This document shows, piece by piece, positions 1-64,000 of a stretch of 64,000 nucleotides of DNA. Below the pieces are notes generated by a model. The model was given only the letters and a program-made list of their open reading frames with translations. It was not told where the DNA came from and ran no database searches. This stretch comes from Thermocladium modestius JCM 10088. GTDB taxonomy: Archaea; Thermoproteota; Thermoprotei; Thermoproteales; Thermocladiaceae. The position numbers and the translations under genes were made by a program. Within the stretch, counting starts at the first letter, position 1; each line of letters begins with the position of its first letter. Location: the NCBI GenBank assembly GCA_001315925.1, contig BBBF01000001.1, forward strand, positions 1-64,000, in the 5' to 3' direction.

Positions 1-209
1 CTAGAGCCTCTTAGTGGTTACTACAATAAGTAAATAATGAAGTCTTGATTTCATCTCTTAGGTTATTTTGTTTTCTATTGGCTAGGCGCTTCAGGGTGAG
101 GATTAGTCCCTTTCGTTTAGGTCAGGATCTGTTCAGGGAGGATATTAAATACTGCTGCATACATGATCGGTAATCGCCATGAACTACGCCTCTGTCTAGC
201 CTGGGTAGC

Positions 210-240
210 TTTATAAGAAGTATACGTATAGTATACGTAT
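210..240 (+). promoter_or_regulatory. TATA box and tandem palindromic operator-like repeats
   Basis: A TATA box (tttataag, 210-217) lies 24 nt before the ATG at 241, so the transcript is probably leaderless. The space between them is filled by two perfect 11-bp direct repeats (agtatacgtat at 219-229 and 230-240). Each contains the 8-bp palindrome atacgtat. A protein bound here would cover the transcription start. No regulator is identified. Confidence 0.6.
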
Positions 241-696
241 ATGGATTATGATAGGACAAGGATAACGTTAATAGGTAAAGAGCAGGCTATTGTGGGTAGC
301 TCATTTAAGGTATTCGGCATACCTGATGAGTGTCATAGATGTAAATTGTATGATATATGCATGGGTAGATTGAGACCGGGCAGGACATATAGGATAATTG
401 ACACTAAGCCACTTAGCCTTCCCTCACCGTTCAAATGTTTATTGACTGGGGGGGACAATATGGTGCCTGTGGCAGTAGTGGAGGATCCCATAATAGTTCC
501 CCTGAAGCTGAGATACGTAGTGGAAGGCATGATAGTTACTTATGATTCATCCGCTTGCAATTGCCCTGACGTGAAATGCCCCGATTCATCGACGTTATCC
601 CAGGGAACTAAGGTTAAGGTAATTGAAATTTTATCGACGCGGAATTGCAATGGATCTAAGATATTCATGGCAAAGGTACTCCCCCCCATGGACTAG
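241..696 (+). CDS. UPF0179 family cysteine-rich protein
   Basis: The 151-residue product matches the archaeal UPF0179 family, whose biochemical role is unknown. Near the N-terminus is a paired-cysteine pattern (ECHRCKLYDICMGRLRPGR, about residues 30-48), followed by CNCPDVKC near residues 107-114, so metal binding is plausible. Length is normal for the family and the frame is intact. Two seven-base runs are in frame: one encodes Gly-Gly in LLTGGDN and the other Pro-Pro at the extreme C-terminus. The start is fixed by the TATA box 24 nt upstream. Confidence 0.75.
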   Translation: MDYDRTRITLIGKEQAIVGSSFKVFGIPDECHRCKLYDICMGRLRPGRTYRIIDTKPLSLPSPFKCLLTGGDNMVPVAVVEDPIIVPLKLRYVVEGMIVTYDSSACNCPDVKCPDSSTLSQGTKVKVIEILSTRNCNGSKIFMAKVLPPMD

Positions 697-769
697 CTCG
701 TTCTCGACAAGTTGATTTTGATTAATCTCTCATAGACTCCCCCCCTCGGCGTATAGATGGTATATTGGC

Positions 770-1514
770 TCACGTAATAGCTATGGGCATCGCATCTTTC
801 CAAAGCGAATTGAAATATGTCTTAGCTATGTCCAGTAGATAATCTTGTATTGAGTAAAGGGTTAGATATGAGTTATCGTACCTGACTGCCAGAACCACGC
901 CGTCTCCTATTATGCCTGCACCGAACATGTTTTTACGAGTTCTAGATACGATCCTTGGCGGTAATCTCTTTGCGCGGTCTATTAGGTCCTCCGTTACCAA
1001 TAGCCTTACCTCGCTATCTCTGGATACACTATCTATCATTGCTATGGCTTCGTTATCCAGCAAATCGGCGTAGGGAATAGCGATATCTATGGATGGAGCA
1101 TTCAGCGCCTTCCACATAAGCTGCTTCGTGCTCTCCAATCCCTTTACAATGAAGAAGACATCGCTTTGCGCCATTACCCTGCTTGGGTTGTTTGATTCAT
1201 ATATTAATTGAAGCGAGTCTATCAATGGCCGCGTGGATTCTATGTAATTATTCAATTTCTCAGTTATTGTTGAGAAAACCTCCCGGGGAGGTTTTGCCAC
1301 GAACTTGAGCGGCCTTCCTTGCTCGGAGTACACAACCCCCCCATCTCTGATTAAGCTAGAGAGGACGGTATATACCTTGGAGGATGGGATCCCAGCCAGC
1401 TTGGCGACTTCCTTTGCTGGCAAGACCATGCTCCACCAAAGCCATGTATGCCTTTAATTGATATGATGAATATCCTATCATCCTTGCCAGTCTCTTTAGC
1501 TCGTCGTAGCTCAT
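770..1514 (-). CDS. TrmB-like transcriptional regulator (frame broken)
   Basis: The N-terminus (MSYDELKRLARMIGYSSYQLKAY) continues after a one-base slip near 1430 into an HTH segment (KEVAKLAGIPSSKVYTVLSSL) and a winged-helix strand (VYSEQGRPLKFVA). A coiled segment and a C-terminal sensor-like domain follow. This order is typical of the TrmB family of sugar- or metabolite-responsive archaeal regulators. The start at 1514 is supported by a TATA box about 26 nt upstream near 1540. It is divergent from the radical SAM gene at 1574 and may act on the shared 59-bp intergenic region. The break is not in a long G/C run, so a consensus error is likely. Confidence 0.6.
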
Positions 1515-1573
1515 ACAACTGAGAGTATCAGTAGGGTATAAAGTTTTTAAGTGCATCGCTTATTATCGGTTTA
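1515..1573. promoter_or_regulatory. Compact divergent promoter region
   Basis: This 59-bp gap separates the divergent regulator and radical SAM genes. The stretch ggtataaagtttttaag (about 1537-1553) gives a TATA-like box on each strand, each 25-30 nt from the respective start codon. The two promoters overlap almost completely. Confidence 0.5.
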
Positions 1574-3291
1574 ATGACGGAAACAACAACCGTGGTTAAG
1601 GCGGCCGAGGAAACCACCACTAAGCTGGTGGACATATCTAGGTTCAAGATGCCGGAGAGCTATAAGAGGATACTCTTCAACGAGAAAATACAGGAGAACT
1701 GGAAGAAGCAATTCAAGTTGCCCCCCCAAGGAGTTCGCGTAATAAAGACAAGCACATCTGTTTGCCCGGTATGCAACAGGCAATTACCAATGGTAGTCTA
1801 TGAGGAGAACAACGCTATCTGGCTCCAAAAGACATGCCCTGAGCACGGAACCTTCACGGATATGTACTGGGGAGACGCGAGATGTATTACTACTTCCTGC
1901 AGTGGGATAATCCTGATTATATAGGAAAGGGAGTTGCCAATCCCAACACGACCCTCGATTACTATGAGGAGGCAGGCGGTTGCCCCCCTTCGGATGTGGT
2001 CTTTGCCCGGTTCACAAGACTAACACCGCCTTGGCAATAATAGATGTGACCAATAGATGCAATATGAAATGCCCGGTGTGCTTTGCCAATGCCTTTGCGG
2101 CGGGCTACGTGTATGAGCCAAGCCTAGAGCAGATAGAGTACATGATGAGGACGTTGAGAAATGAGAAGCCATGGGCTCCAAATGCCTTACAATTGAGCGG
2201 CGGGGAGCCCACCATCAGAAACGACTTACCGGAGATAGTCAGCATGGCCAAGAAGCTGGGGTTCGATCATGTTGAGGTCAACACTAATGGGATAAGGGTT
2301 GCCAATGAGCCTGACTTCTACAAGAAACTACTGGATGCCGGTATATCTACCCTCTACTTGCAATTCGATACTATAAATCCAACCAATAAGGGCGTGTGGA
2401 GGCATAGGCTCTATGATCCAAAGGCCTATGCTGCGTTGAAGAACAAGGTGATAGAGAATGCGAGAAAGTTAAACCACCACTCCATAGTGCTGGTAGTGAC
2501 CATGGCTAAGAACTACAATGAGAAGGACATAGGGGAGATACTGGACTTCGCCATAAAGAACAGGGATGTAGTTAGGTGGATAAATGTTCAACCCGTTTCC
2601 TTCTCGGGGAGAGCTAAGACCGATTATAGCAAGGAGGAGCTCAGGAACTTCAGGATAACGATTCCCGATGTAATAATAGAGGTGGAGAAGCAGACTGGAG
2701 GAAAGATAAGCAGATGGGATTGCGCCCCCCGTTAATTGGCCGGTGGCGTTGGGCAAGATGATGGAGGCGCTCACGGGAAAGCCGAAGCCCTTGTTCACCA
2801 ACAATCCCGTGTGCGGTGCCTCCACATTCATATACTATGATGAGGATAAGGACGATATAGTGCCGATCACTAAACTGGTCGACGTTGATGCGTTCGAGAA
2901 GGATATATGGGATATATACAATACTGCAGCTAAGGGCGGCGTCTGGACTCAGGTAGGTAAGGTTAAGACGCTGAAGTTGCTCAGACATGTTAAGCACAAG
3001 GCAGTTAAGGACTTGCTACAAGATGTATTGATATCGAAGAGCTACGAGTCCTTGGGCAAGTTCATGATGAATGTGGTTGGACTTGGCATAATGCACTTCA
3101 TGGACACCATGAACTTCGACGTACAGAGGATACAGAGATGCGATATCCACTACGCGGAGCCCGATGGCAGGATAGTGCCGTTCTGCACGCTGAATAACTT
3201 CCACAGGGAGAAGATAGAGCACTCGTTCAAGGTAGACTCCAAGGAATGGTTAAAGCTGCATCCAGGCAAGTTCCTCAGCGGCTTCGCGTAA
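1574..3291 (+). CDS. Radical SAM protein, tetraether lipid synthase (Tes/MJ0619-like), frame broken
   Basis: After joining three frame segments, the order is an N-terminal zinc-type module (CPVCN ... CPEHG), a second cysteine cluster (CGLCPVHK), then the radical SAM cluster (NRCNMKCPVCFA) with the SAM-binding GGEPT motif. This matches the Tes/MJ0619 group, whose characterised members join two archaeol chains into macrocyclic membrane lipids. Methyltransferase roles are known for relatives, so the exact reaction is inferred. Total length of about 570 residues fits. Breaks lie near 1888 (one base apparently missing from ...GCGAGATG), at the C6 run at 1983 inside the GCP(F)xCGLCP motif, and at the C6 run near 2723. 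TATA-like sequence lies about 27 nt before the ATG. Confidence 0.7.
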
Positions 3292-3412
3292 TTCACATTT
3301 TCACTCTCTTCTCTCTTGTAAAATAAATTTCTCTTGTCTTTCTCTATCTTAGGTAGTAATTCATCATTATGGCAAAGGCAAGTTTATAATTGGACTTACC
3401 TGGAGTAGGTAG

Positions 3413-4460
3413 ATGCTGGTCAAGGTTAGATCAAGGTTTGCAAATGATGTGGAGAAAGAACTGGATCTATCTCCTATTACCTTAATCACGGGATTTCCGG
3501 GAATCGGTAAATCATTGGTTTTGAAGACAATATATGGGCTTCTATCCGGGGGGGTAGGCAGTGATTTGGGATTGATCTTGATGCCAAATGGAAGTGTGGA
3601 ATTAACGTTTAATACATCTCAATGGAGGCTTGACAGGATAAACGATAGATTGTCGGCGGCTAATTTGCCGACCATCGATGGTTTGATCACCATATCGGCA
3701 TCGCGGCGTGGAAATGATGTGGAGCAAGCCGTTAAAACGGATAAGGGAACCCTATTGGTGGCGAGGAGGGGTAATGAGGGCAGCTCCATAAAGGTACCCC
3801 CCCTGGACGTCGAGGTGAAGGATGGGGGATTATTTCTATCCATTGATGGATTATCATTAAGGGGCAGCAATGCGGTTCAGTTGATAGATGAATTTGCATC
3901 CCTCTATGAGACTGTCATAGATGCCGTTAAATTCCTCGCCGATCAAGTGGGAAAATTAAGGGTTTATTACTTGGGTCCATATTTTGATTTTCCTGCAGTT
4001 TCCAGAGTAAGCGGAGAGAAGTGGTGGGTAGCCATGGCGAGCATACCGCGGAAGTTCTGGCGAGGCTAAGCATGGATCCTAAAATGGATGGTAAAATGCG
4101 GTTCTTAAGAAAGGCATTGGATCAATTGGGATATAGGAGCTACGCGCGGGTTTGATGGGAGATGGGATTGGGATAACATATGTCGATAAGAATGGCAATG
4201 AAGTAATGGGTGGGGGGGAGCTACCTTGTAGTCTGAAGAATATATTGACGATTTCAGCTCAATTAATGGCAAGCGAGTCGGGCAGCATAATTCTTGTGGA
4301 TAACATGGATTATTGCTTGGACGAGAAGTCAAGCTCAATCTTGGCATCCCTACTGAAGGAATTGGGAGCAGGTAAGCAAGTCATAGGGGGGGAAGTCCAC
4401 ACGCAGCTTCTTTCTAATCTGGTGGACAGCAACTACGTTACCATACACGCAGTTGGGTGA
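3413..4460 (+). CDS. P-loop ATPase (ABC/AAA_21-like), frame broken
   Basis: The N-terminal strand leads into a Walker A motif (GFPGIGKS, about residues 28-35). The C-terminal part has a Walker B-like strand (SIILVDN), followed by an alternating helix region as in ABC-type DNA-repair-like or AAA_21 ATPases. The middle is read in another frame (REVVGSHGEHTAEVLARLS), entered near 4012 and left near 4146. Neither slip is in a long run. A TATA box (agtttataat, about 3380) precedes the ATG by about 27 nt. It overlaps the next gene, suggesting co-transcription. The substrate is unknown. Confidence 0.55.
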
Positions 4461-4944
4461 ATTTAATGAAGACGCGGGATCCTACTTAATACGCAGGGCC
4501 CTATCAATAATAGGCTACGAGTATGGCCATAAAGTCGTGGAGAGATTGTCCGGGGGCGACTTGATGGTGGAATACAACGTGGCCCTTAACAGGATCAGGC
4601 AATTGTATTATAATGGAGAGCTGGCCTTCACAATAAGGGCAAGCGATGGTTACTTGTTGCCAACTATTCTGGGCGCTGAGTTCATAGATTCCCACGCCAT
4701 TGTGAAGAGCGATGCAGTTCCCTTCATAATGAAGGGAAGAAACGTGCCTAAATCGATGGTAATCAAGATAGTGAATGCCAGGGCAGGTATGGATATAGCC
4801 GTGCGAGATGAAACAGGGAGCTTAGTGGCGGTGGGCCGCCTGCTTATTTCGCCAGATGAATTGAAGGGAATCGGCCGGGGGGGGTTCATCATAAGGATCC
4901 GGCAGCATCGAGGAAACCGTGAACTTGTGGATGCAGGGAATTAA
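4453..4944 (+). CDS. PUA domain protein
   Basis: The C-terminal half (about residues 80-150) has the features of a PUA RNA-binding domain: a strand with VKSDAVPFIMKGRNVP, then GMDIAVRDETGSLVAVGR and a final ELKGIGRGGFIIRI. PUA domains occur in RNA-modifying enzymes and translation factors. No catalytic domain is recognisable in the N-terminal half, so a free-standing RNA-binding protein is the safest reading. The start is uncertain (TTG at 4453, overlapping the upstream ATPase stop). An in-frame run of eight G encodes Gly-Gly near the end. The 3' end overlaps the convergent nnr gene by about 56 bp. Confidence 0.55.
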   Translation: MGEFNEDAGSYLIRRALSIIGYEYGHKVVERLSGGDLMVEYNVALNRIRQLYYNGELAFTIRASDGYLLPTILGAEFIDSHAIVKSDAVPFIMKGRNVPKSMVIKIVNARAGMDIAVRDETGSLVAVGRLLISPDELKGIGRGGFIIRIRQHRGNRELVDAGN

Positions 4945-6495
4945 CAGCGATCCTCCTTATATCGTAGAACATACTCAATACCTTGGGAAGCCTCTCCACA
5001 ACATCCAGGGGGGGAGTAATGTGAAAGCCCTTATCTATAACCGCTAAATCGCCTGCCAGTCCCGTTATGAATGCCGCCAGCGAGGCGGCCTCCATTAGGT
5101 CCCCTACCTTAAATGCTAAGTATGCAGTCACCCCAGTTAATACATCCCCTGTTCCTCCTATGGACATTCCTGGATTGCCGGTCTTATTTAGCCTCAACCT
5201 AGAACCATCAGTTATTATATCCGTATTGCCTTTTAATAATACTATGGTGCCAGGAGCTTTTTCGGCAACGATCCTCTTGGCTACCTCTCCCCTCTCCAGA
5301 GGTCCGTTGGGACTTCGATGCCGAAGAGGCTCTTGAATTCACCTGCATGGGGGGGAGTAACCACGGCCCCCTTCAATAGGTCCAGCCTACCGGCATTTCC
5401 CACGGCCTTTATTGCATCCGCATCTATCACTACCTTCTTGCCCAGCCTCATCGCGTTCTCCAACAGCCTTAGAACGGCTGTTTGGGTTTCGGCCGATAGC
5501 CCTAAACCAGGCCCTATGGCTATTACGTGGAATTTCTCCATCTCGTTCGTTAATGACTCCACGTGGGAATTATCCAGGGAATCCCCCCTCCATTGGAATC
5601 GCTATTATGCTGGGATTATTGCTCCGTATATCGTGCGCTACATCGCGTGGGGGGGTATATACGTTCACCAAATCCGCTCCCATGGTTAATGCCGATAATG
5701 CAGTGAACATCACGGCGCCCGTATAATACTTGGACCCCCCTATCACCATTATTTTACCATTGTCTCCCTTCTTGGAATTAGCGTCCCTCCCATAGTTGAG
5801 CACCAGCATGTCGCCAGCGCCCACCAGCAGCTCGGCATCCTTGGGGGGGATTCCTATATCAGCCACAATTAATTCCCCACAAAGCTCTTGGCATCATCTA
5901 AGAGCAGGCCGCGTTTTGCCTTATGCATTGTAACGGTCACTGCCGCCTTAACCGCTTTATCCCATACCTTGCCTGAATCCGAGTCCAGGCCGCTTGGAAC
6001 ATCAACCGCTATTTTCGGCGCGGGAGACATATTCATTAAATCGATTGCAGTTGCATGCGGTTGCCTCAATCTACCCTTGACCCCCCCAATTCCCAAAACA
6101 GCATCTATTATCACGTGAGGCCACCTCAATATCAAGTCTTGATTCATCAATAGAGAATACTCGTCACGCGCCTCTACTATCTTGCACCTCAATAGGTTAT
6201 TACATAACCTTACATTCGTCGCCGCCGGTTCCTCAGAGACATCGCTGACCCTGCCCAGCAATATTATGATAACATTTCTACCGCTATTCAGCAAATACCT
6301 AGCGGCCACTATACCATCGCCTCCATTATTGCCTAACCCCGCTACCACAGTTATATTGTTGGCAGTGGGATACCTGCTTAACGTGGCATCGGCGACGGCC
6401 TTTCCCGCGTTCTCCATCAATATTCTATCGCTTATGCCTAAATATTCGGCATTTTTATCAAGGATTCTCATTTCGAGCGTGGATATTCCATCCAT
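4889..6495 (-). CDS. nnr: Bifunctional NAD(P)H-hydrate repair enzyme Nnr (frame broken)
   Basis: The N-terminal half is the epimerase (YjeF_N): MENAGKAVAD, GLGNNGGDGIVAARYL, and VDVPSGLDSDSG. The C-terminal half is the ADP/ATP-dependent dehydratase (carbohydrate kinase fold): GKIMVIGGSKYYTGA, AIGPGLGLS, VIDADAIKAV, TPPHAGEF and GTGDVLTG. Together they repair hydrated NADH and NADPH. The ATG at 6495 is preferred to an in-frame TTG at 6513 because a TATA-like element lies 21-31 nt upstream at 6516-6526. Breaks occur near 5876 (a G4 where G5 restores the frame), at the G6 run at 5583-5588, and near 5297 without a run. All domain motifs survive once joined. Confidence 0.85.
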
Positions 6496-6607
6496 GCCAT
6501 TACAGTTTAGCAAGAAAATATAACGTTTTTCTGCATTTAATTCTGACCTCTTCTAAGTCAGATGAAAATGAAATAAATAATCTAAAATATCCATCCCTGC
6601 TATTTGA

Positions 6608-7087
6608 TCATGCCATGTGCAATATCAATGCATCTATCGAATATGGTCCGGCGCCCGTTAACAATAGCAGCAGTGCTCCTATGAAGAACAAGAAATCTAG
6701 ATCCCATCCTGGGCTCATGCCTGTTGGGAAGGGCTTCTTCATCTTGGTAGAGCTGACGATGACAAGCGCTATGAAGTATATAGTGAGTACAGCTGCGGTG
6801 AAACCAGTTAATAATCCAAGCATTATCAGTATAGATCCGAAGAACTCTATTATTGCGGCTAAGTCAAAGAGAGCTGGCGCTATTCCCATTTGTCTCATTC
6901 CGTCTCTTAGTTGTTTTCTCATGCGTGATCCAGGCATCTTAGGTATGCCATGAGGTAGCAGCGCTATTCCATATAGTACTCTGAACAATAATAGGCCTAC
7001 GCCGGCCGCGCTGGGTCCCCCCCTGGTTGGCGTTACTATTGTTTGTAGTAGTGCATATATTGCGTACATCATGTAATTGATTGCCAT
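6608..7087 (-). CDS. DoxX-family membrane protein
   Basis: The 159-residue protein has four hydrophobic segments and the DoxX pattern: LLLFRVLYGIALLPHGIPKM near the N-terminus, then a loop with RKQLRDGMRQMG, FFGSILIMLGLLTG and a final PFPTGMSPGWDLDFLFFIGA. DoxX proteins include the small subunit of thiosulfate:quinone oxidoreductase, but most family members have undefined roles. No DoxD partner is present next to it, so a redox role is only a possibility. The frame is intact. A TATA-like tttttaaa lies about 27 nt upstream. Confidence 0.75.
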   Translation of the reverse strand: MAINYMMYAIYALLQTIVTPTRGGPSAAGVGLLLFRVLYGIALLPHGIPKMPGSRMRKQLRDGMRQMGIAPALFDLAAIIEFFGSILIMLGLLTGFTAAVLTIYFIALVIVSSTKMKKPFPTGMSPGWDLDFLFFIGALLLLLTGAGPYSIDALILHMA

Positions 7088-7338
7088 AATGAAGCATTAA
7101 ATTATTTGTTTAAAAATTTTGATCCAGCTTCCCAGAAATTGGAGGATAATTCCATACCATGCTTATTGTCGATACTCAACGCGGTTGCCTAGCTTAATTT
7201 CATAATTGTTAAGATAAATATTTAAATTATGATGTCCCCCCCAATTTACCGGCAATAACGAAAGCCTAATTCCTCACGATAAGGCAGGCCCCTGAAGGTA
7301 TTAATCTATTAGAAATATTTAATCCAACATAGCACTGA

Positions 7339-7432
7339 TGCGGCCGGTGGGATTTGAACCCACGATCTACGGCGATCCCCCCCTCAATGGATGGGGGGGC
7401 CGTCGTCCTGATCCAGACTAGACTACGGCCGC
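7339..7432 (-). tRNA. tRNA-Gly (CCC) with an 18-nt intron
   Basis: Acceptor strands gcggccg/cggccgc pair perfectly, with A73; the D-arm is gtctagtctggatcaggac and the T-arm gtgggttcaaatcccac. The anticodon stem acggc/gccgt encloses 25 nt. These fold as a bulge-helix-bulge: 3-nt bulge (atc), 4-bp C/G helix, 3-nt bulge (cca), then a short intron stem around attga. Removing 18 nt leaves a seven-base loop made only of C, giving anticodon CCC. That loop lacks U33 and purine 37, which is abnormal, so the anticodon is provisional. CCA is not encoded. A TATA-like aaatttaaaacc lies about 30 nt upstream. Confidence 0.8.
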
Positions 7433-7663
7433 CTATAGCCCTTCTTTGCGCAGCGGTTTTAAATTTTTCTTAAGGGCATTATCCTGATAATGGGCATTAA
7501 TTACACAGCTAAATTAAAGGAGATATCCAAAATTAAATGGAAGAAAAGTGTTTTCACGTGGCGAGTCACTCCGTCGTTGGGCGGTTTCCCGTTTCCATCC
7601 TTGTCTGCTTCTTAAATAATATTAAGGCATCTGGGCTTTAAACTATTGATTTAGAGTCGCCGC

Positions 7664-9008
7664 TCAAATTGACTTCAATATCCTCATCAATGACTTAGAT
7701 GTCAAGCTATTTATCTTTATGGTATTCTTTGATGAGTCCAACATTGATTGTTCATTCCCTATTAGAACTATTTTGAAGTTGCTGAATACTGCATGCACGT
7801 GATCTATGGCTCCATGCTTAATTCATCATCTTCCCCCCCATCTGTTATCAATACTAATTTATAATCGCGTAGCTGTGGATTATGGCGTGCATCCTCGATC
7901 GCCATATTGATGGCTGCCGTTATGTTGGTTCCCCCCCCAATGGAATTAAGGAGAGAAGCGTTCGTATTATCTCTTTCTTGTCATTTATGGCTGGATATAC
8001 TTGTTGGTCGAAGAACCTCACCTGGACATCGCTTCCCTTCATTACCAACACTGTGGCCAAGGCAGTGGCCCAAGTTATCTTGCTGATGCTTCCGAATTCG
8101 AATAGATTATTCATCACGGTATAGAACATACTTCCGCTTTTGTCTATTAATAAGTATACCTTGGGCTTCTTCGTGAGCTTCCTTTCATTTACGAATAGAT
8201 TATTCGTGCCCAGCTTATATGCGTATAGCGGCTTGGATACTTGTATCAATGCCCGTTCGGATGGTGTCATATCCTTGAGCTCCGAGACCCTGGATATTTT
8301 CTTTATTCCAGACGAGATTCCCTTATATACTACGTCCTCCTCCTTAAGAAGATCCATTTTATACTTAACATCCGATATTAGTCTAACCAGCGAGTCCAGC
8401 ATGTTTATTAACCTGCTTCTATATGGATCTATATCGGTGCTCAACAATATATCGGCCACCTCATGGCCTATGGAGCTGCCCATCACCGATTTAACCTTCT
8501 TTACGGTATCGTTTATGCGCTTCATATTGCCGAGATAAAAGGAAAGGAGGGAGCGTATTTCGCGCTCTATCATTGCCTTATTTTCCTTGGAGCTGGACGA
8601 TCTGTTCGTCGAATCATTGACCATTTGCTTGAATCCCTCGCTTCTCTCCATTTTGCTCAATAAATTGCTATATATCCTCAGCATTTTGACTGCCATTAAT
8701 TTGGAGAGATGGCCATTTAGTTTGGTTACCTTGGTTGCCTCGCTATATTGATCGCTGCGTATGTAGGTGTTGAGTAAATGATACCACAAAATATCTTTTT
8801 CATCCTTTAAATCCTTCAATTGACCGAGCATTGGGCTTCTGTAGTGGACGTAGAATGAATCTATTAAGGTATATTGGGGTATTTTCTCCATTCCAGGAAC
8901 CATGCGTCTTTTTCCCTCCATGAATACCTCGCGTAGTCTATACCGGGCCAGCTCATCATCATAATCCACATTCAACAATAATCCGCGTTTGCGGCGTTCA
9001 TCGCTCAT
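7664..9008 (-). CDS. VWA domain protein of a MoxR/VWA pair (frame broken)
   Basis: The long N-terminal region is helical and charged. The C-terminal part is a von Willebrand A domain with the MIDAS motif DKSGSM (in YLLIDKSGSM), then the GGGTNITAAI strand-loop and a LVLITDGGED strand. Such proteins pair with MoxR ATPases as metal- or complex-maturation chaperones. Two slips are needed: at the run of eight G (7931-7938), where nine would give the usual GGGT, and near 7818 where one base seems missing. The C-terminus then runs to 7664. The gene overlaps the end of the MoxR gene upstream, so they form one operon. Confidence 0.75.
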
Positions 9009-10132
9009 TCTCTATCATCTCCTCCAACCTCTCTATGTTATTCATCATCTCTTCTATTTCATATTTATATAAGCTGAAGAGGCTTTTATCCCACTTGGCC
9101 TTGATCGAATTTATGGCGTCCCTCGCATCTATCAATCTTATCCTCGCATCATCCACTATGTTGTTGCTCAGCAATGCCTTGGCCTCGCTTATTAGGTCAT
9201 TTATCTTCAATAATTCCTCCGGCATATGGGTCATCGAGAACGCCTCGTATTCGCTTAATTGATCCTTGTTTTGAATCAAATACTTTGCTATCCTTATGGC
9301 AGCTACCTTGAGCATCATCGGCGTCACCTCCTCCGGCTTGAATCCTTGAATCATAAGTAATGAGTATGCATAGAGTGGTATTTTGATCCTGGTCCTATTG
9401 CTAATGGGTATATGCTCCACGTAATCCGCTATAACTGGAGAGAGTACCTTAGATATATCCTTTGTATTGTTTAAGATGAAATTAGTCTGCATTTGGTTCA
9501 GGATTTTTATATCATCCATGGACGCCATTGGCCTCAGCTCGTCCAGTTCCCGCCTCAGGTTCCAACCCTTCACCAGCAGGTTCTCGGTGTCCTCAGGCAA
9601 CACATATTCTGTGAAAGTCCTCATGGGAAATCTATCGAATAATGCCTGCAGCTCCTCTTCATCGGGTACCCTATTGCTGCTGCCAAATACGGCCCAGGTC
9701 TTGACGGGGATTATCTTGTCTCCATCGTACACTACCCTCTCATTTAACAAAGAAAGCAAGGTATTCAGTATCGCGCTGGATGCATTGAATATTTCATCCA
9801 GCAGCGCCAGCTCGCTCTCCACTATGGAATTTGCATATATGCGCTCCACCTTTCCTTCAAGTAACTTCGCTATATCTATGGGCCCTAATATTTCTTCCAA
9901 GTCGGTGAATTTGGTTAATTGCCTGTAAAACCACTTAATATTGGTTAACTTAGACAGGGTATAAACTAACGTGGTCTTAGCGGTGCCTGGGGGGGCCGAC
10001 CAGTAGGAAGTTTTCCCTGGAAATCATGGATATCAATATGCCGGCCACCTCATCGGAATATTTATAGAACATATCGTTAAGCTTCTCATTGATGTTCTTC
10101 ATCCGGTTTATTGAATCGTTGATGTTTTGCAT
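8998..10132 (-). CDS. MoxR-family AAA ATPase (frame broken)
   Basis: Motifs in order are Walker A (VGPPGTAKTTLV after correcting one base), a Walker B region (ELALLDEIFNASS), NTLLSLLNER, sensor region VFGSSNRVPD and the FDRFPMR arginine segment. This is the MoxR group of AAA chaperones, encoded just before its VWA partner. The break is exactly inside Walker A, at a run of seven C (minus strand; 9989-9995) where six give GPPGTAKT. ATG at 10132 is chosen because a TATA-like element (cttatattt) lies about 28 nt upstream. About 2 kb spanning this gene and most of the VWA gene contains no G/C run of six or more. Confidence 0.8.
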
Positions 10133-10385
10133 TACGCATATAATGCTGCTCAACCTAAATATAAGGTTTTTTTCATAGATCACGTCCCAAAACATATATG
10201 ATTAACCATTATGCTATGTTAGGTTCTTCATCCTACAATGGGTAAACGGTGGATCATTGAAGGAAATCATCTCGCGCTTCTTCATCTTCATGCACGTCCA
10301 ATACGTCCATGTAGCTGGTTTTGAACTTGGTTTCATTCTCTTTTCCGGCAAGGATTTAAATGGGCGCTTTATTATTGTGTAATCA

Positions 10386-11375
10386 GTGAGCATAAAGGAT
10401 ATAGCCGCTGCGTATGAAATGATAGAGAAGAGAGATATACGGACTTTGATGGTAATGGAGATCTTGCATAAGCATTATGAATATGTCCCCCCCATCGATA
10501 AACTGGTCCGATGGTTAGGTTGGGATGAGGGTTCAGTTCGCGAATCACTCAAGCGATTAAATAAATTCTCATTGGTATCTCGCGAAGGGGGGGGAGTAGG
10601 CTATAGGCTGACGTATGGAGGATACGATATGCTTGCGATTCATGCGTTGGCCAAGAAAGGGATAATAGAGTCGCTATCACCGTCACCAATTGGGACAGGA
10701 AAGGAGTCTGATGTATATGCTGCTAGGACTGTTACGGGCAAAGACGTGGTGGTGAAGCTTCATAGATTAGGACGGACCAGCTTCAGGAATGTGAGGCGAT
10801 ACAGATTATGGGTGGGCAAACATCGTCACATATCTTGGCTTTATGAGTCCAGAATATCGGCTCACATGGAGTATATAGCATTAAGGGGGGGAGTCTACAA
10901 GGCTGGGGGGGCCAATGTGCCAAAACCCATATCTGTCAATAGGCATGCGGTGGTGATGAGCTACATAGACGGATATAGGCTGGTTGATGCTCAAGTAGAT
11001 GATCCTGTTGAGACGTGGAAGAGCATTATGGAATCCGTGGGAGTAGCCTTCGATGCGGGATACATACATGGGGGGGATCTAAGCGAGTTCAACATAATGA
11101 TCTCCGAGAAGCCCTTCTTGATAGATTGGCCTCAATGGGTTCCAACCACATTAATTAATAGCATTGAATATTTTGTAAGGGACATGAATTCCCTGTCTCT
11201 GTTCTTTGCAAAGCGATTTGATTATAGGCCAGACATTGATGATATAATCCATGAATATGAGAATAGGCTAAAGAATAGAACATTAAGGAACCCAGATGAT
11301 GTATATAGCGAAATACTGGATGAATTGATCCATATAATGGATGAGGAAACTGAAATATCGGAGAAAAAAGTCTAA
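10386..11375 (+). CDS. rio2: RIO2 serine/threonine protein kinase
   Basis: This 329-residue atypical kinase acts in maturation of the small ribosomal subunit. Residues 1-90 form the RIO2 winged-helix domain. The kinase domain has a P-loop (IGTGKESDVYAA), the ATP lysine in VVVKLHR, a hinge in VVMSYIDGYRL, the catalytic loop near residue 230 and the metal-binding LIDWPQW. The catalytic loop reads HGGDLSEFN, where the family has HGDLSEFN. The extra Gly comes from a run of seven G at 11070-11076. Similar extra Gly or Pro residues occur in EYVPPID, LRGGVYKAGGANVP and SREGGG. The frame is intact. GTG start, with TATA (atttaaat) about 30 nt upstream. Confidence 0.88.
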   Translation: MSIKDIAAAYEMIEKRDIRTLMVMEILHKHYEYVPPIDKLVRWLGWDEGSVRESLKRLNKFSLVSREGGGVGYRLTYGGYDMLAIHALAKKGIIESLSPSPIGTGKESDVYAARTVTGKDVVVKLHRLGRTSFRNVRRYRLWVGKHRHISWLYESRISAHMEYIALRGGVYKAGGANVPKPISVNRHAVVMSYIDGYRLVDAQVDDPVETWKSIMESVGVAFDAGYIHGGDLSEFNIMISEKPFLIDWPQWVPTTLINSIEYFVRDMNSLSLFFAKRFDYRPDIDDIIHEYENRLKNRTLRNPDDVYSEILDELIHIMDEETEISEKKV

Positions 11376-11563
11376 TATTTGTTGTCATGTAATCTTTTAA
11401 TTTATGGGAATGGTACTAAAATCATGTAGGTCTAATTCCAGAAGGGAGGGCTCCTTATAGCGAGGCCTTTATTATTAAACTGTAATCACGCGGGGGGGCT
11501 TAAATTATAGGGCTGGTCCGATTCAAGTAATATTAATAATGTCGTGACCGGGGGGGTCTCATT

Positions 11564-11661
11564 ATGGTTGGAAGTGTGATGGTCGCCCTACTGGCTAGGA
11601 CATATCGCAGGCAGCATCTCAGTCATGGATCCCTCACAACAAGCTCTAATGGTTGGTGATT
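11564..11661 (+). CDS. Possible very small protein upstream of 11664
   Basis: A weak candidate of about 32 residues starts with ATG at 11564 and, with one frame slip near 11610, ends in SISVMDPSQQALMVGD just before the next start (tga atg). The tight junction suggests an operon partner. There is no recognisable family, and the slip makes the call uncertain. Confidence 0.25.
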
Positions 11662-11663
11662 GA

Positions 11664-11922
11664 ATGCAAGGTCAGCCCGATGAAATAGTGGTAATAACTG
11701 AGGAGTGGGACATCAATTTCAGGGAATTATCGATTGCTTGCAATGCCTTGGGATCTAAGTGCAAGATGTTGTCGCTGGACTCGCCTGAGGCGCTGGACCT
11801 ATTATTGAGGTATGGAGCCAAGGACTCCATGGTCAAGATACCACTTATATTATGTAGAAGCGGGGACCTCCATAACCAAGATAACCGTTAAGGAATTCTT
11901 GGACTTAACCAAGTATAAATGA
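11664..11922 (+). CDS. Small hypothetical protein (frame broken)
   Basis: The product is about 86 residues. The first 60 (DEIVVITEEWDINFRELSIA ...) alternate strand and helix. One slip near 11855 leads into a tail ending ITVKEFLDLTKYK. The pattern resembles a small thioredoxin-like or Rossmann-like fold, but there is no CxxC motif, and I do not recognise the family. Confidence 0.45.
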
Positions 11923-12020
11923 TTAGGCTGATAATCAGGACTTCTTCGAGCTAATTCAATGAGTAATTTAGGAATTTAGCATGTGAAGGCCTATGGATTC
12001 CATCAATGTATAGAAGCGCC

Positions 12021-12459
12021 TTACTTGAGCGGTTTTAGGAATAGGACTTTGCCGTATTTATTTAGCTCATCTTTTATTAGAGGAAGGGGGGGAAAATCAT
12101 TCTCGCTCTTGAACCCTGCTATTCTGGCATCTTCCTCCGTCAATCTGATATAGCCTTGATCAAACCTTATTGTTGCCTCCTTAGATCCAAATACCACCTT
12201 GAACTTAACCTTGTTATTGTATAATATGCTGGCCAGATCCTTAACCGTTTTTACCTGCTTGGGAGTGGGTTTTCCCCCTAGGTCTTCTCTTCTTCAGCTC
12301 GCCCAGCTCCTTCTCGTTCAGCTCGCCCTTTATTATGCCCTTGACCTTAGTAACCCGGGCGGCCCCCCCATCTTGATCATAACCGATAACCTCTATATTA
12401 TTTACAGCATCCAATCTACCCAGCAGCTCCTCCAGGTAAATCCTATCCTCGGCGCTCAT
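12021..12459 (-). CDS. Hypothetical protein, about 145 residues (frame broken)
   Basis: It starts MSAEDRIYLEELLGRLDAV, has a linker rich in Lys, Arg and Glu, then, after one slip at a G5 run near 12275, a compact C-terminal domain (VKTVKDLASILYNNKVKFKV ... TEEDARIAGFKSEND) ending in KYGKVLFLKPLK. The seven-base run near 12087 is in frame and encodes Pro-Pro. I do not recognise the family. Composition and continuity across the slip support a real gene. Confidence 0.5.
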
Positions 12460-12991
12460 TTAGTTAATATTTGCTAGTTAACGATTTATAAATATTGATA
12501 AACTAAAGCCGCGGTTCCATACAGCGATTACCCCCCCTCGCGAATTAGCATCTTACGGTGAGGATTCCATCTCTCGGAGTAGTTTCAATCCATCTTAGGA
12601 GGAGGGATTATGGTGGGCTTGCTCTGTCCTAGGGAACATGGCTCAACGCTTATAATAGAGACGAGGCATTGTTTTAGCCTTCACCATAAAAAACCTCCTG
12701 TAGGGGGGGATTATTCGTTCCCTGCCGCGGATGAGGATACGTTAGGATTAATGCTAATATGGCGGTGCTTCTCGGCTGAATCATCCTTTTTAATCGGCAT
12801 GAAGGGCCCAGCAATGCGTGTTAGCATGTCAAATGTGGTCTTCCATAAGATATCGTTAATGCTCTGTTGCCTCCACGATAAATCGATGCGAGTCGGAAGG
12901 CATGGCCCTCCTTAATTCGCGGCTTCATGCGTAACTCCATATGCTAGATTTGACAATAAAAAATATATAGGGATATATTTGAGCATTACCC
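12460..12991. other. Gene-poor interval with a possible small gene and the CoA-transferase promoter
   Basis: On the minus strand, 12711-12903 can encode about 63 residues with one slip near 12860 (MPSDSHRFIVEAT, then SINDILWKTTFDMLTRIAG), after a Shine-Dalgarno-like aaggaggg. A second minus-strand ATG near 12690 follows aggagg but stops after 14 codons. On the plus strand, a TATA region (aaaaaatatatagg, about 12958-12971) precedes the CoA-transferase start by roughly 25 nt. I see no other supported feature. Confidence 0.35.
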
Positions 12992-14013
12992 ATGGACATG
13001 GTAAAGGGAGAGGGCAGCACAGTCTGTTGGAGCGATCCCGATGATATGCGGGAATGGTTTGCAGCCAAGGATAAGGGACTCAAGGATAAGGTAATGGACC
13101 TAAAGGATGCTGTTAAGACATTCATAAAGCCGGGGAATTCATTGATGTTTGGAGGCTTCGGTTATGTTAGGACCCCCCCCGTTGCATTCGCTCATGAGAT
13201 GATCAGACAAGGAGTCACCGGCCTCAAGTTATTGATGGTGCCGGATAATTACATATATGGACTGTTATTGCTGGCCGGCGTATCCAATGAGGTGGAATTG
13301 GCGTTCACGGCATCGTTGGAGGTGCGGGGATTACTGAGGGGGGGGATAAGACGGCTATTCGAGACAGGCAAGGTTCGCGTTCTCTCTGAGTGGTCCTTGG
13401 GAAGCTTTCAATGGAGGTTAAGGGCTGCTGCTATGGGTATTCCATGGACCCCCCCAATTAGATCATTGCTTGGAAGCGATACGTTCCGTAAGAGCGCGGC
13501 CATGCAAATGGTGGATCCCATGACTAATAAGCCCATCACCATGGTTCCTGCTTGCTGGCCAGACGTGGCAGTCGTACACGTGCATAAGGCAGATAAATAC
13601 GGAAATTCCCAGATAATAGGTCCATTGATGGCCGACTTCAACTTGGTTAGAGCAGCAAAGAACTTAATCATAGTTGCGGAGGAATTGGTATCACCGGAAC
13701 ATATAAGAGAAGAGCCGTGGCTAACCACTATACCGCACTTCCTAGTGGATGCCGTGGTGGTTCAACCATATGGAGCGCATCCCACTTTGATGCCGACGAA
13801 GTATTATTGGGACGAGGACCACCTCTTCGAATTCCTTAAGGTCACGGAAACGGAGGAGGGGGGGCTAGGGCCTATATCAAGAAATATATACTGGATACCA
13901 CGGATTACTGGAATTACTTGGAAACTAAGGTAGGCATAAAGAAAATAAAGGAACTAGAGGATATAGAGGAGGGATTTATGGAGCCTCAATATCCATGGGT
14001 GAATAGAAAATGA
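12992..14013 (+). CDS. Family I CoA-transferase, alpha subunit (frame broken at 3' end)
   Basis: The protein resembles glutaconate/3-oxoacid CoA-transferase alpha subunits, which move CoA between carboxylic acids. Visible features are an N-terminal AVKTFIKPGNSLMFGGFGY segment and the conserved central WPDVAVVHVHKADKYGNSQI followed by AAKNLIIVAEELV. A slip at the run of seven G at 13858-13864 exchanges the last part. The corrected tail reads ARAYIKKYILDTTDYW and ends with MEPQYPWVNRK, overlapping the beta-subunit ATG by four bases (atga). The physiological substrate cannot be told from sequence alone. Confidence 0.75.
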
Positions 14014-14785
14014 ACTTCACCAGAACCGAACTAATGGCTATTGCGGCGGCTAGGATGATAGCTAAGTCCCAAGCCAAAACTATATTCGTGGGAACAGGCC
14101 TACCGTTGTTGGCGGCCACCTTGGCGGCTAGGCTTTACATGCACGATATAACGCTTATATACGAATCGGGCGGCATATCGCACGCTCCCAAATACTTGCC
14201 TATATCTGTCGCCGATACTAGGACATATAAGGGTGGATTTATGACCACGACAATGGATTATGTTATGTCGCTGGCGGCAACTGGCCGCGTGGATTTAGGT
14301 CTACTTGGAGGTGCGCAGATAGATCAGTACGGGAACCTAAACACGACGGTTATAGGCACTTGGGAGAAACCCACGGTTAGGTTGCCGGGAAGCGGGGGTG
14401 CAAATGAGGTCGGCTCCCTCTCCAATAAGGTCATGATAATAATGCGGCAGGATAAGCGAAAATTCGTGCCTAAGGTGGACTTCATTACGACTCCTGGCTG
14501 GCTGAGCGGGGGGGCGATTCCAGGAACGAGGTTGGCCTGCCGCGCTTATCTGGTCCATGGATGGTCATTACTCAGTTGGGATTATATGACTTCAATGGGA
14601 GGAACAAGAGGATGAGGCTTATAGCAATGATGCCGGGCGTTACGTTGGAGGACATACAGGCAAATAGTGGTTTCGAGATAGAGGTTTCGGATAAAGTGGG
14701 AACCGTATGCGATCCAACGGAGGAGGAGGTGAAGATATTAAGGGACATCGATAAGTACAAGATATTAACAGGAAAGGAAGACTAA
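14010..14785 (+). CDS. Family I CoA-transferase, beta subunit (frame broken)
   Basis: This is the partner of the preceding subunit, about 257 residues. It shows TIFVGTGLPLLAATLA, LIYESGGISHAPKYLPIS (the region of the glutaconate CoA-transferase B active-site glutamate), VDLGLLGGAQIDQYGNLN and GSGGANEVG. A slip near 14535, outside any long run, joins to MVITQLGLYDFNGRNKRMRL and the C-terminal MPGVTLEDIQANSGFE. The four-base overlap with the alpha subunit implies translational coupling. Confidence 0.75.
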
Positions 14786-15010
14786 AATGGCGGGTCGCCT
14801 TTTGAGGCCCTCCAGACTTAGTTTGCCCTTTATGAATAATTACTTGTCAAAGTAAAGCGAGTAATGCCGTTCCACGATATTCTCCACTAGGGCTCACGCT
14901 ATCTATAAGATGCCGTATCTCCATGCTTGCCTCCAGTTCCTTGTCCTTGCTTAATGAATAGTAACCCTTAAGACCCAGGATTTTTCCCTCCTCGTAAGTT
15001 GGAGGTAAGA
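14786..15010. other. Intergenic region before the G1P dehydrogenase gene
   Basis: On the minus strand, 14847-14997 has an open frame (EEGKILGLKGYYSLSKDKEL ...) without a convincing start, perhaps a gene remnant. On the plus strand, a Shine-Dalgarno-like ggaggt (15001-15006) sits five bases before the ATG at 15011. Nothing else is evident. Confidence 0.3.
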
Positions 15011-16068
<1,058 letters not shown>

Positions 16069-16112
16069 TTCCTATTATTAATCGGGTCCTCAAGCCAGCA
16101 AATAGGCAGGCC

Positions 16113-16466
16113 TTACCGCCGCATTTGGGTTGGCGAGGAGCGGTTATGGAATCGCTTAGTTAATGAGCCTAGAAAACTAGTAGCCTCATCCGGCTTATCC
16201 TTGGACATTCTCCATATATCCAAGGACTCATCCACTACGTACATTATTGACTTGGATTTAGAAGTCTTGGCTTTTCTCTCTATTTTTATCACCCTCTCGC
16301 CGGCCAGCTTGCTGAGCAGCCTAGCTGCCTTCAATATATTCTTGTGCCGTTCATCGAGGCCCGCTACCCTGACGAGCACGGTTGCCTTCAAGGTTAACTT
16401 GCGTCCCTTGCTCCTCCTTATCAACTCCACTATAGCCTTGGTTATCTTGTCCTCCATGTCCTCCAT
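16113..16466 (-). CDS. Small basic protein, possible winged helix
   Basis: The 117-residue protein is rich in Lys and Arg. Helices (DKITKAIVELIRRSKGRKLT, LKAARLLSKLAGERVIKIER) are followed by a strand-turn-strand (KSKSIMYVVDESLDIW), which suggests a winged-helix DNA-binding fold. The family is not recognised. The frame is intact and the gene is convergent with egsA. Confidence 0.45.
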   Translation of the reverse strand: MEDMEDKITKAIVELIRRSKGRKLTLKATVLVRVAGLDERHKNILKAARLLSKLAGERVIKIERKAKTSKSKSIMYVVDESLDIWRMSKDKPDEATSFLGSLTKRFHNRSSPTQMRR

Positions 16467-16496
16467 GGCTACTCACCTATCATCCTTGGTATATTT

Positions 16497-17569
16497 CTAG
16501 CAAAGGGGGGGGTATATTATTCCTTTCTCTGTAATTATGCCCGTGACGTATTTGGGCGGTGTTGGATCGAACACCGGGTTATAAACGGGCACACCCTCCA
16601 CGGTTATGGGCACACCTCGTATTTTCCTGACCTCGTCCGGATCCCTCTCCTCTATTATCACCTCATCTACTTTGCTTTTCATGTCGAACGTAGATGATGG
16701 AGCCAATGCATAGAATGGTATGCCGAATTCATGGGCTATGATGGCCTCCTTCATGGTTCCTATCTTATTAAACACGTGGCCATCCCTCAGTATCCTATCC
16801 GCTCCAACCATCACGCTATTCACCATGCCCTTATACATCACCAATCCCACCGCTGTATCCGTTATGAGGGTAGTCTGTATTCCCTCCACCATTAATTCGT
16901 AGACGGTTAATCGGGCGCCTTGTAGCATGGACGAGTTTCAGGGGCTATCATGGATACCTCGATGCCCAAAGCGTGTGCTATCTTGATGGGGGCGGTGGCG
17001 GTTCCGAGTCCAGTGCCGGTGGCTAGGCCGCCTGCATTGCATTGAGTTAGGATCGTATCTCCTTCGTTTATTTTCTCCAGTCCATATAACCCCCCCATTG
17101 CTATTTCAGCATTATATTCCTCGTCGAATATAGCCTCGGCCTCCTTTATCAGGAGTTCCCTCAATTGCGCGGGTGTTTTGGCGTCTCCATTGTTGGATAG
17201 ATCCATTGCTTTTTTCACCATTCTGTTAGTGGCCCATGCTAGGTTAACTGCAGTGGGCCTAGCTGCATCTAGGACTACCTTGGCCTTCCTCAGCGCCTCC
17301 AATGCGTCGTTTAAGGTGGATAAGGATCCATTGAAAAGAGCTAGGACCATACCGTACGCCGCCGTTATTCCTATAGCGGGCGCGCCCCCCCTGACCTTCA
17401 TTGTACGTATTGCATCTGCCGTGGCCTCGGGGGTGGTCAGCGTAACGTATGTGGTTTCAAAGGGTAGCTTGGATTGATCTAGCAATATCAGATGGCCATT
17501 ATGGTTCCACTCTATGGGTTTTACCTTGGGCTTATATAAATGTCTTATATCCTCTATAGATGGCTTCAT
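16497..17569 (-). CDS. mtnA: S-methyl-5-thioribose-1-phosphate isomerase / eIF2B-like (frame broken)
   Basis: The joined product of about 357 residues carries the MtnA/aIF2B signature: [31 protein letters not shown] with the catalytic cysteine in TQCNAGG, then after a slip [34 protein letters not shown] and [19 protein letters not shown]. It isomerises methylthioribose-1-phosphate in methionine salvage. In archaea, close relatives act on ribose-1,5-bisphosphate, so AMP metabolism is an alternative. The slip near 16923 is in a short C run (PETRP-MLQG). The RGGAPAIG motif is normal. Confidence 0.8.
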
Positions 17570-17641
17570 GAATGCACCGACTCTTTATTTCTCAGCTATT
17601 TTTAAGGTTTCTCCACAATTGTGGGCATCATTGACGAATAA

Positions 17642-18260
17642 TTATTTGCCTCCAGCCGATATAAATAATTTATATATTAATGCCAATAAGCGTAACTTTC
17701 TAAGTGATGCATCCTTCACATTAAATGCTTGTCTAATAGATGCCATTAATTTATTACAATCATCTGTTTGTAGTTTATGACATATGCAGTCCACATCGCT
17801 GCACTCCACCAATGCATTTATTATATCTGGATGAATGTTACCCTGCATTGCCACCTTCACGGGTTCCATTAACTCCATTGTAAATTGATACAATGAATCC
17901 ATTATGGCTAGTCTCAACTCATCAATTCCCATCACAACGGATTCGGCCAGGTTAATCACCTTCACTCCCAACTCGCTTGCCAATTGAGATGCAGAATCGT
18001 TTGAAAAGCCTCTTGCGACTATCATGGGCTTTACCCCCCCCAACACGACGGAATTCACATATGCTTGCCTCACACCGCTCACATCTATTTTCCCTGCCTT
18101 AACTTCTACTGCATATTTAGTACCCGCGGCGTCGGAAACCAATAGATCGACCTCCCCCCACCTCCACGCCGCCTGACTCGATCTTAACCCTGCTTCCTAA
18201 AATCGAATATCCCAGGTCGACCAGGAGCGATGCAACGTAATCCTCAAATCTTTCTCCCAT
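17642..18260 (-). CDS. RecB-family (PD-D/ExK) predicted endonuclease, frame broken
   Basis: The N-terminus MGERFEDYVASLLVDLGYSI leads, after correcting one base, into the nuclease core G(E)VDLLVSDAAGTKYAVEVKAG, which has the D...ExK pattern of restriction-endonuclease-like folds. This matches the archaeal COG4998 group of predicted RecB-like nucleases; no function is established. A C-terminal helical region has a cysteine cluster (CSDVDCICHKL). The break is at a six-base run at 18153-18158, where five restores GEVDLL. A TATA-like gcttaaac lies about 30 nt upstream of the ATG at 18260. Confidence 0.65.
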
Positions 18261-18536
18261 GGATCAATGTATCCACGAGGAACGGTTTAAGCTTTATCGT
18301 GCTGGTAATCGAGACGGCGGCTTCTTCGCTTATAGCTCCTTTACGTGGAGGCAATGCTCGAAAAACCTACATTTTAAAGCACAATAGCTGGACTCAGTGC
18401 ATTGGGGGGCCATGAATGTTGACTGGAGGCAGGTAAGGAAGCTTGTTTGGCCATCAATTTCATTCGTTTTATGCATTACGTGGCGGCTACAAAATGCTAA
18501 ATGTTTTTAAAATGCCAAAGGGGGGGCGATATTTTA

Positions 18537-19361
18537 GTGAGCATAAATATCAAGTCAATCCTAGAGGACGTGGGAAAAGGCGCCGCATCCCTAATCATGA
18601 GTAAATCCACAGATCCATCTTATAAGACCATTATAAAGGAAAAGAAAAATGACGTTACCAGGAGAATAGATTGGGAAGTTGAGGATTACTTGATAGATAG
18701 CTTGAGAAAACATGATGTGCCGGCCGTTATATTGACTGAGGAACGGGATTTAGTTAAGATAAGTAGCGATCCATCATATTTATTTGTTGTTGATCCATTG
18801 GATGGATCGCTCAACTTCGTGATGGATATACCCTTTTATTCGGTCTCCATAGGGGTGGCAAAGTACTCCGGCGATCCCAGGATGTCGGATTTAATTGCTG
18901 GAATAATAATAGATGTGCAGCGCGATGCCTATTATTATGCAGAGAAGGGAAAGGGCATATTCGTTAAGGGCAATACCGTCAAACCGCTCGGCGAGGCGTT
19001 GGATAAGCCATAGCATCGATCTATATGGAGCCATCCATTAGCATGGATATGTTCTCCAAGATAAAGAAAATATACGAGTTATTGGGCACGTTTAAGGTAA
19101 GGACCCTGGGCTCCTCCAGCCTAGAGGCAACGCTCGCGTCATTCGGCAGGTTCCTTTTATTCATGGATATACGAAACAAGCTGAGGATATTCGATATAGC
19201 CGCTGCCTACGTGATAGCCAAGGAATTGCGCGTACATTATTAATCCATTGAATGGTTCGTTGGATGATCTGGGCATTTTAAAACAACCCCCCCACATAAA
19301 TATATTGGTGACGCAAAGCAAGAAAGTGATGGATACAGTAATCGCTGCATTTAAAGAGTGA
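18537..19361 (+). CDS. Inositol-monophosphatase / fructose-1,6-bisphosphatase family phosphatase (frame broken)
   Basis: Metal-binding motifs are ILTEERD, DPLDGSLNF and the C-terminal RIFDIAAAYVIAKE. GSSSLE precedes the last, as in IMPase-fold phosphatases. Archaeal members hydrolyse inositol-1-phosphate or fructose-1,6-bisphosphate; the substrate is not decided here. The GTG at 18537 is preferred because tttttaaaa lies about 28 nt upstream. Slips near 19013 and 19240 extend the product to a tail reading NPLNGSLDDLGILKQPPHIN and ending at 19361, about 275 residues, normal for the family. The C7 run near 19290 is in frame in the tail. Confidence 0.75.
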
Positions 19362-19520
19362 CGGAAGATTAGTTATTTTTCATTTATGGAGCCCACGAAT
19401 ACGTGCACGTTGATTTATATAAATCGGTCAAAGTAATTTAACCGTTGCTCGGAATAGTGTGTCTGTTGATCTAGAATTATTGCGAATTACCCTTTAAAAT
19501 TCAGTGGATCATTGATTTTC

Positions 19521-19787
19521 ATGGTCAATTCAATAGATCATAGCTGCCCGAACTGTGGAGGTCCCTTATCGTTGAACATAAAAAACAACTTGATATTAAT
19601 AGGCTGTCCTAATTGTAAGGTGGTGGTCTTCACGTCAAAGGTGGTCGTGATGAAGGAGGCCCAGGATAGATATGGCTCCAATAGCTTCGACGCCATCATG
19701 GCAATACTCTACGATAAATACATACATGGACTTAGAAGGGTTTTGAGCAGAAGGGAAGCCGCGGGCGAAATCATTAAGAGCAAGTAA
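19521..19787 (+). CDS. Small zinc-ribbon protein
   Basis: The 88-residue product has two CxxC knuckles (SCPNCGGPL and GCPNCKVV) separated by about 19 residues, so it should bind one zinc. A helical tail (SFDAIMAILYDKYIHGLRR) may contact a partner. ATG at 19521 fits a TATA box (ctttaaaat) about 25 nt upstream better than the in-frame TTG nine bases earlier. The SWIM-finger gene follows 28 nt later, perhaps in the same transcript. Confidence 0.55.
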   Translation: MVNSIDHSCPNCGGPLSLNIKNNLILIGCPNCKVVVFTSKVVVMKEAQDRYGSNSFDAIMAILYDKYIHGLRRVLSRREAAGEIIKSK

Positions 19788-19814
19788 ATCTAACTCGCAG
19801 AGGCTGATCTAGGC

Positions 19815-20257
19815 GTGGGCGATAAGGATGGGGATACTAGGTTGAAGGAATTCTTGGTGATTCTATCGCGAAGGATAGGATATAGATTATCGAGATTGAT
19901 AGATATAGCGGAGTATGCAGGTGAAGCGGAGGTGATCGAGGTGAAGGAAGGTGATGGAAAGATATATGGGATACGGCTCAGGTTTAAATCGGAGACAAGA
20001 GATGATGTGTTCCATTACGCCTTGGTGGGAAGATATGGAGCTAAATGCACGTGCGAGGCCAATACTTTGGGGAATGAGCTGTGCAAGCACATAGTGCTGG
20101 GTTAATAATAATGGAAGCCATAAGCCTGGGCAAATACGGCAAGGATATCGACATAGATGAGATGAAATGGCTGGAGAGCCATGGAGATGCTCAGAGACGC
20201 GGAGTTCAGAACCCTGGTACTTCATCAAATATCAGTGATGGCGGTCCTCCACACTAG
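19815..20257 (+). CDS. SWIM zinc-finger protein (frame broken)
   Basis: The central CTCEANTLGNELCKHIVLG matches the SWIM finger pattern CxCx(n)CxH, found in proteins that bind DNA or partner proteins. The N-terminal part (RLKEFLVILSRRIGYRLSRL, then AEVIEVKEGDG and YGIRLRF) resembles other short archaeal SWIM proteins. After a slip near 20100, the tail continues as IMEAISLGKYGKDIDIDEMK and reaches a stop at 20257. GTG start. Confidence 0.55.
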
Positions 20258-20546
20258 TCCCCCCCACTCAAAGACGCCCAGCATTCTCGTGGGGGGGCTG
20301 TATCGGGGGGGATGCCCAGCAAGCACGGTTAATTTGGCTTAAATGGGAGGAGTATTTTAACTTTGACTTGATAATTCAATTATTATCGCGCCTTGACTCC
20401 AGCATTAGATTGATTCATGAACGGGGTGGTTCAAAGCCTTGTCGTTTTAGCGAGGAGTAGCGTGCGACTAATTCCTACGCTAAGGCTGCTTGCCAAGCGC
20501 CGCCAGGCATAGCATCGCTTATTAATCGGGTGGAGAAGTAGGGCAG
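20258..20546. other. Intergenic region without a supported gene
   Basis: It contains three G/C runs of six or more within 45 bases (20258-20310), then AT-rich sequence with tattttaac. I see no open frame, RNA structure or repeat that I can support. Confidence 0.4.
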
Positions 20547-21442
20547 ATGCATGTAAATGTTGTTACCATAGGGGGGGATTACAGCATTAATGCGGAGTTA
20601 GCCAAGAAATCATCATCGACTGATATAACGATATATCACAGGAGAATAGATGATGATGTTATAACCCTAATAGAGCCCACCAAGTACCCGGAAAAATTCC
20701 AGCCCTTAATCAAGGCAATCGCCTATGCTGACGCAGCTATAGTTAATCCAGTCCGCATAGATTCTTCGCTTGCCGAGGCATTGATAACGTTAGACTTAAT
20801 GGGAATGAAAAATATAATCGTGGTATCCAATCATGAATCCATAAAACAAATAGCCGGTGATCTGGGCCGCAATTATAAATACATGGATATATATGATGCA
20901 TTAAGCGAATTAAGGCAAATAGATCCTACTCGATTGAGTGATTCCACGTTAGTTGTGGTGGATCAAGCATTCAACGTGAAGAGCGTTGGCACCGTAGTGC
21001 TTGGTTTCGTTAAGGGGGGGGCAAGGTCAGAGTACACGATAGATTGAAATTAATGCCGCGCAATATAGACGTAGAGGTCAGATCAATTCAGATCCAGGAT
21101 GTAAATTACGACGAAGCGGATTTGGGGGGGGTTCGGGTGGGATTGGCATTGAAGGGAGTGGATGTTGATGATATAGAGGAGGGAGATGTATTATGTAGTG
21201 ACTGTCATGCATCCAATTCGATTAGCGGTCCATTCATCGCCAATAAATATTTCAAGGAGGCTCAAGGACAGATGCATGCAGCTATAGGATCTAAAATACG
21301 CCCCCCCATAAAGACTATGAAACTGGAGGGTCAGAGTTCATTTGTGGAGCTGGACTCACCAATCACTGTAATCGGAAATAGAGCTGCCATAATGAAACTG
21401 GATGCTAAGCTTCCCAGAATAGCGGGAGCTATAATTTTGTGA
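20547..21442 (+). CDS. SelB/EF-Tu-like protein with degenerate GTPase domain (frame broken)
   Basis: After one slip at the run of eight G (21013-21020), the second half reads as EF-Tu/SelB domain 2: STLVVVDQAFNVKSVGTVVLG, VKGGKVRVHDRLKLMPRN, VEVRSIQIQDVNYDEADLGG, VGLALKGVDVDDIEEGDVLC, then a domain-3-like strand set. The first 130 residues look like a shrunken G domain: MHVNVVTIGGDYSINAEL stands where GHVDHGKT would be, and there is no DxxG or NKxD motif. It therefore probably cannot bind GTP normally. No selenoprotein gene is visible nearby, and the role is unknown. Confidence 0.6.
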
Positions 21443-21702
21443 ATGACTCCAAGGGAAGCCTCCCTTAATTAATTAAGTTGAAGATGAGATTCAAGTTTTA
21501 AGAATTGAAACGATTTGATTTTAAATTAATAAACGTTTATGTTATGGGTCCCAAAGGTTTATTGTCTCGCTTATAGGGTACATAGGCTTTCAGGGAAATG
21601 ACCTAATCGAGTTGGAAAGCTTTTTGATTTTCATTCTTATGATTGTAGGGTGGATTAGATATGATTGTATATTTGTGTTTTTGTTGCTACCAAGTAAAAT
21701 TT

Positions 21703-21728
21703 AAAAATAGGATAATTATCCTATTTTT
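21703..21728. promoter_or_regulatory. Perfect 26-bp palindrome, probable operator of the ABC importer
   Basis: The left half aaaaataggataa is followed directly by its exact reverse complement, ending one base before the ATG at 21729. The palindrome covers the expected transcription start and abuts the TATA-like aaatttaaaa. Its size and symmetry suit a dimeric metal-dependent repressor of the DtxR/MntR or Fur type; that assignment is inferred. Confidence 0.7.
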
Positions 21729-22721
21729 ATGAAGAAGAACGAGTTATTGATCATCGTGGTGGGAGTAATAGTGTTAGTCATGATAATAATAGGGGTATAT
21801 GCGGTTTGGTTCTCCAATGCATCTCAACGGAATCCAACCATCCATGAAAGGATAGCGTCGCTTGATCCCACTTGTACTCAATTGCTTTATTCATTAGGAT
21901 TGGGCAAGGATGTAGTCGCGATGGATGAATACTCAGTTCAATTATTGAATTATTTCAATGAAACTCCCGGAAATAATGTAACTATTTTACAATCCATATG
22001 GCCATTCCCATCGCTTGAATCCATACTGAACTCCACTCCAACCGCTATTTGCTATGATTATGGTTGGTACGGTCCCCAGCTATCCAAGCTAGCGGGCTAT
22101 AACTGGACCATTGTTATAATTAATGGGACTTCCGATTCCAATATGAGCCAGATAGATAACGATATACTCAAGGCAGGCGAGGAATTAGGGTCATACTCCA
22201 ATGCCCGTGAGGTGGTAAACGGGATAAATGCTATCTTGGCTAGCATAAATTCCACCACGGCATCTCTTTCTAGGCCGACGGTTATATATCTAGATGGGGT
22301 TAATCCCATTTACTCAGCGTCATTCAACACATTCATAGGATATGAAATAAAGGCAGCTAATGGCATAGATGTTGTGAACACCACATATCCTTGGCCTCAA
22401 CTTTCGGTGTCTCAATTCTTGTTATATAATGCGGATTATATAATTGCCTCAGATTTCATGGGGAATTGTTCAGCCACCCTTCAAGCAATACTGAGCTTGC
22501 CAGGCGTAAACTCCATTAAGGCAGTACGTGAGAACCATGTCTTCATAATAGGCAATTTGGGCCAGAGCTTGGTGGAGGAGCCAGGCCCACTTTCGGTGTA
22601 CGGCGTTAAGTTGATCGCGTATATAATACACCCTCAAGCATTTGGGGGGGTGAATCCGCCTCATTGCATAAATGCGACGTGGATAATGAATTATATAAGG
22701 CCTGAGATGAGCATTGGATGA
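21729..22721 (+). CDS. ABC importer substrate-binding protein (iron-siderophore/cobalamin type)
   Basis: The 330-residue protein begins with a membrane anchor or signal (residues 5-27, LLIIVVGVIVLVMIIIGVYA). It then shows the periplasmic-binding pattern of the Fe3+/B12 class: ERIASLDPTCTQLLYSLGLG, SLESILNSTPTAICYD, and NADYIIASDF near the C-terminal lobe. It would capture an iron chelate or corrinoid outside the cell and deliver it to the next two gene products. Several Asn-x-Ser/Thr sites fit a glycosylated surface protein. Intact frame. It overlaps the permease start by four bases. Confidence 0.8.
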   Translation: MKKNELLIIVVGVIVLVMIIIGVYAVWFSNASQRNPTIHERIASLDPTCTQLLYSLGLGKDVVAMDEYSVQLLNYFNETPGNNVTILQSIWPFPSLESILNSTPTAICYDYGWYGPQLSKLAGYNWTIVIINGTSDSNMSQIDNDILKAGEELGSYSNAREVVNGINAILASINSTTASLSRPTVIYLDGVNPIYSASFNTFIGYEIKAANGIDVVNTTYPWPQLSVSQFLLYNADYIIASDFMGNCSATLQAILSLPGVNSIKAVRENHVFIIGNLGQSLVEEPGPLSVYGVKLIAYIIHPQAFGGVNPPHCINATWIMNYIRPEMSIG

Positions 22722-23720
22722 AGGCTTTAGCGGCATCGCTGGCTATAGCGGTACTGCTCAGCATTCCGTTAAATATATTGGTGGGCACCGTCAAGATACC
22801 CATCGGAGATATATTAATGCCCAGCGGCATCTATAAAGTAATAATATTCGACATACGATTGCCGGAGGCATTGATAGGAGTCATAGTTGGATTTATATTG
22901 GGGGCTACAGGCGCTGCATTTCAAAGCGTGTTCAGAAATCCATTGGTGGATCCATTCACCATAGGCAATGCGGGCGCCGCCGTGTTGGGGGGGGCTCTTC
23001 TAGCGTATTTGATGATATTGATGCATCTATTGAGTTCATCCTTTTCATTAATAGCGATGCCCCCCCTCTTTGCATTTATCTTCGCATTGGCGACAAGCTT
23101 GGCAGTATCTTACATAGGATCACATGGGGGGCTCCCTGGGATTGATATTGGTTGGGGTAATGTTTACGCTGCTCACATCGTCATTAATAATAATAGTGGA
23201 AATATTAATATCTGAATTAAATCCATCCGCAATAGTACAGCCGCTTTATGTCCTGTACGGTGACTTAAATGGGGTCACTTGGAGTACCGTATTTATAATA
23301 ACTATCGCATCAATAATCCCTTTGTTGGCATTGATTAGCTATGGAAGGAGATTGGACTTGATGTTGTTGGGCGACGATGTGGTTCATGCAAGCGGATTAG
23401 ATCCCAATAGGACTAGGTTCATTATATTAACATTGGCATCCATACCCGTGGCAACCGCCATGGCATTCACCGGAATAATAGGATTCGTTGGATTGGTGGC
23501 TCCATATGTTGCCCGGTACGTGGAGGGTCGGGGGGGATCCCACGCTGCAGTACTTCCGATGTCGGGAATAGTTGGCGCGCTTATGCTGTCTCTCTCCAAT
23601 GCTGCATCGAGGTCCATTTCCAACTATGTAATACCAATAACGGCAGTGACGGGCATAGTGGGAATTCCATTGATAGTATTGATGCTATATAAGGGTGCAT
23701 ATAATGTCGCAAGGATATAA
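22718..23720 (+). CDS. FecCD/BtuC-family ABC permease (frame broken)
   Basis: Family features include IRLPEALIGVIVGFILGATG, AAFQSVFRNPLVDPFTIGNAGAA, and the C-terminal TGIIGFVGLVAPYVARYVEG that contacts the ATPase. About ten hydrophobic segments and about 333 residues are normal. The slip is at the six-base run 23127-23132 (SHGG-SLGLILVGV), where five G restore the frame. It overlaps the binding-protein gene by four bases and the ATPase gene by about 17, so this is one operon. Confidence 0.85.
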
Positions 23721-24452
23721 GGTGGAATTCAAGGAAGTTACAGTTGGATATAAGGGGCATCCGGTGGTGGAAAACATAACCTTCACCACCCCCCCCGGGC
23801 CAGGTCTTACGACTATATTGGGTCCGAATGGCGTTGGCAAGTCAACCTTATTGAAGGCATTAATAGGATCCTTACGTCCATGGAGTGGCACAATAACTAT
23901 AAATGGAATAAACCTAGGCATGGAAAAAGACAGATCGCTTTACTTATCGTATGCCCCCCGCCCGAGCCTCCCAACATGTTTAATATGAGGGTAGTGGAGG
24001 TGGTGATGTCCGCCAAGAAAGGAAAGAAATGGGTCTCGGAACAAGATGCTATCGAATCGCTCAGGTTCGTTGGCGCCGCGGAGCTCGCCATGAAGTATTT
24101 CGAGCAATTAAGCACTGGCCAGAAGCGGTTGGTATTGCTAGCCAGGGCGTTGGCGGTTCATTCACCCATAATAGTTATGGATGAGCCCACCGCCAATTTA
24201 GACCTAGGTAATCAAGTGAGAATACGCAGCATAATAAGGAAAGTGGCGGGCTTCTCCACGGTTATAGTAGCATCCCATGACGTGGAGCTAGCGATGGATA
24301 GCGATTTGGTGGTCGCAGTGAAAAACGGCAGAGTATTGATGAGGGGCCCGCCCTCAGAGCTCGCCCCTAAGGTTATAGCGGAGCTTTACGACATAGATGA
24401 AAGCGAACTGAGGTTTATGGCCGCCATATTTATGAAGTATAATCAAAAATAA
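23704..24452 (+). CDS. ABC importer ATP-binding protein (frame broken)
   Basis: Walker A is GPNGVGKST, the signature LSTGQKRLVLLARAL, Walker B IIVMDEPTANLD and the switch histidine IVASHDVEL. The slip falls at the C6 run 23953-23958 in the Q-loop region; one more C gives YAPPPEPPNMFNMR. About 250 residues, normal for FecE/BtuD-type proteins. ATG at 23704 is chosen because it follows the operon overlap. Confidence 0.85.
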
Positions 24453-24454
24453 GC

Positions 24455-25045
24455 TTACCAACGAGCCTTTAATGAGATCCCCCCACCACGCGTTAACTCA
24501 TCATATGAATCCATTATTTCCTTTATTATGGATGCAATCGCCAATGAATCGTCATATTGATTGCTGGTCTTTATCAGGTAGGCCTTATCCTCATTCATTT
24601 CGTGAGTGAAGGCAAAGGTATTCCTGCCTTTATTTATTATGCGTAGCCGCACCTCTTCGGGCGGCTTGTATAGATCCACGGTGATATAAGTCGTTAGGCC
24701 CTCATGATCGGTCGGAATTAGGTTGCTCACATCAATTAAGGCTATTATGCTTCTATTGGCTAGGTAATACATAATCAAGGTCTTGGGGGGGTCTCTCTCT
24801 TGATTATTATCATCGCAGTAGCCCTAACGCTTTTGCCGGGCGTATCGTAGACATATACGTCTATTATCTTAAGGTCAACCTTATAATCATTATATGCATC
24901 CATAACTGCGCGCACGAATCGAGTGGATCCATCATCGCTCGGCCTCCGAGCAATCATTTGAGAGGCGCGCAGCGATACGCGTAAAAATGCTATGCATGTA
25001 TTTACTTCTGGCCTCCTCCCGCCTGAAGGGCGGGGGGCCTTGCAT
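24455..25045 (-). CDS. Hypothetical protein, frame broken
   Basis: Best read as one locus: MQGPPPFRREEARSKYMHSI, a slip near 24945, then DGSTRFVRAVMDAYNDYKVD, VYVYDTPGKSVRATAMIIIK, a second slip at the seven-base run 24785-24791, and finally MYYLANRSIIALIDVSNLIP through a helical C-terminus. The strand-rich middle suggests a compact alpha/beta fold. I do not recognise the family. The start region is strongly palindromic (cccgcctgaagggcggg). Confidence 0.4.
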
Positions 25046-25081
25046 GATTTTTTGTAATGGCCGGGATCAAATGTTAGGTCC

Positions 25082-25860
25082 TCATTGCCTATTTTTATTT
25101 TGATCTCTTTTTCTCTCCTCAATGAATTTCCGCATTCTAGCCTTAGCTGTCTCTCCAATTGCCATTATGGCGAGTTCCTTTATTGCCCTCTCTAAGTCTT
25201 CGTATCGTCTCTCATTCAAGTATCGTTTCATGGTGGTTATGGATTCTGGATCCATCTTGCGTATCTCATCCACTATTGCTTGCACGGTTCTCATTAATTC
25301 CTCTGGGGGGAACCACGTAATCCACAAGCCCCCCCATCTTGGCCGCATCATCCGCGCTCAATTCTCTTCCTGTTATTGCTAGGTGAATTATGGACTTACC
25401 TATCGCGGAGTATCCTATGCTTATCGCTATGGGTGGTATGAGTCCTATTCTGCCTTCCGGTATGGAAAACTTGGCATTGCTTGAGGCTATAACTACATCG
25501 GCCCCCCCCAACAATAGCTCGCAGCCCCCCACCATAGGCCAAACCATTGACGACCGCTATTATGGGTTTCCTGGAGTTTAGCATTGCCTTGATTGCCTTG
25601 GACAGGTTAGCGAAGAATCTATTGCTATCCATTTTATTGGATAGGGCCAGCATTGAATTTATATCGTCTCCCGCCGAAAACGCCCGTCCAGTCCCAGTTA
25701 TCGCTATTGCAATGGAATCGTCGCGTTGCGATTCCTCTATGTAATCGTTGAGGAGAATCCATGATTCTTCATCAATGGCATTCAACTTATCAGGCCTATT
25801 GAATATTATCCACGATAGATCTCCCTCATGCCTATATAATACTTTTTTATTTACATTCAT
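25082..25860 (-). CDS. Enoyl-CoA hydratase/isomerase (crotonase) family protein, frame broken
   Basis: Features are IIFNRPDKLNAIDEESW, the oxyanion-hole segment AITGTGRAFSAGDDINSM, PIIAVVNGLAYGGG(C)ELLLG, SIPEGRIGLIPPIA and GRELSADDAAKMGGLVDYVV. The glutamates used by hydratases lie in (C)ELLLG- and PEG-type positions, so either hydratase or isomerase activity is possible. Slips are at six-base runs near 25526 (GGGCELLLG) and 25303 (VVPPEELMRTV); five bases restore both. The product is about 258 residues. It could act in fatty-acid or amino-acid CoA-ester metabolism. Confidence 0.75.
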
Positions 25861-26125
25861 GTATAATATGAATAAAATAATTAATTTTTATGCATTATTC
25901 CATTAGAAATATCAATAATATTTCTATTATTTTATTCAATTGTCCACATTCAATTATATTAGTTAGAGTAGAGTCTCGAATTTATCTAGTTAAATCCTAA
26001 TGACGTCATTAATGGAAAAATGTGCCATAAGTTCCCTCATTTAGGAGGATTACAATGATTCGCTGTTGGTTGACCATTGAATTTTTAAGCCCCCCCTTCG
26101 CCGATCCGTAGATAGGCGAGCCAGT

Positions 26126-27352
26126 TTGATAAATGTGGATCTTTTATTGATAGCCATTGCAATGATAATATTGATTGGCTACTTGGGTGATGCATTATTC
26201 AGGGCAACTCGCATACCGGAGATATTGATATTGATGTTCATCGGAATATTGTTAGTTCCAATAGGTCACTTAATTCCAATAAGGTACGTTGAGGTGCTGA
26301 GGCTTTTCGCGCCACTCTTTGGAAGCATTGCATTAGTCATTATAATGTTCGATGGAGGGAGGAGAATAGATTTCAGTTCATTAACTGCGAGCGCGTTGGG
26401 ATTATTTCTGGGCTTACTGGATATAATAATACCAATGGTAATAATAGCATTTTTGATGAATTTTCTATTTGATTGGCCATATGTGTATGGGGCATTGTTG
26501 GGTACCATAGTGGGGGGGGAAACCACATCCATAGTAATAGTCCCCCCCGTAGCAGCCAGGATGAAGATACCAAGCGATTTATACAATCTGGCTGTGACTG
26601 AAGCGACTTTCAATTCAGTGGTGGAGATATTGATATTTTATCTATTGCTAGTATTTGCGACCGGGGCATCATCCTTCTCGCCTCAATCATATGCTAAGTA
26701 TGTCGTCGATTACCTAAGCGTGGCGGTATTCATGGGATTATTGATGGGTTTTCTCTGGCTTTTCATTTTGAATATATTGAAGGGAACCCGGGGATACGTG
26801 GCTACGATAGGCATTGCGTTCCTGTTGTATGGGGGGGTGGTGGATTACTTGGGTGGAGCGGCCGTCGTGGCCATATTGATCTTTGCAATGATAATAGGAA
26901 ATTACAGATCCATAGGTCAGCACTTGAATCTCTTCATTGATATACGCGAGAAAGACATGGAAATAGTGGAGGGAGAATTGGAATTCATAGTGCGCACGTT
27001 CTTCTTCGTATTCATAGGAATGATAGCATTGATATCAATAACTTATTTAATATATTCAATTTTAATAACAGCGGTTCTGTTGTTGATCAGGTATGCGGAG
27101 GTCATGCCGTTGGTGAAGAAAGAATATAGAGGATTTGTATGGTCGCTGATGCCCAGGGGATTAACTGTCGCGGTGTTGGCCAGCATACTGTACTCAATTG
27201 GAGGCACTTACTTCAATGATATATTCTATTTATCATTTATGGTAATAATAATAACCAATATAATAGCCAGCATAGCCATAAGCTACTCGGCCCATGCATT
27301 GGAGACTACCTTAAAGGTTGATGAAGGAAATGGAAATAGCGGCACCAACTGA
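26126..27352 (+). CDS. NhaP-type sodium/proton antiporter (CPA1)
   Basis: The 408-residue membrane protein has about 12 hydrophobic segments. It starts LLIAIAMIILIGYLGDALFR and carries family features ALVIIMFDGGRRIDF, GALLGTIVGGETTSIVIVPP and AVTEATFNSVVEILIFYLL, then RTFFFVFIGMIA and LMPRGLTVAVLAS. It should exchange sodium or potassium for protons across the cytoplasmic membrane. Seven-base runs are in frame at IVGGETTS, IVPPVAAR and LYGGVVDYLGG. The start is TTG at 26126 or GTG at 26135; a TATA-like element lies about 35 nt upstream. The frame is intact. Confidence 0.8.
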   Translation: MINVDLLLIAIAMIILIGYLGDALFRATRIPEILILMFIGILLVPIGHLIPIRYVEVLRLFAPLFGSIALVIIMFDGGRRIDFSSLTASALGLFLGLLDIIIPMVIIAFLMNFLFDWPYVYGALLGTIVGGETTSIVIVPPVAARMKIPSDLYNLAVTEATFNSVVEILIFYLLLVFATGASSFSPQSYAKYVVDYLSVAVFMGLLMGFLWLFILNILKGTRGYVATIGIAFLLYGGVVDYLGGAAVVAILIFAMIIGNYRSIGQHLNLFIDIREKDMEIVEGELEFIVRTFFFVFIGMIALISITYLIYSILITAVLLLIRYAEVMPLVKKEYRGFVWSLMPRGLTVAVLASILYSIGGTYFNDIFYLSFMVIIITNIIASIAISYSAHALETTLKVDEGNGNSGTN

Positions 27353-27456
27353 GCTTGTTAGCGAGATTAATTGGTCTACCCATCCCTTCGGGCAGATTCG
27401 TGGTTCGTGGGCTGGGTCTTCCGCTGCTCAAGAAAATAAAAGCCATAAACCATTAT

Positions 27457-28011
27457 TCAATATCTCGTATACATCCAAAAATCCATCGTACAAGCTAATA
27501 TTGCTAAGGATATAGAAATGGAAGATAAATATGAAACGTAGGCATACATCACATTTGATATGATGGTCATGATTATTGAGATTACAGCGTCGATGCTCCA
27601 TAAAATCCTCGATACCTTATTCGCCGCTATGCTTGCCAGAGTTATGTAGGTGCCTATCTCAGTAATCATGATCACGATGAGGAACATCTCAGCTATTATA
27701 TATTGGCCCAGCAAAAAGGATAGTAATTCTCCAACCAATGCAGCAGAGAATGAAATTGGAATCATCCCTCTTAAAAACCACGATTTAATTAATGCAATGC
27801 CCAGATAAGCATACAATGTTAATGTCATTATGTACGAGATGATGCCAGCTGCCATTAAATTGCTGGGTATGTATAACATGAAATAAGGCAGAGGCAAGCC
27901 AGTGCTAATGGTTAGATAGCCGCTTATTAGATACCAAAGCATTACCATGAAGTTAACCACTACGAAAGCGACATAAAACCACGAAATGTTACGGAGCATC
28001 TCATGGCGCAT
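27457..28011 (-). CDS. Hypothetical membrane protein, five to six segments
   Basis: This 184-residue protein is almost entirely hydrophobic helices with short loops. There is no signature I recognise. ATG at 28011 fits a TATA-like cctataaaaaa about 27 nt upstream. The intact frame contains no G/C run of six or more. Confidence 0.5.
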   Translation of the reverse strand: MRHEMLRNISWFYVAFVVVNFMVMLWYLISGYLTISTGLPLPYFMLYIPSNLMAAGIISYIMTLTLYAYLGIALIKSWFLRGMIPISFSAALVGELLSFLLGQYIIAEMFLIVIMITEIGTYITLASIAANKVSRILWSIDAVISIIMTIISNVMYAYVSYLSSISISLAILACTMDFWMYTRY

Positions 28012-28151
28012 AGCTATAGGATTAGCTTGATTTTTTATAGGTTTCCACTAGAGAGAAGATAATCATGTCGTCTTCAATGTATTTGCAACATTTTGAAGAG
28101 CTCGTTAGACGGACAAAGATAAAAAGGCACTCATAACACCGTTTCCGATCC

Positions 28152-29247
28152 ATGTTGAAGGCCATAGTAGTTGGAGGCGGAATAGCTGGGTCGTTTGTTT
28201 CGCATTTTCTAAATAGGGCTGGGGGGGTAAACGTGACCATGATAACGGGAAAGGTCTCTTACCCATCGATTGGCTTGATACATTCCATGCTTCTTCGCTT
28301 TGATAGCGATATGAAGTTGGCTAAAAGAACACTTGAGATATATAAGTCATTAGGCAAGTGTTGTGGTTGGACATTGAGGGAATATCCGGCATATACTTTC
28401 ATCGGCGATGATGTGGATAGAAAAAGATACATAGAGCTTTGGTCCTCATATGGTTCCCCCATCCAAGGAGATAACCATTAATGAGGCATCCCAATTAATT
28501 GGGGGGGTGAAACTGATGGAAGGTGGTCGCGTAATATTATCCGTCGATAGATTGGTGAACATAGCGGGCATAATTAGGCACATCCGGTCTGGAATCAAGG
28601 TAGAGAATGGATTTGCCGCTCTACGGTCTGATTCCAATGGATTTGCCGTCTCTGTAAACGGAACTGAATACCGTGGGGATGTGGTGATCATGGCAGCTGG
28701 CGCGATTAACGGTACATTGCTCAAAAGGGCTGGGATCAAGATTCCCCTTAAATCATATGGATGCAGGGCATTGCTATTCCTCGTCGGATCCAGGCTGGAC
28801 AACGTGATAATATACGATTATGTAAATCATTTCTATATGAGGCCTGCCATGCCTCTGATGGCATCGATAGGAGACGAGGAATCGCCCATAGTAGACCCAT
28901 TGAATATGCCCAAGTTAATAGATAACGCATTCGTGGATTCAATGAAGAAAAGCTTCCGAGCTAGATTCGGGCGAACTCCGATTAATTTGGTTGGAAGGCA
29001 AGGTGCATGCGAATCATCTCCTGATATGTTCCCAATAATCGGCGAGGTTAGGCCTGGACTCTATGTGGTAGGTGCATTCAACGGCTACGGCGCAGAGGTG
29101 GGGCCAGCATTGGCTGAAGCATTAGCGGATATAATATTGAACAGAAAAACTAGAATCGATGCGAGTAGGTATTTAGTGAATAGATATTTGGGCGCGCCTA
29201 TTTCGGATGATTGGGAAATAGGGCATGAGCCTCACGAAATTCTTTAA
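28152..29247 (+). CDS. FAD-dependent oxidoreductase (DAO-like), frame broken
   Basis: The N-terminal dinucleotide-binding motif AIVVGGGIAGSFVSHFLNRA and the C-terminal GLYVVGAFNGYGAEVGPALA fit the glycine oxidase/D-amino-acid oxidase superfamily. SDSNGFAVSVNGTEYRGDVV followed by IMAAGA is the typical middle segment. About 365 residues. The slip is at a C5 run near 28456 (SSYGSP-SKEITINEA). An in-frame seven-base run at 28220-28226 encodes AGGVNV. The substrate cannot be assigned; an amine or hydroxy acid is likely. Confidence 0.65.
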
Positions 29248-29248
29248 A

Positions 29249-30094
29249 TTAACTCCTTCTCTTGCCGCCTCTAGCCTTATAACGTCCTTTTCTATGTTCA
29301 TTGTATTCGACCAAGTTGTCTAGAGTACCCAAGAAAGTCATGTCAGTCAAATATATTTCAATATTCTTTGGCATCCTCCATGGTTCCATATATTTTAGAA
29401 TGGTGTTAAATCCTGGCTCTGCCGCCAATGATGATGATACATCCATGCCTATAGTTAATGGATTGAAGGTGGGCATCACTATAACGGTTACCTTGCCCTT
29501 GCCTACATTTTTAGAATACATCTTATTGGCGATGCGTTTCTTATCAAGCTCCATTCTAACCATAACTGGCCTCCTCATTATGTACCCCCCCGTTGAGTCT
29601 TGCATGCTTATGGCCGGATGTGTGTGTCCCATCACAATTACGTCGCTCTTGACAAAGTCCTCCTCCCTCGGCTTGCTATTACCATGAAGCAACAAGACGT
29701 TCTTCGTTCCCTCAATCACAATGCCCCTGCTATCCGTGTACGTCAAGTTCGGCAGTCCTAAGTCATTAATTATCTTGTCAAGCCCTCCGTCATGGTTTCC
29801 CAAAATAACAAGGACGTTATCAAATTCCTTGGATAGGCCTGTTAGGAATTGCTTGGTCTCCTTTGTGGATTCGAGGGGGGGTAATGGCAGCTCATGCTTT
29901 AGGTCTCCAAGTATCGCCACGTTGTTGGCTCCCTCCGCATCTGCGGTCTTCTTTATCTCATCTAGGATCCTCTGCGTTTGGGAGGGAACCATAATGCCCT
30001 TGGCTGCCATCTCTATCTCCAATCCAACATGCGTATCGGCCGCCAGCACCCACTTCCGTCCACCAATGGTAACCGTTATTCCCCTCGAATCCAT
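29249..30094 (-). CDS. Metallophosphoesterase of the ICC-like (COG1407) group
   Basis: The 281-residue protein has all calcineurin-like metal motifs: ADTHVGLE, ILGDLKHE, VILGNHDGGLD, LLLHGN and VMGHTHPA. It resembles archaeal ICC-type phosphoesterases often found near DNA repair genes, but none is adjacent here. A basic tail (RKGRYKARGGKRRS) may bind nucleic acid. Intact frame. A run of seven C encodes Pro-Pro in ELPLPPLEST. The family is clear; the substrate is unknown. Confidence 0.75.
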   Translation of the reverse strand: MDSRGITVTIGGRKWVLAADTHVGLEIEMAAKGIMVPSQTQRILDEIKKTADAEGANNVAILGDLKHELPLPPLESTKETKQFLTGLSKEFDNVLVILGNHDGGLDKIINDLGLPNLTYTDSRGIVIEGTKNVLLLHGNSKPREEDFVKSDVIVMGHTHPAISMQDSTGGYIMRRPVMVRMELDKKRIANKMYSKNVGKGKVTVIVMPTFNPLTIGMDVSSSLAAEPGFNTILKYMEPWRMPKNIEIYLTDMTFLGTLDNLVEYNEHRKGRYKARGGKRRS

Positions 30095-30233
30095 TGTTGC
30101 ATCGCTTGCAGGTTTAAATTAAATCCCTTTCCTCTGTGGTAGGTTCGATTTTCGTGCTTAAATAGAGAGAAAACAGATGCAATTAATGCAAAATTGGAAA
30201 CATTATTAATCTATTGTTGTAACCAGGAAATAC

Positions 30234-30875
30234 ATGAGTCAGCAACTTCAGTTAGGAAAACCAGCACCCGATTTCTGCGCCGACACAACTCAAGGACAGG
30301 TATGCCTTAAGGATCTAAGAGGCAAATGGGTCCTCTTCTTCAGCCATCCAGGCGACTTCACGCCTATATGCACCACGGAGTTCGTGGAGTTCGCGAAGAG
30401 GTATCAGGACTTCTCCAAGCGCGGCGTTTTCCTGATAGGCCTCTCCATAGATACGGTGTTCAGCCACATATCGTGGACTCGCAATATAAAGGAGAAATTC
30501 GGAGTAGATATACCATTTCCCATAATAGGCGATCCCGAGGGAAAGGTGGCCAGGGCATTTGGAATGATACCTGAAGGCAAGCGAGAGACCGTTAGGGCGG
30601 TCCTTCTAATAGACCCCCCCGACGGCAATATAGCGTGGATGGCATATTATCCATATACAAATGGAAGGAACATAGATGAGATAATTAGGGTAATAGATGC
30701 TATACAGACCACGTATAAATACGGGGGGGTATCCACGCCGGCCAACTGGAGACCAGGGGATCCCGTTGTGATTCCCGCACCCAAGACAAAGGAGGAAGTG
30801 GAGGCTCGGTTGAAGGATCCATCAGTTGAATGCAAGGATTGGTACATCTGCTTTAAGAGAATGGAAATAAAGTGA
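30234..30875 (+). CDS. Peroxiredoxin (Prx6/archaeal thioredoxin peroxidase type)
   Basis: The peroxidatic cysteine is C46 in HPGDFTPICTTE. Two C-terminal cysteines (VECKDWYICFKR) match the archaeal 2-Cys arrangement of this class. A later arginine in GKRETVRAVLLID completes the active site. It reduces hydrogen peroxide and organic peroxides. Length of 213 is normal and the frame intact. LIDPPDGN and KYGGVSTPANW each have one residue more than I expect for the family (DPxG and KxGVATPANW), both at exact seven-base runs. Confidence 0.88.
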   Translation: MSQQLQLGKPAPDFCADTTQGQVCLKDLRGKWVLFFSHPGDFTPICTTEFVEFAKRYQDFSKRGVFLIGLSIDTVFSHISWTRNIKEKFGVDIPFPIIGDPEGKVARAFGMIPEGKRETVRAVLLIDPPDGNIAWMAYYPYTNGRNIDEIIRVIDAIQTTYKYGGVSTPANWRPGDPVVIPAPKTKEEVEARLKDPSVECKDWYICFKRMEIK

Positions 30876-30995
30876 CCCAAGTTCTGTGAGGGCATCGGGT
30901 TAAAATCGGTCTTTTATCTTCAATTTATTTATTGAATTCTAGTTCTTATGTGCAAAATCTTCCAAGGCACACCAAATAAATGCATTTATGCTGTC

Positions 30996-31760
30996 TTATA
31001 ATAATTGGTGGCCAACATCGTCTATGGCCTTTGATATTCCATATATCGATGCGCCGCTTATGGCCAACGTAAGTTCGCTCGCTATGTTGAATTCCTGCAA
31101 TTGACTTCCATAGGAGTAGGCGCCGGTCAATATCTGCTCTATATCCCTTGCCACGTTGGCAAAGCTTATGTTTATTGATATATATGATGCCCATGATGCG
31201 AGGAGCGTGGTGGATATGGGCAGTGTTATTGCAATGGCCAGCAATATGCCTCCCCCCCAGGTCCTTGTTTGCCTCAATATCACTAAGTTAAATCCAAGCC
31301 CAGCCAGCTCCGGCGAGTATTCGCCTATCCTTGATAGAACGTAGAAAAGCCATGCATTTGATAGCGCTAATTGGGCCATCCATTGAAAATACTGCGTAGA
31401 TTGGCTCAGGTATACTCCCAGGGGGCGACGTCACTATTGCTGCGTCCAGGGCTATTATGCTCAAGTAGAGTCCCTCCAGCGTGCTAGATATGGATGTGAA
31501 AAGCGAATTGAAGATGATGACAGGATCACTTATGCTTCGTATTCCCAGGGAGGCAGCTATTGCCCCCACATATAGTACCTAGTTTGGCGTATATGACATA
31601 AAAGACGACTAGCAGGACGACGCCATATATTGTATTATAAAGGTGCTCCTCCCCCCTCCCTGCGTTGCTGTAGGCTTCCCATATTCATCTTGATTAACCC
31701 ATACCCCGCCTGCAGGGAAATCGATGCGTATATTATGCTCCAGTTTAGGTATGGAATCAT
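30996..31760 (-). CDS. Hypothetical membrane protein, multiply frame broken
   Basis: Joined reading: MIPYLNWSIIYASISLQAGY, then YNTIYGVVLLVVFYVIYAKL, YVGAIAASLGIRSISDPVII, and finally SNAWLFYVLSRIGEYSPELA and GGGILLAIAITLPIS. At least three slips are needed (near 31660, 31575 and 31375). It has several membrane helices and about 255 residues. I do not recognise the family. The number of slips leaves open a true pseudogene. Confidence 0.4.
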
Positions 31761-31830
31761 TAGATCATGGTAAATTTAATGGAAGAAAAGCTTTATCGTG
31801 TATTGGTTCCCATAAAAGGCAAGGAATATA

Positions 31831-32100
31831 ATGGTAAATGCGCGTTTATGCAAGTTGCCCCCGAGCAGTGAGGGTGAGCCTAATGATTTCCCGACGCGAG
31901 TTGGGGATGATAGAAACGGCAATGCCGGATAGGTGGGGGGAACCGTGAAGGGCAGCGCGAACGATATTGAGAGGAAGCTGAACGAAAGCATATCTAGGCT
32001 TGAGGTGGATATGGAGGAACTTCGATACGAGATTAGCGATGATTTAAGCAGCACAAGATTGACAGCTGAAAAAGCGATGATTAAATCGAATGAGCCATAA
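31831..32100 (+). CDS. Small coiled-coil protein with an in-frame TAG
   Basis: An ATG at 31831 opens a frame (MVNARLCKLPPSSEGEPNDF) stopped by TAG at 31930-31932. A GTG at 31933 continues in the same frame to 32100 as a charged coiled coil (IERKLNESISRLEVDMEELR). Either the second part is the gene, starting at 31933 or 31945, or sequence error created the stop. Its taATG junction with the next gene suggests an operon. Confidence 0.35.
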
Positions 32101-32339
32101 TGGCCGTGAAGGAATTGGAGGCAGAGCTGGGCACAATAATTGAATTGATAAAACCAAGGAAAAATGAAAAGCGACGGATCGCCGTTATATCAAGGCTATT
32201 GCTTCTGGCATCCTCGGCTGCGATGGCCGTCCTATCCCATCAATGGTTAATAGCTGCATTATGCATTACGTGCTTGGCCCTCCAAACCTCCCAATCCGAG
32301 AGGCTTCCCACTCAATGGGGGGGAGTTGGCCATCGATGA
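32100..32339 (+). CDS. Small membrane protein
   Basis: A charged N-terminal helix (AVKELEAELGTIIELIKPRK) is followed by a two-helix membrane hairpin (SRLLLLASSAAMAVLSHQW, LIAALCITCLALQ). At the seven-base run 32319-32325 the given frame ends soon after. With one base more or two fewer it would continue to an acidic tail (ELAIDEADEPKNGQGGPSS). With the preceding coiled-coil gene it forms a two-gene unit of unknown role. Confidence 0.4.
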   Translation: MAVKELEAELGTIIELIKPRKNEKRRIAVISRLLLLASSAAMAVLSHQWLIAALCITCLALQTSQSERLPTQWGGVGHR

Positions 32340-32419
32340 AGCCGATGAGCCCAAGAATGGCCAAGGAGGACCGAGCAGTCCAAGCCAGGTGATTTAAAGA
32401 GCCCCCCCTAGGCTGATTA

Positions 32420-33407
32420 ATGATGACCGTTGCCTTGGGAGGCCCTCCCATCAAGGGAGGGTTATCCCTCCCGAGGCATGAAATATGAACACCACATACA
32501 TCCCATATACGGGTAAAAATAGGGGGGGCTCTCCATGTAGGCTTGGAAAAAGGTTCCGGAACCCCGGGAACCCAAGCGAGCACATGTTCTTAGGCATGGA
32601 TGTAAATAGGGCAAGCATTGATGTAGCCATCATAGGTTGCATTGATGTAATTAATGTGTTTATCAAGGTACTCTCCAGCGAATTAAAATCCCTGGGTCTC
32701 GCCTATGCTATCAATAACGTTGGTCTGATAGATGAGTACCTCATATCTCACGCTAAGATAATCCTTCCATCATTTAATGATAACGAGGTGGAGAAGCTAT
32801 TATCGGCGATATTTTCATCCGCTCATAAACGCATTGATATGGAGTGGCTCGACCTTCTTAGGGTAGGCGCAACTGAGTTCAGGAGATTTTTATCGCGGGA
32901 ACGTAAGCTGGATATGAAGTTGAGCGTGATTGCTATGCGCAGAGCCATGGAATTCGTGGCAAATATGGGAATCCATCCCATTATAGGCATGGAGGCTCTT
33001 CACTCCATGAATAAGTTGGGCGCTATGTACGATTTCGAAATGGATTTCGATGGCCTGCTTCATAATATTGAACTGTCACTGGAGGTGAATCCTCTCAGCT
33101 CAATCCAAATAGAAGCCGAATTGGGGGGATCCACCAATATGAGGTGGAGAGGGTCATTACTTGAAGGCTCCTTGGCTGAATTGATATTGATAAATCCAGC
33201 GAGGACAAGCGGCTTCTGTAGTAATTGCATGAGGCTTGGCTTGATGAGCGAGGTTCGTCGATTCGGCCGCCGCAACGTTTTATGCGCCGGCTGTGGAATA
33301 ATACTGGACAGGGACGAGAACGCATCCATCTCAATTGCTATAATAACAATGATGCTGGCACTCCACGGAACCCGCTTCCGGAGACATTGCCGGGGAATAA
33401 TTTTTAA
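32420..33407 (+). CDS. Compact TnpB-like RuvC nuclease protein (frame broken)
   Basis: Three RuvC motifs are present in order. RuvC-I is FLGMDVNRASIDVAIIG, with Asp about 39 residues after the ATG at 32485. RuvC-II is HPIIGMEALHSMNKLG (Glu about 170). RuvC-III is ILDRDENASISIAI (about 276). A four-cysteine zinc ribbon (TSGFCSNCMRLG ... VLCAGCG) precedes RuvC-III, as in TnpB of IS200/IS605 elements. The N-terminal wedge and REC region of normal TnpB is missing, and the RuvC-I to II distance is longer. A TATA-like gatttaaagag (about 32391) favours ATG at 32420, which needs a slip near 32480. A second slip near 33370 gives a stop at 33407. No TnpA is adjacent. Confidence 0.6.
32432..32477 (+). 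other. Nested stem-loop at the 5' end of the TnpB-like gene
   Basis: An inner perfect hairpin, ccctccc-atcaa-gggaggg, is enclosed by a 10-bp outer stem (ccttgggagg with cctcccgagg, one G-U pair). It lies inside or just before the TnpB-like reading frame, depending on the start. It may be a regulatory RNA fold or a transposon-end hairpin. Confidence 0.45.
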
Positions 33408-33434
33408 TGGGGGGGGTTATTGTCTTGCTAGTTT

Positions 33435-34135
33435 ATGTACATTTCTAGGAGGGCAAACATTAGGACCACCTTGGTGGGCGACGCCGTGATCCTCGGTCCC
33501 AGCAGTGTTGGGGGGGAGGGGGGGTCTATAATAGATAGGAATGTAATAATCGGTTATCCCATACGATCCACGCTTAAGAAGATAGGAAAAATGGATGACA
33601 TGGATGAACTCAGCTCCGGCAGCTTGATAGGTCGTAACTGCGTGATACGGAGTGGAACCGTGATATATGAATCATCCACTTTGGCCGATGACGTGGAGAC
33701 GGGCCATAATGTATTGATAAGGGAGAAGACGGTTATAGGCAGCGGCACCAGAATAGGAACCGCCACTGTAATAGACGGAACCGTGAAGATAGGAAGTAAG
33801 GTTAGCATACAGAGCATGGTGTACATTCCCATCGGCTCCATAATTGGAAATAACGTCTTCATAGGTCCCAACGTCGTTATAACAAATGATAGGTACCCAC
33901 CCAGCAAGAGATTGGATGGAGTCATAATAGAGGACAATGCAGCAATAGGGGGCCAACTCCACGTTAATAGCCGGGATAAGGGTGGGATCGGGATCAATGG
34001 TTGCCGCGGGATCCGTGGTCACGAAGGATGTCCCCCCCAACGTAGTGGTGGCGGGATCCCCCCGCCAGGGTCATATACGATAGATCAACATATTTGGAGA
34101 AACAAAGAAAATACGAGGCAGAGTCCAAGGAATGA
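33435..34135 (+). CDS. Left-handed beta-helix acyltransferase (frame broken)
   Basis: Hexapeptide repeats run through most of the protein: [75 protein letters not shown]. This is the fold of WbpD-like N-acetyltransferases that acetylate UDP-sugars. After slips at a G5 run (33958-33962) and a C6 run near 34060, the tail reads [20 protein letters not shown] and [20 protein letters not shown]. It probably makes a precursor for surface glycans. ATG at 33435 has atttttaat about 30 nt upstream. Confidence 0.7.
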
Positions 34136-34248
34136 CTTACTAGCGCTAACATAGTTGAAATTTCCTACTCATAAGGATGGTGAGATCACGCGAGGGATGA
34201 AAAATAATCCTTTCGTATTAAATCAATAATTCGTCGCGCGGCGATCGA

Positions 34249-34820
34249 TCACTCGGGCGGATACTTGGATTTAAGTATCCTCATGAACTCCCGCATCCAT
34301 TGCGGGTGATCAGGCCATGCCCTGGCGGACACCATCATACCATCAATCACTGCAGCGCCATCTATGAATATCCCGCCCGCATTTTCGACGTCGGGCTTTA
34401 ACGCTGGGTAAGCAGATGATTTCTTTCCCTTGAGCACGCCGGAGGCCGCCAGTATTAGAGGAGCATGGCATAGCTGAGCCACTGGCTTATTACGTTCGAA
34501 GAAGTGCCTAACTATCCTCTGAACATCTGGGTCGTTTCTTATATACTCCGGCGCCCTGCCTCCCGGTATCACCAACGCCACATAATCATCTGGGTTCACA
34601 TCCTTGAAGCTAGATCAGCCTTTACCAAGTAGCCGGGTTTTTCCGTGTATGTATCGAATCCAGGCACGAAGTCGTGGACCACTGTTTGGATCATTTTCTT
34701 ACTGGGCGCGGCTATGTGGACCTCGTATCCCTCCTCCAATAGCCTTTGGTATGGGTAAAGCACCTCCAAGCTTTCGCCTGCATCCCCCCCTGTCAGAATG
34801 AGAACTTTATATTTCGCCAT
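34249..34820 (-). CDS. DJ-1/PfpI family protein (frame broken)
   Basis: The N-terminus KVLILTGGDAGESLEVLYPY and the nucleophile elbow PVAQLCHAPLILAASG (active-site cysteine) define the DJ-1/PfpI superfamily, with PGGRAPEYIRNDP between them. In archaea these act as proteases or as glyoxalase/deglycase-like stress proteins. The slip near 34600 (DLASRM, then FKDVNPDDY) is not in a long run. About 190 residues. TATA (gtatttaaaac) lies about 25 nt upstream. Confidence 0.8.
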
Positions 34821-35110
34821 GAACTAATTATGAGCATTGTTTTAAATACTTATCGCGAAGCGCCCGCTCGATCCCGTTCTCATAATATCGTAGTTTATTG
34901 AACCATTATTGGGCAAGCGAGGGCCTAATATTTATCTCAATCGCTGGATACTTAATTCATTGAGGCAAAGCAGCTCACATTCCTTTTATTATTTGCTAAT
35001 GAATGCAAGAGGGCCTTTTTACAGTAATTCCTGCGGTTAAATGCCTTTTTTATCTTTCATAATCACAACGTTTATAGATGTTAAACTATGTTGGGCATTA
35101 GCTGAATCTT
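34821..35110. other. Intergenic region, no supported gene
   Basis: It is AT-rich and contains the promoter of the DJ-1/PfpI gene at its left end. I see no open frame with coding character and no clear repeat. Confidence 0.4.
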
Positions 35111-35653
35111 TCAATAATTATCAGGCTGCCACTCAAATCCGCTCTTCAATAAGCTGAACACATCATCATCGGTGAGCACTGATATTCCGGTCTCGCTGGG
35201 AAACACCTCTATGTTTATTATCTTGCTGGGGGAGTCCAAGTTTACTTTCCTGCCCACTTGGGGAGCTATCGCGTCTATTATCTGGGCCCGCCTCAAGTCA
35301 ACTCCGCGCTTCCTTATCTCTATCTTGAATGTCTCGTTTTCCCCCCCTATGTTACGGGAGGCCAGCTCCAATGCGGCTTGCTTTATCTTGTCCACGTCGG
35401 TGTCCACAACCACTTGCACAGGAACTACCTTCAGCGTAAACTTGGGGGGGAGATACTTGTTACTGTTTATCAGGCTCTTTATGCCCCCCCTTACATAATT
35501 AAATGGATCAATGCTTGAGAGGGCGGTCAATAACCCATCGAATCCAGTGAATTGAACTTTAACGCTGACTCCCAGTAAGTCCCCTATTTTCTTTAACTCA
35601 CTCATGCAATAACCCTCGGTTCTCCTACCCGTGGAGACGACTAGGTTGAACAC
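35111..35653 (-). CDS. THUMP-domain RNA-binding protein
   Basis: The protein begins VFNLVVSTGRRTEGYCMSEL and continues through KFTLKVVPVQVVVDTDVDKI to a THUMP-like core (FKIEIRKRGVDLRRAQIIDA, APQVGRKVNLDSPSKIINIE). This resembles the TAN1/COG1818 group that assists tRNA acetylation, although a catalytic domain is absent. The GTG at 35653 is preferred over an upstream in-frame start because tttataag lies about 27 nt before it. The frame is intact. Three seven- or six-base runs are in frame. Confidence 0.65.
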   Translation of the reverse strand: MFNLVVSTGRRTEGYCMSELKKIGDLLGVSVKVQFTGFDGLLTALSSIDPFNYVRGGIKSLINSNKYLPPKFTLKVVPVQVVVDTDVDKIKQAALELASRNIGGENETFKIEIRKRGVDLRRAQIIDAIAPQVGRKVNLDSPSKIINIEVFPSETGISVLTDDDVFSLLKSGFEWQPDNY

Positions 35654-35745
35654 GAAATCATAGTTAACTGCATTGCTTATAAATGTACCTAAAGGCGGGC
35701 TCCATCCGATAAAAATATACAACTAGCTCCGCTGTTTAGGCTGGA

Positions 35746-36339
35746 TCACTTGGTTTTGTTGAATCTCTTGCTTCTTCGCCTTTCGATCAGCGAGGCAATA
35801 TATAACGCTGGGGGGGCGGTCAACGAGATCCAGTAAAGCAATGTAGGTTGGCTGTCCACCATCAAGGCTAAGGACTCACTGCCCATATTTATGACGTATT
35901 GCTCGCTGCCGATTATCAGCAATGGATAGGAGGAGAAACCACTCAAGTTAGTTCCCAGAGTTCCAAGGAATGGAGCCAAGCGAGGTAATGCTATGGCGAG
36001 CACCAGGTATATTATTACTGGGTCCAAAATATATAATATGGGCAACCAAAACATGGTGGAATAATTACCGGGTTCATCACTGAAGATCGATTCATATAGG
36101 CGGAACGCCAATACTGTGAGGATATAGAGGGCGAATCCCATTAACAACACGGTAATTACCCTGGATATCAATAGATATTTGCCGAGAAGCATAATGGATA
36201 AATAAAAGGGCGAATCCTTTATCGCAATCAATTCGCCCATGCTATACGACCACCAATAATGAACAGGATAGATAAGGGAGATTATTACAATTAGGGCAGA
36301 ATCCACGTAATAAATAACGGCCAGGGGGGGATACCTCAT
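35746..36339 (-). CDS. Hypothetical membrane protein
   Basis: The 197-residue product has about four to five hydrophobic helices (DSALIVIISLIYPVHYWW, YLLISRVITVLLMGFALYIL, LPILYILDPVIIYLVLAIAL, LLYWISLTAPPALYIASLIE) and a basic tail (RRRSKRFNKTK). No family recognised. The start lies right beside the insertion sequence. Confidence 0.45.
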   Translation of the reverse strand: MRYPPLAVIYYVDSALIVIISLIYPVHYWWSYSMGELIAIKDSPFYLSIMLLGKYLLISRVITVLLMGFALYILTVLAFRLYESIFSDEPGNYSTMFWLPILYILDPVIIYLVLAIALPRLAPFLGTLGTNLSGFSSYPLLIIGSEQYVINMGSESLALMVDSQPTLLYWISLTAPPALYIASLIERRRSKRFNKTK

Positions 36340-36344
36340 CTGAC

Positions 36345-36518
36345 CTCCTCCCCCCCGCCTTGAGGGGGGGTGGGGGTTCCCTCTGGGCGGTTCATTGGTT
36401 CGTGGTGCACCGCCATCACCCTCACCGCTTCACAGCTGGCGGGTGCGTAAAGCACCACCCCCCCGCTCCGCTCGTCCAGCGGTGAACCACGGGCTGGGTC
36501 TTCAACCCATTACCCCCC
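36345..36518 (-). ncRNA. Probable omega/reRNA and right end of the IS605 element
   Basis: This structured, G/C-rich stretch follows the tnpB stop on the same strand. It contains complementary segments such as ggttcaccgctgg and a terminal hairpin around ccccgcc-ttga-ggggg. In IS605 elements the TnpB guide RNA comes from exactly this position. Assignment rests on position and structure only. Confidence 0.4.
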
Positions 36519-37700
36519 CTATCCCTCGCCGAGGGGGAGCCCTCGACCCGCGGTTCTTAGGGACTCGGGGATATGTAGGATGTTCATCGACCCATTCAAG
36601 TCCGCATTTATAACCTTCCCCCCCATGCGGGGACACTTGAAAAGACCACGCTTAATACGCCCACCCTCGTGGGCTTCCCCCCCGCATAGGGAGCAAGTCT
36701 TAGAAGTATAAGACTCATACACCCTAACAACCCTTATCCCCCCCAATTCCACCCCCCCAACCTCCTCAAAACGCTTAATAACGTAGTCGTAGTTCCAGAA
36801 GTTCACAGTGAGCTTATTACCATGGTTTTGTCCTATCTCCTTAGGATAACCTATAACAACCTCGCTTACCCCCCCTTCTCCTTCAACCCCCCCTCCATTA
36901 CCTTCCTAACCATGCTATTCAAGGCATGTTTTAAGAACCTCTTCCTCTTATCGTAAAGCAGTTTCAGCCTCCTACTCCTCCTTTGTCCATGCCTTGCCAA
37001 TAGCTTCTGCACGCTACTTATCCTCCTACTGAAGTACTCGTATTGGGAGAGTGCTCCACCACCCTTGAATAGGCACCAAGTGCCGTCCTCAACATAGACA
37101 GTTGCCAAATTAACGATCCCCAAATCCACGGAAGCCCTCAAGCTACCCTCAACTCTCTCGTTATTCTCAACCTCCACTGGAATATGGGCGTACCAACTCC
37201 TCCTCGCCCCATCACAAATTACCTCCAACCTACCCTGTTTCCCACGCCACTTAGGTTTCCCTTTAAACTTGAGGCTTAGCTTGAAGTCCTTTAGGTGAAT
37301 GAGTTGGTTAGTCTCATCAATGATGTACCTATCATTCCTAACGAGAATAATCAATCTGTAATTGCCGTCTTCATCCTTCCAGTACCCTGGAGGTCTTGGT
37401 TTGAACCACTTCGGTAGTTTACCCTCCTTCTTTTCCTTGATTAGGGAGAAGAAGCTCCTCCAGTCCTCAGCGTTCTTCCTAGCCACCTGCTGGGCATTGA
37501 CCTTCAGCGCTTGTTTGTACTTCTCGTAGACCTCCTTTTCGGTTCTGGCGAGGTCCACCCCCCCTCCCCCCCTTCTTGAATTGTTGCGTTCTTAACCAGT
37601 TCACCTCGTTCCAACACTTGGCTGTTGCTATAGCCAGTTCCTTTAGCTTCTCGTGGGTGTTCTTGTCCACGACGAGTTTAACTACGTTAGTTCTCTTCAT
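36519..37700 (-). CDS. tnpB: TnpB RNA-guided nuclease of IS605 (frame broken)
   Basis: It begins MKRTNVVKLVVDKNTHEKLK with an N-terminal helical region. RuvC-I is RASVDLGIVNLATVYVEDG. The middle segment EVVIGYPKEIGQNHGNK has the GYPK form seen in many crenarchaeal TnpB proteins. RuvC-III is VINADLNGSMNIL. The zinc ribbon reads CSLCGGEAHEGG ... CPRMGGKV, so the last expected cysteine is missing. Slips lie at the paired runs near 37560-37570 and at seven-base runs near 36870 and 36890. Activity of this copy is doubtful as assembled. It overlaps tnpA by 14 nt. Confidence 0.75.
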
Positions 37701-38074
37701 TTTCTTTCCCCCCCCACTGTTCCTCAATATATTTCTTTATCGTCTCGCTGGATACGTTTCCAGCAGTCGATACGAAGTAGCTCCTAGTCCAGAGCTTTCC
37801 TCCCGTGTATTTTCTTAACTCTGGGAACTTCTTCAAAACTAGCCTAGCTGATTTCCCTTTGAAGTAGTTTGCAAGGTATGATGGTGAGTATCTGGGCGGA
37901 CAGTTTACGAAGAGGTGTATATGGTCTGGCATCACTTCTAGCTAATGTTTCACAACCCAACTCTTCAGCGATTGATTTCAAGACCTCTTTAATGTATTCA
38001 GCAACGCTTCCGATTGATATGCCTCTACGATACTTAGGAATCCATACGAAATGGTAGTTGCATAGGTATTCCAC
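37687..38074 (-). CDS. tnpA: TnpA Y1 transposase of IS605 (frame broken)
   Basis: It starts EYLCNYHFVWIPKYRRGI. After one slip near 37945 comes the metal-binding HUH motif MPDHIHLFVNCPPRYS. The catalytic tyrosine lies in SSETIKKYIEEQWGG. These define the single-tyrosine HUH transposases of IS200/IS605. About 130 residues, normal size. The slip is not at a long run. Confidence 0.8.
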
Positions 38075-38178
38075 ATGCCTCGTTGATTTATGTTCCGCAA
38101 TACTTTAAAGTATTCAGAGATTTAAAAACTTTACCCCCCCGCCCCCCCTAGAAGGGGGCGAGGCTTGTTGTTCTTTCG

Positions 38179-38597
38179 TCACTTCAAAGTCATGTTGATG
38201 GTCTCAGTCAGGTTAACCCCCCTAAGAACCCCCCCATCATTATGCGCATTGTGCAGTTTCCCACATTCAAACACTCATACGCCGCCCCTTGATTGGTGAC
38301 GTCAACGGCTACTGTGGAAGTGGATCTGGGCATTATGGAGACTTGATTCGCCAATTTGAAGTATTTGCCGCTAACGTTGTATATGGTAACGTAGAAGTCA
38401 AAGGAATTGGACACGGTCAAGTTAATTGTATGACTAATGGAATGGTTACTATATATCAGTATGTGTGGTTCCATGGTTATGCCTCCCTTCATCAGCGAGA
38501 TGAGTTGATTTACGCCAAGCATTGGTTTGCTAACTATAAATACAAGGGCAACGAATGAAATAAATACCAAAATACCCACTATTTTTGCAAAATCCAT
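38179..38597 (-). CDS. Secreted or membrane-anchored protein (frame broken at 3' end)
   Basis: An N-terminal membrane helix (VGILVFISFVALVFIV) is followed by an extracellular beta-rich domain with Asn-x-Ser/Thr sites (NHSISHTINLTVSNSFDFYV, IMPRSTSTVAVDVTNQGAA). After a slip at a six-base run near 38217, the tail reads VNLTETINMTLK and stops at 38179. The family is unknown; a small surface protein is likely. The IS element lies just beyond its end. Confidence 0.45.
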
Positions 38598-38842
38598 ACA
38601 TAGCTATCTTTGCCCATGATTTATTAATTTTTTGTTCGAAGAATTAGCTCATTATGGCCATGGCTGTCTAATGGGTTTCAATTGGAATGTCCAGGCCCCC
38701 CCGCTCCTCAAGTATGGAGCGCAAGCTAATAATTAAGTCGTAACAACCCGTTAATTTTCATCGCAATTCAAGGATGCATTTGAACAGTTAGGGCCGTTTT
38801 TTAAGTTGCATTCCCCTTTTATGCGGAGTGGTTTAAATGGCC

Positions 38843-40351
38843 TTAAATGAAGCCTTCCTCTATTAGTTTGTTGAAGAGTTTTTCCACCATGTTCTTAGAG
38901 CTGAGTATCCTGGGCATCAACAAGGAAATGATTAATAGCAATATAGATATTGCAGCAGTTAGGAGGGTAATTGGATCCACAACATAGAGCAGAGGAGGTA
39001 TCAAGTAGGTGCCCGTTAAAATCACAGCTATTATTCCTATTAAGAAACCAAGGGGATTAACGCGCGGCACGTACTCCTCCAAGCCTACGAATCTATTCTG
39101 TCTTATGCCAGTCCAAGGCGCTACAATCAATGACATGGAGGCTATGCTCGGCATCATGGAGATCAACGATATGGCCACCAACAATGACAAAAAGGATCCC
39201 GTGGCAATATATATTAGAACATAGGCTATTATCCACGGAGATGCCAATACTAACCCAATAAACGATCTAACATACATCCGCTTCCTGAAATACGACGTGC
39301 AGTCCATTGCCATGCAGGATAACCAAAGCCGCTCGCCGCTTATTCCAGATAACGCGAATGAGAAGGCGAATATCCCTATATAGAATGCTGGAAACCAAAT
39401 AAAGATGCTCCCACCCTTGCCGAAGCTTCCCATCCTAGTGAATAGTATCAAGTAAGCGACCGCCGATCCTATTGATATAGGCAGTCCAATCAATAACGCG
39501 TTAACCCGCTGCAACCTATACGCCGAGGAGGCGCCGGCGTTGATTCTGAGCTGAAGTGTTGCCGATAATAGGGATGACTTAAGCATAGCCATGATCGGTC
39601 CCAGACCTGCGAAGCTAATATATGAAGTGGAGGGCTTGACGCTGCTTCTCCTAGGCCTGGGCGATCCGCTCAGCGTTAGGCTGTATATATTGATCGATAT
39701 GGATTTCATATTGCGCTTCAGAGATGCCAGGGACAAGAGCAAAACTAACATGATGACTGCCATGTAATATGCGTTGGGCTTCATGACCATGTATATTATG
39801 TTGAGCTGTGGGTATAATATGCTGGTTGATATGGCGTAGATGGCATAACCCGTTATTGTCAAAATCATTATCTTTCCCCCTTTCAGACCAAGCAGTAAGG
39901 ATATTGAAGATATTATCACTCCCAAGGCAATTGCCTCCACTAAGTACTCGGGCACAACATACGCTCTTCCCGTTATTGCCATGATCATTGGATACCAATA
40001 CGTCATTGCCAGCATAACTGATATATTGGTTATTGCCGCGGTAAGTATCTTGGAAATCATCACGTCAAGCGGGTCCACTGGTGCTGTTAGGACGAAATCC
40101 GCCTCTGCCTTGCTGAACATCGAAATAGAAGGAAATAGATAAAAGACGAGGAAAACGGATATGTACAACACGTACTCGCTCGGCAGCTCTATATTGGCCA
40201 TGTGAACGTTGCTGAGGCCAACAAGATATGATAGGGAGACGAAGAACATCGATATGCCAATAACCAGCAGCGCTATCAATAACCCACCCCTCGTATAGCG
40301 TTCCTTTAGCAGTACCTTAACCATCTTCATTATTATGGCAGCATCCATCAC
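38843..40351 (-). CDS. ABC-2-type export permease
   Basis: The 502-residue membrane protein has about 12 hydrophobic segments. The cytoplasmic loop FSKAEADFVLTAPVDPLDVM resembles permeases of the ABC-2/EcsB type, where it contacts the ATPase. The ATPase gene upstream overlaps by four bases (atga), so they form one exporter. The cargo is unknown. The frame is intact and the whole gene contains no G/C run of six or more. Confidence 0.65.
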   Translation of the reverse strand: MMDAAIIMKMVKVLLKERYTRGGLLIALLVIGISMFFVSLSYLVGLSNVHMANIELPSEYVLYISVFLVFYLFPSISMFSKAEADFVLTAPVDPLDVMISKILTAAITNISVMLAMTYWYPMIMAITGRAYVVPEYLVEAIALGVIISSISLLLGLKGGKIMILTITGYAIYAISTSILYPQLNIIYMVMKPNAYYMAVIMLVLLLSLASLKRNMKSISINIYSLTLSGSPRPRRSSVKPSTSYISFAGLGPIMAMLKSSLLSATLQLRINAGASSAYRLQRVNALLIGLPISIGSAVAYLILFTRMGSFGKGGSIFIWFPAFYIGIFAFSFALSGISGERLWLSCMAMDCTSYFRKRMYVRSFIGLVLASPWIIAYVLIYIATGSFLSLLVAISLISMMPSIASMSLIVAPWTGIRQNRFVGLEEYVPRVNPLGFLIGIIAVILTGTYLIPPLLYVVDPITLLTAAISILLLIISLLMPRILSSKNMVEKLFNKLIEEGFI

Positions 40352-41079
40352 TCATCACTCATTAATCTGGCAACTACCTCCTCTATTCGCTCATCATTCT
40401 TGGATAGGCCGGCCAAGTCGGTCATGGAGCCGCTCCATATAGCGTGGCCCTTATTTATTATCAAGACTTGATCAGCCAATCGCTGGGCTATGCTCATTAT
40501 GTGGGTTGATACTAAAATGGTGGTGCCTCTGGAATGCATTGCATTAAGCATTTTAATGACCCTTTCCTGGGTCGGTATATCCAAGTAATTCAATGGCTCA
40601 TCCATTAAAAGCACCTTAGGGTCATGCAGCACTGCCAATGCTATTGCCACCTTCTGCCTATTTCCCCCCCGAGATAGTCTAGCCACTTGCGAATTCTCGT
40701 ACTCCCTAAGTTCCAATTCATCCAGTAAGTAATTCACCTTATCCATAAGGATGGCCCTATCCATTCTTCGCAAGGCTCCTATGTACTCCATGTTCTCCCT
40801 CACGGTTAACGTTAAGAATGGAGAAGCATCCTCGGGCAGATACCCTAAAACTGCCTTTGCCTTCATCGGCTCCTCATACATGTTAAACCCATTTATTATG
40901 ACGGAACCGGAGTCAGGCCGAAGCAAGCCTGCCAGTATTCTCAAGGTGGTCGTCTTGCCGGCGCCGTTGGGCCCTATCAATGCCATTGCAGCCCCCCCAC
41001 ATGGAACCTTCACAGATAATCCATCAAGGGCCGTCACCAATCCATAATTTTTCCTTAGATCAGAAGCATCAATGCACAT
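40348..41079 (-). CDS. ABC transporter ATP-binding protein
   Basis: Walker A is LIGPNGAGKTTTLRIL, the Q-loop GYLPEDASPF, the signature LSRGGNRQKVAIALAVL, Walker B VLLMDEPLNYLD and the switch ILVSTHIMSIA. The signature normally reads LSxGxxQ(K/R); here an extra Gly (LSRGGNRQK) coincides with a seven-base run near 40665. The domain order matches exporter ATPases of the ABC-2 class. 243 residues, frame intact. Confidence 0.85.
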   Translation of the reverse strand: MCIDASDLRKNYGLVTALDGLSVKVPCGGAAMALIGPNGAGKTTTLRILAGLLRPDSGSVIINGFNMYEEPMKAKAVLGYLPEDASPFLTLTVRENMEYIGALRRMDRAILMDKVNYLLDELELREYENSQVARLSRGGNRQKVAIALAVLHDPKVLLMDEPLNYLDIPTQERVIKMLNAMHSRGTTILVSTHIMSIAQRLADQVLIINKGHAIWSGSMTDLAGLSKNDERIEEVVARLMSDE

Positions 41080-41311
41080 ATACGAGTCCCGCCACGTAAG
41101 GCTTAATATTATTTTTCTGGAACGGCTGGGTGATTGGCCTTTAATGATTAATATAAAAATTGTTCTGAATGATTTGCGTTACCAAAAATTGGACACGCAA
41201 TTTGATAGATGAATCGTTAATGAATGATAAGTCTCGCCCTTTCAAGGTGGGGGGGAGGAGGGCAGATCCATTTAAAGGTAAAAGCCTCATTTAATTTATG
41301 CGGTTTCAGCC

Positions 41312-41683
41312 TTAGGCTGAGGCCTGAGTTGTTTTTCTCCTTGATTGTAGATAATCCATCAATGCCCTTCCTTGGTATCGAGACAGGATATCCATCACTA
41401 GATTCCTTAACTCGTCTTGGCTGCATTGGCACTTGGTTCGCACGGCTATCAATTCCCGCCTCCGTTTGTTTTCATAACCCACTAACTCCACGTCTTTTCC
41501 ATCTATTATGTCGTTGCCGTAGAGCATCTTCCCATCGCCCACCTCGACAACGGCGGACACCGAGTGCGTCCACTCGTTCACGACATCGACTTCCACTAAA
41601 TCATCTATTTTAATTCCAACTCTCTCTCCATTTACATATATTAAATAAATTCCATCGCTGTACTTCACCTCCACGTTAAGCAC
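41312..41683 (-). CDS. Hypothetical protein with CxC motif
   Basis: The 123-residue product has a beta-rich first half (VEVKYSDGIYLIYVNGERVG, VDVVNEWTHSVSAVVEVGDG) and a helical C-terminal part (CQCSQDELRNLVMDILSRYQ). No family recognised. The frame is intact and the gene has no G/C run of six or more. Confidence 0.45.
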   Translation of the reverse strand: MLNVEVKYSDGIYLIYVNGERVGIKIDDLVEVDVVNEWTHSVSAVVEVGDGKMLYGNDIIDGKDVELVGYENKRRRELIAVRTKCQCSQDELRNLVMDILSRYQGRALMDYLQSRRKTTQASA

Positions 41684-41847
41684 TTGGGTCGCGTTGAGTT
41701 ATCGGGCCATCATTTAAAGGTTATTGTTAACATAAACAATAAGCCACCTCCATGAATGGGAGCACTCCGTTCTCGCGTTGAGACTTCCACCCTTAACCCT
41801 CGATGAGTTAACGGTAAATTATGGCTGGATCCTTTGAGGGAGCCGCA

Positions 41848-44702
41848 TCAATCATCCCAGAAAAGCCTGGTCCTTATATATTCCCTCTCCGCCTCCATTA
41901 TGGATGCGTAGAGATCCTCCTCGCTATGAGTCTTTGTCAATACCTTCCTTATTGCTGATGAGGATCCCACTCCATGCGCCGCCAATGCAATCAATCCATG
42001 GAGGCCGAATTGAAGGATCACAAGGGATCGCTGCCTAAGCACCTCTAGGAATTGCCTCTCTTGGGGGGGAGAGAGGTCTCTTGTTGCGGAATTTGTTTAT
42101 GACTTTGATCGCATAATCCACCTTCTCATCCCTGTACTTCAACATGGAAATGGTCCTCAAACCACAATGGGGGGGGCACCTCAATGTGTCCTCCTTCATA
42201 TATTTTACCTTTGCTGTGAAGTTCCATCCGCACTTCATGCATATCAGCGTTACCTCATTTTCCATTATTCTCCTCTTTATTACATCCATTAGCGCGGATT
42301 TGGGCACCTCATCTACGGTGAAGTCCAGCCCCTCTATCTCTATTATGGGAAGCGCTAGGGAGCTGAATTCCGTGACTTGCTTTATCGATACGTTTATCCC
42401 TCCATCTCTTACCCCCCCTCGGACCAGATCCATCACGGCACTTACATCCAGCTTATCTACCATTATTTCCTTAATTACCTCCTCCTCCAGAATTGACCCT
42501 CTATACGCCTCCACTAGCCGCGATATGTTCACGTCTATGGGTCCCCGCGGCAACACGCCCATTCTCCTAGCGACGTGTATGAATCTGTACCTAAACAGCT
42601 TGCTTGCCTTTACCCCCCCATCCCACAGCCTCTGCTTGACATCCTCATCGCTTGCCATGAGGGCGTCTCGAATTGCCTCTGCCGGTATAGGCTGGCGGGC
42701 ATTAGGAGTATCCTATACGGGTCTGCCCTGTACCCCCCCACGCTCACCATGAATCTTTGAAACAAATACCTGGATAGGTATAGCCCGAGCGCCTCATTGC
42801 CTTTGCTGCCGCCGCAGCTATGTATTACGATTGCTCTTTTCCCCGCCTCCACCACTATGTTGTGCGGCGTTGGTATGTCTAAATCCACATCCTCCAATTC
42901 CCTGGATAATGCGTCTAGGTCCTCCTCGTTCAAGCTGACGTCGCTTCCCGCGTATTCGTGAATTGCCTTGATTCCCTTCCTCATTAATTCGGCCCTCAAC
43001 TCACATACCTCGCTTGCCACTTGCCGGAGAACCGGTATTTCCTCTCCTATCCATGCCGGGAGCGCGCCATTAAGGCTGGCGGCGGGCTCCATGTACACCC
43101 TCTTCTCTTCTTGATTTATCGATAAAACATTCCAAAGCTTGGCCGATAATATTATCTTTGTGCCGGGCTCTATAGTTGAGACGAACTCCTCATCCAACTC
43201 CCCCCCACCGCCTTATTGGTGACGTAATCCACGGCTAAGTAATGCTGCTCATCAGGTATCATGGATGCCCCCCCCTCCACGTAATACCTTATGGATCCCC
43301 CCCTCCTGGGGTAAATTACATCCCCCCCATCTATTCCTATCAACCTTCGTTCCACTAGGAAATCCACCAGCCTCTTAACCTCATCTATGCCGAGCGATGC
43401 ATAAGGATGTGCTCGACTTGCTGTTTCATATATATATTCAATGGTAGCGCTCCTGCCATCGGCCTTGGCATCCATCAGCATTCCCAATGTTTGATGCGCC
43501 AACACATCCATTGCCTTCTCGTGGTACTCCACATCCTTCTCCAGCAGGCCCTTCTTGGCGCTGACGGCTATCACCACGGACTCCAAGTAATCGTCGAAGT
43601 CGCTGGCCACTATGACTCCCCTAGAGATCAATCCAACACCATGGCCGCTCCTTCCAACTCTTTGAATTAATCGCGTGACTTGTCTTGGACTCATGTATTG
43701 GATCACCTTGCTTATCCTACCCACATCTATGCCCAGCTCCAGACTGGATGTAGTGACCACGGCATCCACCTTTCCCCCCCCTCATCAATTCCTCGACCCC
43801 CCCCTCCCTTCTTTCCTTGCTTAGAGAACCGTGGTATACCTCCACGTTAAGTCCGAAGATCCCCCCCCTTCAACCTATTCCCAAGAAGCTCAGCCGTGTC
43901 CCTAGTGTTAGAGAACAACAACACAACCCCCCCCGCCTTCCTTTATCAATTCGCTGAGGGCATGCAATCTGCCATAAGATTCCGGCGTCATATCCCCCCC
44001 AGGCGGATCGGGGTGCTCCTGGGGTCTCCGGACGCTTAATCGCATTTCCTTTATTGCCAAGGACGATATTACTTGGACGGGCCTCGCGCCGCCCACGTAT
44101 TTAGCGACCAAATCCAAGTTGCCTATTGAAGCGGATAGAGCTATTCTCTGGAAATCACCCGCTAAATTGACCAACCGCTCCAGGGACAGGGAGAGCTGAA
44201 TGCCTCTTTTATCGTTCACTAATTCATGCACTTCGTCTATTATGACCCACTTGACGCTCCTCAACCATTTACGCATGGATTTATTTATCAATAGAAATTG
44301 AAGAGATTCCGGGGGTGGTTATCAGCATGTGAGGCGGCTCCTCCCTCTGCCTCCTCCGCTCCCTCTGCGGCGTGTCCCCCCCGTGCCTAACCCCCCCACT
44401 CGAAGGCCCAGCAAGCCGAAGAACTTCTCCAATCTATTCAATAAATCCCTATTCAATGCCCTCATGGGAGTTATGTAGAGGGCATGTATGCCTACGCCCC
44501 CCCTCTCCTCCAGCATTTTAGATGCCACTGGCAGCACCGCCGCCTCGGTCTTGCCGGTCCCCCCCGTGGGGGGGCTGGAGATCAAGACATTCTTTCCATC
44601 CAATATTATTGGGATGGCCCTTGACTGTATATCGGTTGGCCTTGAGTAACCCATTCTCCTCAATGCTTCCCTAACCTCAGGATGTAGCAGCTCAAACACC
44701 AT
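41848..44702 (-). CDS. lhr: Archaeal Lhr-type superfamily 2 helicase (frame broken)
   Basis: The joined length of about 950 residues is typical of archaeal Lhr. In order: Q-motif SRPTDIQSRAIP, Walker A region SSPPTGGTGKTEAAVLP, YITPMRALNRDLLNRL, DEVHEL box (VIIDEVHELVNDKRG), ALSASIGN, VVTTSSLELGIDVG, and QRVGRSGHGVG of motif VI. The C-terminal Lhr core follows, then a cysteine module (CMKCGWNF ... CPPHCG) and AEREYIRTRLFW. Walker A and the zinc knuckle each carry an extra residue at in-frame runs. Slips near 42040, 42655, 43195, 43775, 43865, 43930, 44300 and 44395 mostly sit at runs of six or more. Lhr unwinds branched DNA and RNA-DNA duplexes in repair. Confidence 0.85.
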
Positions 44703-44789
44703 AAAGCCTTAGACCGAGTCTAGAACCTCTGCTTTTATTGCTTTTGGCTTGCCTTCGCCAACGGGTCGGCTCTCAACTCATCACATCAT

Positions 44790-46061
44790 CTATTTGAAGG
44801 GCGATTTAGACATATGGGCCGCCTTCCCCCCCTCAGCCTCCCACATCCGAATCAATTCGTTTAATTTAGCCATGCGCTCCCCACCAACTATGCCGGTCTT
44901 TATGAGCGGGGGGGATTGGAAGCCCAGCGCCACGTGGGCCAGTAATTCCCGCTCTGTATCCCCGGACCTGTGAGACACCACTATGGTATAGCCATTCTCC
45001 TTGGCTAGCTTAACGGTTTCGAATGCCCTGCTAAGCGTGCCGACCTGGTCCACCTTTATTATTATGCCGTTCCCGGCTTTCTTTTCTATTCCCATCCTAA
45101 GCCTGGACGAATTGGTGACGAACAGATCATCCCCCCCCACTATCAAGCACTTGCCCCTCAACGCCGCCGTCAACTCCGCGAAACCGTCGAAGTCCTCCTC
45201 ATGAAGTGGGTCCTCGAAGTAAACTATGTTGTACTCATCAACTAACTGCTTTATGAATTCCATGTGCTCCTCGGCCGATCTCTCCTTGCCTTCACTCCTG
45301 TACTCGTATTTTTCCCCGTTCCACATCCCGGAGGCAGCCGCATCTATACCTATACCTATGGCGAACCCCTTTTCCTCGGCCTTCTTTTTTACAACGGTAG
45401 ATAGTATGCTCAATGCCTTTATGGTGGATATCTTGGCAGTCCAAGCACCCTCATCATTCTTGCCCCCCCCAGCAAATGTCGGGTCCTCCTTCGCAAGTTC
45501 CTTTCCCACCTCCTTATGTATCTCCAAATTGGTGCTAACGGCGGAGTATATATCCGGCGCACCGTATGGAATCACGAGGAACTCTTGAAAGTCAGGCCCC
45601 CCCAAATTCCTGGAGTGCTTCCCCCCCCTCCTATTACATTACTCACAGGATATGGAAACGATGATGCCAAGCTCCGCCCAAATATTTGTATAATGGCATT
45701 TCCAAGTAATTCGACGCGGCCGATGCAGCGGCCAGGGATGTGGCGAACGCGGATGCTCCTCCTATTCTCGCGAAATTCGGCGTGCCATCCACCTCCTCCA
45801 GCTTGGCATCTATTCCTCCCTGATCCACAGCATCCATCCCAATTAGGTCAGTCGCTACCCACCTCCTGAACATATCTATGGCAGCATCTACTCCATCTTG
45901 AGGCAGGAACTGCACCTCATGCTTCCCCTTGGAGGCGCCGGCGGGGGCGGTTGCCAGCCCCCTAACCCCCCCGCTCTCCAGGATTAATTCTACCTCGACG
46001 GTTTGATCCCCCCCCGTCCAGTGAAGGATTTCCTAATTATCGCGTCATCTATTGAAGACAT
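44790..46061 (-). CDS. eno: Enolase (phosphopyruvate hydratase), frame broken
   Basis: The glycolytic enzyme interconverts 2-phosphoglycerate and phosphoenolpyruvate. Features include ATAPAGASKGKHE, LLKY-type LYKYLGGAW, NVIGGGKHSRNLGGPDFQEF, DAAASGMWNGEKY, IVYFEDPLHEEDFDGF, IVGGDDLFVTN, IIIKVDQVGTLSRAFE and VVSHRSGDTERELLAHVALG, with the catalytic lysine and metal-binding Asp/Glu residues in place. About 423 residues. Breaks lie near 45652 (tgg-gca, one G missing), at the run of eight at 45611-45618, and at runs near 45965 and 46012. Upstream is the divergent top6B gene. Confidence 0.9.
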
Positions 46062-46191
46062 GGAAATCCCAGCCGACTCCGCCCTATTAAACATTTCATT
46101 CAATCAGATGGCTAACTATATTATGCCCATATTGATGTGGTTAAGCATGGTGGGGTAGATTTATTAAGGCGACTGCCACGGTTCGCCAAGA

Positions 46192-47788
46192 ATGGCCACT
46201 GACGTAAAGTTCGAATCATTATCGCCATCGGAGTGGTTCCGCAGAAATAAGGAATTGGCGGGCTTCGCCAACCCATCTAGGGCGCTCTATCAAGCCGTTA
46301 GGGAGCTAATAGAAAATGCATTAGACGCAACGGAGACCTTTGGGATCCACCCATTCATAAAGGCCTACATAAAATACGCTGAGAGGGATAATTGGCTATC
46401 CATATATGTAGAGGACAATGGGATTGGGATACCTAAGGATGAGATACCCAATGTTTTTGGTCGAGTATTCTATAGCTCCAAGTACAAGGTGAAGCAGCAC
46501 AGGGGGGGCATCTTCGGATTAGGGGCTAAAATGGTGATTCTCTATGCGCAATCGACCACCAATAAACCGATAACTGTGATAAGCGCCCAACAGGGATCGG
46601 ACAAGGTATATAGATTCGACATAATGATAGACACGCTCCGCAATGAGCCGCTTATAAAATACCAAGAGGAGTGGGATAACAAGTACAAGTGGCATGGAAC
46701 CGCGGTTCACGTGGTGATGGAGGGCGATTGGTTGAAGGCGAAGCACAGGGTGGAGGAGTATATCAAGAGAGTGGCTATGGTTGCGCCGTATGCGAGATAC
46801 ACGTGAAGGAGCCTGACGGCGCGGTCATTGATATAGAGAGGGTAACTTTGACTTTGCCCATTCCCCCCCGAAGGAGGGGGCTTCCCCCCCATCCCAAGAG
46901 CGTGGACATAGAGGCGGTCAAGCAGTTGATATCCAGGAATGGTGACTCCCCCCCCGTGTCGGAGTTCATGGTGGAGAACTTCGATGGGGGGGTGGGGGGG
47001 GAGGAGACTGCGATGAACTTCTTGCAATCCATAGGAATAGATCCGGGGAGGAATATAAAGGAATTGAACACCGATGAAATAACCCACCTGGTCACCAAGA
47101 TGAGGGAGTACAACGAATGGAGAAGGCCTCGAGCGGATTGGTTGAGTCCGGTGGGCACGGAGCTCTTGGAGCAAGGCATCCGCAAAACTCTGGAGCCGGA
47201 GGCCGTGTTCGCCACCACCAGGAAACCATCATCCTATTCCGGCAATCCCTTCATAGTGGAGGCAGCGGTGGCTTGGGGGGGAGGAAAGATAGAGCCCAGC
47301 GACAGGCCGATAATATATAGATTCGCCAACAAGGTTCCCCCCCTACTATATGACGAGGGAAACGATGTCGTGAGGCATGTGGTGGACGAGGTGGATTGGA
47401 GTCTATACAAGGTGAAATTCCCCGCGCCCTTGGTTGTCGTGGTGCACATATGCTCCACCAAGATACCGTATGCCAGCGCAGGTAAGGAGCAATAGCCGAT
47501 GTTCCCGAGATAGAGAGCGAGGTCAGGCTAGCCATCAGGGAGGTCGCGCGTCGCCTCAGGGTGTATCTCTCCAGGAAGGAGAAGGAGAAGGAAGCAATGA
47601 TGAGGTATGCCATGTTCACCATGTTCTCGCGAGAGGTGGCGTCATCCATAGCATCCATATTGGGGATTAAGGAGGATCAAGTCCTCAATAAATTGAAGAA
47701 GGTCATTTCAAGAAAGATTAAATACTTGGAAGCCATAGAGGAGGTGGAAGGAGATGGAGAGCAGCAGCAACAGCAAGGCCAAGCCTAG
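46192..47788 (+). CDS. top6B: DNA topoisomerase VI subunit B (frame broken)
   Basis: The ATPase subunit of the type IIB topoisomerase. GHKL motifs are VRELIENALDATE, VEDNGIGIP and the ATP lid RGGIFGLGAKM, then ITVISA and the transducer domain with YRFANKVPPLLYDEGNDVV. The lid has RGGIFGLG where the crenarchaeal form is RG(M/I)FGLG, and the extra Gly sits at a run of seven G (46502-46508). Slips near 46798 (APYA-EIHVKEPDG) and near 47490 join three segments, giving about 530 residues. It overlaps top6A by 35 bp. TATA gatttattaagg lies about 28 nt before the ATG. Confidence 0.9.
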
Positions 47789-48886
47789 ATCGGAGGTACT
47801 TAAGATAATGGAGGGCTTGGCGCAGGAATTATATGCACAGATAGAGCGTGGAGAGGAGCCCGTATTGGAGATCCCGTCGAGGACGTTGAGCAACACCGTG
47901 TGGGATCCGAAGAGGAGGATAGTGGTCCTGGGACCCGATAAGTTGAAGCGTAGATTGCTGGACATGAAGGAATCCAAGAGATTCATGCAAACCATATTGA
48001 TGCTTAAGCTGATAGTATCATCAATAAGGGAGGGCGTTTACCCCCCCACAATAAGGGATCTCTACTATAACGGGAAGCACACAATAACATTCAGGGTGCC
48101 CAATGTGGGCGCCGTTAGGGAGAACACGTGGGATGAGCAGGCTGAGTCGAACGCGGCAATAGAGGACTTGGAGGTTGGTCTGAACGTGTTGAGGGAGGAG
48201 ATGGGCCTTTCGGCCGACGTTAAGGGAAAGGTGGTCGGGCCCATAGTGGTTAGATCGAAGGGGTTCGAGATAGATGCTACTAGGATGGGGGATACGGCCC
48301 TGGGTCTGCCCCCCCGAATCCCGATGAGCTGGACATAGTGAAGATAGAGGCATCCTACGTACTGGTCGTGGAGAAGGATGCCATTTTCCAAAGGCTAAAT
48401 AGGGAGGGGTACTGGAATAGGGAGAATGCGATATTGATAACCGCGAGGGGTATGCCGGATAGGGCCACTAGGAAGTTCGTTAGGAGGTTAAACGAGGATT
48501 ACAAGCTGCCCGTGTATGTGTTGACGGATAGCGATCCATATGGGTATTACATCTACTCCGTGTATAAGTCCGGCTCAATAAAGCTAAGCTATGAGTCGGA
48601 GAGGCTGGCCACGCCCGATGCCAAGTTCATAGGAGTAACCACGTCCGATATAATAAACTATAAGATATCCAGCGACTACGTGATAGCCGCTAACGAGCGC
48701 GACATAAAGAGGGCGGAGGAATTGGTAAGGTATCCCTGGTTCCAATCCGAGGCATGGCAGAAGGAGATAAACCTATTCCTCAAGATGAAGAAGAAGGTCG
48801 AGATTGAGGCCTTATCCACGCATGGACTTAAATTCCTACACGATTACCTATTGGAGAAGATACACTCGGGAAAATGGATAGAGTGA
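47754..48886 (+). CDS. top6A: DNA topoisomerase VI subunit A (Spo11-like), frame broken
   Basis: The DNA-cleaving subunit. The winged-helix active site reads PTIRDLYYNGKHT with the catalytic tyrosine in DLYY. The Toprim domain has VLVVEKDAIFQRL and VYVLTDSDPYGYYIYSVYK. A run of seven C at 48041-48047 gives YPPTIRDLYY, one Pro more than expected. The run of seven at 48309-48315 breaks the frame; five bases restore LPPNPDELDIVKIEASY. About 377 residues, normal. The stop overlaps the bud32 ATG. Confidence 0.9.
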
Positions 48887-49507
48887 TGATAGCCAGGGGG
48901 GGCGGAGGCCGTTCTTTACTTGGAGGATTGGCTGGGATTAAGGGTGCTGGTCAAGGAACGCGTTGCCAAGCCGTACAGGTTGAGGGAGGTGGACGAGAGG
49001 ATCAGGTTTAGGCGGACAATAAACGAGGCCAAGAACATGCTTGCCGCGTCCCGGCTGGTCCCCCCCGTGCCAGAGGTATATGATGTCGACACATCCAGGT
49101 TCATTATAAGGATGAGGTACATAAAATCGCCTAGATTAATGGATCTTCTCCCTTCGCGGAGCGACTTGCTGCAATTGTTCGCGAAGTACTTGGCGATCCT
49201 GCACTCTAACGGCTTCATGCATGGAGATCCCACCCCCCCGGCAAATGCATTGGTGGGCGACCGCCTCTACATAATAGACTTCGGATTGAGCGCCAGGATG
49301 CCCGGTAACGGTTTATCAGTGGAGGAGGCCGCAATAGACCTCAACATTCTAATGAAGTCCCTGGAGAGCAATAATATGGCCGAGCTGGTGCAGATAGCCG
49401 TGGATGCATACCAAAGGGAACTGGGGGGGCCCCTCGGCTCCTCCGTCGTCAACCAAGTAAGGAAGATAAGAAGAATGGCGAGGTACCAGCTCAGGGGCAT
49501 TGGATGA
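48886..49507 (+). CDS. bud32: Bud32-type KEOPS kinase/ATPase (frame broken at 5' end)
   Basis: Reading from ATG at 48886, MIARGAEAVLYLEDWLGL is restored by removing one base from the seven-base run 48896-48902. Kinase features follow: VLVKERVAKPYRLREVDERI (ATP lysine), HSNGFMHGDPTPPANAL (catalytic loop) and IIDFGLSA. Bud32 works in KEOPS during N6-threonylcarbamoyladenosine synthesis on tRNA. DPTPPANAL has one Pro more than DLTPAN-type loops, at a run of seven C. The stop/start overlap with top6A makes a three-gene operon. About 206 residues. Confidence 0.85.
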
Positions 49508-49707
49508 GGCACTTACCTCCGTCCGTGGACTCAAAATCTCGCGGGCAGCTTAATTCTGTCATTGATCTTCAAGTGAAGGGATCCAACGATCTCTAGCCCA
49601 TGGACTCGCCTCCTAGTCGTTGCGTCCCGCCGCGTTTGGCATAATTGATCGCTTGTTCGCTCAAAATAACAAGCGCAATAAAAAAAGCGAGAATCAATTC
49701 TTAATTT

Positions 49708-51391
49708 ATGCGAGTTGCTGGGAGATCATGCAAGAGATGCATTGCGATTGTGGGCGTAATCATAGCGGTCTCCCTAGTAATGGCCACATATGGTTCACTT
49801 CACGTGCATAGGTCATTCATTGGTTCACCTCACGAACCACGTCCACCTCAAGCGTTTCCCTTCAATGGCGCTGTGTACTTGGCTGGCCCAGTTTCTCTAG
49901 GGGGGGCTAGGCTGGCGGCGGCTGGGTTCCCTAACTTCAGGCAGATCAATGCGTCAAACATCAAGGATGTGCCTCCCGGCTCCGTGGTGGCGGTGGATTG
50001 GGGGGGTTATCTTATCAAGAATATTAACTCCTCTTCAGTAACCAATTACTTGGAGCCCCCCCTCCTGAGGGGGCCATGACTTCATAATCATAAGCATCAA
50101 CGGTAGCGATGCCTTAGCGGCTGAGGTGGCGATAGCTAATGCGTGGAGGGAAGCATTTAATTCTAATGTCGTAGTGGTGCCTGGGCCGGGCAATGAGGAC
50201 TACGTTGTTGCGGCGGCGATAGGGAGTAGGGTTCTACTTATGGGGCCAGCCACTGCCAGCGACCTAGGGGGGGTTAAGAGGTACGAGTGGAGCGAATTCA
50301 TGGTAAGTTCGACTAGGCCTACATCATCACAATTGTTCGGATTGATTGCATCATCTTTCCAGCCGCTCTCCTCCTCGACCGCTGGCTCTGACGTGTGTGA
50401 ATACATGGCCAGTCAATACAATGCAGTTCCCGGGCAAGTCAATTATATCAATGGCGGCAATACCTACTTCTTCTTAACGGGCCAAGAGTATGTTTATGAC
50501 AATCAGTATGGCATTGATACTGACACGGAATATGCTGCGGACTTCTGCATAGCGGTAAGCGGTGATGTCAATCTAGGCGCCTTCAATAATATCAGGTATC
50601 CATACATACCGGGCAACACTTGGACCTGGATCTGGGTTAGGCCTGGCCCTGGAACCAGCATAAACTGGCTTTCCTCCTACCAAGACTACTACTCATCGTA
50701 TGAATGCGCCAAAGGCGTGGTGACGCCCGACATGGCACCGGTCTGCCCAATAAATGGAGTAACCTTCGCTGGCTGGGGTTACTGGTGGGGGATTTATCCA
50801 ATGGCCGGGCAAGACCAAGAATCATATGATGTGGGCGTGGGCATATCTACCTCAGGCGTGGGCTTCACCGGTGGGGGGGTCAATGTGATGGTTCCCCCCA
50901 TCAACCATAAGCATATACGGAGAGCCCAGCGTAGCCTTATCAACTAATTACACATGGGTTATGCAACCGAGCGTCTCCTATGCAATGGAGCCTAATTCAT
51001 TGGATACGGCCACCTCTAATTTCTACATAGTAAATGGGGGGGCTTTGACGTGGGGGGGGCCTCCTCGTTCGTCGAGATAGCCGTTCCCATGGGGGTCTCC
51101 GCCAGCGTGAACACGGGCGGTTGGATGGGTTGCACAAACGAGCTGGCCTCGCTTGATATGTATTGGCTGGTCTTCTATCCACAGCCACCGCCCAGCTTGA
51201 CTCCCTACTTCCACGTGATTAATTGGGGTTATGCTCATCAAAGCAGCTCCACCGGCGGTTGGAGGTTCTCGTGCACGGGAAACGGATTGCCGCCCCCCCA
51301 ATCACCTCCCCCCCTCAATCCTGAATTCACGCTAGTTTCCACATCGAAACAATTCGCCGTGGGAGATGGGGGGGGAACGCCCTTTAGCTGA
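49708..51391 (+). CDS. Large secreted protein of unknown function (frame broken)
   Basis: It starts with basic residues and a signal-like helix (RCIAIVGVIIAVSLVMATYG). The mature part is rich in Gly, Asn, Ser, Tyr and Trp, with many predicted beta strands (GNTWTWIWVRPGPGTSINWL, VTFAGWGYWWGIYPMAGQ). Cysteines are spaced as if for disulfides. Slips near 50070, 50900 and 51050 join about 560 residues. I do not recognise the family; it may be a surface or secreted binding protein or enzyme. Confidence 0.5.
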
Positions 51392-51717
51392 GGGGGGGTG
51401 GCTTCAATTCGGCTTTGCGGTTACCCGTAGCGCTATACGGCATTGCCGTTTACGTTATTCCCAGGTTTTGGGCAATGTAATACCTTAAATCGTGTGTCAT
51501 TAGGCTCTATTTCTTAAGTGTATTTAATGGGTTTCCGGAACTGTGTGCGTCCTTTGTTGAGGTCGGTCTTCATCTTATGTCTCCCGGCATTGGAGTTGTC
51601 GATTTGTGGATCAATTAATTGATAAGGCCTTTTCCTTAAGGGATCGAGGTCATTGTTCGCCCTTGGCGCCGCGCTATTTCTTTCTTTTTTACATGGATGT
51701 CTTGTTCAAATGAAAAT
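51392..51717. other. Intergenic region, no supported gene
   Basis: It contains no open frame with coding character. The AT-rich right end leads into the promoter of the methyltransferase gene. Confidence 0.4.
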
Positions 51718-51745
51718 ATTTAAATACGTGTAATTTTTTAGTTAC
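51718..51745 (+). promoter_or_regulatory. Shared promoter/operator element, copy 1
   Basis: A TATA box (atttaaatacg) is followed by gtaattttttagttac, which has the inverted ends GTAA and TTAC. The same 28-bp block with one substitution recurs at 52559-52586. It ends three bases before the ATG at 51749. Confidence 0.7.
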
Positions 51746-51748
51746 ATT

Positions 51749-52564
51749 ATGGATGTCTACAAACACGTATTCAGATATCGTTTGGTGTTATTCATTGCCA
51801 TCTATGTTATGGGGTTTGCGGTTTCTCGAGGTCCTTCATTGGCCGCATACCTACTCGCTTTGTTTCATCTTTCTCTCATGCAGATCAAGATATTCGTAAT
51901 GGCTTGCTCCATAATAGGCATAATGGGTTTTCTATTAAGGATATGGGGGGGTTCGGGTTACTTGGGTTCTTCAATAGTTCATTCGCGACTAATTCATGAC
52001 GAATCATTGATAACTTGTGGACCGTATGCGCATGTGAGGCATCCGCTATATTTAGGCTCATTATTGATGATTATCGGCTTTCTCCCTATCTTGTCGCTAT
52101 TTGGTTTAATCTTCATTGTAGCCGCGCTCGGTGTCTTGATTTACTTGCTTATAGTTGCAGAAGAGAGAATCCTTATATTAAGCCATGGAGAGGAATACTT
52201 GAAATATAGGTCGGCAGTCCATGCTATAATACCTAGGTTTAGGGGAATAACTTGCAATTCAGCGATTAGATTCGACTTAAGGAAGGGGGGGTTAGAGAGC
52301 GAAGTTCTATATATCTTCATTTTATCTCCGCTAATAGGCGGAGTATTTTTATCATCAATGGTCTTTTATGTCTCATTCTTTTCATTGCTTATGATGGGGG
52401 TTGGCTCTATTCATTATCCTGAGAGGCAGTCGCTTGAGGTTGCGTTAAGAAGATCGTGTCTGGAAACACTTTGTCGGAAGCTTCGCTCTTCCTCGGTTGA
52501 TCCTCGCCTTGATATCGGGTGCAATTGTTGGTATATTGCGATTCCTCGCCTGAGAAAAATTTAA
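51749..52564 (+). CDS. Membrane methyltransferase of the ICMT/PEMT type
   Basis: Hydrophobic helices surround the conserved block CGPYAHVRHPLYLGSLLMII, then AEERILILSHGEEYLKYRSA and VHAIIPRF. These are the SAM-binding features of isoprenylcysteine carboxyl methyltransferase and phospholipid methyltransferase relatives. The substrate is probably a membrane lipid or small hydrophobic molecule. The last 60-70 residues look unlike the rest, so the true end may be near 52420. The promoter is nearly identical to that of the ArsR operon downstream. Confidence 0.65.
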   Translation: MDVYKHVFRYRLVLFIAIYVMGFAVSRGPSLAAYLLALFHLSLMQIKIFVMACSIIGIMGFLLRIWGGSGYLGSSIVHSRLIHDESLITCGPYAHVRHPLYLGSLLMIIGFLPILSLFGLIFIVAALGVLIYLLIVAEERILILSHGEEYLKYRSAVHAIIPRFRGITCNSAIRFDLRKGGLESEVLYIFILSPLIGGVFLSSMVFYVSFFSLLMMGVGSIHYPERQSLEVALRRSCLETLCRKLRSSSVDPRLDIGCNCWYIAIPRLRKI

Positions 52565-52586
52565 ATACGCGTAATTTTTTAGTTAC
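52559..52586 (+). promoter_or_regulatory. Shared promoter/operator element, copy 2
   Basis: This is the same TATA-plus-gtaattttttagttac block as at 51718-51745, with a single T-to-C change. It ends about 15 bases before the ATG at 52601 of the ArsR-like regulator, which is the obvious candidate to bind both copies. Confidence 0.7.
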
Positions 52587-52600
52587 TTTGATGGAAATGT

Positions 52601-52921
52601 ATGGAAAAGAAGGGGGGGTTGGAGGAGATGGCCTCCATAATGGATGGCCTCGGCCATCCGCTGAGGCTGAGGATAATAGCGATACTGGCGATGAATGGCT
52701 CGCTTTACTTATCGGATATAGCGAAGAGACTGGGGGGTGAGCCGGGCCTTGGCAAAGGTCCACTTGGTGAAGCTGCAGAAGGCAGGCTTGGTGAGAAGCA
52801 GCGTGAAATTAGTGGAAGGAGAGGCGAAGGCATTGAGGTACTACGAATTGGTGGACTTCAATATAACCGTGAACCCCCCCGCATAATAGTGGAACTGGCG
52901 GGTGGCGGAGATGAGCGGTAA
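52601..52921 (+). CDS. ArsR-like winged-helix regulator (frame broken)
   Basis: MASIMDGLGHPLRLRIIAIL starts a typical ArsR-type domain. SLYLSDIAKRLGVSRALAKV is the HTH and HLVKLQKAGLVRSSVKLVEG the recognition helix and wing; this reading needs five G instead of six at 52734-52739. A short tail (YYELVDFNITVNP) follows. No metal-binding cysteines are visible. About 105 residues. The 3' end overlaps the next gene, so regulator, membrane protein and surface protein form one operon. Confidence 0.7.
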   Translation: MEKKGGLEEMASIMDGLGHPLRLRIIAILAMNGSLYLSDIAKRLGGEPGLGKGPLGEAAEGRLGEKQREISGRRGEGIEVLRIGGLQYNREPPRIIVELAGGGDER

Positions 52922-53201
52922 ATACGACAGGAGCTTCATAGTGGAAACTGCAATAGTGTGGGCCGTAGTGGGGATCAGCGTGGTGGCCATGGTGATGTAC
53001 GCGGGAGTGACGGGCGTGGTCTTTTCCTTCGTGGTTCTGGTAGTGGGCGTCACCTCGTGGAGCAGGATAATCAGGACAAAGGAGGCGGTTCCCTCCGTCG
53101 GACAGGTAAGCGATTTTGGGAAGTCCATTGAGGAGTTAAACAGGCAGATACAGATGCTAAACGAGAGGATAAGGGAGCTTGAGAAGGAGCTCCAGGAGTG
53201 A
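52911..53201 (+). CDS. Small membrane protein with C-terminal coiled coil
   Basis: ATG at 52911 overlaps the regulator stop. Two membrane helices (ETAIVWAVVGISVVAMVMYA, GVTGVVFSFVVLVVGVTSW) are followed by a cytoplasmic coiled coil (SIEELNRQIQMLNERIRELE). Such proteins may signal between membrane and regulator. The family is not named with certainty. The stop overlaps the next start. Confidence 0.55.
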   Translation: MSGKYDRSFIVETAIVWAVVGISVVAMVMYAGVTGVVFSFVVLVVGVTSWSRIIRTKEAVPSVGQVSDFGKSIEELNRQIQMLNERIRELEKELQE

Positions 53202-54040
53202 GTATGAGGCTCGAGACCAAGGCAACTATATTAGTGCTGGCGGTGGTAGCCGCCTCAGTCATTCTCAGCTTTCTCGTAAATCATCTAATTAATGGGACTG
53301 CATCCATTACCACGAAGTCCATTCCCATGAATGATGTGAACCACATATATATAGCCGCACGTGATTCTGCGGGTAACTTAACCATTCGCTCCTATGCTGG
53401 TCAATCCCTCCAAGCGATAGAGATTAAACGCTCAATTTTATGTCCACCGAACTATTTGCATTACACTGTCTCGGAGGTCGATGCCTCGCTTTATTTGAGC
53501 ATAAGGTCCAACGAGCAATTCTATTGGTGGCCGAGCTGGCTATGCTCCATTAACTTGGTTTTACTGGTTCCCGACTCGCGGGTCCTCGGACTAATATCCA
53601 TTAACGGCACCAACGGATTTGTTTCGCTGAATGGAACCAAGATAACGACAGCTGGAGTGGACCTCGTCAATGGAATGGTTTATCTAAATGACGTGAATGC
53701 ATCGAGCCTCCGAATATCCTTGGTCAACGGCGTGGCCCTCCTCATTAACTCCAGCTCGAGTTACGCTGCTATATCCTTGGTCAACGGCGTGGCCAATATG
53801 TCATTTACTCATCAAAGCTACGGCAAATATTCCGTATCCATCATCAACGGCGTGGTGAACTCCGAAGTTCCGGCCAACTCATCCGTGCTAATATCAGTCA
53901 ATAATGGTAAAATCACCGTTGAGACCCCAACTGGAATGGAAAATTATGCTGGTACATCATTACAATATGAAAAGAGTTCCGGTTCTCCCTCGTTTATTAT
54001 ATCCGTAATAAACGGCGTCGTGAAAATGCGCGAGCGGTAG
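53198..54040 (+). CDS. Membrane-anchored beta-helix protein (DUF4097-like)
   Basis: An N-terminal anchor (ATILVLAVVAASVILSFLV) is followed by an extracellular domain of repeating strands marked by LVNG or IING motifs (VDLVNGMVYL, ISLVNGVALL, ISLVNGVANM, VSIINGVVNS, ISVINGVVKM), each about 20-25 residues apart. This resembles DUF4097/adhesin-type beta-helices that bacteria encode beside membrane-stress regulators. Intact frame, about 280 residues, with no seven-base runs. Start GTG at 53198 or ATG at 53204. Confidence 0.6.
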   Translation: MSMRLETKATILVLAVVAASVILSFLVNHLINGTASITTKSIPMNDVNHIYIAARDSAGNLTIRSYAGQSLQAIEIKRSILCPPNYLHYTVSEVDASLYLSIRSNEQFYWWPSWLCSINLVLLVPDSRVLGLISINGTNGFVSLNGTKITTAGVDLVNGMVYLNDVNASSLRISLVNGVALLINSSSSYAAISLVNGVANMSFTHQSYGKYSVSIINGVVNSEVPANSSVLISVNNGKITVETPTGMENYAGTSLQYEKSSGSPSFIISVINGVVKMRER

Positions 54041-54104
54041 AAATTTATGATGTATTGAACAAAAAGGGTTTATCGTACTATTAGAATTTGAGGCGAAAAA
54101 CACA

Positions 54105-55332
54105 TTACTTGCTTGTGGTTGAATTCAGCTCCCTTAGCATTACCAACAGGGTCTCGACGTCCTTTATGGCATTATCGATCACCATGTATTCATTAGGGGA
54201 GTGGGCGGTCTCATCTATGGTCATCCAAACCGCCGTTGGCATGCCGCGCTCCCTCAGATACTTGGCGTATGTGCCCCCCCACCTATGCCCACGGGAACGG
54301 CGCTTACTCCCCCCCGGGTTCGCTTCAATGCATTTATCAAGCCTGTCACCACGGGAGAATCGGGAGGCGTTGGTTGGCTGGGGTCCTCCCTATTGACGAC
54401 CTCTACATTGATTTTACAACCATATATGGAGCAAAAGGACTCCGCGAGCTTCCTCACATCCGTAAGAACATCATCTATCCTATACACCGGAAGTATCCTG
54501 CAGTCGAAGTAATACACATCGGTGCCCGGAATAGTATTTACGTTATCCACGTTCTTCTCCCTCTTGGTTGGCTCAAATGTGGATATGGGCGGCTCAAACA
54601 TAGCATCTATTGCGTTATACCTCTCGTGCAGGTACGTATCCATCTCGATTGCCAGCCTCATTCCCAGCCTCGCCGCATTAAGCCCCCTTGCCGGGAGTGC
54701 TGGCGTGCGTTTGCTTCCCCTCAACGCTAATCCTCATCCAAAGAATGCCCTTCTCGGCCACCTCCACCCTGGAGCCATCTGGCTGCCCGCATCTGGTACT
54801 ATAACCAAATCGCCGGGCTTGATTAGGTTGGGCTCCGCCTTAAGCAGGTACTGGATGCCATACTTGGACCCCACCTCCTCATCGCTGGCCAGTATGACGC
54901 CTAATCCCCCCCTTAATTCCTCCTCCCTGGCTGCCTCCGCCAATAGGATCCCCCCCTCCAATACTCCCTGCCCATCATCCTCCGTTCCCCCCCTCCCGTA
55001 GATTTTATTTCCCTCCACCGTGGCTTGGAAGGGCGGATATCTCCATAGGTTGGGATCCCCCCCTCTGGAACCGTATCCATGTGCGCTATTATCCATAGCA
55101 TTCTCTCGCCTCGAGTGGTGGCCACTATGTTGGGCCTAACGCCGCCCTTAGCGCGGGGGTCCGGCGCATCCACTCGTCGCACCTCGTCGAAGAAGGGCCT
55201 TATATAACCTTGCAGGAACTCCGCTCTATCCAGCTCGCCCTCCCCCCCGCCGTTTTCGGGAGCCAAAGCCTTTATCGGTATCATTTCCTTCATTATCTTG
55301 ATTGTCTCCGCCCGTAGCTCGTTTGTATCCAT
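54105..55332 (-). CDS. M20-family metallopeptidase (ArgE/DapE/CPG2 type), frame broken
   Basis: Metal ligands and neighbours are recognisable: IIAHMDTVPEGD, YGRGGTEDDGQGVLEGG, ILASDEEVGSKYG, LVIVPDAGS, a dimerisation domain (KGLNAARLGMRLAIEMDTYL), and VPVGIGGGTYAKYLRERGMP with a final histidine segment (DETAHSPNEYMVIDN). It hydrolyses an acyl or peptide bond of a small substrate. Several slips (near 55067, 54985, 54775, 54695 and 54275) mostly lie at six- or seven-base runs. About 405 residues. The TEDDGQG loop has a preceding extra Gly. Confidence 0.75.
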
Positions 55333-55405
55333 AAATAAGCAGCTGCCAACAACAATAAAGCATTTCCCTCAAAACGCGATTGGGGGCTCGGTTCTTCTTT
55401 GTCAA

Positions 55406-56113
55406 TTACCATGGAACTATGATGGATCCCACGTCATCCCTGCCGCTCAACGCTGCCTCCAGCATCTCAGGGCTCCGTCCATCGATTATCTGCATAGATA
55501 TTCCGCTCCTCTTCATTATGGAGAGGGCCCATCTATCTATTAATTCGTAGGTGCCGGCGACCACCTCCGCGCTGCGCTCAAGTATCTTCTCGGCCTCGTC
55601 TATGGTTGCCCTGCGTATCTTCTTGGCCTTAGGATCCTTTGCGGGATCGGATTCGTATAATCCATCAACGTTAGCGCAGTTCAATATCTTGCGTATCCCC
55701 CCCAAGTACTCCGATACAAGCGTGGAAACCATTGTTGTAGATTGACCGGGCTGTAGTCCACCCATTACTACTAGGCCGCTGTCCAGCCAAGCCTCCCCAG
55801 CCTCCTCCAGGCTGGTCACCACCCTGGGATGGACTGTGCCTCCCCCCCTAGCGTTTATGGCGTATATCAAGAGCAAGGCATTTAACCTGCTTGCCCCCCC
55901 TATGCCTAACATATCGTTTGCCGCCTCGCTTAGCGATAATTGCCTTCCCGCCTCTATGTATCGCCTCGCGGTGTCCCCCCCGCCCGTCACTATGGCTAGC
56001 CGCATCCCCCCCCTCTCCTTGGCTGCCAAAATTATATCTATATATCTCGAAATGATATCGACTGAATTGAATATTCGGCCCGACATCTTTATTGTGATGG
56101 AATCCACGGTCAT
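55406..56113 (-). CDS. pyrH: UMP kinase
   Basis: The archaeal UMP kinase makes UDP from UMP. Visible motifs: IKMSGRIF, RLAIVTGGGDTARRYIEA, ML-GIGGASRLNALLL, VMGGLQPGQSTTMVSTLVSE, NVDGLYESDPAKDPKAKKI and SGISMQIIDG. About 235 residues. GIGGASRLNA has one Gly more than GI.ASRLNA, at a run of seven. The ATG at 56113 is chosen because ttttaaaaa lies about 22 nt upstream. Intact frame. Confidence 0.88.
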   Translation of the reverse strand: MTVDSITIKMSGRIFNSVDIISRYIDIILAAKERGGMRLAIVTGGGDTARRYIEAGRQLSLSEAANDMLGIGGASRLNALLLIYAINARGGGTVHPRVVTSLEEAGEAWLDSGLVVMGGLQPGQSTTMVSTLVSEYLGGIRKILNCANVDGLYESDPAKDPKAKKIRRATIDEAEKILERSAEVVAGTYELIDRWALSIMKRSGISMQIIDGRSPEMLEAALSGRDDVGSIIVPW

Positions 56114-56290
56114 GATTGCGCCGGCCGTTTTTAAAATATAGCTGGACAAGCTATTGTTCGGCTCAGCATTGGAATTCAGTCTCATTTAAGGCCGAAACAC
56201 GGCTCATTAATGCAGCCTTCATCCATGGACGCGTTTACCTCGGTTTCCTGGTTTGGATTTCTTATCTTTCAGGGTAGGGAGGATATTGAA

Positions 56291-56328
56291 GATAAAATTA
56301 ATTATTTGTGATAAAATTAATTATTTGT
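56291..56328. repeat. Perfect 19-bp tandem duplication
   Basis: The unit gataaaattaattatttgt occurs twice without interruption (56291-56309, 56310-56328) between pyrH and cren7. It is AT-rich and could be a recent slippage duplication or a paired binding site. Confidence 0.8.
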
Positions 56329-56355
56329 TTTTGAGAGGGAATTGGTTGTTTTTCC

Positions 56356-56556
56356 TTAGGGCTCGATTTTTCCTATCGACTTTCTTATTGTCTTTCCATT
56401 GGGGCACTTGAATAGTCCTATTACGACTCCCTTTCTACCCTTTGGTGCAAGGGTCCATACCTTTATTGGCTTTAGTTTCGTGGTGCGTCCATCGCATTCC
56501 ACGTCGTATTCTTTCTTTTGGTAGTCTTGTAGATTGACCGGCATATCTGGTCGCAC
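56356..56556 (-). CDS. Cren7-like chromatin protein
   Basis: The core [20 protein letters not shown] matches the strongly conserved Cren7 block [19 protein letters not shown], a small beta-barrel protein that bends and stabilises DNA in crenarchaea. Here it continues [18 protein letters not shown]. The N-terminal extension contains one cysteine, and another lies in FKCPNG. Start is GTG at 56556 or ATG at 56544; tttatatacc lies 20-30 nt upstream. Intact; 62-66 residues. Confidence 0.85.
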
Positions 56557-56866
56557 TGCTTAATTGTATTCAGGTATATAAATGGTTAATATGATTTAAA
56601 TGGTGAGAATCAATCTATTAATTCTCTTTTTGCAATGATTTAATGGACAATACTGCATTTTCTCTATTATTAATAGCAATATTTTTATTCTTTGCTTTAT
56701 TTAAAAATTGTGATGAAAGGCCCAAGCGCGGACGATAAGATGAGGAAGCATTACATCTATGGGCTAATGCTGATTCTTGCCTGCAATCGGCTAGGGAAAC
56801 ATTTATTAACCCATGTGTAGGAATCACGCTTGAACGAGGCGATTTGAACGGCGGAAAGAAGACCGT
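56557..56866. other. AT-rich intergenic region
   Basis: It holds the cren7 promoter at its left end. A plus-strand ATG near 56714 could encode 35 residues (MKGPSADDKMRKHYIYGL), and gtgatga/ctga sequences hint at a C/D RNA, but neither is convincing. Confidence 0.3.
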
Positions 56867-57168
56867 ATGGGCGAAGAGGCCCACCGAGGCGAAGAAATTT
56901 ACCCAAGCCCGTTAATGAGGGCGACGTAGTGGAGGTGGAGGTCGTCGAGACCTCCAGGAAAGGGGGGGATGGGGGGGTTGCGAAGGTCAACGGCTTCATA
57001 ATCTTCGTCCCCAACACTAAGCCGGGAGATAAGGTCCGCGTTAAGATCTCCAAGGTAGGCCGATCCTACGCTGTGGGAGAGGTCTCCTCGGAGGAGCCAA
57101 CCGTCAACGCGGGCGCTTCTCCTCAAGCAGAGGACGAAGAGGAAGACGAGGAGGAAGACGAAGAGTAA
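56867..57168 (+). CDS. TRAM-domain protein (frame broken at 5' end)
   Basis: KPVNEGDVVEVEVVETSRKG opens the TRAM beta-barrel, followed by AKVNGFIIFVPNTKPGDKVR and SKVGRSYAVGEVSS. Archaeal free-standing TRAM proteins act as RNA chaperones. The motif KGDGxAK reads KGGDGGVAK here; both extra glycines sit in exact seven-base runs (56962-56968 and 56971-56977). A slip near 56908 joins the N-terminus MGEEAHRGEEIYP. The tail (EDEEEDEEEDEE) is acidic. About 100 residues. Confidence 0.75.
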
Positions 57169-57255
57169 CCTTCATCTCCGCGATCATAAAAATAATCCGC
57201 TATCTATTCCCGCTCCTAAAGTTTAAATACCTTAGTTTAGGGAAGTGCTGCAGTG

Positions 57256-57424
57256 ATGACCACTTCTGATGATGACGATGGATGAAATGGCCATGCCCCC
57301 CCAGACTGATGGAGTGAAGGTTTTTTATCTTATTTTCGGCCGTTCATGGATATTCCTTGAACTCGATAGGGCTATAGTGGCCATTGTTCCTCAGGGATCG
57401 GCGAGTAATAGACTTCATAGTTAG
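57256..57424 (+). CDS. Possible small protein (frame broken)
   Basis: A TATA box (agtttaaatacc, about 57221-57232) lies about 28 nt before ATG 57256. MTTSDDDD is followed, after a slip near 57280, by DEMAMPPQTDGVKVFYLIFG and ELDRAIVAIVPQGS, ending at 57424. The promoter and hydrophobic core give some support, but no family is recognised. Confidence 0.35.
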
Positions 57425-57470
57425 GATGGTTATCTTTCCATGCCTCGATTATGTTTCTTAGATGGGAATT

Positions 57471-58400
57471 CTAGTTAGATGCTTTGCTATAGCTCTTCAG
57501 CGAGTTTTCCACTATTGATTCGCTGCACTCCTCTACATCTTCTATTCCCAAATTAATTAACCTATAGTTGATTGAATTAATTTTAAGCAAGTTCAAATCA
57601 GCCCAGAGAACTCTAACCAAGTATTCATCCAGTGTTTTCGCATCCAGTTTGATCAATGGAGTGGAATTATGGGATAAGGTAGCGATTCCTCCATCCATGC
57701 TTATTTCCATGTCATTCGCGGTGAGCAACTGACTCGCTTGTGGTCGCTGCATGAATGCATTGACATATGCAGCCCCCCCGCGCGACAGCGCTATTGGAAC
57801 TATATCGCTGGCGGTGGGGGGGGTTCTATTGGTTCCTTCCCTCAATATGTTTATGTACGCATCCGCCACGTCTTCAAGCGGCGTCTTGGCCACATCTACT
57901 GTGAAGTATATTATTAATTCCATCCCGGCCTCCACATCCACGGAAACCACGTCTTGCTTAAGCAATTCCTCAAGGGATTTAGTAGGATTATTGTATTCAT
58001 AAGTTAATCCCACGTATTTTCTCACGGATTGTTTATTGAGGAAAACCACCCGCTCATAAATGCTGCCCAACGCGGCATCCTTGCATGTGATTACTATGCT
58101 TCCATCGGAGTTACTTATCTCGACGCAGTCCTCGAACTCCTCGAATCTGATGCTGTTTATTTGCAGCCTATTTTGCTGGGCAACATTAAATAATTTATTC
58201 AATTCATTTGTGGATATGGTATACTCAAGATGCCTTCCATCCGCCCTATAGTCGTATTGATCAAATGGATATGATTCAATGATATCCATTAGGGTGAGCT
58301 TATCAATCCTTTTCGTGAACATGGATCTTTGTATAAATGCATCCTTTATCAAGTCCTCCGTTACCTGAAGCAGCCTTATCTTGATTAGTACTTGTTCCAT
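57471..58400 (-). CDS. Hypothetical protein, 309 residues
   Basis: The protein is intact, acidic and soluble, with alternating helices and strands (MEQVLIKIRLLQVTEDLIKD, EYTISTNELNKLFNVAQQN, VVSVDVEAGMELIIYFTVDV). It has no membrane segments, cysteine clusters or nucleotide-binding motif that I recognise. Two seven-base runs are in frame (RTPPTASD and RGGAAYV). Confidence 0.5.
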   Translation of the reverse strand: MEQVLIKIRLLQVTEDLIKDAFIQRSMFTKRIDKLTLMDIIESYPFDQYDYRADGRHLEYTISTNELNKLFNVAQQNRLQINSIRFEEFEDCVEISNSDGSIVITCKDAALGSIYERVVFLNKQSVRKYVGLTYEYNNPTKSLEELLKQDVVSVDVEAGMELIIYFTVDVAKTPLEDVADAYINILREGTNRTPPTASDIVPIALSRGGAAYVNAFMQRPQASQLLTANDMEISMDGGIATLSHNSTPLIKLDAKTLDEYLVRVLWADLNLLKINSINYRLINLGIEDVEECSESIVENSLKSYSKASN

Positions 58401-58458
58401 ATTTATATTAATTGAACGCTATAGGAAGTTTTAAAACTAATCGCCCACGGATGGCTCA

Positions 58459-59335
58459 ATGATAGATCGCCGCTCCTTCGAGGAAGTAATGGAGTTAGCC
58501 ATTAAAAAAATGAACGGTGCGGGGCCGCTGGTGCGAGTTACCATGAAGGATGCAATAATATTGGGCGATCTTCATGGCGATTTGCACACGCTCGAATCCA
58601 TTTTGGAGAAGTACGGCGATGGCCATCCAAGGTACGTGGCTCTTGGGGGGGACTACGTGGATAGGGGCGAGTATCAAGTGGAGACGCTCTACAAGGTATT
58701 GGAACTCTTCGTTGATGGTTCCCTGATTCCATTGAGGGGGGGGAATCACGAATCCAGGCTAACCAGCTTCGATTATGGATTCGCTGAGGAAGCAATGCAT
58801 TACTTGGGAGGTGATTTGTTCAATAGGGTGTTAAGCGATCTATTTCCACGGCTGCCCTACGCGGCTGTATTGAATGACTGCTTGTTCTTAGTGCATGGCG
58901 GGGGGGTGCCCAACCGATTCCAAGCCTTGCAGATATAGAGAAGCTTCGCATGGGAGACGCGGATCCGGCCGATCCAGTGGCATTTCAGCTGTTATGGAAT
59001 GATCCGGCCGAAATAAAGGGGGGGTACGCGCCTAATCCAAGGGGGGGTCCAGGCATATACTTATTTGGAAGCGATGTCACGGAGAGCTTCTTGAAGATCA
59101 ATCACTTATCTGCAATAGTGCGGGGGGGCCATGAATCTTCGCGGAGGGCTACGAATTGTATCACGATTCAAAGGTGATAAGCATTTTCACATCGAAGGGA
59201 GGCGTTTATAGGCAAACAAAGCCCAAGGTGCTTCGAGTGGTGGATGGCGAGGCTGAGATAATCGACGTGGAGACTTCCCAAGTCATCAAAAAGATGGCCC
59301 TCGCCCAGCGGGAAGAAGAGTCATCTCAAGCATAG
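58459..59335 (+). CDS. PPP-family serine/threonine protein phosphatase (frame broken)
   Basis: All PPP metal motifs are recognisable: ILGDLHGDLHTLE, LGGDYVDRGEYQVETL, PLRGGNHESRL, LVHGGGVPN, LLWNDPAEI and IVRGGHE. Family consensus is GDxHG, GDxVDRG, RGNHE, HGG(I/V)P and RGHE. Every extra Gly (LGGD, RGGNH, HGGGV, RGGH) coincides with a run of seven or eight G. Slips near 58930 and 59140 join the C-terminal ADIEKLRMGDADPADPVAF and EGYELYHDSKVISIFTSKGG. About 290 residues, normal for archaeal PP1/PP2A-like enzymes. Confidence 0.85.
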
Positions 59336-59377
59336 AGCGGATTAATTTAGAAATATTAAGGGATTCATTGGAGTACT

Positions 59378-59856
59378 TCACTGGAATTCCTTTACGTATA
59401 TATTAGTTAATGGCCTGAATCCGTACTTCTTATAGAAGTTCACAGCTATTTGGTTCTGGGCGGGGAACTCGGCGGATATCAATTGAGCCCCCCCTTGGAT
59501 TTCAGGAGAGCTATGGCCTTATCCATCATTTGCTTTCCAACTCCTTTCCTCCTCCACTCCGGCATCACATAGAAGTCCGTTATGACGCCCTCAATAGATG
59601 GCTCGTAGAACAGCCTCCTCCTGATCTCGGCCACCACTATCCCAACCACATCCCCCCCGGAATCGGTCTCAGCTATCATCAATAGCTTCCTGTCCTTATT
59701 GGAGGAGCACTCCTCCAAATATTTCTTTGCTTGTTCAGCCGCATCGTTGCTCACCTTAAAAAGCGGATCGAATTCCTCGTTTAATCGCTTGAGCCTGACC
59801 ACCAGATCGACCATTTTATCCATATCCTTCTCGCCCGCTTCCCTTATGGTTATCAT
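59378..59856 (-). CDS. GNAT-family N-acetyltransferase (frame broken)
   Basis: The N-terminus ITIREAGEKDMDKMVDLVVR and the acetyl-CoA site VITDFYVMPEWRRKGVGKQM define the GNAT fold. After a slip at the seven-base run 59489-59495, the C-terminus reads AQLISAEFPAQNQIAVNFYK and KYGFRPL, as expected. About 158 residues. The start abuts the malic enzyme stop, so co-transcription is likely. The acceptor is unknown. Confidence 0.75.
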
Positions 59857-61214
59857 TCACTTCACCTCTACCAACAACTCCTCCGGTATCTGCTTTATAA
59901 GGCCTATCTTCATCAATTGATCTAGGGAATTCCTCGATGAGTTTATTATGTTCTTGGCCCTCTCGTACTCCTCGTTCCTAGTCGTACTCCTCCGCGCCAC
60001 TCCCACCTCCACGGCCTTAACCGCCGCCGCAGCGGCAGCCCTCGGATAGATCTCCCACTCCGTCATGCTGGGAATTATGTAATCCTCATTTATTCCCCCC
60101 CTCTCCTCCGCATACCTGGCCAGCTCTTGGGAGACGGCTATGATCATTTCGTCAGTTATGGTTCTAGCCCTCACATCCAAGGCTCCTCTGAACACCGCTG
60201 GGAATATCAAGCTATTATTGACTTGGTTTGGATAATCGCTTCTTCCGGTAGCCACTATCCTGGCCCCCCCCGCCTCCTTCGCTTCCCACGGCCACATCTC
60301 CGGCACTGGGTTTGCCAGCAGGAACACTATTGCATCCTTATTCATGGCCCTAACCCACTCCTTCTTTACAACGCCCGGCCCTGGAGTGGATGCCGCTATC
60401 AAAACGTCTGCTCCGCTGACGGCTTCCTCCATGGTCTTCGCCCGTCGGGAGTTAGTCTTCAACGCCAAATCGTACTTCCATGGATGGCTCAACATCAAGT
60501 GATCCATATCGTCTCTCTCGGCGTGCAGCGGCCCCCTTGCTATCGACTAGTATTATGTTGCCAGGCTTGGCGCCCGCCGTCATTAAGAGCCTGGCGGTGG
60601 CTATGTTGGACGCCCCCGCTCCATATAGCACAATGGTTGTATCTTCTATTCTTCTATTAGTCAGCTTCAATGCATTGTATAACCCAGCCAAGCTGGCCCC
60701 CCCGGCCGTTCCTTGCTGATCATCGTGCCACACAGGTATAGCCAGCTCCTTCCTTAGGGTATCCAATAAATAGAAGCATTTGGGGGGACTCTATGTCCTC
60801 CAGGTTTATGCCGCCGAACGCTGGCTCTATTGCCTTGGCTACCTGCACGAACTCCTCTTGCGTCTTGGCCCTTATGGGCATCGGTATGGCATCCACTCCG
60901 CCCAGGTACTTGTATATAAGGGCCTTCCCCTCCATGACCGGCATAGCGGCCTCCGGCCCGACCTTTCCTAGGCCCAGCACCCTGGTTCCATCAGTTAACA
61001 CCACTATGGCGTTCCACCTCCAAGTTAAGTCGAAGGACTTATCAGGGTCCTTGGCTATCTCGAGCGAGACCCCAGCCACGCCGGGAGTGTAGTATATTGA
61101 GAAGTCCTGTAAGTTAGTCACGGGAACTTTCGGAATGGCGGAGATCTTTCCGCCGAATAGCTTGGCCACCTCTATTGATACCTTATACCATGACTTTGTC
61201 TTGTCGGCACTCAT
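59857..61214 (-). CDS. NAD(P)-dependent malic enzyme (frame broken)
   Basis: It oxidatively decarboxylates malate to pyruvate. Motifs: [110 protein letters not shown] and [22 protein letters not shown] carries an extra Gly at a run of seven. Slips near 60780 (run of six) and 60515 join three segments into about 450 residues. ATG at 61214 has a TATA-like element (gcatattaatcc) about 27 nt upstream. Confidence 0.85.
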
Positions 61215-61292
61215 TGACAAACATACAATTAAGTGGATTAATATGCTTTTCGTTGATCGACGCAATAATAATAATCAATAATCGATAATCTT

Positions 61293-61850
61293 TCAAACCA
61301 ACGCCATCTCCAGCTTATCGATCAGCTCGGCAATTGTGGCGGAATTAAGGCCCTTGTTGTTGAGTATTATCACGTCTATTCCCCCCCGCAGCTGGGCGAA
61401 CCATTTATCATGGGTTATCAAGATGACCCTTCCATACTTCTTAGCCATGTTTATAGCCATGGCTGCTATATCCGAGTCAGGCCTTGGATCGCTTATTATC
61501 ATTATATCCATTCCCTTAATGGCTCCAATCCGCTCGGCCTCCCTCAGCAATTTGCCTATATATATGGCGTTGGCATCCACCACCGCGAGTACTCCATGGA
61601 AATCACAGCTGAGCCTACCCAGGCTGGAGGCTGCATCGATGTATTTGCCCCCCCGCTTAGCGTGGACGTATGGCTTGATCTCCACAATGCGAGCACCCAT
61701 TACCAACTTTACCCGAGGCTTCATGTAATGCAGCCTCTGCAGCAGCTGTCCAAGGGCGTACCTTACAGGTTTAGTCAGCCTCCTCCTACGGCACTCGCAC
61801 ACCACGAATAACTCATCGTCCGGGAGGACCTCCACGTAGATCCTTTTCAA
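61293..61850 (-). CDS. NYN/PIN-like nuclease-fold protein
   Basis: The C-terminal two thirds have the alternating strand-helix pattern and acidic residues of NYN/PIN nucleases: GVLAVVDANAIYIGKLLREA, IMIISDPRPDSDIAAMAINM, VILITHDKWFAQL. The N-terminal part is basic (CECRRRRLTKPVRYALGQLL). It may act on RNA, but catalytic use is inferred only. 185 residues, intact. A seven-base run gives KRGGKYID. Confidence 0.5.
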   Translation of the reverse strand: MKRIYVEVLPDDELFVVCECRRRRLTKPVRYALGQLLQRLHYMKPRVKLVMGARIVEIKPYVHAKRGGKYIDAASSLGRLSCDFHGVLAVVDANAIYIGKLLREAERIGAIKGMDIMIISDPRPDSDIAAMAINMAKKYGRVILITHDKWFAQLRGGIDVIILNNKGLNSATIAELIDKLEMALV

Positions 61851-62388
61851 CCCCCACCTCCGCCACGGCGAGCTTGAGGGAATCCACCGATTTAATGCAA
61901 TTATAACATTATAAAAAACATAGCGGTTAATTCATAAACTACCCCATCTTTACGAACTGGGTCTCTGGTGATAAAGATGAAAACTGGCTCTACATGGGAA
62001 AATAATGGTATTCCATCCAACGCCCCCATGCATTGCATTAATGGCTTGCATTCTAAGGCATCGCGAAATCAGAGGCAGGTTGACGCTCTCCTCTGCATCA
62101 TCAATCAAATCGACTCGGAATAGATATACCGCGTGCTTCGTTGGCATGATGAAACTTCTCAGCCTTAATGAATTAATTCCATTGTATTTAGGCAGTTATT
62201 CATAGCTTATCTCCATTTCCATCAAGTCCTTGCATGGACTGTTTTATGGATGGCAAAGGATAGTGGTCCCCTTCCTTCAGGGTAGGGAGGGAGGTCAAAC
62301 GAGAGAAGGTGGTAATTCATGATGCTATTAAACCAGATATATGTCAAATATATGTGCGAGTTGATCATTGAATATATCGTTCAATTAA
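61851..62388. other. Intergenic region, no supported gene
   Basis: Short open frames exist on both strands, but none has a promoter, a family match or convincing composition. A possible hairpin, ccttccttcagggtagggagg, lies near 62270-62290; part of it (ttcagggtagggagg) recurs at 56268-56282. Confidence 0.35.
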
Positions 62389-62805
62389 TTACTTCTCATC
62401 CTCTATGTTATTTGTTGTGTTTTTATCCATTATTATAATGTATGGTATGGAGTCCACCATTAATACCAGGAGCGGTCCATCCCACATTATGAAATCTATC
62501 TTTTTCTTAAAATCCTCCAACAAAGCGTACTTCTTCTTTATATAAGCTATGGCCTCGTTTATTATCAACATTTCTGTGTTTTTGCTTGCCTTATAGTAAA
62601 TCCTTGCATTGAATATCTCCTGTCCGCTTGAATTCTTGAATACTATCTCCTTAAATGCCTCATTGGAGGGAAGAGGGTCTTCTCCACTGTAATTCTTGGT
62701 CACCGCACTCAAACTCATCAATTCACGCCTAAGCGATGCCAATTCCGTATCTACATATGCTCTCAACTCCTTAGAGTTCCTGAAATGCTTGACGATAACG
62801 CGCAT
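62389..62805 (-). CDS. Hypothetical protein, 138 residues
   Basis: An N-terminal coiled segment (SKELRAYVDTELASLRRELM) precedes a beta-rich middle (EIVFKNSSGQEIFNARIYYK) and a C-terminal strand pair (GPLLVLMVDSIPYIIIMD). Intact and without G/C runs of six. I do not recognise the family. Confidence 0.45.
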   Translation of the reverse strand: MRVIVKHFRNSKELRAYVDTELASLRRELMSLSAVTKNYSGEDPLPSNEAFKEIVFKNSSGQEIFNARIYYKASKNTEMLIINEAIAYIKKKYALLEDFKKKIDFIMWDGPLLVLMVDSIPYIIIMDKNTTNNIEDEK

Positions 62806-62989
62806 TTACCTGTTCAGTTCTATCAATGTTTAAAAAATTTGCCTATACCCTCAAACTTCCCAATAACGCACCACCACATTCAAACAAGATAATTCATTGA
62901 ATGCAAATAATAAAGAATTAACATGAATTATCAAAGGAATGGACCAATCCCAGGCCTAAGGCCAGCTCAATTACGGCATTAATGGTTTT

Positions 62990-63069
62990 TGGCGGACCCG
63001 GTGGGATTTGAACCCACGACCTACGGCTCCGAAGGCCGCCGCTCTGATTCCATACTGAGCTACGGGTCC
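62990..63069 (-). tRNA. tRNA-Arg (TCG)
   Basis: The acceptor ggacccg/cgggtcc is perfect, with G73 and CCA encoded. The D-arm gctc-agtatggaatc-agagc and T-arm gtggg-ttcaaat-cccac are regular. The anticodon stem gcggc/gccgt encloses cttcgga, giving anticodon TCG with U33 and G37 in place. No intron. A TATA-like aacttaatac lies about 25 nt upstream. Confidence 0.9.
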
Positions 63070-63127
63070 AGGAGGTTAGCTTCTGGCTCGTATTAAGTTT
63101 TTCCAGGGCTCCTTCGGCATGGCTGGA

Positions 63128-63685
63128 TCACGGCATGGCCCTCCAATGCTGGATTACTAATGGGAGGGCTCGCCTGAAGTACTCCCTGAAGCTCGGCAGC
63201 TCCATGAGGGGGGGACCAACTATCTCGGGCCGGCACTCCCCCCCTAATTGCTTTATGGCCTTATCCATTATTACGCCGGGCGCCAGAATCAAGAGAAGCA
63301 AGCTTTTAGGGCACTTGCTCCTCACGTAACTGGAGAGAAGCGGCTCCCCACTCTCTATAAAGGATACATCTGGCTTTAGACCTCTTAATGTGAGTGGCTT
63401 ATTGGATCCATGAACAGCTACTAGATCAACTCCCAACTCATTAATGAAATCCACGAAGCCAGGCCACTCCATGAGCGGTGGGACGCCGGACGCGCATGCA
63501 GCCTCCGCCCTCTCATAATCGGCTCCCCCCCTGGCCACGTAGAGCGGAATGCCGTAGCCAGGTTCCAAGCATTGAAATGAGTATTGGATTTTAAGGGACT
63601 CGGCGAAATCCGCCACCGCCCTCAAGTACCGAGGATCCCTCGAACCGTGAAGTATTATCCTAACCGAAGAGGCTGGATAAGCCAC
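63128..63685 (-). CDS. CbiX/SirB-like protein (possible chelatase)
   Basis: The N-terminus VRIILHGSRD-PRYLRAVADF has the HGSR motif of sirohydrochlorin chelatases, and a second SGVPPLMEWPGFVDFINELG and VAVHGSNKP follow. CbiX-type enzymes insert cobalt or nickel into sirohydrochlorin. The rest is less typical, so confidence is moderate. GTG start at 63685, overlapping the uL10 gene end by 26 bp. Seven-base runs give ARGGADY and QLGGECR. 185 residues, intact. Confidence 0.45.
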   Translation of the reverse strand: MAYPASSVRIILHGSRDPRYLRAVADFAESLKIQYSFQCLEPGYGIPLYVARGGADYERAEAACASGVPPLMEWPGFVDFINELGVDLVAVHGSNKPLTLRGLKPDVSFIESGEPLLSSYVRSKCPKSLLLLILAPGVIMDKAIKQLGGECRPEIVGPPLMELPSFREYFRRALPLVIQHWRAMP

Positions 63686-64000
63686 CCAAGGCCTCCTCCT
63701 CTCCCTTTTCCTCCTTCTTCTCCTCCGCCTCCTCCTTCTTCTCCTCAGTCGCTGGGTTCGCCGGCTGGGCTTGTTGCGGAGTTGAGACTTGTATGCCGAG
63801 CTCCGGCGCCTTGCTCGCTATTGCGGATGCCAAAGCATTCGCCTGCGCCTCCGCCTTCGCCAGTATCGGCGCCGCGGATTCTTCCGTGAATATCAACGCA
63901 TTCACAGCCAAGTTAATGGACTCCGCCACGGCCTTCCTTATGTAGACCGGCATCAATTCGGGCAGCGGATAGACGGCATTGACGGCTAGGTTATACGCTT
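63660..64000 (-). CDS. Ribosomal protein uL10 (P0), C-terminal part
   Basis: The gene runs off the window. The visible part (AYNLAVNAVYPLPELMPVYI, AVAESINLAVNALIFTEESA) is the archaeal uL10 helix region that binds P1/L12 dimers. It ends in the acidic tail EEKKEEKGEEEALGGLSSLF-G that recruits translation factors; LSxLFG is the signature shared with P-proteins. The usual tail is ALxxLFG or similar. Here EEEALGGLSSLFG may carry one extra Gly. Confidence 0.85.
   Translation of the reverse strand, partial: AYNLAVNAVYPLPELMPVYIRKAVAESINLAVNALIFTEESAAPILAKAEAQANALASAIASKAPELGIQVSTPQQAQPANPATEEKKEEAEEKKEEKGEEEALGGLSSLFG

Follow-up and report, generated by a model that had tools for sequence, protein, structure and literature searches.

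Homopolymer indels in nanopore consensus sequences are confined to homopolymers, are worse in G/C runs than in A/T runs, break reading frames and lower apparent completeness (PMC8486125, PMC11232133). On the whole, longer homopolymers are slightly underestimated (PMC8486125). A second described class comprises strand-specific miscalls, in which the wrong call is found mainly in forward or mainly in reverse reads and assemblies near error-prone homopolymers vary by strand (PMC10039527). The consensus errors of a third class are restricted to certain taxa: with Dcm methylation, native DNA is unlike the training data, and the errors are tied to CCAGG/CCTGG (PMC6591954). The CycloneSEQ literature yielded nothing useful.

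We describe here a stretch of 64,000 nucleotides (the window) from an archaeal draft genome (G000; 1.92 Mb in 118 contigs, completeness 47.6%), in which runs of G or C are very often exactly seven bases long. The errors resemble the first class in their confinement to homopolymers, their G/C bias, their broken frames and the low apparent completeness, but in place of slight underestimation there is a regular overcall from 4–5 to 7–8, and A/T runs are normal. Strand dependence is shared with the second class, which however consists of rare plasmid cases, whereas here thousands of sites fall in alternating blocks of ~120 bp across the genome. Restriction to a taxon is shared with the third class, but here any G/C run of at least 4 can be concerned, and a modification is hypothetical. 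We conclude that the sevens are very probably a read and assembly artefact, in which runs of at least 4 were overcalled on one strand and one strand was kept per short block. One point against this reading is that a regular 4 to 7 overcall is unusual beside published nanopore profiles.

Run lengths in the window and the draft

The original prediction had counted 26 G/C runs of at least six in bases 1–10,000 of the window, about 20 of them exactly seven; our recount was identical (4, 20 and 2 runs of lengths 6, 7 and 8). It had also described the distribution as bimodal, with fives rarer than sevens, and this holds for the whole window, where G/C runs of lengths 4, 5, 6, 7, 8 and 9 or more number 105, 36, 20, 161, 33 and 0. 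An independence model on base composition gives about 226, 53, 12, 3 and 0.6 runs of lengths 4–8. Lengths 4 and 5 are thus below expectation, and length 7 is ~55-fold above it. A/T runs of lengths 4–8 (261, 84, 18, 3 and 0) show a smooth, normal decay.

The 161 sevens and 33 eights, spread over 1..64000, were assessed by these histograms and by alignment to a good-quality relative in the same genus (G001). On the evidence of that alignment, they appear to be overcalls, mostly of runs that are truly 4–5 bases long.

A total of 424 kb of the draft held 1643 sevens, 473 eights and one longer G/C run. The signature was found in all readable contigs sampled (contig C118 is N only), throughout a G+C range of 0.44–0.61. 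Across that range, sampled in contigs C12, C6, C40, C50 and C60 (L082, L117, L122, L123 and L085), sevens are proportionally more frequent in the contigs of high G+C. As a check, the original prediction had proposed comparing G/C with A/T histograms in this genome and its relatives; only G/C proved anomalous, and the nearest relatives are normal.

Within the window, a tRNA-Gly(CCC) gene on the minus strand at 7339..7432 (ARAGORN; Rfam tRNA model, 54.9 bits) has both a C7 and a G7 inside it. In the ordered run list, the G7 at 36364..36370 falls among C7 and G7 runs densely clustered from 36324 to 36887. An OrfB/IS605-type transposase lies at 36330–37600, within one of the densest C7 clusters. 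Stretches of it match several G001 contigs, and this insertion element is apparently frame-broken itself.

True lengths in the 16S locus and in protein genes

True lengths were read from the 16S locus by comparison with G001 at sites with exact five-base flanks. All 40 true threes are written as threes. Among 27 true fours, 15 are written as seven, 10 as four, 1 as six and 1 as three; of six true fives, four became seven and two are unchanged. The longest runs, one true six and one true seven, are both written as eight. Lengthening from 4 to 7, 5 to 7, 6 to 8 and 7 to 8 means that no constant +3 is applied and that the output saturates at 7–8. C4 and G4 runs conserved among relatives are written as seven in this locus while their flanks agree. 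A search of the draft for a 23S rRNA gene was negative, although 16S sits at the beginning of contig C22; the rRNA operon is probably cut by the contig end.

Protein-coding DNA aligned to G001 gives a similar picture, with sevens longer by 3 in 48/79 and by 2 in 17/79, eights longer by 3 in 10/19, sixes longer by 1 in 7/10 and fours unchanged in 50/55, while A/T runs mostly keep the same length. The missing fours and the surplus sevens are the same sites. Lengthening to 7–8 hits roughly half to two thirds of the true G/C runs of at least 4, with fours becoming 7, fives 7 or 8 and sevens 8. An indel count taken from DNA alignment was set aside as mostly alignment noise at ~70–78% identity.

Since +3 is the commonest change among the sevens of coding DNA, a selected tract length might be considered, either as phase variation or as selection for in-frame additions of three bases. 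However, the change from 4 to 7 is also dominant in the rRNA locus, which has no reading frame, non-coding sequence is affected as much as coding sequence, and frame-breaking changes are common; we give such selection practically no credence. In-frame +3 selection is ruled out by the same 4 to 7 change in the rRNA locus. Phase-variable tracts are likewise ruled out, the sevens not being locus-confined: they occur in every readable contig sampled, including in rRNA, tRNA and housekeeping genes.

Strand coherence

Each run was given a sign, +1 for a lengthened G or a correct C and −1 for a lengthened C or a correct G. The mean product of signs is 0.71 for pairs of runs less than 12 bp apart; the correlation falls off with a decay length of 124 bp and is near zero beyond 400 bp. 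For pairs less than 100 bp apart the observed value is 0.447, against 0.025 ± 0.019 (z = 23) when the labels lengthened and correct are permuted within base and contig. In each block of ~120 bp, mostly the G runs are lengthened and the C runs correct, or the reverse.

The lengthened state was associated neither with the coding strand (p = 0.29) nor with coding status (p = 0.66). Flanking bases hardly predict it (classifier AUC ~0.54), and no common motif was found around the tracts. Fixed consensus windows, sought at multiples of 200–1000 bp, showed a weak boundary effect at 200 and none at 500 or 1000. The error tracks the sequenced strand, not the gene or the context, and strand coherence is the decisive test for an artefact; it is not evident how a biological mutation process could give rise to strand-coherent blocks.

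The requirements on a mechanism are that lengthening needs a true run of at least 4, yields 7–8 and affects mostly one base per block of ~120 bp. In single-molecule reads, runs of one base as read, either G or C, would be overcalled, which amounts to one strand; for each short block the consensus builder would then retain the version of one strand, without averaging the two. Two populations would result, correct runs of 4–5 and overcalled runs of 7–8, in place of a smooth spread. Reads from single molecules are suggested because the sequence past a run is shifted, not garbled. If a block is derived mainly from one strand's reads and one base is overcalled, local lengthening of G only or of C only is expected.

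The blocks of ~120 bp are short beside long reads, and the consensus step therefore plays a part. The consensus or polishing program might even be at fault alone, with the reads right on both strands; besides the short blocks, the stereotyped output of 7–8, as from a mis-set length model, would suit this. A program that sees both strands would nevertheless have no reason to make G-only and then C-only blocks, for which a strand difference in the reads is needed, and we consider a fault of the program alone very unlikely.

Other genomes of the phylum

The motif HGGGGGGGH was counted on both strands of whole genomes. The draft has 7958 copies, versus 43 in the nearest good-quality relative. In the phylum (~560 genomes counted), only two others stand out, G376 with 4803 copies and G388 with 3857, and all the rest have at most 340. 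These two drafts (loci L104–L109), both 67% complete, come from a different genus of the family and share both the 7/8 histogram and the strand coherence with ours. The signature is absent from complete congeners. In relatives of the draft, G/C runs of seven or eight number zero in samples of 20 kb each from G003, G005 and G006 and zero in 57 kb of G001.

Compared with the complete genome G005, the 16S portion of the G376 locus differs mainly in G/C run length. At the conserved 16S site GGGGATTAGATACCCC, our draft has G4...C7 and G376 has G7...C5, that is, opposite strand states.

The absence from complete congeners bears on the idea of real tracts, kept at an equilibrium length by mutation in a lineage whose repair is altered. 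The bimodal histogram with its second peak at seven is truly in the file, but an equilibrium predicts smooth lengths shared with close relatives, and what is seen is a 4/7 bimodality with a gap at 6, no run of 9 or more in the window and normal nearest relatives. Further against it, family-conserved rRNA sites are affected, conserved genes are broken, and the G/C state alternates in ~120 bp blocks unrelated to genes. We regard an equilibrium as extremely improbable.

The original prediction had offered three options. Its assembler or basecaller artefact, for which it had named true runs of four or five bases as the sign, is borne out indirectly, by conserved rRNA and protein-gene sites that are 4–5 in relatives and 7–8 here, whereas mutational equilibrium and selected tract length are both contradicted by the rRNA sites, the frame breaks in conserved genes and the ~120 bp strand-coherent blocks that ignore genes.

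Affected drafts make up 3/25 genomes of one family and none of ~535 others in the phylum. This restriction would not be expected from a platform fault alone, and it counts against the artefact reading and in favour of a native DNA modification, such as a methylated C or a modified G within runs of at least 4, that would derail a signal-based basecaller to 7–8 on one strand; a modification not previously described would thereby have been mapped. A modified GGGG/CCCC would be in keeping with the dependence on strand and with the abrupt onset between lengths 3 and 4, and taxon-specific nanopore consensus errors from methylation are known (PMC6591954). On the other side, the family's 22 other genomes lack the signature, although a different sequencing method may have been used for them. 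Nor are the affected genomes set apart by two DNA methylase families, PF01555 and PF00145, which is weak evidence either way, given that possible difference in method. The family clustering is explained equally well by one shared data set, and a modification seems to us unlikely. If the one-family restriction does reflect DNA modification, the artefact is itself a lead.

Under both the artefact and the modification readings, the sevens are absent from the actual DNA. Their surplus is a quality warning, not new biology. The run-length histogram together with the strand-coherence test, in which neighbouring G and C runs are found in opposite states, reveals the fault from the assembly alone, without reads.

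Frame breaks in conserved genes

Our draft and the two other affected drafts each stand as the genome of a species, with genes, completeness values and rRNA lengths distorted; pseudogene counts, protein families and probes derived from them will be wrong accordingly.

Frame breaks in the window were scored gene by gene by tblastn of G001 ORFs, and the presence of a G/C run of at least 5 near each junction was compared with random 60-mers. Among the 32 genes with G001 homology, 15 are split, by 25 frame changes in all. Such runs lie at 22 of the 25 breaks, versus 19% of random 60-base stretches. Frame breaks at runs fit the low completeness of the draft.

A C8 at 45621..45628 lies at a frame break (junction 45601–45680) in a minus-strand gene that is probably enolase, the Pfam domain Enolase_C being found in 44790–45605. 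On the basis of the G001 ORF o12, we infer that the two enolase pieces are probably one gene. A second break against the same G001 ORF (junction 45986–46036) has a C8 at 46008..46015. The malic enzyme gene, also on the minus strand, is broken at a G6 at 60782..60787 (junction 60755–60809), where both flanking ORFs carry malic enzyme domains, and again at a C5 at 60532..60536 (junction 60508–60565). In a minus-strand DEAD/H helicase gene a C7 at 43200..43206 (junction 43178–43228) leaves Helicase_C and DEAD_assoc in separate pieces.

Scripted shortening of the runs alone did not restore long open frames. Shortening is insufficient because the true length differs from run to run, because lengths 5 and 6 carry off-by-one errors as well, and because the draft contains a few other indels; the gene-by-gene count of breaks proved the more telling test.

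The three breaks away from G/C runs are at 46769–46819, 47464–47514 and 42669–42719. Two of them are against the G001 ORF covering the topoisomerase VI subunit B region and one is in the DEAD/H helicase. Frame breaks of this kind, with no G/C run beside them, indicate that the draft has further indel errors.

Follow-up and report, generated by a model that had tools for sequence, protein, structure and literature searches.

The extra glycines in the motifs of a protein phosphatase gene of Thermocladium modestius JCM 10088 most probably stem from a systematic error in G/C homopolymer length, made at base-calling or consensus, in the deposited draft genome. Judging from comparisons with related sequences, we put the probability of this reading at about 97%. 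Most true G/C runs of at least four bases (~60%) would have been written too long and would pile up at seven, sometimes eight, bases (4 to 7, 5 to 7 or 8, 6 to 8, 7 to 8), with runs of three or fewer and all A/T runs left untouched. Additions of a multiple of three would yield one extra residue (Gly or Pro), and all others a frame break. On this reading, the true gene would be an unremarkable archaeal PPP phosphatase whose motifs are all standard.

The phosphatase gene as deposited

The gene at 58459..59335 on the plus strand of the window (the whole 64,000-nt stretch analysed, positions 1..64000) encodes a PPP-family Ser/Thr protein phosphatase of the archaeal PP1/PP2A-like type. Its first piece matched PF00149 (E = 1.5e-12; 48.8 bits against a cut-off of 21.5), the calcineurin-like metallophosphoesterase domain by which PPP Ser/Thr phosphatases are recognized. 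Its orthologue in a congener (G001) matched PP2A, calcineurin and PP1 chains (best E = 3.7e-37) and has all motifs in place. With this protein as query, tblastn returned ~68% identity over the first piece and aligned three frames across 58459-59335: frame 1 for 58459-58914, frame 3 to about 59135 and frame 2 to the end. Owing to two one-base frame breaks, the gene as written cannot be read through.

Inside the gene lie these two breaks and six G runs of 7–8 bases, each of the six being three bases longer than expected from the congener protein. The G7 run at 58645..58651 gives LGGDYVDRG where the congener has GGGG and LGDYVDRG, and the G8 run at 58736..58743 gives RGGNHE for RGNHE. A G7 run at 58900..58906 yields HGGGVP, the relatives having HGG(I/L/V)(P/A). 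Three more G7 runs produce KGGY for the congener’s SGY (59018..59024), PRGGPG for PRGPG (59041..59047) and RGGHE for RGHE (59122..59128). By alignment, the first break falls within 58907..58920, one base being missing relative to the congener frame just after 58906, and tblastn changed from frame 1 to frame 3 at 58902. The second falls within 59129..59138, with one base missing just after 59128 and a tblastn change from frame 3 to frame 2 at 59135-59138. All of these features are on the plus strand.

The first-pass annotation had correctly read the four altered motifs, each at a run of 7–8 G, from the window. Three of its run positions (58645, 58736 and 59122) stand, whereas the one placed at 58910 is really the run ending at 58906. 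The four runs that it named exist, but the two at KGGY and PRGGPG were left out of its count, and both frame breaks were overlooked. Its proposal that each insertion would disappear were the run three bases shorter applies to all six phosphatase runs, but fails as a general rule: elsewhere, runs also go from 5 to 7, from 6 to 8 or from 7 to 8.

With an extra Gly in four motifs and two frame breaks, the GDxHG, GDxVDRG, GNHE, HGG and RGH motifs depart from their canonical spacing as written, which we attribute to probable sequence error. An alignment with PPP phosphatases of related species, as the first-pass annotation had proposed, showed standard motifs in all 19 unaffected relatives, LGDYVDRG and RGNHE being present in every one of the 19 orthologues. 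From archaeal PPP-family Ser/Thr phosphatases (PP1/PP2A-like), the gene differs in its lengthened runs and frame breaks only.

Run lengths across the assembly

The window contains 194 G/C runs of 7–8 bases (161 of 7 and 33 of 8) against ~11 expected under an order-2 Markov model; G/C runs of 4 and 5 are depleted, and A/T runs are as frequent as expected. To follow run lengths beyond the window, we drew statistics from ~0.2-0.9 Mb of stretches and combined them with whole-genome pattern counts. Three genomes of the genus were compared, within a family that includes Caldivirga and Vulcanisaeta. The present assembly (G000) comprises 1.92 Mb in 118 contigs at a completeness of 47.6%, whereas a congener of equal size (1.9 Mb) reaches 97%. 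Its GC content is 52.2% in a sample of 0.89 Mb, with 53.14% listed for T. modestius (PMC7565180).

Exact 7-base G/C runs number 7,958 (4,190 + 3,768) in the whole genome; its two congeners have 43 (20 + 23) and 119 (63 + 56), and each of the other family members compared has 0-8. Over about 596 kb, G/C runs of 4, 5, 6, 7 and 8 bases occur 199, 79, 51, 385 and 120 times per 100 kb, the congener values being 596, 155, 36, 1.7 and 0.2. The density of runs of at least four bases nonetheless differs little, at about 834 per 100 kb for this assembly versus 789 for the congener; since the total is nearly unchanged, run lengths were moved from 4-5 to 7-8 rather than runs being created. A sharp ceiling lies at 8, and A/T run counts are equal in the two genomes. 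A length shift across a whole assembly that conserves the number of runs, and that is missing from independent assemblies of close relatives, is what systematic homopolymer error entails.

About 35-40% of runs of 4-5 bases are unaffected, and we found no strong rule for which ones are. A constant addition of three bases at every run is ruled out by changes of 5 to 7, 6 to 8 and 7 to 8 and by a few of 4 to 5, 4 to 6 and 4 to 3. Local context did not provide a rule either, the 3’ neighbour having a weak effect only (lengthened fraction 0.54 before C, 0.66 before T). A printed-strand asymmetry, with more C than G runs lengthened in the window, was striking in the first contigs, reversed in others and not significant overall. 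Which base is more often affected varies between contig stretches, G runs leading in some and C runs in others (e.g., stretches C4 and C23 versus C1 and C3).

RNA genes, non-coding DNA and neighbouring genes

Aligned to that of the congener, the 16S rRNA gene is 96.7% identical, with 75 bases inserted and one deleted, almost all at G/C runs. Four bases became seven at 14 of 26 comparable sites, and changes of 5 to 7, 6 to 8 and 7 to 8 were seen as well; A/T runs and runs of three or fewer are essentially unchanged. Several of the lengthened sites, such as AGATACCCC, GTAGGGGCGA and GTAGGGGAAC, show no variation among the six relatives compared. The tRNA-Gly(CCC) gene (7339..7432, minus strand) carries a C7 run matched by C6 in both congeners (6 to 7) and a G7 run matched by G5 (5 to 7). 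The anticodon loop region of this tRNA is enlarged, at the same place in both congeners, perhaps by an intron.

The lengthened fraction is 0.656 for G runs on the sense strand, 0.626 for sense C and 0.651 in non-coding DNA (outside ORFs). This likeness gives no sign of selection for frame; selection on proteins should make coding DNA differ from non-coding DNA, and the lack of a difference argues against a real process filtered by selection. That rRNA, tRNA, coding and non-coding DNA are affected alike is again as expected of a systematic homopolymer error. The emphasis of the first-pass annotation on four motifs of one enzyme was misplaced, as the runs simply fall at places where Gly or Arg codons create GGGG.

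When relatives’ proteins were aligned to the assembly, 83 of 91 one-residue insertions lay at G/C runs of at least six bases, and 17 of 24 frame breaks lay no more than 20 bases from such a run, a distance within which only ~17% of aligned positions fall. Next to the phosphatase, an acetyltransferase-like gene (59381..59856, minus strand; type assigned by eye from the sequence) is broken in frame at the C7 run 59488-59494, with the congener protein aligning in two frames that meet at 59491. The following gene, which by eye resembles malic enzyme (59857..61265, minus strand), aligns to its congener protein in three frames, being broken around 60536 and again at the G6 run at 60782, and carries one-residue insertions at 60095, 60264 and 60697. 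Four regions of the window (41851-44492, 46168-47785, 54120-55368 and 59857-61265) are split into 3-4 frames, their congener orthologues being single-frame. Spurious gene fissions will turn up in every annotation made from this draft.

Other drafts and competing explanations

Thousands of such runs occur in only three of the 81 genomes of the class, namely this one and two Vulcanisaeta drafts (G067 and G068; completeness 67%), which hold 3,857 and 4,803 runs against 0-6 in their congeners (loci L138-L143 and L148-L151). The rRNA region of G068 displays the same run-length shift as T. modestius. Its phosphatase reads RGGNHE and is frame-broken, and that of G067 is frame-broken too.

Matches to G7-N(1-2)-G7, some of them overlapping, number 369 in the present assembly and 0-9 in normal relatives. 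In the window, pairs of G7 or C7 runs one or two bases apart are seen at 33510-33524, 37558-37572, 38134-38148, 46986-47001 and 56962-56977; each pair probably arose from adjacent GGGG runs that were both written too long. The pairs resemble the GnNiGn repeats (n > 7) given in a published account for drafts of T. modestius JCM 10088, Thermogymnomonas acidicola JCM 13583 and Methanogenium cariaci JCM 10550, three distant archaea that are all JCM strains, with ‘up to several 100’ such repeats (PMC8044849). In its treatment of these elements, that account regards them as repeats and leaves them out, without calling them errors there (PMC8044849), whereas we read those of the present assembly as probable errors.

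The T. modestius pattern shares with general homopolymer-length error in drafts its confinement to homopolymers, the one-residue insertions, the frame breaks and the low apparent completeness. It is unlike such error in affecting only G/C runs of at least four bases and in stacking at 7-8 rather than scattering by one base. For Vulcanisaeta souniana JCM 11219, the complete genome (AP026830) was preceded by two short-read drafts, one from Ion Torrent PGM (BBBK01) and one from Illumina (HiSeq X Ten, BMNM00) (PMC9872577). A literature search returned no sequencing method for the T. modestius draft. Ion Torrent is a plausible cause, offered here as a guess. To our knowledge, a G/C-only expansion stacking at 7 is the textbook pattern of no platform that could be named with certainty. 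Comparison among genomes nevertheless points, with high confidence, to a technical rather than a cellular cause.

The first-pass annotation had left two options, wrong run lengths or a step after transcription that restores frame and length. In the latter, the DNA itself would contain the runs, and length and frame in mRNA and rRNA would be restored by slippage during transcription or by some later step. Long homopolymers are known to cause slippage, and the runs are mutually consistent over 1.9 Mb. However, exact shortening would be needed at roughly 8,000 to 10,000 sites, including invariant 16S rRNA sites and a tRNA; non-coding DNA is equally affected; and the runs are missing from two congeners, which, with their normal runs, need no repair. 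The defect also appears in two drafts of another genus and not in that genus’ complete genomes. We consider restoration unsupported and extremely improbable. The same low odds apply to the wider proposal that a handful of archaeal strains, namely the present one and the two Vulcanisaeta, truly have G/C runs lengthened to 7–8 bases in their cells and shorten them in RNA by slippage or editing. A real mutational process, such as a polymerase or repair defect, might instead have lengthened G/C runs recently, with additions of three tolerated in genes. G/C-specific slippage exists in nature, and all six phosphatase changes are multiples of three; yet lengthened runs are not enriched in coding over non-coding DNA, gene-breaking additions of two are common, and invariant rRNA positions are affected as often as other sites. 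Together with the ceiling at 8 and the separate appearance of the same signature in Vulcanisaeta drafts, this leaves such a process scarcely credible. Hardly any weight falls, either, on the view that the gene has decayed into a pseudogene or encodes a divergent phosphatase whose Gly insertions are genuine: this view would accommodate the two frame breaks, but the same lesions recur in neighbouring genes and in the 16S rRNA gene, and the orthologues from all 19 unaffected relatives are standard.

The other option, incorrect run lengths, is strongly supported: the pattern spans the assembly, strikes rRNA and tRNA genes as often as non-coding DNA, is not seen in congeners, returns in two unrelated drafts and accompanies low completeness. 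For predicted G-quadruplexes, T. modestius JCM 10088 ranks with the richest archaeal genomes (PMC7565180), and an assembly of V. souniana JCM 11219 is conspicuous for apparent gene fissions (PMC11237513). The run-length defect might conceivably account for either. The ratio of 7-base to 4-base G/C runs can serve as a flag for affected assemblies. Several public archaeal drafts are affected, which creates spurious single-residue insertions and gene splits and inflates counts of G-rich motifs. As for T. modestius itself, the extra glycines are in all likelihood not a real feature, no restoring mechanism is needed, and the finding does not merit pursuit as biology.
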